Made by a program: the position numbers and the translations under genes. Under the pieces are notes generated by a model. That model did not search any database. It was given only the letters and a program-made list of their open reading frames with translations, and had not been told where the DNA came from. Below are positions 1 to 64,000 of a stretch of DNA of 64,000 bases, piece after piece (positions within the stretch are counted from its first letter, which is position 1; each line of letters opens with the position of its first letter). The stretch comes from Antedon bifida (taxonomy: Eukaryota > Echinodermata > Crinoidea > Comatulida > Antedonidae), in the NCBI GenBank assembly GCA_963402885.1, contig OY727097.1:22940001-23004000 (forward strand). The letters run 5' to 3'.

Positions 1-98
1 AATGGCGTCGCCCAGTTTGACCTTTTAACCCTGTACTTCCGATACTGTGTTTTGAATGCAAATTGAAGAACAGGAGATTCTTGTGTTATAAGTTCTTT
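1..98. mobile_element. 406-bp TIR MITE, 3' part only (unit A)
   Basis: This is the right-hand end of the MITE described at 9348-9753, cut by the window edge. Its right terminal inverted repeat ends at 98 with GTTCTTT and is followed by the 9-bp target duplication GGTGAAACC (99-107). It differs from the other copies near 66 (an AAG variant where they have AT). Confidence 0.8.
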
Positions 99-756
99 GG
101 TGAAACCCAAATAGACCCGGCTAGGCAGGTTAGAAATCTAGGGGTTGAAATGGATGCGGGTATGACTATGATTTCTCATATCTCAAAAACTATTTCTACG
201 TCGTCTTTTCACTTACGAAACATCCGAAGGATTCGAAAGTTTATTAATGAGGCAGCAGCTAAACAACTTGTTCATGCTTTTGTCACTTCACGACTGGATA
301 TGGGAAACTCATTGCTATATGGGCTACCACAAAAACAACTCCACAGGCTTCAGCTTATTCAAAATACAGCGGCACGAGTTGTTAAAAAACTACCAAGATA
401 TGCACACATATCAAATACCTTGGAAAATTTGCATTGGCTTCTTGTTAGGTACCGCATTGTTTTTAAAATATTACTCTTTGTTTTTAAGTCTATTAATGGC
501 ATGGCTCCAGAATATATTTCTGACATGCTTAGGCTGTATGTTCCCAGACGGAATCTGCGTTCTAGTGACACGCTGCTTCTACATCAACCTAAGTCTCACC
601 ACTCATGGGGGAGACAGAGCTTTCACCGTTACTGCTCCTCGTCTATGGAATGCTCTACCGAGCTCTATCAGATTTTGCAAAACTGTTGATACTTTTAAAA
701 AATTATTAAAAACACATTTATTCATTAAGGCATATGGAAATCATGAGGTTTCTTAA
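99..756 (+). pseudogene. LINE ORF2 C-terminal fragment, unit A
   Basis: The frame just after the MITE encodes the RT thumb/C-terminal region, with NLGVEMD followed by a segment containing INGMAPEYISDML, a pattern typical of CR1/Rex/L2-like elements. Around 605-615 the reading continues in another frame as GDRAFTVTAPRLWNALP and ends at 756. The coding information is therefore split by a frameshift shared by all copies in the window. Confidence 0.8.
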
Positions 757-1043
757 AGTTCTAGAATTGTATAGTATACTTTTTCCTGACCAGCATTATC
801 TTTGGGGTGCCTCTGTCTTGGTTGTTGTCTCTGAGCACCCGGTCGTCTGTGGCAAGGCAAATGTGTATCCTGTTCCTTTGTTTGGTCACCTAGGTAGGGG
901 TCCGGGACCGCGACAGAACGAGAACGGATGGGGACCCTCCAAAGAAATTGCATTTTATTTGTCGGGCATTTGTATGATTTGTTTTATCTTTTTTTTTAAT
1001 GCGCCTTGAGCACTCTTGAGTGGTATGTGCGCTATAAAAATCC

Positions 1044-1094
<51 letters not shown>
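99..1094 (+). mobile_element. Non-LTR retrotransposon (CR1/Jockey-group), 3' part, unit A
   Basis: This is the 3' end of the LINE repeated in every unit. It covers the region after the reverse transcriptase core, a short 3' UTR with GTGCGCTATAAAAATCC, and a terminal (TTA)n tail of about 49 bp at 1046-1094. The 5' part lies outside the window. Confidence 0.8.
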
Positions 1095-1096
<2 letters not shown>

Positions 1097-1360
1097 TGAA
1101 AATCTCATCAATTATTTATGATATTATGATAATTATTATTTTTTTATCAACTTGTTTTTTTTTTTGCATGTTCTATACGAAATTAAATTAAATTTTTTCT
1201 TTAAATTATTTTCTTCAGACCTACGCAGCTGTTCTGTTTGTCTCGATTCAAACCTTAGTTCATGATTTTATGAGCGAAACGTCTATTATGTAGATCATAT
1301 AATCACACAGCTGGCTTTCAATTCAAAGTATGAATGCTGCCTCCTCAGTACATGCAATCT

Positions 1361-1515
1361 GTCTTGAGAATCCTCTTCATCCAACACAGCAAAATAAAAT
1401 CTCATCATCATTACATTTTTGTTTTCATGAACGTGAAGTCATGACAGACTTGCTATCCACTCTCTGACAGAAGTCTACAGAATAAAAACTTGCTGAATCC
1501 TAGTCGTCGTCGTAA
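1361..1515 (-). pseudogene. Degenerate fragment of the array gene (unit A)
   Basis: This is an old remnant of the gene intact at 3068-4279. Positions 1361-1410 resemble the gene's 3' tail (GTCTTGAGAATC, then a diverged CAACA...GCAAAATAAA match). Positions 1427-1515 resemble the 3' half of exon 2, sharing GAACGTGAAGTC, TCTGACA and CAGAATAAAAACT-GCTGAATC. Intron 2 and nearly all of exon 3 are missing between the two parts. No open frame remains. The rest of the spacer (1095-1360 and 1516-1695) is AT-rich with nothing recognisable. Confidence 0.6.
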
Positions 1516-1695
1516 GTATACTAATAATAATACATGGGATAACAAAAGTTATATTTCATTTCGTTTTATTTACTTTTATTTCAAACTACCAGCATGGCTA
1601 TGCTAATAATCAAAGTCAATATTATCTTTTCCAAGCTCGATGTATCGAAGAGTAGGCCTAATTTAAGGTTAACAGCAAATTAAGTTAAGTCAAGT

Positions 1696-3116
1696 CAAAT
1701 TGTTTTGGTTTGAATTTTTTTTATTTTTTTTTAAATTTTTATTACGAAGAACTGCAATTACACGTAAGATCCACTCGGAACTTTCCTTCTGTTGGTTCCG
1801 GCTCAACATCTTGATTCATGTTTTCAGCTGAAAGACGTCATTAACTTCATTATATTAAGGCTATCAATGCCTACGCTACGTGTAATCCTGATTGCTTGGT
1901 TTGCATCTTTAGTGTGCTCTGTGCTTTATAGATTACTGCCTCGGTACGTATAAGAAATGTGTCATAATTTTTTTGAAAAGTCTTGAGAATCTTCTATCAA
2001 CCACCAAAGCAACAAAATAAACTCTTGATGCGTTGTAATACCCCACGTTCAAATTGTTTTGGTTTTAATTTTTTTTTTATTTTAATACGAAAAGAAGAAC
2101 TGCAATTACACGTAAGATCCACTCGGAACTTTCCTTCTGTTGGTTCCGGCTTAACATCTTGATTCATGTTTTCAGCTGAAAGACGTCATTAACTTCATTA
2201 TATTAAGGCTATCAATGTCTACGCTACGTGTAATCCTGATTGATTGGTTTGATCTTCAGTGTGCTCTGTGCTTTATGGATTACTGCCTCGGTACGTATAA
2301 GAAATGTGTCATAATTGTTTTGAAAAAGTTTAGAATCTTCTAAAAAAATACATGTTTCAACCAACAAAGCAACAAAATAAACTCTTGATGCGTTGTAATA
2401 TCCCACGTTCAAATTGTTTTGGTTTAAATTTTTTTTTTTATTTTTAATACGAAAAGAAGAACTGCAATTACACGTAAGATCCACTCGGAACTTTCCTTCT
2501 GTTGGTTTCGGCTCAACATCTTGATTCATGTTTTCAGCTGAGAGACGTCATTAACTTCATTATATTAAGGCTACCAATGCCTACGCTACGTGTAATCCTG
2601 ATTAATTGGTTTGCATCTTCAGTGTGCTCTGTGCTTTATGGATTACTGCCTCGGTACGTATAAGAAATGTGTCATAATTGTTGTGAAAAGTCTTGAGAAT
2701 CTTCTAAAAAAATACATGTTTCAACCAACAAAGCAACAAAGTAAACTCTTGATGCATGCGTTGTAATACCCCACGTTCAAATTGTTTTGGTTTTAATTTT
2801 AATTTTTTTTAAATGTTAATACGAGAAGAAGAACTGCAATTACACGTAAGATCCACTCGGAACTTTCCTTCTGTTGGTTCCGGCTTAACATCTTGATTCA
2901 TGTTTTCAGCTGAAAGACGTCATTAACTTCATTATATTAAGGCTATCAATGCCTACGCTACGTGTAATCCTTATTGATTGGTTTGATCTTCAGTGTCCTC
3001 TGTGCTTTAAGAAATGTGTCATAATTGTTTTGAAAAGTCTTGAGAATCTTCTAAAAAAATACATGTTTCAACCACCAAAGCAACAAAATAAACTCTTGAT
3101 GCGTTGTAATACCCCG
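1696..3116 (-). repeat. Four tandem copies of the gene's 3' tail (unit A)
   Basis: There are four direct repeats of about 340-370 bp, starting at 1696, 2050, 2410 and 2778. Each carries, read on the - strand, the last ~15 codons and stop of the gene (through the FCC motif) followed by ~300 bp of 3' flank. The fourth copy runs directly into the real terminal exon, so the array is a serial duplication of the gene's 3' end. Poly-T/A tracts of variable length separate the copies. No AATAAA signal was found on the - strand next to the stop codon. Confidence 0.8.
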
Positions 3117-4279
3117 CGTTTTTGTTTAATTTGCGAGCTCTCATCACCATCTTCTATATTAACAGCGTTCACTTCGTTCCTCTTAACCTCATTCTCTTTA
3201 CTAACATTCTTCTTTTTTCTGAATAAGTTGCATCTCCTTTTCTTTTGCTTTTTCTGTGTTTTTGGAAGAACCACTGCAATATTACTTTCGATCACTTCTA
3301 ACTCCTGTGTTTTTGGAAGAACCACTGGAATATTACTTTCGATCACTTCTAACTGTGGTAAGTCTTCAGTTGTGGCGACAGAACCATTTCGTCTTCGTAC
3401 TCGGTTAAATTGGTAAATATCTAATTTGAAACCAACAAGGGAAGTCTAAATTATACATATGTCTATACAGGCCTATATATTAATTTTGATATAAATATTA
3501 ATTAAAATTTCACATTTTCGAATGTGAGTATTAATTTAGTGGGAAAGAAACATGCCAGTACTTGAGTGATGACCAGGAAAGAGTGACTCTTTCCTAGTGA
3601 TAACATTTTATTTGAGACTCAGGAACTTTGACAAAATGTGTTTGTAACCAATATTACAATGTATTTTTCGTATTTTATTAGGCCATATCCCTTTTTTAAA
3701 ATGAAGAATTACCTGTGAACGTGAAGTCGTAGCATGATTGATATTCATATTCTGACATTGAGGTATCAACAGAATAAAAACTCGCTGAATCATCATCATC
3801 TTCTTCTTCTTCTGACTGAATATCTGGAGTTTTCTTAGGAGATGTTTCTCTACAGTCGAGATAATGAGCTATGGAATCCGTCAGAGGGATTACAATTGCC
3901 GGAGCCTCCCACCAGTCTGCTTTATGATCTGATAATTCTATAATAACAAATATATACAAACATGCAGTGTAGCAATAATGTGATTTTCTTATAATATTTT
4001 GTTTATTAATATTTATCTTGTAAGCCTAACCCTCCTTGTATACTAATTAATAATGTCTAAATATAATGACACTTAATTAATGTTATTTTTAAAATTAAAG
4101 TACATATCATAAAATTTATGAATTACATATTCCCATCCCTATCTATAATAGCGGAAGAATAACATTTTTTGTTCAATCAACTCTACCTCAACAGTGATCA
4201 AACAGGCGCCGTAAACTCGCAATGCAATATAGAATATTTAACTAAAAACAATACAATTTTGCATACCTGTTTTCATCAT
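3068..4279 (-). CDS. Three-exon gene of unknown family, short form (196 aa), copy A
   Basis: I do not recognise the family. Coding exons on the - strand are 4279-4267 (ATGATGAAAACAG), 3937-3713 and 3420-3068. Introns are 3938-4266 and 3421-3712, both GT-AG and both phase 1, and the joined frame is 591 nt with a TGA stop. A stop lies in frame 24 nt upstream of the first ATG, and A is at -3, which supports the start. Segments in order: an N-terminal part with DWWEAP; an acidic run (SEEEEDDDD) followed by a Ser/Tyr-rich stretch; RVRRRNGS; two 17-residue repeats built on LEVIESNI(P/A)VVLPKTQ; a lysine/arginine-rich stretch (KKQKKRRCNLFRKKK); an acidic patch; and a C-terminus with FCCFGG. There is no signal peptide or membrane span. 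The paired cysteines after a basic amphipathic stretch could be S-acylated (inference). This copy lacks 61 internal codons found in copies C, D and F. Confidence 0.72.
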
Positions 4280-7102
4280 TGTGAATTCAATGGAAGTTTT
4301 TCAGTTAATACAGTATAAATTCGTTAAAAACAACACTTTTGCGAGAGAAATCAGTTAAGTTTGCCTGCTATGCTATTATAATAGACTAAGTTTGTTTGCC
4401 AGGGCAACGAAACGATGACAACGAGACAGCGCGTGCGTACAAGGCGCATTTCCGATGTGACGTGTGCATATAATCGCATAAGATAACGCGCTTCCGTCTA
4501 TATCGCATGATGATGATAATAATGCACGAACTCGAGGATTTGTATTACCTCACACCAGATCTGTAATAATACAGGGCCGTAGCCACCAGTACGGTTGGTA
4601 AGGTTTCAACCTGACCACTTTCCACAAAGAGGCCTTTGAAAACCCAGTGGCTTGAACAGAGAATAATAGTTCCCTTTCCTTGATAAACCGCACCACTTCG
4701 TTTTTTGCGGGACATCGCTGTAATACATCATATTTATTAATATATATTTATTTTAAAGTTTACTAGCTAGAGACAATGAAACAATGCAATATAATAATAA
4801 TAATACTCGGGGTCAACAGTTAATTTTTTATTTTGTTTTATTTACAATGTTATCGTTAATGTTAATGCGATAGGATGGAATGTCAAACTGCCAGCATGCA
4901 CCATGGCCCACCGAAATCATAATTTCCATGCATGTATGTGTCGGCGGAATATTTAAAAGTTAACGACAACATGACATCACATGTGCAACTCCTCCAGAAC
5001 CACCGTTCAAGAGATTTACCAACATTCTGATTAATATGTCACATCATGAGTATTAACTCAGACACACATCCTTTTGGGAGGTGGAATTGCAGAGCAGAAG
5101 CACTGCTGAATGAGCATGTATTCGTCAGGAAATTACTACCCCCTAAGACCAAATTACACAGACGGTAGCGTAACGGTTAGACTTGCCCCCAAGTCTGTAT
5201 TTATTGTCTTTTTTTTTATTTATTTGTTTTTATTTCGATCGCGATTTTTGTCTGAAAATACAGACTTGTGAAACACGTATAGAAATCGATTTGCAGACCG
5301 CAAACATCCGATACGAATGACGTAGGTTATCATACCGTATTTGGCTATATGGGGCGGGCGGTATGTAAATATGGATTTTGAATCAACCAATGATCATTTT
5401 GTTTCAAAATGAAAAAGATCGAATGCGTATAGTGCTGAATGTACGTTCAAGACAACAACTGTTGAAATATAAAATCGTGTTGCCAAGTTGTTTTGTTTAT
5501 TAATTGTTTAGTCCTGGCCTGGCCCTCCTTCGTAAGGCTACTCAACTCGTACGTATGACCTGCCAAATAAAACGCCAATAAGGTACATACCACCACCGAC
5601 CGGCACACAACAGGGCTACACCACCACATAGAACAGGACAGGGTCTGGGTGGGAATTAAATCAAATTATCTCCGCATAATAAATGATCCACATTCAATGT
5701 TTGATTTGCGGAGAAGCTAGCCTATCATGTCAAGACGAGTTTTCATGTTCTTGGGAAAAATCCCATCAAATGTTTACCAGACTACTATTATATAGGCATA
5801 TAAAATAATTTCTAGCCTTCAGAAACTTTCATCAATGTACCCAAAAGTATACAATGTCTAAACGTAACATAGCGCATGTCTTAGACGTTGAGGCTTTGAC
5901 ATTCTGAAATATGAATATTAAAACTGCGTACGAGTGAGTAGCCAATGGCATGCGGCTGAAACTAGTCAACTGGATAATTTATGCACCAAGAATTCTTGGA
6001 GTCAAACCACGTGACTTGTGCGTGTTTCCCCAGACCATGGATTAAAGAATTCTTTAATCCATGCCAAAGAATATATATCTCAAGAATGAGTAATCCGCGA
6101 TTTTCCCTGTAACAGTAATATTGTCCATGTGGTAGGGCGCCGCCATAAGTGAGGATGTATCTGGGATGTATACAACTTTTTGTGACGGTTTCACTAATCA
6201 AAGGCTGGACCACCGGTAGTATTTTCATGTTAAAAAATGTTATCAACTACATGCCAACATCATGTTAAATGCTGTTTGGATATTTAATTGTTCGTTTTAG
6301 GCAATTTATTTAGTAAAAACTTCCGTATAAACAGCTCGCTTTATCAACCGGGCGCTACGATAGCGTGACCGGGCGTGTTGGTGTTAATAAATGTTAATGA
6401 AATTTAACATTTTATCCTATTAATAACATGTATTTTATACTAATTTATATCATAAAAACAATACTTAATTTACCGGGCGTAGAGTAGTACGCGGCAATGG
6501 TAAAGAATAGGCCGTTGAGTAACGATTCGTTGATTTTTGGTGTTGCTGTGTTAGGCCTTTTTTGTGAACTAATTTAGCATGTTAGTAAATAATTGTCTGT
6601 AAAAGTGAATGTACACTAGTTTGTTAATAAATATGTATTATAAAATAGTTTACAATTGCAAAATATATTATCATAATTCTATTTAATGTGACATGTATAA
6701 TATCTATTAACTCAAGTCTTATTTAGTATGTATACATCCGCCCTTATGAGGGCGGGCATCACTCTCTGGAGCTCTCTGTTACAAATTTCTCATGCAAAAA
6801 TCGCGGAATACTCATTCTTGTGATATATATTCTTTGTCCATGCCCAGACAGACGGCGTATCCAAACTCAAGTAATACACGTATGAAACGCCATATGTGCA
6901 AAAATATTTATATTTTTACTAATATTAAGACAAAGCTCTGTCGTCTGGAGCCCAGACTACGTAACGGTAAGAAAGATATAGAATTTACACACAACGCGGA
7001 TGGGTTGTTCCCGTACAGAACAAGCTACGTGGTTTTCCGCTTATACCGTTATCTTTACATTAACAATTTAATCTCGGCTATATTCAATCCAGAAAAAAGC
7101 AT
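4280..7102. other. Gene-upstream region and intergenic block (end of unit A, start of unit B)
   Basis: No gene is supported here. The junction between tandem units lies near 4983. Visible structure includes a stem (5191-5202 pairing with 5256-5267, AAGTCTGTATTT) and a perfect 28-bp palindrome at 6036-6063 centred on GAATTC. Imperfect inverted arms lie at 6060-6115 and 6776-6843, with a 7-bp GC stem at 6738-6755 between them. The arms may bound a ~780-bp nonautonomous element. At the site used by the insertion in B and E (about 4785-4805) this unit has only a short TAA tract. Confidence 0.6.
4395..4408. promoter_or_regulatory. RFX X-box-like motif upstream of gene copy A
   Basis: TTTGCCAGGGCAAC lies about 116 nt upstream of the gene's ATG. 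It resembles the palindromic RFX X-box (GTTGCC-N2-GGCAAC) with one half-site mismatch. The same motif is at the same place in units B-E (for example 14049-14062 and 27284-27297), and with one change in F (58762-58775). The surrounding stretch is more CpG-rich and includes TGACGTG. Function is inferred from the motif only. Confidence 0.3.
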
Positions 7103-10100
7103 AGGTCCAGAGTAAAAGCACTATCACATCTTAATTTTGGCGTTCTAAATGCACGTTCACTGCGTAATAAGTGTGATTGTGGATCTAGTTGGTAGCTATA
7201 ATCTAGATGTAGTGGCGGTGTCTGAAACCTGGTTAAGGCAAGATGATGATCTTGTGATTGGAGATATAACTCCACTTGGATATCGTTTTGTGCATGTCCC
7301 TAGGGTAGAAAAAACAGGGGGTGGTGTTGGAATTCTGTCTAAGTCTAGCTTAGTTGTAAACATGAAAACTGATGTACATACATATGCATCATTTGAGGCT
7401 ATACATGTGCAGATTACGTCTAACTCGAAATCTCTTCGTTTAGTTAACATATACCGACCACCAATCTTGTCTGTTACAAAATTCCTCAATGATTTTGAAA
7501 AAATGTTGTTTGACTATATTCTCTTTTCGGCTGAAATTGTCTTTTGTGGAGATTTTAATATCCATATGGATAATACTAAAAATGTGGCAGCAAATAGATT
7601 TAAAACAATGCTTAGATCGTTTGGTCTCCAGCAGCATATAAATGAACCCACACACTGTGGGCACTGCCTTGACCTTATAATCACTAGAGATGATCTACTG
7701 CTCCCGGATGTTAAGATACATCCTGGCCTGTCAGATCATTTTGCCATATTTTGCAAGTTTGATCTTAAACGGCCCACAACCCGTAAAACTGTAAGGAAAA
7801 GTCGCAACCTAAAACAAATTGATATTGAGAAATTCCAAAATGACATTCAAGCGTGTGTGTCTAATATAACCGATGTAAGTGTGATTCTTGAAGATAGTGT
7901 AGAAAACTATTCTCATCTCAGAGCTGTACTTGATTTACATGCGCCAGTTCAGAAAAAAACAATTAGGCAAAAGGAAGCTAACCGTGGTATACAGATGAAA
8001 TTCGATCTGAAAGGAAATTACGTCGTCAACTTGAACGTAAGTGGATGAAATCAAAGCTTCTTAAGGATAGACAGGAATACTGTGACCAAAGATGTATTGT
8101 AAATGGACTGATTGAAAAGGCCAAGACGCGGTATTACTCTAGTCTGGTTAGTGACTGCACAGGTGATCAAAAGACATGTTTTGATTTAGTAAATAAACTT
8201 TTACATCGTTCCAAGTCATCAGTCCTTCCTTCGTCTGTCTCAGATGAAGCTCTTGCTGAAAGATTTTCTGTTTTTTTTATAAATAAAATTAAATCAATTC
8301 GTGATTCACTAGAAAATGAAAATACTGCAGAAGTTACAACTGCTTCTGGTAAATGTATAAATATAAATAAATCTTATGATTTAACTAGGTCCATACAGCT
8401 TTCTCAGTTCGAACCTGCAAGTGAGGAGGAAATTCTAAATATTGTCAAAAATTCTCCCTCAAAATCGTGTGCACTTGACCCGGTACCAACTTCACTGATA
8501 AAGAAATGTACTTCTGCATTTATTCCATTAATCACACATATTGTAAATAAGTCTCTTGAAAGTGGTTCTTTCCCAGAGTCTCTTAAAGTCACTCATGTTC
8601 GACCCACATTGAAAAAAATAGGTCTAGATCCATGAGATTCTGAAAAACTACAGACCTATCTCGAATCTTAGTTTTTTAGGAAAAATAATTGAGAAGGTTG
8701 TTTCTAAACGGATATTGTCGCATGTACAAAACCATAGTCTACTTGATCTGTATCAATCTGCCTATAAAGTGCATCATAGTACTGAAACTGCATTACTTCG
8801 TGTAAATAACGATATCCTACGTGCAATGGATGATGGAAAGCTAACTGCTCTAGTATTATTAGACTTAAGTGCAGCATTTGATACGGTTGACCATTCCGTG
8901 TTGTTAAATAGACTCAGTACGTATATTGGTATTGAAGGAAAAGCACTTGATTGGTGTCGGTCATATTTGGAAAAAAGGCCTCAACACGTATGTATTGGTG
9001 ATGATATCTCAACAGCTTCTTTTTTAAACTTTTCGGTACCACAAGGATCTGTTCTTGGGCCGCAATGGTTCACAATTTATTTACACCCAATACGGGATAT
9101 CATTAGTAAATATGATCTGTACTATCATGTTTACGCTGATGATACTCAGATTTATATTTCTTTTAAACCTACAATGACACACATTGACATTTCTTTGGAA
9201 CTGCTCCAACATTGTATCCATGAATTGCGTGTCTGGATGAAAAACAACTTTCTTAAATTAAATGATGAAAAAACAGAATATATTCTCTTTGGATCAAAGC
9301 TGCAGTTGGAAAAACTGCCACCAAGTTTTATTTACATTGGTGAAACCAAAGAACTTATAACACAAGAATCTCCTGTTCGTCCGAAGCGCGTAACAATTTC
9401 GAAAGGCATTGTGGGATAGAATAGAGCTATGGGTGGCGCCATTGTGAGCCATGGAGTAGGGCGCCCGCATCAAATTAGAAAGTCAAAATCATAGAGGGGA
9501 TCTGCTAATACTCTAGGGGGGGTCGAGTAATTGACTGAGGAGTAGGGCGCCCGCATCAAATTAGAAAGTCAAAACCATAGAGGGGATCTGCTAATACTCT
9601 ATGGGGGTAGAGTAATTGACTTCCTAGTTTGGAGGGGGCGCTTCTCCATGCTGTGAAATGGCGTCGCCCAGTTTGACCTTTTAACCCTGTACTTCCGATA
9701 CTGTGTTTTGAATGCAAATTGATAACAGGAGATTCTTGTGTTATAAGTTCTTTGGTGAAACCCAAATAGACCCGGCTAGGCAGGTTAGAAATCTAGGGGT
9801 TGAAATGGATGCGGGTATGACTATGATTTCTCATATCTCAAAAACTATTTCTACGTCGTCTTTTCACTTACGAAACATCCGAAGGATTCGAAAGTTTATT
9901 AATGAGGCAGCAGCTAAACAACTTGTTCATGCTTTTGTCACTTCACGACTGGATATGGGAAACTCATTGCTATATGGGCTACCACAAAAACAACTCCACA
10001 GGCTTCAGCTTATTCAAAATACAGCGGCACGAGTTGTTAAAAAACTACCAAGATATGCACACATATCAAATACCTTGGAAAATTTGCATTGGCTTCTTGT

Positions 10101-10411
10101 TAGGTACCGCATTGTTTTTAAAATATTACTCTTTGTTTTTAAGTCTATTAATGGCATGGCTCCAGAATATATTTCTGACATGCTTAGGCTGTATGTTCCC
10201 AGACGGAATCTGCGTTCTAGTGACACGCTGCTTCTACATCAACCTAAGTCTCACCACTCATGGGGGAGACAGAGCTTTCACCGTTACTGCTCCTCGTCTA
10301 TGGAATGCTCTACCGAGCTCTATCAGATTTTGCAAAACTGTTGATACTTTTAAAAAATTATTAAAAACACATTTATTCATTAAGGCATATGGAAATCATG
10401 AGGTTTCTTAA
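7103..10411 (+). pseudogene. LINE ORF2 (endonuclease + reverse transcriptase), broken, unit B
   Basis: Endonuclease motifs in order: NARSLRNK (before the first frameshift), SETWL, NIYRPP, FCGDFNIHMD and SDHFAIF. Reverse transcriptase motifs: LLDLSAAFDTVDHS (motif A), PQGSVLGP (B), YADDTQIY (C) and NFLKLNDEKTE (D). A CR1-like C-terminal region follows. The frame is lost near 7175-7185 and near 7983. It is lost again around 8633-8640 (a TGA at 8633-8635 followed by a shift), then by the MITE at 9348-9753, and again at about 10260-10270. All breaks except the MITE also occur in unit F, so the element was dead before amplification. This copy alone has Cys where the others have Phe near 8177. Confidence 0.85.
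9348..9753. mobile_element. 406-bp MITE with 30-bp perfect TIRs and 9-bp TSD (unit B)
   Basis: It begins AAAGAACTTATAACAC and ends with the exact 30-bp reverse complement. It is flanked by GGTGAAACC on both sides (9339-9347 and 9754-9762), and the uninterrupted site with a single GGTGAAACC is at 54307-54315 in unit F. The interior carries a direct duplication of about 86 bp (from 9454 and from 9540, each opening GAGTAGGGCGCCCGC). There is no coding capacity. A 9-bp duplication is typical of Mutator-like elements, which is the best guess; the family is not proven. Confidence 0.9.
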
Positions 10412-10698
10412 AGTTCTAGAATTGTATAGTATACTTTTTCCTGACCAGCATTATCTTTGGGGTGCCTCTGTCTTGGTTGTTGTCTCTGAGCACCCGGTCG
10501 TCTGTGGCAAGGCAAATGTGTATCCTGTTCCTTTGTTTGGTCACCTAGGTAGGGGTCCGGGACCGCGACAGAACGAGAACGGATGGGGACCCTCCAAAGA
10601 AATTGCATTTTATTTGTCGGGCATTTGTATGATTTGTTTTATCTTTTTTTTTAATGCGCCTTGAGCACTCTTGAGTGGTATGTGCGCTATAAAAATCC

Positions 10699-10751
<53 letters not shown>

Positions 10752-11015
10752 TGAAAATCTCATCAATTATTTATGATATTATGATAATTATTATTTTTTT
10801 ATCAACTTGTTTTTTTTTTTGCATGTTCTATACGAAATTAAATTAAATTTTTTCTTTAAATTATTTTCTTCAGACCTACGCAGCTGTTCTGTTTGTCTCG
10901 ATTCAAACCTTAGTTCATGATTTTATGAGCGAAACGTCTATTATGTAGATCATATAATCACACAGCTGGCTTTCAATTCAAAGTATGAATGCTGCCTCCT
11001 CAGTACATGCAATCT

Positions 11016-11170
11016 GTCTTGAGAATCCCCTTCATCCAACACAGCAAAATAAAATCTCATCATCATTACATTTTTGTTTTCATGAACGTGAAGTCATGAC
11101 AGACTTGCTATCCACTCTCTGACAGAAGTCTACAGAATAAAAACTTGCTGAATCCTAGTCGTCGTCGTAA
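11016..11170 (-). pseudogene. Degenerate fragment of the array gene (unit B)
   Basis: Counterpart of 1361-1515, with CCCC where unit A has CTCT at about 11027. The adjoining spacer (10751-11015, 11171-11350) shows nothing recognisable. Confidence 0.6.
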
Positions 11171-11350
11171 GTATACTAATAATAATACATGGGATAACAA
11201 AAGTTATATTTCATTTCGTTTTATTTACTTTTATTTCAAACTACCAGCATGGCTATGCTAATAATCAAAGTCAATATTATCTTTTCCAAGCTCGATGTAT
11301 CGAAGAGTAGGCCTAATTTAAGGTTAACAGCAAATTAAGTTAAGTCAAGT

Positions 11351-12771
11351 CAAATTGTTTTGGTTTGAATTTTTTTTATTTTTTTTTAAATTTTTATTAC
11401 GAAGAACTGCAATTACACGTAAGATCCACTCGGAACTTTCCTTCTGTTGGTTCCGGCTCAACATCTTGATTCATGTTTTCAGCTGAAAGACGTCATTAAC
11501 TTCATTATATTAAGGCTATCAATGCCTACGCTACGTGTAATCCTGATTGCTTGGTTTGCATCTTTAGTGTGCTCTGTGCTTTATAGATTACTGCCTCGGT
11601 ACGTATAAGAAATGTGTCATAATTTTTTTGAAAAGTCTTGAGAATCTTCTATCAACCACCAAAGCAACAAAATAAACTCTTGATGCGTTGTAATACCCCA
11701 CGTTCAAATTGTTTTGGTTTTAATTTTTTTTTTATTTTAATACGAAAAGAAGAACTGCAATTACACGTAAGATCCACTCGGAACTTTCCTTCTGTTGGTT
11801 CCGGCTTAACATCTTGATTCATGTTTTCAGCTGAAAGACGTCATTAACTTCATTATATTAAGGCTATCAATGTCTACGCTACGTGTAATCCTGATTGATT
11901 GGTTTGATCTTCAGTGTGCTCTGTGCTTTATGGATTACTGCCTCGGTACGTATAAGAAATGTGTCATAATTGTTTTGAAAAAGTTTAGAATCTTCTAAAA
12001 AAATACATGTTTCAACCAACAAAGCAACAAAATAAACTCTTGATGCGTTGTAATATCCCACGTTCAAATTGTTTTGGTTTAAATTTTTTTTTTTATTTTT
12101 AATACGAAAAGAAGAACTGCAATTACACGTAAGATCCACTCGGAACTTTCCTTCTGTTGGTTTCGGCTCAACATCTTGATTCATGTTTTCAGCTGAGAGA
12201 CGTCATTAACTTCATTATATTAAGGCTACCAATGCCTACGCTACGTGTAATCCTGATTAATTGGTTTGCATCTTCAGTGTGCTCTGTGCTTTATGGATTA
12301 CTGCCTCGGTACGTATAAGAAATGTGTCATAATTGTTGTGAAAAGTCTTGAGAATCTTCTAAAAAAATACATGTTTCAACCAACAAAGCAACAAAGTAAA
12401 CTCTTGATGCATGCGTTGTAATACCCCACGTTCAAATTGTTTTGGTTTTAATTTTAATTTTTTTTAAATTTTAATACGAGAAGAAGAACTGCAATTACAC
12501 GTAAGATCCACTCGGAACTTTCCTTCTGTTGGTTCCGGCTTAACATCTTGATTCATGTTTTCAGCTGAAAGACGTCATTAACTTCATTATATTAAGGCTA
12601 TCAATGCCTACGCTACGTGTAATCCTTATTGATTGGTTTGATCTTCAGTGTCCTCTGTGCTTTAAGAAATGTGTCATAATTGTTTTGAAAAGTCTTGAGA
12701 ATCTTCTAAAAAAATACATGTTTCAACCACCAAAGCAACAAAATAAACTCTTGATGCGTTGTAATACCCCG
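11351..12771 (-). repeat. Four tandem gene-tail repeats (unit B)
   Basis: Same four-copy structure and length as in unit A, with about one base change. The last copy merges into the terminal exon of gene copy B. Confidence 0.8.
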
Positions 12772-13933
12772 CGTTTTTGTTTAATTTGCGAGCTCTCATC
12801 ACCATCTTCTATATTAACAGCGTTCACTTCGTTCCTCTTAACCTCATTCTCTTTACTAACATTCTTCTTTTTTCTGAATAAGTTGCATCTCCTTTTCTTT
12901 TGCTTTTTCTGTGTTTTTGGAAGAACCACTGCAATATTACTTTCGATCACTTCTAACTCCTGTGTTTTTGGAAGAACCACTGGAATATTACTTTCAATCA
13001 CTTCTAACTGTGGTAAGTCTTCAGTTGTGGCGACAGAACCATTTCGTCTTCGTACTCGTTTAAATTGGTAAATATCTAATTTGAAACCAACAAGGGAAGT
13101 CTAAATTATACATATGTCTATACAGGCCTATATATTAATTTTGATATAAATATTAATTAAAATTTCACATTTTCGAATGTGAGTATTTAGTGGGAAAGAA
13201 ACATGCCAGTACTTGAGTGATGACCAGGAAAGAGTGACTCTTTCCTAGTGATAACATTTTATTTGAGACTCAGGAACTTTGACAAAATGTGTTTGTAACC
13301 AATATTACAATGTATTTTTCGTATTTTATTAGGCCATATCCCTTTTTTAAAATGAAGAATTACCTGTGAACGTGAAGTCGTAGCATGATTGATATTCATA
13401 TTCTGACATTGAGGTATCAACAGAATAAAAACTCGCTGAATCATCATCATCTTCTTCTTCTTCTGACTGAATATCTGTATTAGTTTTCTTATGAGATGTT
13501 TCTCTACAGTCGAGATAATGAGCTATGGAATCCGTCAGAGGGATTACAATTGCCGGAGCCTCCCACCAGTCTGCTTTATGATCTGATAATTCTATAATAA
13601 CAAATATATACAAACATGCAGTGTAGCAATAATGTGATTTTCTTATAATATTTTGTTTATTAATATTTATCTTGTAAGCCTAACCCTCCTTGTATACTAA
13701 TTAATAATGTCTAAATATAATGACACTTAATTAATGTTATTTTAAAAATTAAAGTACATATCATAAAATTTATGAATTACATATTCCCATCCCTATCTAT
13801 AATAGCGGAAGAATAACATTTTTTGTTCAATCAACTCTACCTCAACAGTGATCAAACAGGCGCCGTAAACTCGCAATGCAATATAGAATATTTAACTAAA
13901 AACAATACAATTTTGCATACCTGTTTTCATCAT
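12723..13933 (-). CDS. Three-exon gene of unknown family, short form (197 aa), copy B
   Basis: Coding exons on the - strand are 13933-13921, 13591-13364 and 13075-12723; splice sites and phases match copy A. The joined frame is 594 nt and open. It carries the 61-codon internal deletion. Copy-specific changes shared only with copy E are a His for Pro and an Asn-Thr for Pro just before the acidic run (one extra codon), and a Lys for Asn just after the exon 2/3 junction. The tail with FCCFGG is unchanged. Confidence 0.7.
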
Positions 13934-14690
13934 TGTGAATTCAATGGAAGTTTTTCAGTTAATACAGTATAAATTCGTTAAAAACAACAATTTTGCGAGA
14001 GAAATCAGTTAAGTTTGCCTGCTATGCTATTATAATAGACTAAGTTTGTTTGCCAGGGCAACGAAACGATGACAACGAGACAGCGCGTGCGTACAAGGCG
14101 CATTTCCGATGTGACGTGTGCATAATCGCATAAGATAACGCGCTTCCGTCTATATCGCATGATGATAATAATGCACGAACTCGAGGATTTGTATTACCTC
14201 ACACCAGATCTGTAATAATACAGGGCCGTAGCCACCAGTACGGTTGGTAAGGTTTCAACCTGACCACTTTCCACAAAGAGGCCTTTGAAAACCCAGTGGC
14301 TTGAACAGAGAATAATAGTTCCCTTTCCTTGATAAACCGCACCACTTCGTTTTTTGCGGGACATCGCTGTAATACATCATATTTATTAATATATATTTAT
14401 TTTAAAGTTTACTAGCTAGAGACAATGAAACAATGCAATATAATAATAATATTACATAGCCTATGTAAATACGTGAACGTGATTGGTTGAAACTGCGTCA
14501 CATGACTACCGCTGCGAGGATCGTAAATCGTATATATCCTCGAGAACGATGATATTGACCGATTAATTTTCGCGTAATTATCGTGTCCCCTTGTCATTAA
14601 ACATATACATTCTCGAGTTCGATGATATTGACTGTGTAATTTTCGTGTGGCAACACTCGCGTTTGCCGATAAATAAACAAAAGTCATCTA

Positions 14691-14762
14691 CTGGATTTGA
14701 ACTCGGGTGGAATTGTCACTCCATCGCAAGACAACGCTTCCACCGTTGCGCCACGCAGCTTG
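14691..14762 (-). repeat. tRNA-derived SINE-like segment (unit B insertion)
   Basis: On the - strand an A-box-like TGGCGCAACGGTGG (14753-14740) is followed by a B-box-like GAGTTCAAATCC (14704-14693). A 5-bp TTGTC/GACAA stem lies between them. The T-arm and acceptor stem do not pair well, so this is a tRNA relic or SINE head rather than a working tRNA gene. Confidence 0.5.
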
Positions 14763-14793
14763 CTTGAAGAAATTATTCATCTAAACTATTTAA

Positions 14794-16415
14794 AGGGGGG
14801 TTCCGGGTTTAAAATGAATAGTAAAAAATGTAAAATATATTTGTTTGTCTCTTGAACGGTAAAAGTTTCAATTTATATAAGCGCCCAGTGAAGCAGAACG
14901 AAGGCTGTGAAATGAGGCCAGATTACAAGTGCAGCTACGGCAAAATCACACTGTGGTTACAGAATAGGACATTCGTGAAATGGTCAATCTTCCGACGACT
15001 CGTTATCATTAACCATATCAATTACTTTTGTAAAATTATACTTATCTGATGTAATTTTAGTCGGTCTTCCCATTTATAAAGTCAATTTTTTATGAAAATC
15101 CATCAAAACAGTGAAAAATTAGATATGTTTGCACTTTACGTTTGCCGATTTTCGCACTGACTTAGGGAAAGCCTTCAAAATCAATGAAGCGTAACGTATA
15201 CATTCCTGCTGAGCGAGGAGAGCGAGACGACGATACACGTGCTCTCTCTGCCCATGCCTGGCATCGTCACGTGATAAGCAGATACAATATACAATACCAA
15301 ACTGGTCGGGTCGAGTATACCCCGTCTATAATCACAACATGAACGATGTACAGTATTTGATTGAAGGTCGACTCGACCTACCGGAATGGTATAGATAATA
15401 TAGCTCGAATGAGAGAGTTGGAATATTTTTAAACATATGAATATGATAAGTATTGCTAATTTTAAAAAGTGTAGCCTATAGTAAAAGGCCTGGTGGTATC
15501 AATTCGCATAGGGTCTACTACACTAGCTAGCTCAATTTTTAACTGGGCCGGATCGGCTAGGTCTCCTTCCTACTACCTGATCTACTTGCTTGATGCAGTA
15601 TCCGCTTTTTTGGAGAGTAAACTAGGCCTATTGTAGGCCTACTTATTAGACGATCGGGACACCATATACGTGCGGACGGCGATCGGACCTTGTTTTGCCT
15701 CAATATTTACAGCCGATTTTGTAGAACGTTTTAGGTTTAGATTGTTTAGGAGTTTGGTTGATAGGATGGGTTTGGAATCCACTGAGTTTTGTTATTAATG
15801 GGCCAATCGTTTAGTAGTAGGCTAGCTAGGCCCATGATGGCCCCAATGTTTTAGCGTAGCCATCGTGGCATGGAATCCCTAGTCAGAAATGGCTCTCACC
15901 CATGAATAAAATGATTTAGGCTAGGCCTAGCCTAGTATGTGAAGCCGATATACGATCTGTACTATTCGAGGTATAAAAATAGTATAATTTATGACTCCGT
16001 AATCTGTACTAAATTTTGTATTTCATTAAATGTCAAATAAATATATGCTACTACTGTTATTATTACACTTTAGGCCTAGCTTAGAAAATCTACAAAAAAA
16101 TGTATTTCACAATGATCGGGTGGTCGTCGTTTGACAGGGGAGAGAGATGCAAGTTGACAAACACAACGTACAAGCTTGACGTCGCGAGTTTGGAATCCAC
16201 TGATGACGTGATTTTGTTAATATCTCATGAATATTAATGAGCTTCCCTAAGCTGCTGAAAAACAGACTTTCCATGAATTTACCCTAAAATGTATATGAAA
16301 TTTAATTTTTTTAATTTCTTGTTATTACTTCTTCATTCTGACATGTCTATATTGTTATAATATTTTTTATTTATTAAATAAACGATATTTAAAATTTCAA
16401 ACCCAGAATCCCCCT
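14794..16415. mobile_element. 1622-bp nonautonomous DNA transposon with ~25-bp TIRs (unit B insertion)
   Basis: The ends are AGGGGGGTTCCGGGTTT at the left and AAACCCAGAATCCCCCT at the right, inverted and imperfect. TTAA borders both ends (14790-14793 and 16416-16419), as in Kolobok or piggyBac-type elements. AAACTAT before and ACTAT after the TTAAs is an alternative reading of the duplication. The interior has many AGGCCTA words and no supported coding region. Confidence 0.6.
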
Positions 16416-16607
16416 TTAAACTATGCATACATAGCGCCCTCATTTGTTATTAGTCCTCCCTAAATGTGATGAAACACCGTTTGTGATTGGTCAATACTCA
16501 CGGTAGTAACCTAGTAACTACGCGCTGAACATCCGGTGATTCGGCTAGCTCCTCGAAGAGAGAAGACGATGAATTGTTTATTCGGCCTACCCAGAGCCAT
16601 ATATATA

Positions 16608-17392
16608 AAGAGTTACGACATTGAAAATTAGAAGCCATTTTTGTGTCAAAGAATTCGCACGCTGAGGGCGCGCGCGTCTATTTTGTATAGCGTTTTCCTG
16701 TAGTTCATGCATTATTTTTAGATTTTTTTGTCTATGAAATAACGCTTATATTCCGTTTTTATTTTAGTACTTAATTTTATTAATGGTATTAATTTGGTAA
16801 CATATATATATTGTGTCTATAATAACAAAAGAATAAATGCTAGGGCCTACATGCAAGTCAGGATACATCAAAGCATGAACCAATACAAAAAACACACAAA
16901 TTCACCCCTCTTTTTATACAGTATATGGCTCTCTGTGTGTTTTTGACACAAGCTTTCAGAGACTCGTTCATCATTTCATTTGTAATAATTTGCCTTTATT
17001 ATTCTAATATTGTTCATACCCTATTCAATATATTAACAAATATATCCACGACACTCTATTATTTTATTTAGTCATCAAAGCATGCATTATGAATTGAAAA
17101 TATTACATAATTGTTGTTAATAGGACGTAGTTATGGGATGTTTCGTTCCAAAATCAATCAATCGAACTTTATAATGTACTAGCGCACGCGCGCGCAATAT
17201 TCTTTGCCGCAAGTACTTCTGTACGCTGTGCACATCGATATTTCACCGTAAAATGTGCAATTACATTTTGTTAAATATAAGAAAAAGTTTAAAGTATTTT
17301 CTTGCTCCTATACTTTACATGCATTAACGGAGACAAGTTTGACACAAATTGATCTGCATATCACGTGACTATAATCCAATGTCGTAACTCTT
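16608..17392. mobile_element. 785-bp MITE with 8-bp TSD, only in unit B
   Basis: It begins AAGAGTTACGACATTG and ends with the exact inverse. It is bordered by TATATATA on both sides (16600-16607 and 17393-17400). The matching position in unit E (49331-49340) is uninterrupted. It is AT-rich and noncoding. The 8-bp duplication suits hAT-like elements, but the TA-rich target also allows a 2-bp TA duplication with longer termini. Confidence 0.85.
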
Positions 17393-17654
17393 TATATATA
17401 TGGCTCTGGGCCTACCTGATTATAATATTATTATTAATAGGCTTATTGATGGAAATTCTTCTGTTAATTTAAACGACCTAGGCCTAAGTGAATATTTTAT
17501 TGCCAAGGAATCATTAATTAGTAATTATCTGTATCTTATTCTTCGCAAGGTAAGGTGTCTAGGCAGGAGGCTTGTTTACATACAATACAAATACTATAGA
17601 ATAGGAGGCCTAGCCTAGCTTCACCAGCAGACTTGTTCTTGGCTATATAATATA

Positions 17655-17844
17655 ACAGATATCGCCTTTTATATCGGTAAAATATAAGATTTAACATCCC
17701 CTCGGGATGATATTATGTTCTCGGGGAATTATATATCCCTCAGCTGCCGCTTCGGGATATATATATTCCCTCGAACATAATAATAATATCATTCCCTCGG
17801 GGATGTCAAATCTTATATTTCACCTCTAAGCAGGCAATATCTGT
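17655..17844. repeat. Foldback (long hairpin) element, unit B insertion
   Basis: The two halves are inverted copies, from ACAGATATCGCCT at the left to AGGCAATATCTGT at the right. Nested arms contain ATATAAGATTT, CCCTCGGGATGATATTATGTTC and GGGATATATATATTCCC around a short loop near 17750. It forms the right end of the composite insertion. An AATAAT expansion in the right arm is missing from unit E. Confidence 0.75.
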
Positions 17845-17852
17845 ATAATAAT

Positions 17853-20148
17853 ACTCGGGGTCAACAGTTAATTTTTTATTTTGTTTTATTTACAATGTTA
17901 TCGTTAATGTTAATGCGATAGGATGGAATGTCAAACTGCCAGCATGCACCATGGCCCACCGAAATCATAATTTCCATGCATGTATGTGTCGGCGGAATAT
18001 TTAAAAGTTAACGACAACATGACATCACATGTGCAACTCCTCCAGAACCACCGTTCAAGAGATTTACCAACATTCTGATTAATATGTCACATCATGAGTA
18101 TTAACTCAGACACACATCCTTTTGGGAGGTGGAATTGCAGAGCAGAAGCACTGCTGAATGAGCATGTATTCGTCAGGAAATTACTACCCCCTAAGACCAA
18201 ATTACACAGACGGTAGCGTAACGGTTAGACTTGCCCCCAAGTCTGTATTTATTGTCTTTTTTTTATTTATTTGTTTTTATTTCGATCGCGATTTTTGTCT
18301 GAAAATACAGACTTGTGAAACACGTATAGAAATCGATTTGCAGACCGCAAACATCCGATACGAATGACGTAGGTTATCATACCGTATTTGGCTATATGGG
18401 GCGGGCGGTATGTAAATATGGATTTCGAATCAACCAATGATCATTTTGTTTCAAAATGAAAAAGATCGAATGCGTATAGTGCTGAATGTACGTTCAAGAC
18501 AACAACTGTTGAAATATAAAATCGTGTTGCCAAGTTGTTTTGTTTATTAATTGTTTAGTCCTGGCCTGGCCCTCCTTCGTAAGGCTACTCAACTCGTACG
18601 TATGACCTGCCAAATAAAACGCCAATAAGGTACATACCACCACCGACCGGCACACAACAGGGCTACACCACCACATAGAACAGGACAGGGTCTGGGTGGG
18701 AATTAAATCAAATTATCTCCGCATAATAAATGATCCACATTCAATGTTTGATTTGCGGAGAAGCTAGCCTATCATGTCAAGACGAGTTTTCATGTTCTTG
18801 GGAAAAATCCCTTCAAATGTTTACCAGACTACTATTATATAGGCATATAAAATAATTTCTAGCCTTCAGAAACTTTCATCAATGTACCCAAAAGTATACA
18901 TTGTCTAAACGTAACATAGCGCATGTCTTAGACGTTGAGGCTTTGACATTCTGAAATATGAATATTAAAACTGCGTACGAGTGAGTAGCCAATGGCATGC
19001 GGCTGAAACTAGTCAACTGGATAATTTATGCACCAAGAATTCTTGGAGTCAAACCACGTGACTTGTGCGTGTTTCCCCAGACCATGGATTAAAGAATTCT
19101 TTAATCCATGCCAAAGAATATATATCTCAAGAATGAGTAATCCGCGATTTTCCCTGTAACAGTAATATTGTCCATGTGGTAGGGCGCCGCCATAAGTGAG
19201 GATGTATCTGGGATGTATACAACTTTTTGTGACGGTTTCACTAATCAAAGGCTGGACCACCGGTAGTATTTTCATGTTAAAAAATGTTATCAACTACATG
19301 CCAACATCATGTTAAATGCTGTTTGGATATTTAATTGTTCGTTTTAGGCAATTTATTTAGTAAAAACTTCCGTATAAACAGCTCGCTTTATCAACCGGGC
19401 GCTACGATAGCGTGACCGGGCGTGTTGGTGTTAATAAATGTTAATGAAATTTAACATTTTATCCTATTAATAACATGTATTTTATACTAATTTATATCAT
19501 AAAAACAATACTTAATTTACCGGGCGTAGAGTAGTACGCGGCAATGGTAAAGAATAGGCCGTTGAGTAACGATTCGTTGATTTTTGGTGTTGCTGTGTTA
19601 GGCCTTTTTTGTGAACTAATTTAGCATGTTAGTAAATAATTGTCTGTAAAAGTGAATGTACACTAGTTTGTTAATAAATATGTATTATAAAATAGTTTAC
19701 AATTGCAAAATATATTATCATAATTCTATTTAATGTGACATGTATAATATCTATTAACTCAAGTCTTATTTAGTATGTATACATCCGCCCTTATGAGGGC
19801 GGGCATCACTCTCTGGAGCTCTCTGTTACAAATTTCTCATGCAAAAATCGCGGAATACTCATTCTTGTGATATATATTCTTTGTCCATGCCCAGACAGAC
19901 GGCGTATCCAAACTCAAGTAATACACGTATGAAACGCCATATGTGCAAAAATATTTATATTTTTACTAATATTAAGACAAAGCTCTGTCTGGAGCCCAGA
20001 CTACGTAACGGTAAGAAAGATATAGAATTTACACACAACGCGGATGGGTTGTTCCCGTACAGAACAAGCTACGTGGTTTTCCGCTTATACCGTTATCTTT
20101 ACATTAACAATTTAATCTCGGCTATATTCAATCCAGAAAAAAGCATAT
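17853..20148. other. Gene-upstream remainder and intergenic block (end of unit B, start of unit C)
   Basis: Counterpart of 4800-7102, with the same stem, palindrome and inverted arms and no supported gene. It differs by a 3-nt deletion in the repeat CTGTCGTCTGG (giving CTGTCTGG near 19987) and by an extra AT just before the LINE; both features are shared with C/D and D/E but not with A/B and E/F. Confidence 0.6.
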
Positions 20149-23100
20149 AGGTCCAGAGTAAAAGCACTATCACATCTTAATTTTGGCGTTCTAAATGCAC
20201 GTTCACTGCGTAATAAGTGTGATTGTGGATCTAGTTGGTAGCTATAATCTAGATGTAGTGGCGGTGTCTGAAACCTGGTTAAGGCAAGATGATGATCTTG
20301 TGATTGGAGATATAACTCCACTTGGATATCGTTTTGTGCATGTCCCTAGGGTAGAAAAAACAGGGGGTGGTGTTGGAATTCTGTCTAAGTCTAGCTTAGT
20401 TGTAAACATGAAAACTGATGTACAGTACATATGCATCATTTGAGGCTATACATGTGCAGATTACGTCTAACTCGAAATCTCTTCGTTTAGTTAACATATA
20501 CCGACCACCAATCTTGTCTGTTACAAAATTCCTCAATGATTTTGAAAAAATGTTGTTTGACTATATTCTCTTTTCGGCTGAAATTGTCTTTTGTGGAGAT
20601 TTTAATATCCATATGGATAATACTAAAAATGTGGCAGCAAATAGATTTAAAACAATGCTTAGATCGTTTGGTCTCCAGCAGCATATAAATGAACCCACAC
20701 ACTGTGGGCACTGCCTTGACCTTATAATCACTAGAGATGATCTACTGCTCCCGGATGTTAAGATACATCCTGGCCTGTCAGATCATTTTGCCATATTTTG
20801 CAAGTTTGATCTTAAACGGCCCACAACCCGTAAAACTGTAAGGAAAAGTCGCAACCTAAAACAAATTGATATTGAGAAATTCCAAAATGACATTCAAGCG
20901 TGTGTGTCTAATATAACCGATGTAAGTGTGATTCTTGAAGATAGTGTAGAAAACTATTCTCATCTCAGAGCTGTACTTGATTTACATGCGCCAGTTCAGA
21001 AAAAAACAATTAGGCAAAAGGAAGCTAACCGTGGTATACAGATGAAATTCGATCTGAAAGGAAATTACGTCGTCAACTTGAACGTAAGTGGATGAAATCA
21101 AAGCTTCTTAAGGATAGACAGGAATACTGTGACCAAAGATGTATTGTAAATGGACTGATTGAAAAGGCCAAGACGCGGTATTACTCTAGTCTGGTTAGTG
21201 ACTGCACAGGTGATCAAAAGACATTTTTTGATTTAGTAAATAAACTTTTACATCGTTCCAAGTCATCAGTCCTTCCTTCGTCTGTCTCAGATGAAGCTCT
21301 TGCTGAAAGATTTTCTGTTTTTTTTATAAATAAAATTAAATCAATTCGTGATTCACTAGAAAATGAAAATACTGCAGAAGTTACAACTGCTTCTGGTAAA
21401 TGTATAAATATAAATAAATCTTATGATTTAACTAGGTCCATACAGCTTTCTCAGTTCGAACCTGCAAGTGAGGAGGAAATTCTAAATATTGTCAAAAATT
21501 CTCCCTCAAAATCGTGTGCACTTGACCCGGTACCAACTTCACTGATAAAGAAATGTACTTCTGCATTTATTCCATTAATCACACATATTGTAAATAAGTC
21601 TCTTGAAAGTGGTTCTTTCCCAGAGTCTCTTAAAGTCACTCATGTTCGACCCACATTGAAAAAAATAGGTCTAGATCCATGAGATTCTGAAAAACTACAG
21701 ACCTATCTCGAATCTTAGTTTTTTAGGAAAAATAATTGAGAAGGTTGTTTCTAAACGGATATTGTCGCATGTACAAAACCATAGTCTACTTGATCCGTAT
21801 CAATCTGCCTATAAAGTGCATCATAGTACTGAAACTGCATTACTTCGTGTAAATAACGATATCCTACGTGCAATGGATGATGGAAAGCTAACTGCTCTAG
21901 TATTATTAGACTTAAGTGCAGCATTTGATACGGTTGACCATTCCGTGTTGTTAAATAGACTCAGTACGTATATTGGTATTGAAGGAAAAGCACTTGATTG
22001 GTGTCGGTCATATTTGGAAAAAAGGCCTCAACACGTATGTATTGGTGATGATATCTCAACAGCTTCTTTTTTAAACTTTTCGGTACCACAAGGATCTGTT
22101 CTTGGGCCGCAATGGTTCACAATTTATTTACACCCAATACGGGATATCATTAGTAAATATGATCTGTACTATCATGTTTACGCTGATGATACTCAGATTT
22201 ATATTTCTTTTAAACCTACAATGACACACATTGACATTTCTTTGGAACTGCTCCAACATTGTATCCATGAATTGCGTGTCTGGATGAAAAACAACTTTCT
22301 TAAATTAAATGATGAAAAAACAGAATATATTCTCTTTGGATCAAAGCTGCAGTTGGAAAAACTGCCACCAAGTTTTATTTACATTGGTGAAACCAAAGAA
22401 CTTATAACACAAGAATCTCCTGTTCGTCCGAAGCGCGTAACAATTTCGAAAGGCATTGTGGGATAGAATAGAGCTATGGGTGGCGCCATTGTGAGCCATG
22501 GAGTAGGGCGCCCGCATCAAATTAGAAAGTCAAAATCATAGAGGGGATCTGCTAATACTCTAGGGGGGGTCGAGTAATTGACTGAGGAGTAGGGCGCCCG
22601 CATCAAATTAGAAAGTCAAAACCATAGAGGGGATCTGCTAATACTCTATGGGGGTAGAGTAATTGACTTCCTAGTTTGGAGGGGGCGCTTCTCCATGCTG
22701 TGAAATGGCGTCGCCCAGTTTGACCTTTTAACCCTGTACTTCCGATACTGTGTTTTGAATGCAAATTGATAACAGGAGATTCTTGTGTTATAAGTTCTTT
22801 GGTGAAACCCAAATAGACCCGGCTAGGCAGGTTAGAAATCTAGGGGTTGAAATGGATGCGGGTATGACTATGATTTCTCATATCTCAAAAACTATTTCTA
22901 CGTCGTCTTTTCACTTACGAAACATCCGAAGGATTCGAAAGTTTATTAATGAGGCAGCAGCTAAACAACTTGTTCATGCTTTTGTCACTTCACGACTGGA
23001 TATGGGAAACTCATTGCTATATGGGCTACCACAAAAACAACTCCACAGGCTTCAGCTTATTCAAAATACAGCGGCACGAGTTGTTAAAAAACTACCAAGA

Positions 23101-23458
23101 TATGCACACATATCAAATACCTTGGAAAATTTGCATTGGCTTCTTGTTAGGTACCGCATTGTTTTTAAAATATTACTCTTTGTTTTTAAGTCTATTAATG
23201 GCATGGCTCCAGAATATATTTCTGACATGCTTAGGCTGTATGTTCCCAGACGGAATCTGCGTTCTAGTGACACGCTGCTTCTACATCAACCTAAGTCTCA
23301 CCACTCATGGGGGAGACAGAGCTTTCACCGTTACTGCTCCTCGTCTATGGAATGCTCTACCGAGCTCTATCAGATTTTGCAAAACTGTTGCTACTTTTAA
23401 AAAATTATTAAAAACACATTTATTCATTAAGGCATATGGAAATCATGAGGTTTCTTAA
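20149..23458 (+). pseudogene. LINE ORF2, broken, unit C
   Basis: It shares the breaks of unit B (near 20221-20231, 21030, 21680 and 23307-23317, plus the MITE). It has one more: an inserted G at about 20425 shifts the endonuclease frame, which resumes at 20418-21095. That extra break is found only in units C, D and E. An Ala replaces Asp near 23391 in the C-terminal region, as in D. Confidence 0.85.
22395..22800. mobile_element. 406-bp TIR MITE (unit C)
   Basis: Same length and termini as the unit B copy, with GGTGAAACC at 22386-22394 and 22801-22809. Confidence 0.9.
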
Positions 23459-23776
23459 AGTTCTAGAATTGTATAGTATACTTTTTCCTGACCAGCATTA
23501 TCTTTGGGGTGCCTCTGTCTTGGTTGTTGTCTCTGAGCACCCGGTCGTCTGTGGCAAGGCAAATGTGTATCCTGTTCCTTTGTTTGGTCACCTAGGTAGG
23601 GGTCCGGGACCGCGACAGAACGAGAACGGATGGGGACCCTCCAAAGAAATTGCATTTTATTTGTCGGGCATTTGTATGATTTGTTTTATCTTTTTTTTTA
23701 ATGCGCCTTGAGCACTCTTGAGTGGTATGTGCGCTATAAAAATCCTGTTATTATTATTATTATTATTATTATTATA

Positions 23777-23858
<82 letters not shown>

Positions 23859-24121
23859 TGAAAATCTCATCAATTATTTATGATATTATGATAATTATTA
23901 TTTTTTTATCAACTTGTTTTTTTTTTGCATGTTCTATACGAAATTAAATTAAATTTCTTCTTTAAATTATTTTCTTCAGACCTACGCAGCTGTTCTGTTT
24001 GTCTCGATTCAAACCTTAGTTCATGATTTTATGAGCGAAACGTCTATTATGTAGATCATATAATCACACAGCTGGCTTTCAATTCAAAGTATGAATGCTG
24101 CCTCCTCAGTACAAGCAATCT

Positions 24122-24276
24122 GTCTTGAGAATCCCCTTCATCCAACACAGCAAAATAAAATCTCATCATCATTACATTTTTGTTTTCATGAACGTGAAGT
24201 CATGACAGGCTTGCTATCCACTCTCTGACAGAAGTCTACAGAATAAAAACTTGCTGAATCCTAGTCGTCGTCGTAA
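24122..24276 (-). pseudogene. Degenerate fragment of the array gene (unit C)
   Basis: Counterpart of 1361-1515, with GACAGGCTTGC where A, B and E have GACAGACTTGC; D and F share the G. The spacer on both sides is featureless. Confidence 0.6.
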
Positions 24277-24456
24277 GTATACTAATAATAATACATGGGA
24301 TAACAAAAGTTATATTTCATTTCGTTTTATTTACTTTTATTTCAAACTACCAGCATGGCTATGCTAATAATCAAAGTCAATATTATCTTTTCCAAGCTCG
24401 ATGTATCGAAGAGTAGGCCTAATTTAAGGTTAACAGCAAATTAAGTTAAGTCAAGT

Positions 24457-25826
24457 CAAATTGTTTTGGTTTGAATTTTTTTTATTTTTTTTAAAATTTT
24501 TATTACGAAGAACTGCAATTACACGTAAGATCCACTCGGAACTTTCCTTCTGTTGGTTCCGGCTCAACATCTTGATTCATGTTTTCAGCTGAAAGACGTC
24601 ATTAACTTCATTATATTAAGGCTATCAATGCCTACGCTACGTGTAATCCTGATTGCTTGGTTTTCATCTTTAGTGTGCTCTGTGCTTTATAGATTACTGC
24701 CTCGGTACGTATAAGAAATGTGTCATAATTTTTTTGAAAAGTCTTGAGAATCTTCTATCAACCACCAAAGCAACAAAATAAACTCTTGATGCGTTGTAAT
24801 ACCCCACGTTCAAATTGTTTTGGTTTTAATTTTTTTTTTAATTTTAATACGAAAAGAAGAACTGCAATTACACGTAAGATCCACTCGGAACTTTCCTTCT
24901 GTTGGTTCCGGCTTAACATCTTGATTCATGTTTTCAGCTGAAAGACGTCATTAACTTCATTATATTAAGGCTATCAATGTCTACGCTACGTGTAATCCTG
25001 ATTGATTGGTTTGATCTTCAGTGTGCTCTGTGCTTTATGGATTACTGCCTCGGTACGTATAAGAAATGTGTCATAATTGTTTTGAAAAAGTTGAGAATCT
25101 TCTAAAAAAATACATGTTTCAACCAACAAAGCAACAAAATAAACTCTTGATGCGTTGTAATATCCCACGTTCAAATTGTTTTGGTTTAAATTTTTTTTTT
25201 TTATCCTTCTGTTGGTTTCGGCTCAACATCTTGATTCATGTTTTCAGCTGAGAGACGTCATTAACTTCATTATATTAAGGCTACCAATGCCTACGCTACG
25301 TGTAATCCTGATTAATTGGTTTGCATCTTCAGTGTGCTCTGTGCTTTATGGATTACTGCCTCGGTACGTATAAGAAATGTGTCATAATTGTTGTGAAAAG
25401 TCTTGAGAATCTTCTAAAAAAATACATGTTTCAACCAACAAAGCAACAAAGTAAACTCTTGATGCATGCGTTGTAATACCCCACGTTCAAATTGTTTTGG
25501 TTTTAATTTTAATTTTTTTTAAATTTTAATACGAGAAGAAGAACTGCAATTACACGTAAGATCCACTCGGAACTTTCCTTCTGTTGGTTCCGGCTTAACA
25601 TCTTGATTCATGTTTTCAGCTGAAAGACGTCATTAACTTCATTATATTAAGGCTATCAATGCCTACGCTACGTGTAATCCTTATTGATTGGTTTGATCTT
25701 CAGTGTCCTCTGTGCTTTAAGAAATGTGTCATAATTGTTTTGAAAAGTCTTGAGAATCTTCTAAAAAAATACATGTTTCAACCACCAAAGCAACAAAATA
25801 AACTCTTGATGCGTTGTAATACCCCG
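24457..25826 (-). repeat. Four tandem gene-tail repeats, one with an internal deletion (unit C)
   Basis: Same organisation as unit A. At about 25201 the third copy has lost roughly 55 bp between the poly-T tract and TCCTTCTGTTGG. Only unit D shares this deletion. Confidence 0.8.
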
Positions 25827-27168
25827 CGTTTTTGTTTAATTTGCGAGCTCTCATCACCATCTTCTATATTAACAGCGTTCACTTCGTTCCTCTTAACCTC
25901 ATTCTCTTTACTAACATTCTTCTTTTTTCTGAATAAGTTGCATCTCCTTTTCTTTTGCTTTTTCTGTGTTTTTGGAAGAACCACTGCAATATTACTTTCG
26001 ATCACTTCTAACTCCTGTGTTTTTGGAAGAACCACTGGAATATTACTTTCGATCACTTCTAACTGTGGTAAGTCTTCAGTTGTGGCGACAGAACCATTTC
26101 GTCTTCGTACTCGGTTAAATTGGTAAATATCTAATTTGAAACCAACAAGGGAAGTCTAAAGTACACATATGTCTATACAGGCCTATATATTAATTTTGAT
26201 ATAAATATTAATTAAAATTTCACATTTTCGAATGTGAGTATTTAGTGGGAAAGAAACATGCCAGTACTTGAGTGATGACCAGGAAAGAGTGACTCTTTCC
26301 TAGTGATAACATTTTATTTGAGACTCAGGAACTTTGACAAAATGTGTTTGTAACCAATATTACAATGTATTTTTCGTATTTTATTAGGCCATATCCCTTT
26401 TTTAAAATGAAGAATTACCTGTGAACGTGAAGTCGTAGCATGATTGATATTCATATTCTGACATTGAGGTATCAACAGAATAAAAACTCGCTGAATCATC
26501 ATCATCTTCTTCTTCTTCTGACTGAATATCTGGAGTTTTCTTAGGAGATGTTTCTCTACTAGAAAAGGATCGCTCGGTGTCATATACAGATTCGTTAGTG
26601 TAATCCTTTTGCATCATCCAGACACACTTGGCGCACATTTCACTGCACGCACGATGTCGGACCACTTTGGTTGATCGACATCGGCCTTCAATCGGGTCAG
26701 TCTTCGGATAGTTTCGGTAGTACCAAAATGGTCTGGGATCACAGTCGAGATAATGAGCTATGGAATCCGTCAGAGGGATTACAATTGCCGGAGCCTCCCA
26801 CCAGTCTGCTTTATGATCTGATAATTCTATAATAACAAATATATACAAACATGCAGTGTAGCAATAATGTGATTTTCTTATAATATTTTGTTTATTAATA
26901 TTTATCTTGTAAGCCTAACCCTCCTTGTATACTAATTAATAATGTCTAAATATAATGACACTTAATTAATGTTATTTTTAAAATTAAAGTACATATCATA
27001 AAATTTATGAATTACATATTCCCATCCCTATCTATAATAGCGGAAGAATAACATTTTTTGTTCAATCAACTCTACCTCAACAGTGATCAAACAGGCGCCG
27101 TAAACTCGCAATGCAATATAGAATATTTAACTAAAAACAATACAATTTTGCATACCTGTTTTCATCAT
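25778..27168 (-). CDS. Three-exon gene of unknown family, long form (257 aa), copy C
   Basis: Coding exons on the - strand are 27168-27156, 26826-26419 and 26130-25778; introns are GT-AG and phase 1, and the joined frame is 774 nt. Relative to copy A it carries residues 34-94. These add cysteines at 54, 65, 69 and 72 to Cys33 (spacing C-x20-C-x10-C-x3-C-x2-C) plus an aromatic PFWYYRNY patch. The ACSEMCAKC cluster could bind a metal, but no known zinc-finger family was recognised. Residues 108-115 are acidic, 164-196 hold the two 17-residue repeats, 197-211 are basic and 253-254 are the terminal cysteines. Confidence 0.75.
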
Positions 27169-29992
27169 TGTGAATTCAATGGAAGTTTTTCAGTTAATAC
27201 AGTATAAATTCGTTAAAAACAACAATTTTGCGAGAGAAATCAGTTAAGTTTGCCTGCTATGCTATTATAATAGACTAAGTTTGTTTGCCAGGGCAACGAA
27301 ACGATGACAACGAGACAGCGCGTGCGTACAAGGCGCATTTCCGATGTGACGTGTGCATATAATCGCATAAGATAACGCGCTTCCGTCTATATCGCATGAT
27401 GATGATAATAATGCACGAACTCGAGGATTTGTATTACCTCACACCAGATCTGTAATAATACAGGGCCGTAGCCACCAGTACGGTTGGTAAGGTTTCAACC
27501 TGACCACTTTCCACAAAGAGGCCTTTGAAAACCCAGTGGCTTGAACAGAGAATAATAGTTCCCTTTCCTTGATAAACCGCACCACTTCGTTTTTTGCTGG
27601 ACATCGCTGTAATACATCATATTTATTAATATATATTTATTTTAAAGTTTACTAGCTAGAGACAATGAAACAATGCAATATAATAATAATAATAATACTC
27701 GGGGTCAACAGTTAATTTTTTATTTTGTTTTATTTACAATGTTATCGTTAATGTTAATGCGATAGGATGGAATGTCAAACTGCCAGCATGCACCATGGCC
27801 CACCGAAATCATAATTTCCATGCATGTATGTGTCGGCGGAATATTTAAAAGTTAACGACAACATGACATCACATGTGCAACTCCTCCAGAACCACCGTTC
27901 AAGAGATTTACCAACATTCTGATTAATATGTCACATCATGAGTATTAACTCAGACACACATCCTTTTGGGAGGTGGAATTGCAGAGCAGAAGCACTGCTG
28001 AATGAGCATGTATTCGTCAGGAAATTACTACCCCCTAAGACCAAATTACACAGACGGTAGCGTAACGGTTAGACTTGCCCCCAAGTCTGTATTTATTGTC
28101 TTTTTTTTATTTATTTGTTTTTATTTCGATCGCGATTTTTGTCTGAAAATACAGACTTGTGAAACACGTATAGAAATCGATTTGCAGACCGCAAACATCC
28201 GATACGAATGACGTAGGTTATCATACCGTATTTGGCTATATGGGGCGGGCGGTATGTAAATATGGATTTCGAATCAACCAATGATCATTTTGTTTCAAAA
28301 TGAAAAAGATCGAATGCGTATAGTGCTGAATGTACGTTCAAGACAACAACTGTTGAAATATAAAATCGTGTTGCCAAGTTGTTTTGTTTATTAATTGTTT
28401 AGTCCTGGCCTGGCCCTCCTTCGTAAGGCTACTCAACTCGTACGTATGACCTGCCAAATAAAACGCCAATAAGGTACATACCACCACCGACCGGCACACA
28501 ACAGGGCTACACCACCACATAGAACAGGACAGGGTCTGGGTGGGAATTAAATCAAATTATCTCCGCATAATAAATGATCCACATTCAATGTTTGATTTGC
28601 GGAGAAGCTAGCCTATCATGTCAAGACGAGTTTTCATGTTCTTGGGAAAAATCCCATCAAATGTTTACCAGACTACTATTATATAGGCATATAAAATAAT
28701 TTCTAGCCTTCAGAAACTTTCATCAATGTACCCAAAAGTATACATTGTCTAAACGTAACATAGCGCATGTCTTAGACGTTGAGGCTTTGACATTCTGAAA
28801 TATGAATATTAAAACTGCGTACGAGTGAGTAGCCAATGGCATGCGGCTGAAACTAGTCAACTGGATAATTTATGCACCAAGAATTCTTGGAGTCAAACCA
28901 CGTGACTTGTGCGTGTTTCCCCAGACCATGGATTAAAGAATTCTTTAATCCATGCCAAAGAATATATATCTCAAGAATGAGTAATCCGCGATTTTCCCTG
29001 TAACAGTAATATTGTCCATGTGGTAGGGCGCCGCCATAAGTGAGGATGTATCTGGGATGTATACAACTTTTTGTGACGGTTTCACTAATCAAAGGCTGGA
29101 CCACCGGTAGTATTTTCATGTTAAAAAATGTTATCAACTACATGCCAACATCATGTTAAATGCTGTTTGGATATTTAATTGTTCGTTTTAGGCAATTTAT
29201 TTAGTAAAAACTTCCGTATAAACAGCTCGCTTTATCAACCGGGCGCTACGATAGCGTGACCGGGCGTGTTGGTGTTAATAAATGTTAATGAAATTTAACA
29301 TTTTATCCTATTAATAACATGTATTTTATACTAATTTATATCATAAAAACAATACTTAATTTACCGGGCGTAGAGTAGTACGCGGCAATGGTAAAGAATA
29401 GGCCGTTGAGTAACGATTCGTTGATTTTTGGTGTTGCTGTGTTAGGCCTTTTTTGTGAACTAATTTAGCATGTTAGTAAATAATTGTCTGTAAAAGTGAA
29501 TGTACACTAGTTTGTTAATAAATATGTATTATAAAATAGTTTACAATTGCAAAATATATTATCATAATTCTATTTAATGTGACATGTATAATATCTATTA
29601 ACTCAAGTCTTATTTAGTATGTATACATCCGCCCTTATGAGGGCGGGCATCACTCTCTGGAGCTCTCTGTTACAAATTTCTCATGCAAAAATCGCGGAAT
29701 ACTCATTCTTGTGATATATATTCTTTGTCCATGCCCAGACAGACGGCGTATCCAAACTCAAGTAATACACGTATGAAACGCCATATGTGCAAAAATATTT
29801 ATATTTTTACTAATATTAAGACAAAGCTCTGTCTGGAGCCCAGACTACGTAACGGTAAGAAAGATATAGAATTTACACACAACGCGGATGGGTTGTTCCC
29901 GTACAGAACAAGCTACGTGGTTTTCCGCTTATACCGTTATCTTTACATTAACAATTTAATCTCGGCTATATTCAATCCAGAAAAAAGCATAT
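27169..29992. other. Gene-upstream region and intergenic block (end of unit C, start of unit D)
   Basis: Same content as 4280-7102, with the X-box-like motif at 27284-27297. The composite insertion is absent: a TAA tract at 27681-27697 marks the empty site. No gene is supported. Confidence 0.6.
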
Positions 29993-32900
29993 AGGTCCAG
30001 AGTAAAAGCACTATCACATCTTAATTTTGGCGTTCTAAATGCACGTTCACTGCGTAATAAGTGTGATTGTGGATCTAGTTGGTAGCTATAATCTAGATGT
30101 AGTGGCGGTGTCTGAAACCTGGTTAAGGCAAGATGATGATCTTGTGATTGGAGATATAACTCCACTTGGATATCGTTTTGTGCATGTCCCTAGGGTAGAA
30201 AAAACAGGGGGTGGTGTTGGAATTCTGTCTAAGTCTAGCTTAGTTGTAAACATGAAAACTGATGTACAGTACATATGCATCATTTGAGGCTATACATGTG
30301 CAGATTACGTCTAACTCGAAATCTCTTCGTTTAGTTAACATATACCGACCACCAATCTTGTCTGTTACAAAATTCCTCAATGATTTTGAAAAAATGTTGT
30401 TTGACTATATTCTCTTTTCGGCTGAAATTGTCTTTTGTGGAGATTTTAATATCCATATGGATAATACTAAAAATGTGGCAGCAAATAGATTTAAAACAAT
30501 GCTTAGATCGTTTGGTCTCCAGCAGCATATAAATGAACCCACACACTGTGGGCACTGCCTTGACCTTATAATCACTAGAGATGATCTACTGCTCCCGGAT
30601 GTTAAGATACATCCTGGCCTGTCAGATCATTTTGCCATATTTTGCAAGTTTGATCTTAAACGGCCCACAACCCGTAAAACTGTAAGGAAAAGTCGCAACC
30701 TAAAACAAATTGATATTGAGAAATTCCAAAATGACATTCAAGCGTGTGTGTCTAATATAACCGATGTAAGTGTGATTCTTGAAGATAGTGTAGAAAACTA
30801 TTCTCATCTCAGAGCTGTACTTGATTTACATGCGCCAGTTCAGAAAAAAACAATTAGGCAAAAGGAAGCTAACCGTGGTATACAGATGAAATTCGATCTG
30901 AAAGGAAATTACGTCGTCAACTTGAACGTAAGTGGATGAAATCAAAGCTTCTTAAGGATAGACAGGAATACTGTGACCAAAGATGTATTGTAAATGGACT
31001 GATTGAAAAGGCCAAGACGCGGTATTACTCTAGTCTGGTTAGTGACTGCACAGGTGATCAAAAGACATTTTTTGATTTAGTAAATAAACTTTTACATCGT
31101 TCCAAGTCATCAGTCCTTCCTTCGTCTGTCTCAGATGAAGCTCTTGCTGAAAGATTTTCTGTTTTTTTTATAAATAAAATTAAATCAATTCGTGATTCAC
31201 TAGAAAATGAAAATACTGCAGAAGTTACAACTGCTTCTGGTAAATGTATAAATATAAATAAATCTTATGATTTAACTAGGTCCATACAGCTTTCTCAGTT
31301 CGAACCTGCAAGTGAGGAGGAAATTCTAAATATTGTCAAAAATTCTCCCTCAAAATCGTGTGCACTTGACCCGGTACCAACTTCACTGATAAAGAAATGT
31401 ACTTCTGCATTTATTCCATTAATCACACATATTGTAAATAAGTCTCTTGAAAGTGGTTCTTTCCCAGAGTCTCTTAAAGTCACTCATGTTCGACCCACAT
31501 TGAAAAAAATAGGTCTAGATCCATGAGATTCTGAAAAACTACAGACCTATCTCGAATCTTAGTTTTTTAGGAAAAATAATTGAGAAGGTTGTTTCTAAAC
31601 GGATATTGTCGCATGTACAAAACCATAGTCTACTTGATCCGTATCAATCTGCCTATAAAGTGCATCATAGTACTGAAACTGCATTACTTCGTGTAAATAA
31701 CGATATCCTACGTGCAATGGATGATGGAAAGCTAACTGCTCTAGTATTATTAGACTTAAGTGCAGCATTTGATACGGTTGACCATTCCGTGTTGTTAAAT
31801 AGACTCAGTACGTATATTGGTATTGAAGGAAAAGCACTTGATTGGTGTCGGTCATATTTGGAAAAAAGGCCTCAACACGTATGTATTGGTGATGATATCT
31901 CAACAGCTTCTTTTTTAAACTTTTCGGTACCACAAGGATCTGTTCTTGGGCCGCAATGGTTCACAATTTATTTACACCCAATACGGGATATCATTAGTAA
32001 ATATGATCTGTACTATCATGTTTACGCTGATGATACTCAGATTTATATTTCTTTTAAACCTACAATGACACACATTGACATTTCTTTGGAACTGCTCCAA
32101 CATTGTATCCATGAATTGCGTGTCTGGATGAAAAACAACTTTCTTAAATTAAATGATGAAAAAACAGAATATATTCTCTTTGGATCAAAGCTGCAGTTGG
32201 AAAAACTGCCACCAAGTTTTATTTACATTGGTGAAACCAAAGAACTTATAACACAAGAATCTCCTGTTCGTCCGAAGCGCGTAACAATTTCGAAAGGCAT
32301 TGTGGGATAGAATAGAGCTATGGGTGGCGCCATTGTGAGCCATGGAGTAGGGCGCCCGCATCAAATTAGAAAGTCAAAATCATAGAGGGGATCTGCTAAT
32401 ACTCTAGGGGGGGTCGAGTAATTGACTGAGGAGTAGGGCGCCCGCATCAAATTAGAAAGTCAAAACCATAGAGGGGATCTGCTAATACTCTATGGGGGTA
32501 GAGTAATTGACTTCCTAGTTTGGAGGGGGCGCTTCTCCATGCTGTGAAATGGCGTCGCCCAGTTTGACCTTTTAACCCTGTACTTCCGATACTGTGTTTT
32601 GAATGCAAATTGATAACAGGAGATTCTTGTGTTATAAGTTCTTTGGTGAAACCCAAATAGACCCGGCTAGGCAGGTTAGAAATCTAGGGGTTGAAATGGA
32701 TGCGGGTATGACTATGATTTCTCATATCTCAAAAACTATTTCTACGTCGTCTTTTCACTTACGAAACATCCGAAGGATTCGAAAGTTTATTAATGAGGCA
32801 GCAGCTAAACAACTTGTTCATGCTTTTGTCACTTCACGACTGGATATGGGAAACTCATTGCTATATGGGCTACCACAAAAACAACTCCACAGGCTTCAGC

Positions 32901-33302
32901 TTATTCAAAATACAGCGGCACGAGTTGTTAAAAAACTACCAAGATATGCACACATATCAAATACCTTGGAAAATTTGCATTGGCTTCTTGTTAGGTACCG
33001 CATTGTTTTTAAAATATTACTCTTTGTTTTTAAGTCTATTAATGGCATGGCTCCAGAATATATTTCTGACATGCTTAGGCTGTATGTTCCCAGACGGAAT
33101 CTGCGTTCTAGTGACACGCTGCTTCTACATCAACCTAAGTCTCACCACTCATGGGGGAGACAGAGCTTTCACCGTTACTGCTCCTCGTCTATGGAATGCT
33201 CTACCGAGCTCTATCAGATTTTGCAAAACTGTTGCTACTTTTAAAAAATTATTAAAAACACATTTATTCATTAAGGCATATGGAAATCATGAGGTTTCTT
33301 AA
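29993..33302 (+). pseudogene. LINE ORF2, broken, unit D
   Basis: It has the same frame breaks as unit C: near 30065-30075, the inserted G at about 30269, 30874, 31524, the MITE at 32239-32644, and 33151-33161. Confidence 0.85.
32239..32644. mobile_element. 406-bp TIR MITE (unit D)
   Basis: Same termini, length and 9-bp flanking GGTGAAACC as in units B and C. Confidence 0.9.
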
Positions 33303-33620
33303 AGTTCTAGAATTGTATAGTATACTTTTTCCTGACCAGCATTATCTTTGGGGTGCCTCTGTCTTGGTTGTTGTCTCTGAGCACCCGGTCGTCTGTGGCA
33401 AGGCAAATGTGTATCCTGTTCCTTTGTTTGGTCACCTAGGTAGGGGTCCGGGACCGCGACAGAACGAGAACGGATGGGGACCCTCCAAAGAAATTGCATT
33501 TTATTTGTCGGGCATTTGTATGATTTGTTTTATCTTTTTTTTTAATGCGCCTTGAGCACTCTTGAGTGGTATGTGCGCTATAAAAATCCTGTTATTATTA
33601 TTATTATTATTATTATTATA

Positions 33621-33696
<76 letters not shown>

Positions 33697-33959
33697 TGAA
33701 AATCTCATCAATTATTTATGATATTATGATAATTATTATTTTTTTATCAACTTGTTTTTTTTTTGCATGTTCTATACGAAATTAAATTAAATTTCTTCTT
33801 TAAATTATTTTCTTCAGACCTACGCAGCTGTTCTGTTTGTCTCGATTCAAACCTTAGTTCATGATTTTATGAGCGAAACGTCTATTATGTAGATCATATA
33901 ATCACACAGCTGGCTTTCAATTCAAAGTATGAATGCTGCCTCCTCAGTACAAGCAATCT

Positions 33960-34114
33960 GTCTTGAGAATCCCCTTCATCCAACACAGCAAAATAAAATC
34001 TCATCATCATTACATTTTTGTTTTCATGAACGTGAAGTCATGACAGGCTTGCTATCCACTCTCTGACAGAAGTCTACAGAATAAAAACTTGCTGAATCCT
34101 AGTCGTCGTCGTAA
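33960..34114 (-). pseudogene. Degenerate fragment of the array gene (unit D)
   Basis: Counterpart of 24122-24276; no differences were noticed by eye. Confidence 0.6.
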
Positions 34115-34294
34115 GTATACTAATAATAATACATGGGATAACAAAAGTTATATTTCATTTCGTTTTATTTACTTTTATTTCAAACTACCAGCATGGCTAT
34201 GCTAATAATCAAAGTCAATATTATCTTTTCCAAGCTCGATGTATCGAAGAGTAGGCCTAATTTAAGGTTAACAGCAAATTAAGTTAAGTCAAGT

Positions 34295-35664
34295 CAAATT
34301 GTTTTGGTTTGAATTTTTTTTATTTTTTTTAAAATTTTTATTACGAAGAACTGCAATTACACGTAAGATCCACTCGGAACTTTCCTTCTGTTGGTTCCGG
34401 CTCAACATCTTGATTCATGTTTTCAGCTGAAAGACGTCATTAACTTCATTATATTAAGGCTATCAATGCCTACGCTACGTGTAATCCTGATTGCTTGGTT
34501 TTCATCTTTAGTGTGCTCTGTGCTTTATAGATTACTGCCTCGGTACGTATAAGAAATGTGTCATAATTTTTTTGAAAAGTCTTGAGAATCTTCTATCAAC
34601 CACCAAAGCAACAAAATAAACTCTTGATGCGTTGTAATACCCCACGTTCAAATTGTTTTGGTTTTAATTTTTTTTTTAATTTTAATACGAAAAGAAGAAC
34701 TGCAATTACACGTAAGATCCACTCGGAACTTTCCTTCTGTTGGTTCCGGCTTAACATCTTGATTCATGTTTTCAGCTGAAAGACGTCATTAACTTCATTA
34801 TATTAAGGCTATCAATGTCTACGCTACGTGTAATCCTGATTGATTGGTTTGATCTTCAGTGTGCTCTGTGCTTTATGGATTACTGCCTCGGTACGTATAA
34901 GAAATGTGTCATAATTGTTTTGAAAAAGTTGAGAATCTTCTAAAAAAATACATGTTTCAACCAACAAAGCAACAAAATAAACTCTTGATGCGTTGTAATA
35001 TCCCACGTTCAAATTGTTTTGGTTTAAATTTTTTTTTTTTATCCTTCTGTTGGTTTCGGCTCAACATCTTGATTCATGTTTTCAGCTGAGAGACGTCATT
35101 AACTTCATTATATTAAGGCTACCAATGCCTACGCTACGTGTAATCCTGATTAATTGGTTTGCATCTTCAGTGTGCTCTGTGCTTTATGGATTACTGCCTC
35201 GGTACGTATAAGAAATGTGTCATAATTGTTGTGAAAAGTCTTGAGAATCTTCTAAAAAAATACATGTTTCAACCAACAAAGCAACAAAGTAAACTCTTGA
35301 TGCATGCGTTGTAATACCCCACGTTCAAATTGTTTTGGTTTTAATTTTAATTTTTTTTAAATTTTAATACGAGAAGAAGAACTGCAATTACACGTAAGAT
35401 CCACTCGGAACTTTCCTTCTGTTGGTTCCGGCTTAACATCTTGATTCATGTTTTCAGCTGAAAGACGTCATTAACTTCATTATATTAAGGCTATCAATGC
35501 CTACGCTACGTGTAATCCTTATTGATTGGTTTGATCTTCAGTGTCCTCTGTGCTTTAAGAAATGTGTCATAATTGTTTTGAAAAGTCTTGAGAATCTTCT
35601 AAAAAAATACATGTTTCAACCACCAAAGCAACAAAATAAACTCTTGATGCGTTGTAATACCCCG
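34295..35664 (-). repeat. Four tandem gene-tail repeats, one with an internal deletion (unit D)
   Basis: It carries the same ~55-bp deletion in the third copy (near 35040) as unit C. Confidence 0.8.
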
Positions 35665-37006
35665 CGTTTTTGTTTAATTTGCGAGCTCTCATCACCATCT
35701 TCTATATTAACAGCGTTCACTTCGTTCCTCTTAACCTCATTCTCTTTACTAACATTCTTCTTTTTTCTGAATAAGTTGCATCTCCTTTTCTTTTGCTTTT
35801 TCTGTGTTTTTGGAAGAACCACTGCAATATTACTTTCGATCACTTCTAACTCCTGTGTTTTTGGAAGAACCACTGGAATATTACTTTCGATCACTTCTAA
35901 CTGTGGTAAGTCTTCAGTTGTGGCGACAGAACCATTTCGTCTTCGTACTCGGTTAAATTGGTAAATATCTAATTTGAAACCAACAAGGGAAGTCTAAAGT
36001 ACACATATGTCTATACAGGCCTATATATTAATTTTGATATAAATATTAATTAAAATTTCACATTTTCGAATGTGAGTATTTAGTGGGAAAGAAACATGCC
36101 AGTACTTGAGTGATGACCAGGAAAGAGTGACTCTTTCCTAGTGATAACATTTTATTTGAGACTCAGGAACTTTGACAAAATGTGTTTGTAACCAATATTA
36201 CAATGTATTTTTCGTATTTTATTAGGCCATATCCCTTTTTTAAAATGAAGAATTACCTGTGAACGTGAAGTCGTAGCATGATTGATATTCATATTCTGAC
36301 ATTGAGGTATCAACAGAATAAAAACTCGCTGAATCATCATCATCTTCTTCTTCTTCTGACTGAATATCTGGAGTTTTCTTAGGAGATGTTTCTCTACTAG
36401 AAAAGGATCGCTCGGTGTCATATACAGATTCGTTAGTGTAATCCTTTTGCATCATCCAGACACACTTGGCGCACATTTCACTGCACGCACGATGTCGGAC
36501 CACTTTGGTTGATCGACATCGGCCTTCAATCGGGTCAGTCTTCGGATAGTTTCGGTAGTACCAAAATGGTCTGGGATCACAGTCGAGATAATGAGCTATG
36601 GAATCCGTCAGAGGGATTACAATTGCCGGAGCCTCCCACCAGTCTGCTTTATGATCTGATAATTCTATAATAACAAATATATACAAACATGCAGTGTAGC
36701 AATAATGTGATTTTCTTATAATATTTTGTTTATTAATATTTATCTTGTAAGCCTAACCCTCCTTGTATACTAATTAATAATGTCTAAATATAATGACACT
36801 TAATTAATGTTATTTTTAAAATTAAAGTACATATCATAAAATTTATGAATTACATATTCCCATCCCTATCTATAATAGCGGAAGAATAACATTTTTTGTT
36901 CAATCAACTCTACCTCAACAGTGATCAAACAGGCGCCGTAAACTCGCAATGCAATATAGAATATTTAACTAAAAACAATACAATTTTGCATACCTGTTTT
37001 CATCAT
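35616..37006 (-). CDS. Three-exon gene of unknown family, long form (257 aa), copy D
   Basis: Coding exons on the - strand are 37006-36994, 36664-36257 and 35968-35616. The protein is identical to copy C as far as I can read, including the cysteine-rich module. Confidence 0.75.
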
Positions 37007-39830
37007 TGTGAATTCAATGGAAGTTTTTCAGTTAATACAGTATAAATTCGTTAAAAACAACAATTTTGCGAGAGAAATCAGTTAAGTTTGCCTGCTATGC
37101 TATTATAATAGACTAAGTTTGTTTGCCAGGGCAACGAAACGATGACAACGAGACAGCGCGTGCGTACAAGGCGCATTTCCGATGTGACGTGTGCATATAA
37201 TCGCATAAGATAACGCGCTTCCGTCTATATCGCATGATGATGATAATAATGCACGAACTCGAGGATTTGTATTACCTCACACCAGATCTGTAATAATACA
37301 GGGCCGTAGCCACCAGTACGGTTGGTAAGGTTTCAACCTGACCACTTTCCACAAAGAGGCCTTTGAAAACCCAGTGGCTTGAACAGAGAATAATAGTTCC
37401 CTTTCCTTGATAAACCGCACCACTTCGTTTTTTGCTGGACATCGCTGTAATACATCATATTTATTAATATATATTTATTTTAAAGTTTACTAGCTAGAGA
37501 CAATGAAACAATGCAATATAATAATAATAATAATACTCGGGGTCAACAGTTAATTTTTTATTTTGTTTTATTTACAATGTTATCGTTAATGTTAATGCGA
37601 TAGGATGGAATGTCAAACTGCCAGCATGCACCATGGCCCACCGAAATCATAATTTCCATGCATGTATGTGTCGGCGGAATATTTAAAAGTTAACGACAAC
37701 ATGACATCACATGTGCAACTCCTCCAGAACCACCGTTCAAGAGATTTACCAACATTCTGATTAATATGTCACATCATGAGTATTAACTCAGACACACATC
37801 CTTTTGGGAGGTGGAATTGCAGAGCAGAAGCACTGCTGAATGAGCATGTATTCGTCAGGAAATTACTACCCCCTAAGACCAAATTACACAGACGGTAGCG
37901 TAACGGTTAGACTTGCCCCCAAGTCTGTATTTATTGTCTTTTTTTTATTTATTTGTTTTTATTTCGATCGCGATTTTTGTCTGAAAATACAGACTTGTGA
38001 AACACGTATAGAAATCGATTTGCAGACCGCAAACATCCGATACGAATGACGTAGGTTATCATACCGTATTTGGCTATATGGGGCGGGCGGTATGTAAATA
38101 TGGATTTCGAATCAACCAATGATCATTTTGTTTCAAAATGAAAAAGATCGAATGCGTATAGTGCTGAATGTACGTTCAAGACAACAACTGTTGAAATATA
38201 AAATCGTGTTGCCAAGTTGTTTTGTTTATTAATTGTTTAGTCCTGGCCTGGCCCTCCTTCGTAAGGCTACTCAACTCGTACGTATGACCTGCCAAATAAA
38301 ACGCCAATAAGGTACATACCACCACCGACCGGCACACAACAGGGCTACACCACCACATAGAACAGGACAGGGTCTGGGTGGGAATTAAATCAAATTATCT
38401 CCGCATAATAAATGATCCACATTCAATGTTTGATTTGCGGAGAAGCTAGCCTATCATGTCAAGACGAGTTTTCATGTTCTTGGGAAAAATCCCATCAAAT
38501 GTTTACCAGACTACTATTATATAGGCATATAAAATAATTTCTAGCCTTCAGAAACTTTCATCAATGTACCCAAAAGTATACATTGTCTAAACGTAACATA
38601 GCGCATGTCTTAGACGTTGAGGCTTTGACATTCTGAAATATGAATATTAAAACTGCGTACGAGTGAGTAGCCAATGGCATGCGGCTGAAACTAGTCAACT
38701 GGATAATTTATGCACCAAGAATTCTTGGAGTCAAACCACGTGACTTGTGCGTGTTTCCCCAGACCATGGATTAAAGAATTCTTTAATCCATGCCAAAGAA
38801 TATATATCTCAAGAATGAGTAATCCGCGATTTTCCCTGTAACAGTAATATTGTCCATGTGGTAGGGCGCCGCCATAAGTGAGGATGTATCTGGGATGTAT
38901 ACAACTTTTTGTGACGGTTTCACTAATCAAAGGCTGGACCACCGGTAGTATTTTCATGTTAAAAAATGTTATCAACTACATGCCAACATCATGTTAAATG
39001 CTGTTTGGATATTTAATTGTTCGTTTTAGGCAATTTATTTAGTAAAAACTTCCGTATAAACAGCTCGCTTTATCAACCGGGCGCTACGATAGCGTGACCG
39101 GGCGTGTTGGTGTTAATAAATGTTAATGAAATTTAACATTTTATCCTATTAATAACATGTATTTTATACTAATTTATATCATAAAAACAATACTTAATTT
39201 ACCGGGCGTAGAGTAGTACGCGGCAATGGTAAAGAATAGGCCGTTGAGTAACGATTCGTTGATTTTTGGTGTTGCTGTGTTAGGCCTTTTTTGTGAACTA
39301 ATTTAGCATGTTAGTAAATAATTGTCTGTAAAAGTGAATGTACACTAGTTTGTTAATAAATATGTATTATAAAATAGTTTACAATTGCAAAATATATTAT
39401 CATAATTCTATTTAATGTGACATGTATAATATCTATTAACTCAAGTCTTATTTAGTATGTATACATCCGCCCTTATGAGGGCGGGCATCACTCTCTGGAG
39501 CTCTCTGTTACAAATTTCTCATGCAAAAATCGCGGAATACTCATTCTTGTGATATATATTCTTTGTCCATGCCCAGACAGACGGCGTATCCAAACTCAAG
39601 TAATACACGTATGAAACGCCATATGTGCAAAAATATTTATATTTTTACTAATATTAAGACAAAGCTCTGTCTGGAGCCCAGACTACGTAACGGTAAGAAA
39701 GATATAGAATTTACACACAACGCGGATGGGTTGTTCCCGTACAGAACAAGCTACGTGGTTTTCCGCTTATACCGTTATCTTTACATTAACAATTTAATCT
39801 CGGCTATATTCAATCCAGAAAAAAGCATAT
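37007..39830. other. Gene-upstream region and intergenic block (end of unit D, start of unit E)
   Basis: Same as the C/D interval, without the composite insertion (TAA tract near 37519-37535). No gene is supported. Confidence 0.6.
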
Positions 39831-42800
39831 AGGTCCAGAGTAAAAGCACTATCACATCTTAATTTTGGCGTTCTAAATGCACGTTCACTGCGTAATAAGT
39901 GTGATTGTGGATCTAGTTGGTAGCTATAATCTAGATGTAGTGGCGGTGTCTGAAACCTGGTTAAGGCAAGATGATGATCTTGTGATTGGAGATATAACTC
40001 CACTTGGATATCGTTTTGTGCATGTCCCTAGGGTAGAAAAAACAGGGGGTGGTGTTGGAATTCTGTCTAAGTCTAGCTTAGTTGTAAACATGAAAACTGA
40101 TGTACAGTACATATGCATCATTTGAGGCTATACATGTGCAGATTACGTCTAACTCGAAATCTCTTCGTTTAGTTAACATATACCGACCACCAATCTTGTC
40201 TGTTACAAAATTCCTCAATGATTTTGAAAAAATGTTGTTTGACTATATTCTCTTTTCGGCTGAAATTGTCTTTTGTGGAGATTTTAATATCCATATGGAT
40301 AATACTAAAAATGTGGCAGCAAATAGATTTAAAACAATGCTTAGATCGTTTGGTCTCCAGCAGCATATAAATGAACCCACACACTGTGGGCACTGCCTTG
40401 ACCTTATAATCACTAGAGATGATCTACTGCTCCCGGATGTTAAGATACATCCTGGCCTGTCAGATCATTTTGCCATATTTTGCAAGTTTGATCTTAAACG
40501 GCCCACAACCCGTAAAACTGTAAGGAAAAGTCGCAACCTAAAACAAATTGATATTGAGAAATTCCAAAATGACATTCAAGCGTGTGTGTCTAATATAACC
40601 GATGTAAGTGTGATTCTTGAAGATAGTGTAGAAAACTATTCTCATCTCAGAGCTGTACTTGATTTACATGCGCCAGTTCAGAAAAAAACAATTAGGCAAA
40701 AGGAAGCTAACCGTGGTATACAGATGAAATTCGATCTGAAAGGAAATTACGTCGTCAACTTGAACGTAAGTGGATGAAATCAAAGCTTCTTAAGGATAGA
40801 CAGGAATACTGTGACCAAAGATGTATTGTAAATGGACTGATTGAAAAGGCCAAGACGCGGTATTACTCTAGTCTGGTTAGTGACTGCACAGGTGATCAAA
40901 AGACATTTTTTGATTTAGTAAATAAACTTTTACATCGTTCCAAGTCATCAGTCCTTCCTTCGTCTGTCTCAGATGAAGCTCTTGCTGAAAGATTTTCTGT
41001 TTTTTTTATAAATAAAATTAAATCAATTCGTGATTCACTAGAAAATGAAAATACTGCAGAAGTTACAACTGCTTCTGGTAAATGTATAAATATAAATAAA
41101 TCTTATGATTTAACTAGGTCCATACAGCTTTCTCAGTTCGAACCTGCAAGTGAGGAGGAAATTCTAAATATTGTCAAAAATTCTCCCTCAAAATCGTGTG
41201 CACTTGACCCGGTACCAACTTCACTGATAAAGAAATGTACTTCTGCATTTATTCCATTAATCACACATATTGTAAATAAGTCTCTTGAAAGTGGTTCTTT
41301 CCCAGAGTCTCTTAAAGTCACTCATGTTCGACCCACATTGAAAAAAATAGGTCTAGATCCATGAGATTCTGAAAAACTACAGACCTATCTCGAATCTTAG
41401 TTTTTTAGGAAAAATAATTGAGAAGGTTGTTTCTAAACGGATATTGTCGCATGTACAAAACCATAGTCTACTTGATCCGTATCAATCTGCCTATAAAGTG
41501 CATCATAGTACTGAAACTGCATTACTTCGTGTAAATAACGATATCCTACGTGCAATGGATGATGGAAAGCTAACTGCTCTAGTATTATTAGACTTAAGTG
41601 CAGCATTTGATACGGTTGACCATTCCGTGTTGTTAAATAGACTCAGTACGTATATTGGTATTGAAGGAAAAGCACTTGATTGGTGTCGGTCATATTTGGA
41701 AAAAAGGCCTCAACACGTATGTATTGGTGATGATATCTCAACAGCTTCTTTTTTAAACTTTTCGGTACCACAAGGATCTGTTCTTGGGCCGCAATGGTTC
41801 ACAATTTATTTACACCCAATACGGGATATCATTAGTAAATATGATCTGTACTATCATGTTTACGCTGATGATACTCAGATTTATATTTCTTTTAAACCTA
41901 CAATGACACACATTGACATTTCTTTGGAACTGCTCCAACATTGTATCCATGAATTGCGTGTCTGGATGAAAAACAACTTTCTTAAATTAAATGATGAAAA
42001 AACAGAATATATTCTCTTTGGATCAAAGCTGCAGTTGGAAAAACTGCCACCAAGTTTTATTTACATTGGTGAAACCAAAGAACTTATAACACAAGAATCT
42101 CCTGTTCGTCCGAAGCGCGTAACAATTTCGAAAGGCATTGTGGGATAGAATAGAGCTATGGGTGGCGCCATTGTGAGCCATGGAGTAGGGCGCCCGCATC
42201 AAATTAGAAAGTCAAAATCATAGAGGGGATCTGCTAATACTCTAGGGGGGGTCGAGTAATTGACTGAGGAGTAGGGCGCCCGCATCAAATTAGAAAGTCA
42301 AAACCATAGAGGGGATCTGCTAATACTCTATGGGGGTAGAGTAATTGACTTCCTAGTTTGGAGGGGGCGCTTCTCCATGCTGTGAAATGGCGTCGCCCAG
42401 TTTGACCTTTTAACCCTGTACTTCCGATACTGTGTTTTGAATGCAAATTGATAACAGGAGATTCTTGTGTTATAAGTTCTTTGGTGAAACCCAAATAGAC
42501 CCGGCTAGGCAGGTTAGAAATCTAGGGGTTGAAATGGATGCGGGTATGACTATGATTTCTCATATCTCAAAAACTATTTCTACGTCGTCTTTTCACTTAC
42601 GAAACATCCGAAGGATTCGAAAGTTTATTAATGAGGCAGCAGCTAAACAACTTGTTCATGCTTTTGTCACTTCACGACTGGATATGGGAAACTCATTGCT
42701 ATATGGGCTACCACAAAAACAACTCCACAGGCTTCAGCTTATTCAAAATACAGCGGCACGAGTTGTTAAAAAACTACCAAGATATGCACACATATCAAAT

Positions 42801-43140
42801 ACCTTGGAAAATTTGCATTGGCTTCTTGTTAGGTACCGCATTGTTTTTAAAATATTACTCTTTGTTTTTAAGTCTATTAATGGCATGGCTCCAGAATATA
42901 TTTCTGACATGCTTAGGCTGTATGTTCCCAGACGGAATCTGCGTTCTAGTGACACGCTGCTTCTACATCAACCTAAGTCTCACCACTCATGGGGGAGACA
43001 GAGCTTTCACCGTTACTGCTCCTCGTCTATGGAATGCTCTACCGAGCTCTATCAGATTTTGCAAAACTGTTGATACTTTTAAAAAATTATTAAAAACACA
43101 TTTATTCATTAAGGCATATGGAAATCATGAGGTTTCTTAA
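39831..43140 (+). pseudogene. LINE ORF2, broken, unit E
   Basis: Breaks lie near 39903-39913, 40107, 40712 and 41362, at the MITE (42077-42482), and near 42990. Confidence 0.85.
42077..42482. mobile_element. 406-bp TIR MITE (unit E)
   Basis: Same element and same 9-bp duplication as in units B-D. Confidence 0.9.
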
Positions 43141-43427
43141 AGTTCTAGAATTGTATAGTATACTTTTTCCTGACCAGCATTATCTTTGGGGTGCCTCTGT
43201 CTTGGTTGTTGTCTCTGAGCACCCGGTCGTCTGTGGCAAGGCAAATGTGTATCCTGTTCCTTTGTTTGGTCACCTAGGTAGGGGTCCGGGACCGCGACAG
43301 AACGAGAACGGATGGGGACCCTCCAAAGAAATTGCATTTTATTTGTCGGGCATTTGTATGATTTGTTTTATCTTTTTTTTTAATGCGCCTTGAGCACTCT
43401 TGAGTGGTATGTGCGCTATAAAAATCC

Positions 43428-43483
<56 letters not shown>

Positions 43484-43747
43484 TGAAAATCTCATCAATT
43501 ATTTATGATATTATGATAATTATTATTTTTTTATCAACTTGTTTTTTTTTTTGCATGTTCTATACGAAATTAAATTAAATTTTTTCTTTAAATTATTTTC
43601 TTCAGACCTACGCAGCTGTTCTGTTTGTCTCGATTCAAACCTTAGTTCATGATTTTATGAGCGAAACGTCTATTATGTAGATCATATAATCACACAGCTG
43701 GCTTTCAATTCAAAGTATGAATGCTGCCTCCTCAGTACATGCAATCT

Positions 43748-43902
43748 GTCTTGAGAATCCCCTTCATCCAACACAGCAAAATAAAATCTCATCATCATTA
43801 CATTTTTGTTTTCATGAACGTGAAGTCATGACAGACTTGCTATCCACTCTCTGACAGAAGTCTACAGAATAAAAACTTGCTGAATCCTAGTCGTCGTCGT
43901 AA
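43748..43902 (-). pseudogene. Degenerate fragment of the array gene (unit E)
   Basis: Counterpart of 11016-11170, matching unit B rather than C/D. Confidence 0.6.
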
Positions 43903-44082
43903 GTATACTAATAATAATACATGGGATAACAAAAGTTATATTTCATTTCGTTTTATTTACTTTTATTTCAAACTACCAGCATGGCTATGCTAATAATCAA
44001 AGTCAATATTATCTTTTCCAAGCTCGATGTATCGAAGAGTAGGCCTAATTTAAGGTTAACAGCAAATTAAGTTAAGTCAAGT

Positions 44083-45503
44083 CAAATTGTTTTGGTTTGA
44101 ATTTTTTTTATTTTTTTTTAAATTTTTATTACGAAGAACTGCAATTACACGTAAGATCCACTCGGAACTTTCCTTCTGTTGGTTCCGGCTCAACATCTTG
44201 ATTCATGTTTTCAGCTGAAAGACGTCATTAACTTCATTATATTAAGGCTATCAATGCCTACGCTACGTGTAATCCTGATTGCTTGGTTTGCATCTTTAGT
44301 GTGCTCTGTGCTTTATAGATTACTGCCTCGGTACGTATAAGAAATGTGTCATAATTTTTTTGAAAAGTCTTGAGAATCTTCTATCAACCACCAAAGCAAC
44401 AAAATAAACTCTTGATGCGTTGTAATACCCCACGTTCAAATTGTTTTGGTTTTAATTTTTTTTTTATTTTAATACGAAAAGAAGAACTGCAATTACACGT
44501 AAGATCCACTCGGAACTTTCCTTCTGTTGGTTCCGGCTTAACATCTTGATTCATGTTTTCAGCTGAAAGACGTCATTAACTTCATTATATTAAGGCTATC
44601 AATGTCTACGCTACGTGTAATCCTGATTGATTGGTTTGATCTTCAGTGTGCTCTGTGCTTTATGGATTACTGCCTCGGTACGTATAAGAAATGTGTCATA
44701 ATTGTTTTGAAAAAGTTTAGAATCTTCTAAAAAAATACATGTTTCAACCAACAAAGCAACAAAATAAACTCTTGATGCGTTGTAATATCCCACGTTCAAA
44801 TTGTTTTGGTTTAAATTTTTTTTTTTATTTTTAATACGAAAAGAAGAACTGCAATTACACGTAAGATCCACTCGGAACTTTCCTTCTGTTGGTTTCGGCT
44901 CAACATCTTGATTCATGTTTTCAGCTGAGAGACGTCATTAACTTCATTATATTAAGGCTACCAATGCCTACGCTACGTGTAATCCTGATTAATTGGTTTG
45001 CATCTTCAGTGTGCTCTGTGCTTTATGGATTACTGCCTCGGTACGTATAAGAAATGTGTCATAATTGTTGTGAAAAGTCTTGAGAATCTTCTAAAAAAAT
45101 ACATGTTTCAACCAACAAAGCAACAAAGTAAACTCTTGATGCATGCGTTGTAATACCCCACGTTCAAATTGTTTTGGTTTTAATTTTAATTTTTTTTAAA
45201 TTTTAATACGAGAAGAAGAACTGCAATTACACGTAAGATCCACTCGGAACTTTCCTTCTGTTGGTTCCGGCTTAACATCTTGATTCATGTTTTCAGCTGA
45301 AAGACGTCATTAACTTCATTATATTAAGGCTATCAATGCCTACGCTACGTGTAATCCTTATTGATTGGTTTGATCTTCAGTGTCCTCTGTGCTTTAAGAA
45401 ATGTGTCATAATTGTTTTGAAAAGTCTTGAGAATCTTCTAAAAAAATACATGTTTCAACCACCAAAGCAACAAAATAAACTCTTGATGCGTTGTAATACC
45501 CCG
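44083..45503 (-). repeat. Four tandem gene-tail repeats (unit E)
   Basis: Full-length four-copy array like A and B, without the deletion seen in C and D. Confidence 0.8.
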
Positions 45504-46665
45504 CGTTTTTGTTTAATTTGCGAGCTCTCATCACCATCTTCTATATTAACAGCGTTCACTTCGTTCCTCTTAACCTCATTCTCTTTACTAACATTCTTCT
45601 TTTTTCTGAATAAGTTGCATCTCCTTTTCTTTTGCTTTTTCTGTGTTTTTGGAAGAACCACTGCAATATTACTTTCGATCACTTCTAACTCCTGTGTTTT
45701 TGGAAGAACCACTGGAATATTACTTTCAATCACTTCTAACTGTGGTAAGTCTTCAGTTGTGGCGACAGAACCATTTCGTCTTCGTACTCGTTTAAATTGG
45801 TAAATATCTAATTTGAAACCAACAAGGGAAGTCTAAATTATACATATGTCTATACAGGCCTATATATTAATTTTGATATAAATATTAATTAAAATTTCAC
45901 ATTTTCGAATGTGAGTATTTAGTGGGAAAGAAACATGCCAGTACTTGAGTGATGACCAGGAAAGAGTGACTCTTTCCTAGTGATAACATTTTATTTGAGA
46001 CTCAGGAACTTTGACAAAATGTGTTTGTAACCAATATTACAATGTATTTTTCGTATTTTATTAGGCCATATCCCTTTTTTAAAATGAAGAATTACCTGTG
46101 AACGTGAAGTCGTAGCATGATTGATATTCATATTCTGACATTGAGGTATCAACAGAATAAAAACTCGCTGAATCATCATCATCTTCTTCTTCTTCTGACT
46201 GAATATCTGTATTAGTTTTCTTATGAGATGTTTCTCTACAGTCGAGATAATGAGCTATGGAATCCGTCAGAGGGATTACAATTGCCGGAGCCTCCCACCA
46301 GTCTGCTTTATGATCTGATAATTCTATAATAACAAATATATACAAACATGCAGTGTAGCAATAATGTGATTTTCTTATAATATTTTGTTTATTAATATTT
46401 ATCTTGTAAGCCTAACCCTCCTTGTATACTAATTAATAATGTCTAAATATAATGACACTTAATTAATGTTATTTTAAAAATTAAAGTACATATCATAAAA
46501 TTTATGAATTACATATTCCCATCCCTATCTATAATAGCGGAAGAATAACATTTTTTGTTCAATCAACTCTACCTCAACAGTGATCAAACAGGCGCCGTAA
46601 ACTCGCAATGCAATATAGAATATTTAACTAAAAACAATACAATTTTGCATACCTGTTTTCATCAT
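45455..46665 (-). CDS. Three-exon gene of unknown family, short form (197 aa), copy E
   Basis: Coding exons on the - strand are 46665-46653, 46323-46096 and 45807-45455. It shares the 61-codon deletion and the copy-specific substitutions of copy B, to which it appears identical. Confidence 0.7.
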
Positions 46666-47422
46666 TGTGAATTCAATGGAAGTTTTTCAGTTAATACAGT
46701 ATAAATTCGTTAAAAACAACAATTTTGCGAGAGAAATCAGTTAAGTTTGCCTGCTATGCTATTATAATAGACTAAGTTTGTTTGCCAGGGCAACGAAACG
46801 ATGACAACGAGACAGCGCGTGCGTACAAGGCGCATTTCCGATGTGACGTGTGCATAATCGCATAAGATAACGCGCTTCCGTCTATATCGCATGATGATAA
46901 TAATGCACGAACTCGAGGATTTGTATTACCTCACACCAGATCTGTAATAATACAGGGCCGTAGCCACCAGTACGGTTGGTAAGGTTTCAACCTGACCACT
47001 TTCCACAAAGAGGCCTTTGAAAACCCAGTGGCTTGAACAGAGAATAATAGTTCCCTTTCCTTGATAAACCGCACCACTTCGTTTTTTGCGGGACATCGCT
47101 GTAATACATCATATTTATTAATATATATTTATTTTAAAGTTTACTAGCTAGAGACAATGAAACAATGCAATATAATAATAATATTACATAGCCTATGTAA
47201 ATACGTGAACGTGATTGGTTGAAACTGCGTCACATGACTACCGCTGCGAGGATCGTAAATCGTATATATCCTCGAGAACGATGATATTGACCGATTAATT
47301 TTCGCGTAATTATCGTGTCCCCTTGTCATTAAACATATACATTCTCGAGTTCGATGATATTGACTGTGTAATTTTCGTGTGGCAACACTCGCGTTTGCCG
47401 ATAAATAAACAAAAGTCATCTA

Positions 47423-47494
47423 CTGGATTTGAACTCGGGTGGAATTGTCACTCCATCGCAAGACAACGCTTCCACCGTTGCGCCACGCAGCTTG
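47423..47494 (-). repeat. tRNA-derived SINE-like segment (unit E insertion)
   Basis: Same A-box-like and B-box-like pair as at 14691-14762. Confidence 0.5.
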
Positions 47495-47525
47495 CTTGAA
47501 GAAATTATTCATCTAAACTATTTAA

Positions 47526-49147
47526 AGGGGGGTTCCGGGTTTAAAATGAATAGTAAAAAATGTAAAATATATTTGTTTGTCTCTTGAACGGTAAAAGTTT
47601 CAATTTATATAAGCGCCCAGTGAAGCAGAACGAAGGCTGTGAAATGAGGCCAGATTACAAGTGCAGCTACGGCAAAATCACACTGTGGTTACAGAATAGG
47701 ACATTCGTGAAATGGTCAATCTTCCGACGACTCGTTATCATTAACCATATCAATTACTTTTGTAAAATTATACTTATCTGATGTAATTTTAGTCGGTCTT
47801 CCCATTTATAAAGTCAATTTTTTATGAAAATCCATCAAAACAGTGAAAAATTAGATATGTTTGCACTTTACGTTTGCCGATTTTCGCACTGACTTAGGGA
47901 AAGCCTTCAAAATCAATGAAGCGTAACGTATACATTCCTGCTGAGCGAGGAGAGCGAGACGACGATACACGTGCTCTCTCTGCCCATGCCTGGCATCGTC
48001 ACGTGATAAGCAGATACAATATACAATACCAAACTGGTCGGGTCGAGTATACCCCGTCTATAATCACAACATGAACGATGTACAGTATTTGATTGAAGGT
48101 CGACTCGACCTACCGGAATGGTATAGATAATATAGCTCGAATGAGAGAGTTGGAATATTTTTAAACATATGAATATGATAAGTATTGCTAATTTTAAAAA
48201 GTGTAGCCTATAGTAAAAGGCCTGGTGGTATCAATTCGCATAGGGTCTACTACACTAGCTAGCTCAATTTTTAACTGGGCCGGATCGGCTAGGTCTCCTT
48301 CCTACTACCTGATCTACTTGCTTGATGCAGTATCCGCTTTTTTGGAGAGTAAACTAGGCCTATTGTAGGCCTACTTATTAGACGATCGGGACACCATATA
48401 CGTGCGGACGGCGATCGGACCTTGTTTTGCCTCAATATTTACAGCCGATTTTGTAGAACGTTTTAGGTTTAGATTGTTTAGGAGTTTGGTTGATAGGATG
48501 GGTTTGGAATCCACTGAGTTTTGTTATTAATGGGCCAATCGTTTAGTAGTAGGCTAGCTAGGCCCATGATGGCCCCAATGTTTTAGCGTAGCCATCGTGG
48601 CATGGAATCCCTAGTCAGAAATGGCTCTCACCCATGAATAAAATGATTTAGGCTAGGCCTAGCCTAGTATGTGAAGCCGATATACGATCTGTACTATTCG
48701 AGGTATAAAAATAGTATAATTTATGACTCCGTAATCTGTACTAAATTTTGTATTTCATTAAATGTCAAATAAATATATGCTACTACTGTTATTATTACAC
48801 TTTAGGCCTAGCTTAGAAAATCTACAAAAAAATGTATTTCACAATGATCGGGTGGTCGTCGTTTGACAGGGGAGAGAGATGCAAGTTGACAAACACAACG
48901 TACAAGCTTGACGTCGCGAGTTTGGAATCCACTGATGACGTGATTTTGTTAATATCTCATGAATATTAATGAGCTTCCCTAAGCTGCTGAAAAACAGACT
49001 TTCCATGAATTTACCCTAAAATGTATATGAAATTTAATTTTTTTAATTTCTTGTTATTACTTCTTCATTCTGACATGTCTATATTGTTATAATATTTTTT
49101 ATTTATTAAATAAACGATATTTAAAATTTCAAACCCAGAATCCCCCT
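47526..49147. mobile_element. 1622-bp nonautonomous DNA transposon with TIRs (unit E insertion)
   Basis: Same length and ends as 14794-16415, with TTAA at 47522-47525 and 49148-49151. Confidence 0.6.
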
Positions 49148-49321
49148 TTAAACTATGCATACATAGCGCCCTCATTTGTTATTAGTCCTCCCTAAATGTG
49201 ATGAAACACCGTTTGTGATTGGTCAATACTCACGGTAGTAACCTAGTAACTACGCGCTGAACATCCGGTGATTCGGCTAGCTCCTCGAAGAGAGAAGACG
49301 ATGAATTGTTTATTCGGCCTA

Positions 49322-49349
49322 CCCAGAGCCATATATATATGGCTCTGGG
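49322..49349. repeat. 28-bp perfect palindrome, empty target of the 785-bp MITE
   Basis: The half-site CCCAGAGCCATATA is followed by its exact inverse. In unit B the MITE sits in the TATATATA core of this palindrome. Confidence 0.9.
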
Positions 49350-49593
49350 CCTACCTGATTATAATATTATTATTAATAGGCTTATTGATGGAAATTCTTC
49401 TGTTAATTTAAACGACCTAGGCCTAAGTGAATATTTTATTGCCAAGGAATCATTAATTAGTAATTATCTGTATCTTATTCTTCGCAAGGTAAGGTGTCTA
49501 GGCAGGAGGCTTGTTTACATACAATACAAATACTATAGAATAGGAGGCCTAGCCTAGCTTCACCAGCAGACTTGTTCTTGGCTATATAATATA

Positions 49594-49777
49594 ACAGATA
49601 TCGCCTTTTATATCGGTAAAATATAAGATTTAACATCCCCTCGGGATGATATTATGTTCTCGGGGAATTATATATCCCTCAGCTGCCGCTTCGGGATATA
49701 TATATTCCCTCGAACATAATATCATTCCCTCGGGGATGTCAAATCTTATATTTCACCTCTAAGCAGGCAATATCTGT
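49594..49777. repeat. Foldback element (unit E insertion)
   Basis: Counterpart of 17655-17844, 6 bp shorter because the right arm lacks AATAAT. Confidence 0.75.
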
Positions 49778-49785
49778 ATAATAAT

Positions 49786-52082
49786 ACTCGGGGTCAACAG
49801 TTAATTTTTTATTTTGTTTTATTTACAATGTTATCGTTAATGTTAATGCGATAGGATGGAATGTCAAACTGCCAGCATGCACCATGGCCCACCGAAATCA
49901 TAATTTCCATGCATGTATGTGTCGGCGGAATATTTAAAAGTTAACGACAACATGACATCACATGTGCAACTCCTCCAGAACCACCGTTCAAGAGATTTAC
50001 CAACATTCTGATTAATATGTCACATCATGAGTATTAACTCAGACACACATCCTTTTGGGAGGTGGAATTGCAGAGCAGAAGCACTGCTGAATGAGCATGT
50101 ATTCGTCAGGAAATTACTACCCCCTAAGACCAAATTACACAGACGGTAGCGTAACGGTTAGACTTGCCCCCAAGTCTGTATTTATTGTCTTTTTTTTATT
50201 TATTTGTTTTTATTTCGATCGCGATTTTTGTCTGAAAATACAGACTTGTGAAACACGTATAGAAATCGATTTGCAGACCGCAAACATCCGATACGAATGA
50301 CGTAGGTTATCATACCGTATTTGGCTATATGGGGCGGGCGGTATGTAAATATGGATTTCGAATCAACCAATGATCATTTTGTTTCAAAATGAAAAAGATC
50401 GAATGCGTATAGTGCTGAATGTACGTTCAAGACAACAACTGTTGAAATATAAAATCGTGTTGCCAAGTTGTTTTGTTTATTAATTGTTTAGTCCTGGCCT
50501 GGCCCTCCTTCGTAAGGCTACTCAACTCGTACGTATGACCTGCCAAATAAAACGCCAATAAGGTACATACCACCACCGACCGGCACACAACAGGGCTACA
50601 CCACCACATAGAACAGGACAGGGTCTGGGTGGGAATTAAATCAAATTATCTCCGCATAATAAATGATCCACATTCAATGTTTGATTTGCGGAGAAGCTAG
50701 CCTATCATGTCAAGACGAGTTTTCATGTTCTTGGGAAAAATCCCTTCAAATGTTTACCAGACTACTATTATATAGGCATATAAAATAATTTCTAGCCTTC
50801 AGAAACTTTCATCAATGTACCCAAAAGTATACATTGTCTAAACGTAACATAGCGCATGTCTTAGACGTTGAGGCTTTGACATTCTGAAATATGAATATTA
50901 AAACTGCGTACGAGTGAGTAGCCAATGGCATGCGGCTGAAACTAGTCAACTGGATAATTTATGCACCAAGAATTCTTGGAGTCAAACCACGTGACTTGTG
51001 CGTGTTTCCCCAGACCATGGATTAAAGAATTCTTTAATCCATGCCAAAGAATATATATCTCAAGAATGAGTAATCCGCGATTTTCCCTGTAACAGTAATA
51101 TTGTCCATGTGGTAGGGCGCCGCCATAAGTGAGGATGTATCTGGGATGTATACAACTTTTTGTGACGGTTTCACTAATCAAAGGCTGGACCACCGGTAGT
51201 ATTTTCATGTTAAAAAATGTTATCAACTACATGCCAACATCATGTTAAATGCTGTTTGGATATTTAATTGTTCGTTTTAGGCAATTTATTTAGTAAAAAC
51301 TTCCGTATAAACAGCTCGCTTTATCAACCGGGCGCTACGATAGCGTGACCGGGCGTGTTGGTGTTAATAAATGTTAATGAAATTTAACATTTTATCCTAT
51401 TAATAACATGTATTTTATACTAATTTATATCATAAAAACAATACTTAATTTACCGGGCGTAGAGTAGTACGCGGCAATGGTAAAGAATAGGCCGTTGAGT
51501 AACGATTCGTTGATTTTTGGTGTTGCTGTGTTAGGCCTTTTTTGTGAACTAATTTAGCATGTTAGTAAATAATTGTCTGTAAAAGTGAATGTACACTAGT
51601 TTGTTAATAAATATGTATTATAAAATAGTTTACAATTGCAAAATATATTATCATAATTCTATTTAATGTGACATGTATAATATCTATTAACTCAAGTCTT
51701 ATTTAGTATGTATACATCCGCCCTTATGAGGGCGGGCATCACTCTCTGGAGCTCTCTGTTACAAATTTCTCATGCAAAAATCGCGGAATACTCATTCTTG
51801 TGATATATATTCTTTGTCCATGCCCAGACAGACGGCGTATCCAAACTCAAGTAATACACGTATGAAACGCCATATGTGCAAAAATATTTATATTTTTACT
51901 AATATTAAGACAAAGCTCTGTCGTCTGGAGCCCAGACTACGTAACGGTAAGAAAGATATAGAATTTACACACAACGCGGATGGGTTGTTCCCGTACAGAA
52001 CAAGCTACGTGGTTTTCCGCTTATACCGTTATCTTTACATTAACAATTTAATCTCGGCTATATTCAATCCAGAAAAAAGCAT
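49786..52082. other. Gene-upstream remainder and intergenic block (end of unit E, start of unit F)
   Basis: No gene is supported. It shares the CCCTTCAAATG variant (50744) with unit B. Just before the LINE it has the longer CTGTCGTCTGG form found otherwise only before the unit B LINE. Palindrome and inverted arms are as at 6036-6843. Confidence 0.6.
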
Positions 52083-54964
52083 AGGTCCAGAGTAAAAGCA
52101 CTATCACATCTTAATTTTGGCGTTCTAAATGCACGTTCACTGCGTAATAAGTGTGATTGTGGATCTAGTTGGTAGCTATAATCTAGATGTAGTGGCGGTG
52201 TCTGAAACCTGGTTAAGGCAAGATGATGATCTTGTGATTGGAGATATAACTCCACTTGGATATCGTTTTGTGCATGTCCCTAGGGTAGAAAAAACAGGGG
52301 GTGGTGTTGGAATTCTGTCTAAGTCTAGCTTAGTTGTAAACATGAAAACTGATGTACATACATATGCATCATTTGAGGCTATACATGTGCAGATTACGTC
52401 TAACTCGAAATCTCTTCGTTTAGTTAACATATACCGACCACCAATCTTGTCTGTTACAAAATTCCTCAATGATTTTGAAAAAATGTTGTTTGACTATATT
52501 CTCTTTTCGGCTGAAATTGTCTTTTGTGGAGATTTTAATATCCATATGGATAATACTAAAAATGTGGCAGCAAATAGATTTAAAACAATGCTTAGATCGT
52601 TTGGTCTCCAGCAGCATATAAATGAACCCACACACTGTGGGCACTGCCTTGACCTTATAATCACTAGAGATGATCTACTGCTCCCGGATGTTAAGATACA
52701 TCCTGGCCTGTCAGATCATTTTGCCATATTTTGCAAGTTTGATCTTAAACGGCCCACAACCCGTAAAACTGTAAGGAAAAGTCGCAACCTAAAACAAATT
52801 GATATTGAGAAATTCCAAAATGACATTCAAGCGTGTGTGTCTAATATAACCGATGTAAGTGTGATTCTTGAAGATAGTGTAGAAAACTATTCTCATCTCA
52901 GAGCTGTACTTGATTTACATGCGCCAGTTCAGAAAAAAACAATTAGGCAAAAGGAAGCTAACCGTGGTATACAGATGAAATTCGATCTGAAAGGAAATTA
53001 CGTCGTCAACTTGAACGTAAGTGGATGAAATCAAAGCTTCTTAAGGATAGACAGGAATACTGTGACCAAAGATGTATTGTAAATGGACTGATTGAAAAGG
53101 CCAAGACGCGGTATTACTCTAGTCTGGTTAGTGACTGCACAGGTGATCAAAAGACATTTTTTGATTTAGTAAATAAACTTTTACATCGTTCCAAGTCCAA
53201 GTCTGTCTCAGATGAAGCTCTTGCTGAAAGATTTTCTGTTTTTTTTATAAATAAAATTAAATCAATTCGTGATTCACTAGAAAATGAAAATACTGCAGAA
53301 GTTACAACTGCTTCTGGTAAATGTATAAATATAAATAAATCTTATGATTTAACTAGGTCCATACAGCTTTCTCAGTTCGAACCTGCAAGTGAGGAGGAAA
53401 TTCTAAATATTGTCAAAAATTCTCCCTCAAAATCGTGTGCACTTGACCCGGTACCAACTTCACTGATAAAGAAATGTACTTCTGCATTTATTCCATTAAT
53501 CACACATATTGTAAATAAGTCTCTTGAAAGTGGTTCTTTCCCAGAGTCTCTTAAAGTCACTCATGTTCGACCCACATTGAAAAAAATAGGTCTAGATCCA
53601 TGAGATTCTGAAAAACTACAGACCTATCTCGAATCTTAGTTTTTTAGGAAAAATAATTGAGAAGGTTGTTTCTAAACGGATATTGTCGCATGTACAAAAC
53701 CATAGTCTACTTGATCCGTATCAATCTGCCTATAAAGTGCATCATAGTACTGAAACTGCATTACTTCGTGTAAATAACGATATCCTACGTGCAATGGATG
53801 ATGGAAAGCTAACTGCTCTAGTATTATTAGACTTAAGTGCAGCATTTGATACGGTTGACCATTCCGTGTTGTTAAATAGACTCAGTACGTATATTGGTAT
53901 TGAAGGAAAAGCACTTGATTGGTGTCGGTCATATTTGGAAAAAAGGCCTCAACACGTATGTATTGGTGATGATATCTCAACAGCTTCTTTTTTAAACTTT
54001 TCGGTACCACAAGGATCTGTTCTTGGGCCGCAATGGTTCACAATTTATTTACACCCAATACGGGATATCATTAGTAAATATGATCTGTACTATCATGTTT
54101 ACGCTGATGATACTCAGATTTATATTTCTTTTAAACCTACAATGACACACATTGACATTTCTTTGGAACTGCTCCAACATTGTATCCATGAATTGCGTGT
54201 CTGGATGAAAAACAACTTTCTTAAATTAAATGATGAAAAAACAGAATATATTCTCTTTGGATCAAAGCTGCAGTTGGAAAAACTGCCACCAAGTTTTATT
54301 TACATTGGTGAAACCCAAATAGACCCGGCTAGGCAGGTTAGAAATCTAGGGGTTGAAATGGATGCGGGTATGACTATGATTTCTCATATCTCAAAAACTA
54401 TTTCTACGTCGTCTTTTCACTTACGAAACATCCGAAGGATTCGAAAGTTTATTAATGAGGCAGCAGCTAAACAACTTGTTCATGCTTTTGTCACTTCACG
54501 ACTGGATATGGGAAACTCATTGCTATATGGGCTACCACAAAAACAACTCCACAGGCTTCAGCTTATTCAAAATACAGCGGCACGAGTTGTTAAAAAACTA
54601 CCAAGATATGCACACATATCAAATACCTTGGAAAATTTGCATTGGCTTCTTGTTAGGTACCGCATTGTTTTTAAAATATTACTCTTTGTTTTTAAGTCTA
54701 TTAATGGCATGGCTCCAGAATATATTTCTGACATGCTTAGGCTGTATGTTCCCAGACGGAATCTGCGTTCTAGTGACACGCTGCTTCTACATCAACCTAA
54801 GTCTCACCACTCATGGGGGAGACAGAGCTTTCACCGTTACTGCTCCTCGTCTATGGAATGCTCTACCGAGCTCTATCAGATTTTGCAAAACTGTTGATAC
54901 TTTTAAAAAATTATTAAAAACACATTTATTCATTAAGGCATATGGAAATCATGAGGTTTCTTAA
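52083..54964 (+). pseudogene. LINE ORF2, broken, least damaged copy (unit F)
   Basis: The reverse transcriptase and following region form one 404-codon open frame (53683-54897) containing motifs A (LLDLSAAFDTVDHS), B (PQGSVLGP), C (YADD) and D. The element is still inactive: it has the ancestral breaks near 52155-52165, 52963, 53601 and 54808-54820. Confidence 0.85.
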
Positions 54965-55288
54965 AGTTCTAGAATTGTATAGTATACTTTTTCCTGACCA
55001 GCATTATCTTTGGGGTGCCTCTGTCTTGGTTGTTGTCTCTGAGCACCCGGTCGTCTGTGGCAAGGCAAATGTGTATCCTGTTCCTTTGTTTGGTCACCTA
55101 GGTAGGGGTCCGGGACCGCGACAGAACGAGAACGGATGGGGACCCTCCAAAGAAATTGCATTTTATTTGTCGGGCATTTGTATGATTTGTTTTATCTTTT
55201 TTTTTAATGCGCCTTGAGCACTCTTGAGTGGTATGTGCGCTATAAAAATCCTGTTATTATTATTATTATTATTTTTATTATTATTATA
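52083..55288 (+). mobile_element. Non-LTR retrotransposon (CR1/Jockey-group), unit F, no MITE
   Basis: This is the only copy without the 406-bp MITE: the pre-insertion site at 54307-54315 is intact. The TTA tail (55254-55288) is the shortest and has a TTTTTA interruption. A 12-bp deletion near 53177 is unique to this copy. Confidence 0.85.
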
Positions 55289-55553
55289 TTGATAATCTCA
55301 TCAATTATTTATGATATTATGATAATTATTATTTTTTTATCAACTTGTTTTTTTTTTTGCATGTTCTATACGAAATTAAATTAAATTTCTTCTTTAAATT
55401 ATTTTCTTCAGACCTACGCAGCTGTTCTGTTTGTCTCGATTCAAACCTTAGTTCATGATTTTATGAGCGAAACGTCTATTATGTAGATCATATAATCACA
55501 CAGCTGGCTTTCAATTCAAAGTATGAATGCTGCCTCCTCAGTACAAGCAATCT

Positions 55554-55708
55554 GTCTTGAGAATCCCCTTCATCCAACACAGCAAAATAAAATCTCATCA
55601 TCATTACATTTTTGTTTTCATGAACGTGAAGTCATGACAGGCTTGCTATCCACTCTCTGACAGAAGTCTACAGAATAAAAACTTGCTGAATCCTAGTCGT
55701 CGTCGTAA
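55554..55708 (-). pseudogene. Degenerate fragment of the array gene (unit F)
   Basis: Counterpart of 1361-1515; it has the CAAGCAATC and GACAGGC variants seen in C and D. The flanking spacer holds nothing else. Confidence 0.6.
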
Positions 55709-55888
55709 GTATACTAATAATAATACATGGGATAACAAAAGTTATATTTCATTTCGTTTTATTTACTTTTATTTCAAACTACCAGCATGGCTATGCTAAT
55801 AATCAAAGTCAATATTATCTTTTCCAAGCTCGATGTATCGAAGAGTAGGCCTAATTTAAGGTTAACAGCAAATTAAGTTAAGTCAAGT

Positions 55889-57310
55889 CAAATTGTTTTG
55901 GTTTGAATTTTTTTTATTTATTTTTTAATTTTTATTACGAAGAACTGCAATTACACGTAAGATCCACTCGGAACTTTCCTTCTGTTGGTTCCGGCTCAAC
56001 ATCTTGATTCATGTTTTCAGCTGAAAGACGTCATTAACTTCATTATATTAAGGCTATCAATGCCTACGCTACGTGTAATCCTGATTGCTTGGTTTGCATC
56101 TTTAGTGTGCTCTGTGCTTTATAGATTACTGCCTCGGTACGTATAAGAAATGTGTCATAATTTTTTTGAAAAGTCTTGAGAATCTTCTATCAACCACCAA
56201 AGCAACAAAATAAACTCTTGATGCGTTGTAATACCCCACGTTCAAATTGTTTTGGTTTTAATTTTTTTTTTTATTTTAATACGAAAAGAAGAACTGCAAT
56301 TACACGTAAGATCCACTCGGAACTTTCCTTCTGTTGGTTCCGGCTTAACATCTTGATTCATGTTTTCAGCTGAAAGACGTCATTAACTTCATTATATTAA
56401 GGCTATCAATGTCTACGCTACGTGTAATCCTGATTGATTGGTTTGATCTTCAGTGTGCTCTGTGCTTTATGGATTACTGCCTCGGTACGTATAAGAAATG
56501 TGTCATAATTGTTTTGAAAAAGTTGAGAATCTTCTAAAAAAATACATGTTTCAACCAACAAAGCAACAAAATAAACTCTTGATGCGTTGTAATATCCCAC
56601 GTTCAAATTGTTTTGGTTTAAAATTTTTTTTTTATTTTTAATACGAAAAGAAGAACTGCAATTACACGTAAGATCCACTCGGAACTTTCCTTCTGTTGGT
56701 TTCGGCTCAACATCTTGATTCATGTTTTCAGCTGAGAGACGTCATTAACTTCATTATATTAAGGCTACCAATGCCTACGCTACGTGTAATCCTGATTAAT
56801 TGGTTTGCATCTTCAGTGTGCTCTGTGCTTTATGGATTACTGCCTCGGTACGTATAAGAAATGTGTCATAATTGTTGTGAAAAGTCTTGAGAATCTTCTA
56901 AAAAAATACATGTTTCAACCAACAAAGCAACAAAGTAAACTCTTGATGCATGCGTTGTAATACCCCACGTTCAAATTGTTTTGGTTTTAATTTTAATTTT
57001 TTTTAAATTTTAATACGAGAAGAAGAACTGCAATTACACGTAAGATCCACTCGGAACTTTCCTTCTGTTGGTTCCGGCTTAACATCTTGATTCATGTTTT
57101 CAGCTGAAAGACGTCATTAACTTCATTATATTAAGGCTATCAATGCCTACGCTACGTGTAATCCTTATTGATTGGTTTGATCTTCAGTGTCCTCTGTGCT
57201 TTAAGAAATGTGTCATAATTGTTTTGAAAAGTCTTGAGAATCTTCTAAAAAAATACATGTTTCAACCACCAAAGCAACAAAATAAACTCTTGATGCGTTG
57301 TAATACCCCG
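55889..57310 (-). repeat. Four tandem gene-tail repeats (unit F)
   Basis: Full-length array, close to units A, B and E, differing mainly in poly-T/A tract lengths. Confidence 0.8.
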
Positions 57311-58651
57311 CGTTTTTGTTTAATTTGCGAGCTCTCATCACCATCTTCTATATTAACAGCGTTCACTTCGTTCCTCTTAACCTCATTCTCTTTACTAACA
57401 TTCTTCTTTTTTCTGAATAAGTTGCATCTCCTTTTCTTTTGCTTTTTCTGTGTTTTTGGAAGAACCACTGCAATATTACTTTCGATCACTTCTAACTCCT
57501 GTGTTTTTGGAAGAACCACTGGAATATTACTTTCGATCACTTCTAACTGTGGTAAGTCTTCAGTTGTGGCGACAGAACCATTTCGTCTTCGTACTCGGTT
57601 AAATTGGTAAATATCTAATTTGAAACCAACAAGGGAAGTCTAAATTATACATATGTCTATACAGGCCTATATATTAATTTTGATATAAATATTAATTAAA
57701 AATTTCACATTTTCGAATGTGAGTATTTAGTGGGAAAGAAACATGCCAGTACTTGAGTGATGACCAGGAAAGAGTGACTCTTTCCTAGTGATAACATTTT
57801 ATTTGAGACTCAGGAACTTTGACAAAATGTGTTTGTAACCAATATTACAATGTATTTTTCGTATTTTATTAGGCCATATCCCTTTTTTAAAATGAAGAAT
57901 TACCTGTGAACGTGAAGTCGTAGCATGATTGATATTCATATTCCGACATTGAGGTATCAACAGAATAAAAACTCGCTGAATCATCATCATCTTCTTCTTC
58001 TTCTGACTGAATATCTGGAGTTTTCTTAGGAGATGTTTCTCTACTAGAAAAGGATCGCTCGGTGTCATATACAGATTCGTTAGTGTAATCCTTTTGCATC
58101 ATCCAGACACACTTGGCGCACATTTCACTGCATGCACGATGTCGGACCACTTTGGCCGATCGGCATCGACATCGGCCTTCAATCGGGTCAGTCTTCGGAC
58201 AGTTTCGGTAGTACCAAAATGGTCTGGGATCACAGTCGAGATAACGAGTTATGGAGTCCGTCAGAGGGATTTCAATTGCCGGAGCCTCCCACCAGTCTGC
58301 TTTATGATCTGATAATTCTATAATAACAAATATATTCACATGCAGTGTCGAAATAATGTCCTTTTCTTATAATAATTATAACATTTTTTTTACTAATATT
58401 TATTTTGTAAGCCTAACCCTCCTTGTATACTAATTAATAATGTCTAAATATAATGACACTTAATTAATGTTATTTCTTAAGAACATATCATAAATTTTAT
58501 GAATATTCCACAACACACAGCGGAGGAATAACACATTTAGTTGTTCAATCAACTCTACCTCAACAGTGATCATTCAGGCGCCGTAAACTTGCAATGCAAT
58601 ATAGCATATTTAACTAAAAACAATACAATTTTGAATACCTGTTTTCATCAT
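57262..58651 (-). CDS. Three-exon gene of unknown family, long form (259 aa), diverged copy F
   Basis: Coding exons on the - strand are 58651-58639, 58317-57904 and 57614-57262; splice signals and phase 1 are kept and the joined frame is 780 nt. Exon 3 encodes the same residues as the other copies. Exon 2 differs from C/D by Val20Glu, Ala28Thr, His29Arg, Tyr44Cys and Thr57Ala. It also has a duplicated Cys-Arg inside the cysteine-rich module, so this copy has two more cysteines. The changes concentrate at the 5' end of exon 2 and continue into intron 1 and the upstream region. Confidence 0.75.
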
Positions 58652-59356
58652 TGTGAATTCAATTGAAGTTTTTCAGTTAATACAGTATAAATTCGTTAAA
58701 AACAACAATTTCGCGAGAGAAATCAGTTAAGTTTGCCTGCTATTATAATAGACTAAGTTTGTTTGCTAGGGCAACGAAAACGATGACAACGAGACAGCGC
58801 GTGCGTACAAGGCGCATTTCCGGTGTGTGACGTGTGCATATATAATCGCGTAAGGTAAGGCGCTTCCGTCTATCACATGCTGATGATAATAATAATGCAC
58901 GAACTCGAGGATTTGTATTACCTCACACCAGATCTGTAATAATACAAGGTCGTAGCCACTAGTACGGTTGGTAAGGTTTCAACCTGACCAATTTCCACAA
59001 AGAGGCCTTTGACAACCCAGTGGCTTGAACAGAGATAGTTCCCTTTCCTTGGGTAAACCGCACCACTTTATTTTTTGTGGCTACATCGCTGTAATACATC
59101 ATATTTATTAATATATATTTATTTTAAAGTTTACTAGCTAAGAGATAATGCAACAATGGAACAATGCAATATAATAATACACGGGATCAACAGTTAATGT
59201 TTTATTTTGTTTTATTTACAATGTTATCGTTAATGTCTACAAGGCGATAGGATGGAATGTCAAACTGCCAGCATGGCCCACCAAAATCATAATTTCCATG
59301 CATGTATGTGTCGGCGGACAAAAAGTTAAAAGTTAACGACAACAGGTCGTCACATG
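58652..59356. promoter_or_regulatory. Upstream region of gene copy F, diverged end of the array
   Basis: It aligns with 4280-4983 but with many substitutions and small indels. It includes a variant X-box-like motif at 58762-58775. Homology to the other units stops after CACATG at 59351-59356. Confidence 0.5.
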
Positions 59357-62300
59357 ATACACCAGACGTCATTCATCTTAGAGATACAGTATTCACACTA
59401 AAACAATTTAACTGCGCAAAGCACAAAACGTAGTGTGCACCAACTCTATTACGACACCAATAGTACCTTCTAATAATGGTACTAAAAGCAAATGATTCTT
59501 TTTATGAGATGAGTATGCTACAATATTAATCCAATGACGTAATCAATATATTTGAACACGCCGATATTTTTTGTATTAATAATCACGCTTCTTTGGCTGC
59601 CAATACTCGTACTTATGTATGTATGTGGTAAGTTCAAACTGCAGTAATGGTGTAGTCGAGGACACTATAATATAATTAACCACTCCAACACTGAGTTTTA
59701 CACTCACTGCAACAATTATGAAGATTCTTTTCCTTACATTTCAGTACTAACCATCACTAAATTTCTTATGGATTTATAGCAATTAAATTAAAAATAACCA
59801 CACTGATTTTAAAGTATCATAAACGTTGAAAACAGATATTATTGTTATTACATCGAAAATTCCAATTTGCAGATAACTTTTAACACCAATTTCAATTATC
59901 AATTATAATTTGTTTATGATATTTCACAAATGAGGTCTTTAATTTTTAATTTAATTTTTATAAATATTTTTTTTATTTTCTGAGAAATACATCTTTAATG
60001 TAGTCCCAACACTATCATATTCTTATAAATTTTACTTCTTTTTTAATAATAACTATTTTCCGATGATTGTATCATCATCATAAATTATCTTCATGTATAA
60101 CAGACTATGGAACCATAATCTACTGTATTAGACTTTTTTTTTATTCACTTGGATTCCATCAATAAAAAATCAACATAATTTATATTTTAAATATAAAATA
60201 TACCTCTAATAATATCATAACATAAGAAATAACAATAAAACATTTTTTCCACAAATAAAAAAATAATAAATAAATTTCTGCCCCTAATGCATTTGTTTAA
60301 TACTTGATTCACACACAGGGAAATGTAACACAATGTAAAAAAAAAAACACAACACATTTCAGTAATCGATGATCAATGAGTATTTTGTTTACAGCGATTA
60401 CATTACTCCGTGACAAACTTAGTAAGAATATCACAGAAGATATCCATGCAATAATGTATTACATTTTGTTACATTTTTTTGTGAATCTGGTATAAATAAA
60501 AAATATAATCATAGAAGCTTGCAGATTATTTATAAAAGTAAAACATCCTTATATAATATAAATATTGTTTTTCTCCTTTTAAGTTTGATGATAGCTATGC
60601 GATTTCTGTGAAATACTACTTGCCAGCCAGCTTTTACTTTGATAAAAACAACATCATATTTGATTAAAAATAAACACATATTATTAATATATAAGTTAAT
60701 CATCAAAAACCGAGGGTTTCTTTCAAAATTTGTACATAATATATATAGATATATACCCACTACAAAAGAACACCGTTACCAATACTACACCTCCCTTTTA
60801 GGCAATGCTAATAATATTAAAATACAAGAACTTAAAATCACATCATACTTTATAAATCTTAGAAGAGGAGCGAAGTAATTTCTTAAATAGCAACAAAAAT
60901 TAACTGGTTTAGCATTGTTTACTAATAAACAAACAAGGCAAAACATATCCAATTTTACCATAGATTATATCTGAACTGATTTATTATGATGAATAAAAGA
61001 TGAAGTATTCAAAATACAAGAAAATGTTATTATTTACTTACATTTTAAATATCAATTCTACATTTATTAGCCATTAATACATTTTTTTCTACGAAACATC
61101 ACCATTTCTATGACAATGCATTTCTATAATATCATAGCAATGTTGATGTTTGCTATTTCGTTGCTATGCCATTACCCACTCCTTCTAAGCACCAATTTCT
61201 AAAGAAATCACTCTTTTCTAATATCAATTTAATACAAATAATATTTACATACTCGCTTGTTTTTCTTTTTATATTCATAGATGTATATACATTATATTGA
61301 AACATTCCTAATGAAAGAGGAGTGAAGAGCAGTTAACACATATAAGCTATCATGGTAGGTATAGCCAGTTATCCACGCTACTTTTACGTAACTTAGTTAT
61401 ATTATAACATATAAAACCATTAAAACAACCCAAATTTTTACTCAACCTTTATACAGATCAGAACACCTTATATATATCTTTTTATAGGAGAAATAATTTG
61501 AAAAGTTTTATTTTGATTTAGCAGAAGTGTACCCCATTTACGTAAGCAGGTTGCAGTTAGAATGTCAAGACCAGGTTGGCGTGGTTGCCACTTGGATGCA
61601 ACTCAAAGATAGGCACAACACAAGTGAGTTGATCAATCACAAGCAACAGTGATCAATTGCGTTGCGATTGATCAAATTACTTTCAGGCCTACTTACATCA
61701 TTGCATTGCTTTCTAAGTGGGAACCAAGCTTTAGTAACAGATAATGAATGTTTATGAATTGAATTTGGGGAGAAAATTATGAAGACTAAAATATTCTATT
61801 TCACATCTCTCTTAAATATATGATGTTTATTGTAATTTGATTATTTTATTATGTGTGGAAAGCAATAAAAAAACAAACAAGTTAGAGTTAAATTTGCAAC
61901 AAATGAAAACATTCTCTCCATTCAACAAATTCAAAACATCAATATTTGTTTTATAACACACCTACTGTTCTTGAAAGTAAATATGTTAATCAACACAAAA
62001 TCGAATGTCAAAGATGAGGCCAGATAAAAGGGCGGTGTTCACATTTTTGCCATAGATCAGGAGGTGGTAACTACAGATTTTCAGTCATTGGCAAAATTTT
62101 ACCAAAAGCTGACTGTTGAATAATATTACCATTAACCGTTGAAATGGGAGAAAATAACGAACGGCACATGATACAAATACAACCAATCAAATGACAAAGA
62201 TTTACTTAGGTGTGTTATCAAATTAATGACACATTCAAGAAGAGATTACAATTATTAAATAAAAAAGTATATTTAATATACAGTGTAAATTTAAGACAAA

Positions 62301-63242
62301 ATTAATCAGCATCTAAAATTGCAAAAACTAAATATTGGGTGGGTCTGTCCATCTACTATCAAAGGTGGGTTGTCAAAAAACAAAATGTAGTGTCTGTGAA
62401 ACACTCTTCAGTAACCAGCGGTTACTTGTATTATTACCATATATGGGAAGTTCTTAGTATTTGTTTACACCCACGCAAAATTGTATAAATATTTTTTTAT
62501 TAGTTTATTTCTATTTTATAAGCGACTCTGAGTTAAATAAATTTTCCTGGTATAAAAAAAAAAACCAACTCGTTTTACTATATTACTGTACATTGGAATC
62601 TAATGTTTACAATTTGGGTAACTTTACCTTATATGGAATGATACTAATTTAAAACTTAACCTAAGTATCATTGCCAAGAATAAACATAACCTGTTAAAGT
62701 ATTTTAGGGTTTTATTAATTATCCTACACATAAGGTAGGCCATATTTTGTTTCGCAAATAATTATTTGAATCGGATTGTTGTGTTTTATAGATATAGTTC
62801 TGGAAAGCACTTTCTATTAACAACAAACTTTGACAATCTTAAAATAAATTTTAACACTATTTGCATATGTAACTAACACTTTTATACTTAACAAAGTATT
62901 GTCTCTGGCTGAAATGACTCTCTAACTCAATTCATTATCTACTTGTGAAGTAACAAAAGCCAGTGCATTTCTTAATGGTAATGTTTTCCTTATATTTTCA
63001 TCTGCGTATATGTATATTCTGAGGTTTCCTAGTTTGACTACACCATAATATTGTGCATTCCCACAAGTAAGATGTCAATAAATTAAATATTATAATACAC
63101 AGTAACGACATCAACTCAGCATACATACTTTTTAAATGCAGGAATTTGATTTAATTTTATACTATAAATAACCTCAGAGTTTATTTATTATTTGATTATT
63201 AGATGTAACCAATTAACATTAAAGCAAATATAGTAATGTTAA
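59357..63242. other. AT-rich single-copy flank with no supported gene
   Basis: Only short, compositionally unremarkable open frames occur here. One hairpin stands out: TTGATCAATC at 61629-61638 pairs with 61666-61675. Otherwise I see nothing I can name; it may be intergenic or intronic. Confidence 0.6.
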
Positions 63243-63244
63243 TA

Positions 63245-63399
63245 CGGTAGAACCATTCCTTTGGGACCCTATTAGGGGACACCTTCCTGTCAAACAAAGT
63301 TGTAATAGACACTATGGCTAGCCCGTATTCAGGAGACACCATTATTTGGGTGACACTTTGTTGGGCCCCGGTGGTGTCCTCTTAATAAGGGTTCTACTG
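63245..63399. mobile_element. 155-bp Tc1/mariner-type MITE
   Basis: The termini CGGTAGAACC and GGTTCTACTG are near-perfect inverted repeats, with TA on both sides (63243-63244 and 63400-63401). The interior has degenerate repeats around GGGACACC and GGAGACACC. This layout is usual for mariner-derived MITEs. Confidence 0.6.
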
Positions 63400-64000
63400 T
63401 ACTACAAGTGCCTTGTGTTTCATAGTGCTAAACAAGAATTGAAGAACAGTGTTTTTCTGTGACAGAGGTTACATTATGTTAGATTCTAGCCTCATTTACT
63501 ATAGAAGGCTATGGTACTATACTGGGTATTTATTTGGAACACAGTGCATTGCAGCTACAAGATTGAAGTATACCAAGTAGTTCATTAGCCTTGCTGGCCA
63601 AATCATAATACAAGTATACTTGCTAAGAAAGAACAATACTTGTTGGTGATTCTTTTAATATGTGTTCAAAAGTTTACTGCATACCACATGTCACAGACTT
63701 CTGCTTAAATATATCTTCCAAACAGTTCACCATTCAAAATATTTGTTTTCTCAGTTCAAGTTGTTGCTAATGGTTTTATTCCCAAAAAACACACATGACC
63801 TGTGTACCAAGTCAGATATTAGTCTTTCCACAAGAAAGCTTTCAGTCAGAAATTCTTCTTTCTACTGTAGTAGACAGAGTTACATGTTGTTCACACTGAA
63901 TATTCTGATGTTATTCTTAACATGGGCTGTTATCACTGACGCTCATGCACTTCTTGATGTTGCTATTTAAATGACCTGTTCGCACTAACAACTCTGATTT
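63400..64000. other. Single-copy flank, nothing recognised
   Basis: A 102-codon open frame (63662-63970) has no recognisable domain and the composition of noncoding sequence. No feature is called. Confidence 0.4.

Follow-up and report, generated by a model that had tools for sequence, protein, structure and literature searches.

Is the three-exon open frame that recurs in tandem on the minus strand of this window (the whole 64,000-nucleotide stretch of DNA analysed here) a gene, or does it merely look like one because the DNA around it has been copied several times? Our reading, to which we assign a probability of about 0.78, is that it belongs to a real and apparently lineage-restricted protein-coding gene family of an echinoderm, present in two clusters on one chromosome. 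Mitochondrial code and composition indicate that this echinoderm is probably a crinoid. We regard the gene as probably real because a divergent second cluster has the same exon architecture and carries the signature of purifying selection.

The preliminary description of this locus reported a first exon with 13 coding nt, a pair of GT-AG introns in phase 1 and a joined frame that stays open for 196-259 aa, and recomputation gave the same structure for all six minus-strand copies in the window, at the same places (Table 1). The two junctions that it offered as examples, 4267/3937 and 3713/3420, are likewise those of our model for copy u5. Exon 1 of these six copies reads ATGATGAAAACAG and is followed by a GTAT donor, each gene has three coding exons, and the sole stop in every joined frame from u5 to u10 is the terminal one.

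Table 1. Positions in the window of the gene copies and of associated features
Feature	Position	Strand	Details
Copy u5, short form (196 aa)	3068..4279	-	exon 1 4279-4267, exon 2 3937-3713, exon 3 3420-3068
Copy u6, short form (197 aa)	12723..13933	-	exon 1 13933-13921, exon 2 13591-13364, exon 3 13075-12723
Copy u7, long form (257 aa)	25778..27168	-	exon 1 27168-27156, exon 2 26826-26419, exon 3 26130-25778
Copy u8, long form (257 aa)	35616..37006	-	exon 1 37006-36994, exon 2 36664-36257, exon 3 35968-35616
Copy u9, short form (197 aa)	45455..46665	-	exon 1 46665-46653, exon 2 46323-46096, exon 3 45807-45455
Copy u10, long form (259 aa), array edge	57262..58651	-	exon 1 58651-58639 (donor GTATTC, not GTATGC), exon 2 58317-57904, exon 3 57614-57262
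183-bp (61-aa) exon-2 segment, u7	26558..26740	-	contains block EGRxR...C-x3-C-A-x-C-x-W; equivalents in u8, u10
Equivalent of 183-bp segment, u8	36396-36578	-	
Equivalent of 183-bp segment, u10	58043-58231	-	plus 6-nt in-frame insertion
Decayed relic, exon-2 end fused to exon-3 end, u7	24122..24260	-	read by eye
Approximately 360-bp tandem repeat, last coding codons and 3' UTR, u5	1709..3090	-	end of the gene itself plus three more copies

The six copies are part of an array of ten units (C10:about 22,894,200-22,999,360), four of which lie to the left of the window. Nine of the ten copies are near-identical, and the tenth, u10, is divergent in its 5' half only, its 3' half being homogenised with the other units. 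Outside the 5' half of u10, the gene segments compared (1,250 nt of the 3' half in ten copies and 940 nt of the 5' flank in nine) differ by 0-7 substitutions per pair. These sequences indicate that the array evolves through duplication of units and homogenisation, and the ten open frames therefore amount to nearly one observation. The earlier argument that phases, lengths and start context are too consistent for chance consequently fails, as the units are recent, homogenised duplicates whose shared structure does not provide six independent observations. The older decayed gene fragment mentioned in the preliminary description is present as the fused relic, and its start motif was detected in 9 of the 10 units. 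Between gene and relic sit three extra copies of the approximately 360-bp repeat, and every one of the ten units carries the end motif of this repeat four times.

Evidence from outside the array comes from a second cluster of three copies on the same chromosome, 3.1 Mb away (C10:26,063,254-26,074,535), whose proteins are 27-28% identical to those of the array. In all three gene models exon 1 is ATGAATATAAAAG, followed by GTATGC, and the introns are in phase 1; predicted junctions in this cluster include 26,063,266/26,063,719 and 26,064,102/26,064,558 on C10. Across the two clusters, exon 1 encodes MMKT or MNIK. Both clusters share the predicted 13-nt coding exon 1 with the GTATGC donor and the two phase-1 introns, the cysteine-containing block EGRxR...C-x3-C-A-x-C-x-W in exon 2, the stretches VIExxIPVxxPK and QKKQxKR, and a basic exon 3 whose end is a predicted amphipathic stretch and has cysteines close to the C-terminus. 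The second cluster differs from the array in having about 35 fewer residues ahead of the block, and in a C-terminus that reads ...SCFC instead of ...CCFGG. For a 13-nt ATG-to-AG/GTR exon the expected number is 0.019 in 600 nt, and a control pool of 158,000 bases (both strands of 79 kb) contains no example of the GTATGC form.

A whole-genome protein search with array exon 3 reaches the second cluster at E 0.025-0.058 and the reciprocal search recovers the array at E 0.0105-0.0162, values that are individually weak (0.01-0.06) and come from a search that scores only the best candidates. In shuffle tests between the two clusters, the score of 102 for exon 3 was reached by 0 of 2000 shuffles, as was the score of 58 for the 61-aa segment of exon 2. 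Similarity within exon 2 was found only in the 26-aa cysteine block inside this segment; outside the 61-aa segment the exon has no significant similarity (250 of 2000 shuffles reach the score). Weak genome hits at C12:11,710,807 and C10:3,512,731 (E 0.145) correspond to one lysine-rich stretch at both places and were set aside as chance. The second cluster has GPCR and apextrin-type genes as neighbours, and a GPCR is linked in one unit with two of its three copies. We considered this linkage as a trait of a shared unit and rejected it: when a GPCR-like frame next to the array (C10:about 22,892,187-22,893,113) was compared by BLASTP with the six GPCR frames at the second cluster, none matched at E 1e-3, and the neighbourhood is therefore not evidence of common origin.

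The substitutions and indels in this older cluster indicate that its reading frame is under purifying selection. Comparison of dN and dS across copies, which the preliminary description had suggested, places dN below dS in all three pairs (dN/dS 0.24, 0.34 and 0.38; Fisher p 0.0014, 0.0045 and 0.0087, the pairs not being independent). Exonic indels number 1, 1 and 0, against 8.1, 9.7 and 12.1 expected from the introns, with at most one per pair, of 6 nt. Among six frames, the sense frame has the highest coding score in exon 2 (0.281) and exon 3 (0.201); the 61-aa segment alone gives no clear coding signal, with 0.161 in frame versus 0.173 and 0.155 in other frames.

Could the frames nevertheless be open stretches of near-identical repeats that happen to join, with no gene behind them? 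The array copies are not independent, and an even longer frame, of 175 aa, lies antisense over exon 3 in all six window copies, so that an open frame by itself counts for little at this locus. However, the three-exon layout with its 13-nt first exon recurs in the divergent second cluster under purifying selection; this contradicts the chance reading, which we reject as very improbable. Slightly more improbable still is that the gene is not the host's own but part of a mobile element, be it the LINE or a different transposon within the unit. The LINE does carry endonuclease and reverse-transcriptase frames, on the strand opposite to the gene, and 4 of the 10 units hold a further variable insert. 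The shared breaks previously described for this LINE were found again: two frame breaks (e.g. 8048/7982, 8635/8628) are common to all five full window copies, and a third is present in four of them, the last copy having at that place one 433-aa reverse-transcriptase frame (53596-54897). Against a mobile origin, the gene has predicted spliced phase-1 introns, the second cluster stands amid GPCR and apextrin-type genes, and relatives were found only in the two tandem clusters; we reject a transposon gene because these relatives are not dispersed.

A weightier alternative, though we consider it unlikely, is that amplification at 22.9 Mb has left an array that is dead or dying. A gene once functional, and still so at 26.06 Mb, would have been duplicated there as a passenger of a segment that also held the LINE, and its copies would be open only through youth. 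Units this nearly identical are expected to have open frames without selection, the conserved block is missing in most copies, the units contain the decayed relic and C-terminal repeats, and the G at donor position +5 is lost in u10, where the hexamer GTATGC of the nine other copies has become GTATTC. Divergence within the array is too low for selection to be judged from it, and u7 and u10 differ by 5 nonsynonymous and 4 synonymous changes, without a synonymous excess. However, the ten array coding sequences differ in length by 183, 6 and 3 nt, all multiples of three, whereas the flanks and intron 1 of u7 and u10 also differ by indels of 1, 2, 4, 5, 7 and 8 nt. Exon 1 and the initial 200 nt of exon 2 contain a single indel (6 nt) between these two copies, against 6.8 expected from intron 1 and flank, and the frame of u10 survives in just 2.5% of neutral simulations. 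In addition, GT and AG are retained at both introns in 10 of 10 copies.

The 183-bp segment of exon 2 is missing, in frame, from 7 of the 10 array copies; as the cysteine block within it also occurs in the second cluster, its absence represents a deletion. What might the product do? Judging from its motifs, it may be a cytosolic, largely disordered, adaptor-like protein tethered to the membrane, with the cysteine block binding a partner or a metal, a proposal that we make tentatively and consider doubtful. No signal peptide is apparent by eye, and AlphaFold models of single exons are of low confidence (mean pLDDT 43.2 and 59.6); residues 96-111 of exon 3 are modelled as a C-terminal helix. The helical moment is 0.63 for RGVLQRIKSLF and 0.65 for DRIRSALKKMF. 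The tether would consist of the polybasic region, the C-terminal helix and putatively S-acylated cysteines (LFCCFGG / MFSCFC). Short copies would then retain this tether without the candidate binding element, and could affect dosage or act as competitors, unless they are decaying. A far more speculative and quite improbable extension is that the array consists mostly of block-less decoys, in which the seven short copies would express the membrane-tethered tail and damp the long forms, as a dosage-tunable antagonist system generated by unequal crossing-over and possibly tied to the GPCRs co-duplicated with the second cluster.

Database searches agree with the earlier statement that no known domain was recognised in the protein. 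Five of five spliced proteins (two from the array, three from the second cluster) match no Pfam family at E up to 10, and the sole match of rough pieces is below cut-off (E 0.099, second-cluster exon 3). The 257-aa protein has no PDB sequence match at E up to 10, and the best of 4 matches in a PDB profile search has E 1.6, which identifies no relative of a solved structure. Scans with six and two short peptide patterns, whose reach is limited, confirmed no relative in viral contigs (318 and 600 pattern matches) or in prokaryote genomes (571). Literature searches with aims other than the protein itself, including the portions consulted of PMC9793003 and PMC10478607, returned nothing on the gene. 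The preliminary description had put the gene forward as a candidate for an undescribed system. A real gene with no recognised domain is supported by the second cluster and its purifying selection, but "system" is too large a word for a small orphan protein family with 13 copies found in two clusters.

Lineage-restricted families that form tandem arrays are familiar, and such predictions often stand without proof that they are genes. Here that proof comes from within one genome, through a divergent cluster with matching exon architecture. The family is testable: it has two cysteine motifs as targets for mutation, and its long and short copies provide a comparison made by nature. If the short copies are expressed, it would be a simple case of array turnover altering both dose and domain content of one protein.

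How does this family compare with known systems? The sea-urchin Sp185/333 (SpTrf) genes are a tandem immune gene family with two exons and a secretory leader. Like them, the present family is an echinoderm tandem family with near-identical units in which in-frame exon segments are present or absent. Unlike them, it has three coding exons, of which the first encodes four residues and no apparent leader, and the SpTrf hallmark of a two-exon gene with a leader exon is found in neither the array nor the second-cluster genes. A more general resemblance is to S-acylated or prenylated peripheral membrane adaptors. The family has no recognised domain of any such protein, but in both clusters the C-terminal cysteines accompany an amphipathic stretch, and the combination of a polybasic stretch with a terminal amphipathic helix beside a putatively lipidated CC or CxC at the C-terminus is what it would share with lipid-anchored adaptors.

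All six minus-strand copies of the preliminary description are present where it places them, each with the claimed 13-nt first exon, which encodes MMKT and supplies one base of the next codon, two phase-1 GT-AG introns leading to exons 2 and 3, and an open joined frame to a terminal stop. The array extends to the left of the window (22,940,001-23,004,000), giving ten tandem units (u1-u10) on contig OY727097.1 (C10), and all ten copies are open, with frames of 196, 196, 197, 196, 196, 197, 257, 257, 197 and 259 aa. The donor hexamer of exon 1 is GTATGC in nine copies and GTATTC in u10, at the array edge. The argument that this consistency is too great for chance, however, fails. Over the segments compared, 1,250 nt of the gene's 3' half in ten copies and 940 nt of 5' flank in nine, pairs of copies show 0-7 substitutions, so that the intact structure of these near-identical copies is inherited rather than maintained. 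Nor does an open frame count for much at this locus, as each of the six window copies also has a 175-aa antisense frame overlapping exon 3.

What we judge, from sequence comparison, to be the decisive evidence for the array gene is a second cluster of three divergent relatives. When the genome (315.6 Mb in 27 contigs) was searched with the 257-aa protein as query and an E cut-off of 10, scoring limited to the best candidates, 52 matches resulted: the array including its C-terminal repeats, exon 3 of the three relatives (E 0.025-0.058), and two weak, identical, lysine-rich hits, which were set aside. Among the candidates scored in the reverse search from the relatives, the 16 matches fell exclusively in the array and the second cluster. 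Exon 1 of all three relatives is ATGAATATAAAAG followed by GTATGC, again 13 coding nt and the donor hexamer of nine array copies, with a phase-1 exon 2 and then a phase-1 exon 3 downstream. The expected frequency of so short an exon with a GTR donor is 0.019 per 600 nt, and its GTATGC form does not occur in a 158,000-base control pool. Protein identity between the clusters is 27-28%, and exon 3 aligns with a score of 102, whereas the best shuffle reaches 60. In pairwise comparison the coding exons of the relatives show 1, 1 and 0 indels, against 8-12 predicted from their introns. The dN/dS comparison proposed earlier as a check speaks for the gene in the second cluster (0.24-0.38). Between u7 and u10 there are only 5 nonsynonymous and 4 synonymous substitutions.

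Within the array, the 5' halves of u10 and u7 are divergent (6.8% substitutions in intron 1, 4.8% and 5.2% in two flank segments, 26 indels across these 815 nt), but from late in exon 2 the two copies hardly differ, a switch that fits a gene conversion or crossover event within that exon. Exon 1 and 200 nt of exon 2 differ by 4.0% substitutions, slightly below intron 1, and by one indel (6 nt) against 6.8 expected (Poisson P 0.009); neutral simulation of the divergent part kept the frame in 2.5% of cases. Where the ten coding sequences differ in length, by 183, 6 or 3 nt, the change is in frame. Codon scoring, with 933 codons from flanking genes as the training set (which included some of the top-scoring flank frames), supports the sense frame for exons 2 and 3, though not clearly for the 61-aa segment of exon 2 by itself.

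That segment holds the local exon 2 alignment between the clusters, a 26-residue block, EGRxR...C-x3-C-A-x-C-x-W; outside the block, exon 2 aligns between clusters at the level of shuffled sequence (the score is reached by 250 of 2000 shuffles). Seven of the ten array copies lack the segment, without a shift of frame. Two readings can be given for these short forms: they are functional variants, or function is being lost across most of the array.

As in the preliminary description, no known domain was recognised in the protein: no match was found in Pfam or PDB, and no signal peptide is apparent by eye. Single-exon AlphaFold models are of low confidence, which disorder would fit, as would the lack of an alignment. 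The two clusters have in common a serine-rich acidic stretch, a stretch of basic residues and an amphipathic C-terminal segment containing cysteines. From these motifs we tentatively propose, with low confidence, a cytosolic protein that lipidated cysteines would tether to membrane and whose Cys block would serve for binding.

The last codons and 3' UTR recur in three further copies downstream of the gene's own end; by eye, the farthest in u7 still encodes ERGVLQRIKSLFCCFGG and a stop. In u7, ATTAAA variants begin 248 nt past the stop of the gene, and the first AATAAA lies at 1,274 nt. At one shared site, four of the ten units have an insert of 2.5-6.5 kb; the inserts differ by internal blocks, and alignments around the site overlap by about 9 bp. 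The LINE reverse-transcriptase frame of the edge unit runs on for 433 aa, past a point at which the four other full window copies have a break in common. Near the second cluster, six GPCR ORFs are related by BLASTP, and both of the two checked in Pfam are 7tm_1; the last two, at 97.6% identity, are interleaved with the first two relatives. By the apextrin-type stretches near this cluster, two further ORFs have no Pfam match. The GPCR frame next to the array contains one in-frame stop and does not match the second-cluster GPCRs at E 1e-3.

Coordinates of the array, the second cluster and neighbouring features (L012, L060-L063, stretches of C10 outside the window)
Feature	Coordinates	Strand	Remarks
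Array, u1-u10	about C10:22,894,200-22,999,360		u5-u10 in window
u7 gene copy	window 25778-27168	minus	long form
u10 gene copy	window 57262-58651	minus	long form
End-repeat copies	window 1709-3090 and equivalents		
Unit insert	window 14459-17844		
Unit insert	window 47190-49778		
Unit insert	C10:22,897,501-22,900,034		
Unit insert	C10:22,919,001-22,925,484		
Edge-unit LINE frame	window 53596-54897		
GPCR frame beside array	C10:22,892,187-22,893,113 (L012:2187-3113)		rhodopsin-type; 7tm_1, E 1.6e-12
Second cluster	C10:26,063,254-26,074,535		exon 3 at 26,064,554, 26,069,688, 26,074,185
Six GPCR ORFs	C10:26,041,045-26,067,281 (L060-L062)	plus	tandem, single-frame; that at 26,045,624 short
Apextrin-like stretches	about C10 26,070.8-26,071.9 kb		by eye
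Apextrin-type sequence	C10:26,075,316-26,075,867 (L063)	minus	ApeC, PF16977, E 6.5e-39; adjoins second cluster

Crinoids generally have 11 chromosomes and AT-rich mitogenomes. Among 20 contigs besides C10 (32.5 Mb), seven exceed 20 Mb and one has 19.4 Mb; since these nine make up 242.6 of 315.6 Mb, with six contigs outside the count, the chromosome number is likely about 11-13. Contig C27 (15,844 bp, 26.9% GC) is the mitochondrion, because it holds the genome's only COX1 match and, at COX1 positions that we take to be conserved, reads AAA as N, AGA/AGG as S and ATA as I. By eye, what look like ND1 and ND2 are encoded on the opposite strand to COX1. The mitogenome of the crinoid Poliometra prolixa is reported to have 15,916 bp and a somewhat higher G+C of 31.1% (PMC10478607). 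Taken together, these traits are those of a probable crinoid.

The proposal of an undescribed system stands in part: the array gene is absent from Pfam and apparently lineage-restricted, but we file it as a gene family in a tandem array. As a candidate likeness at most, its product may work like a lipid-anchored adaptor. As a tandem array of an echinoderm whose exons contain optional segments, it also resembles in description the Sp185/333 family, from which it differs in gene structure.
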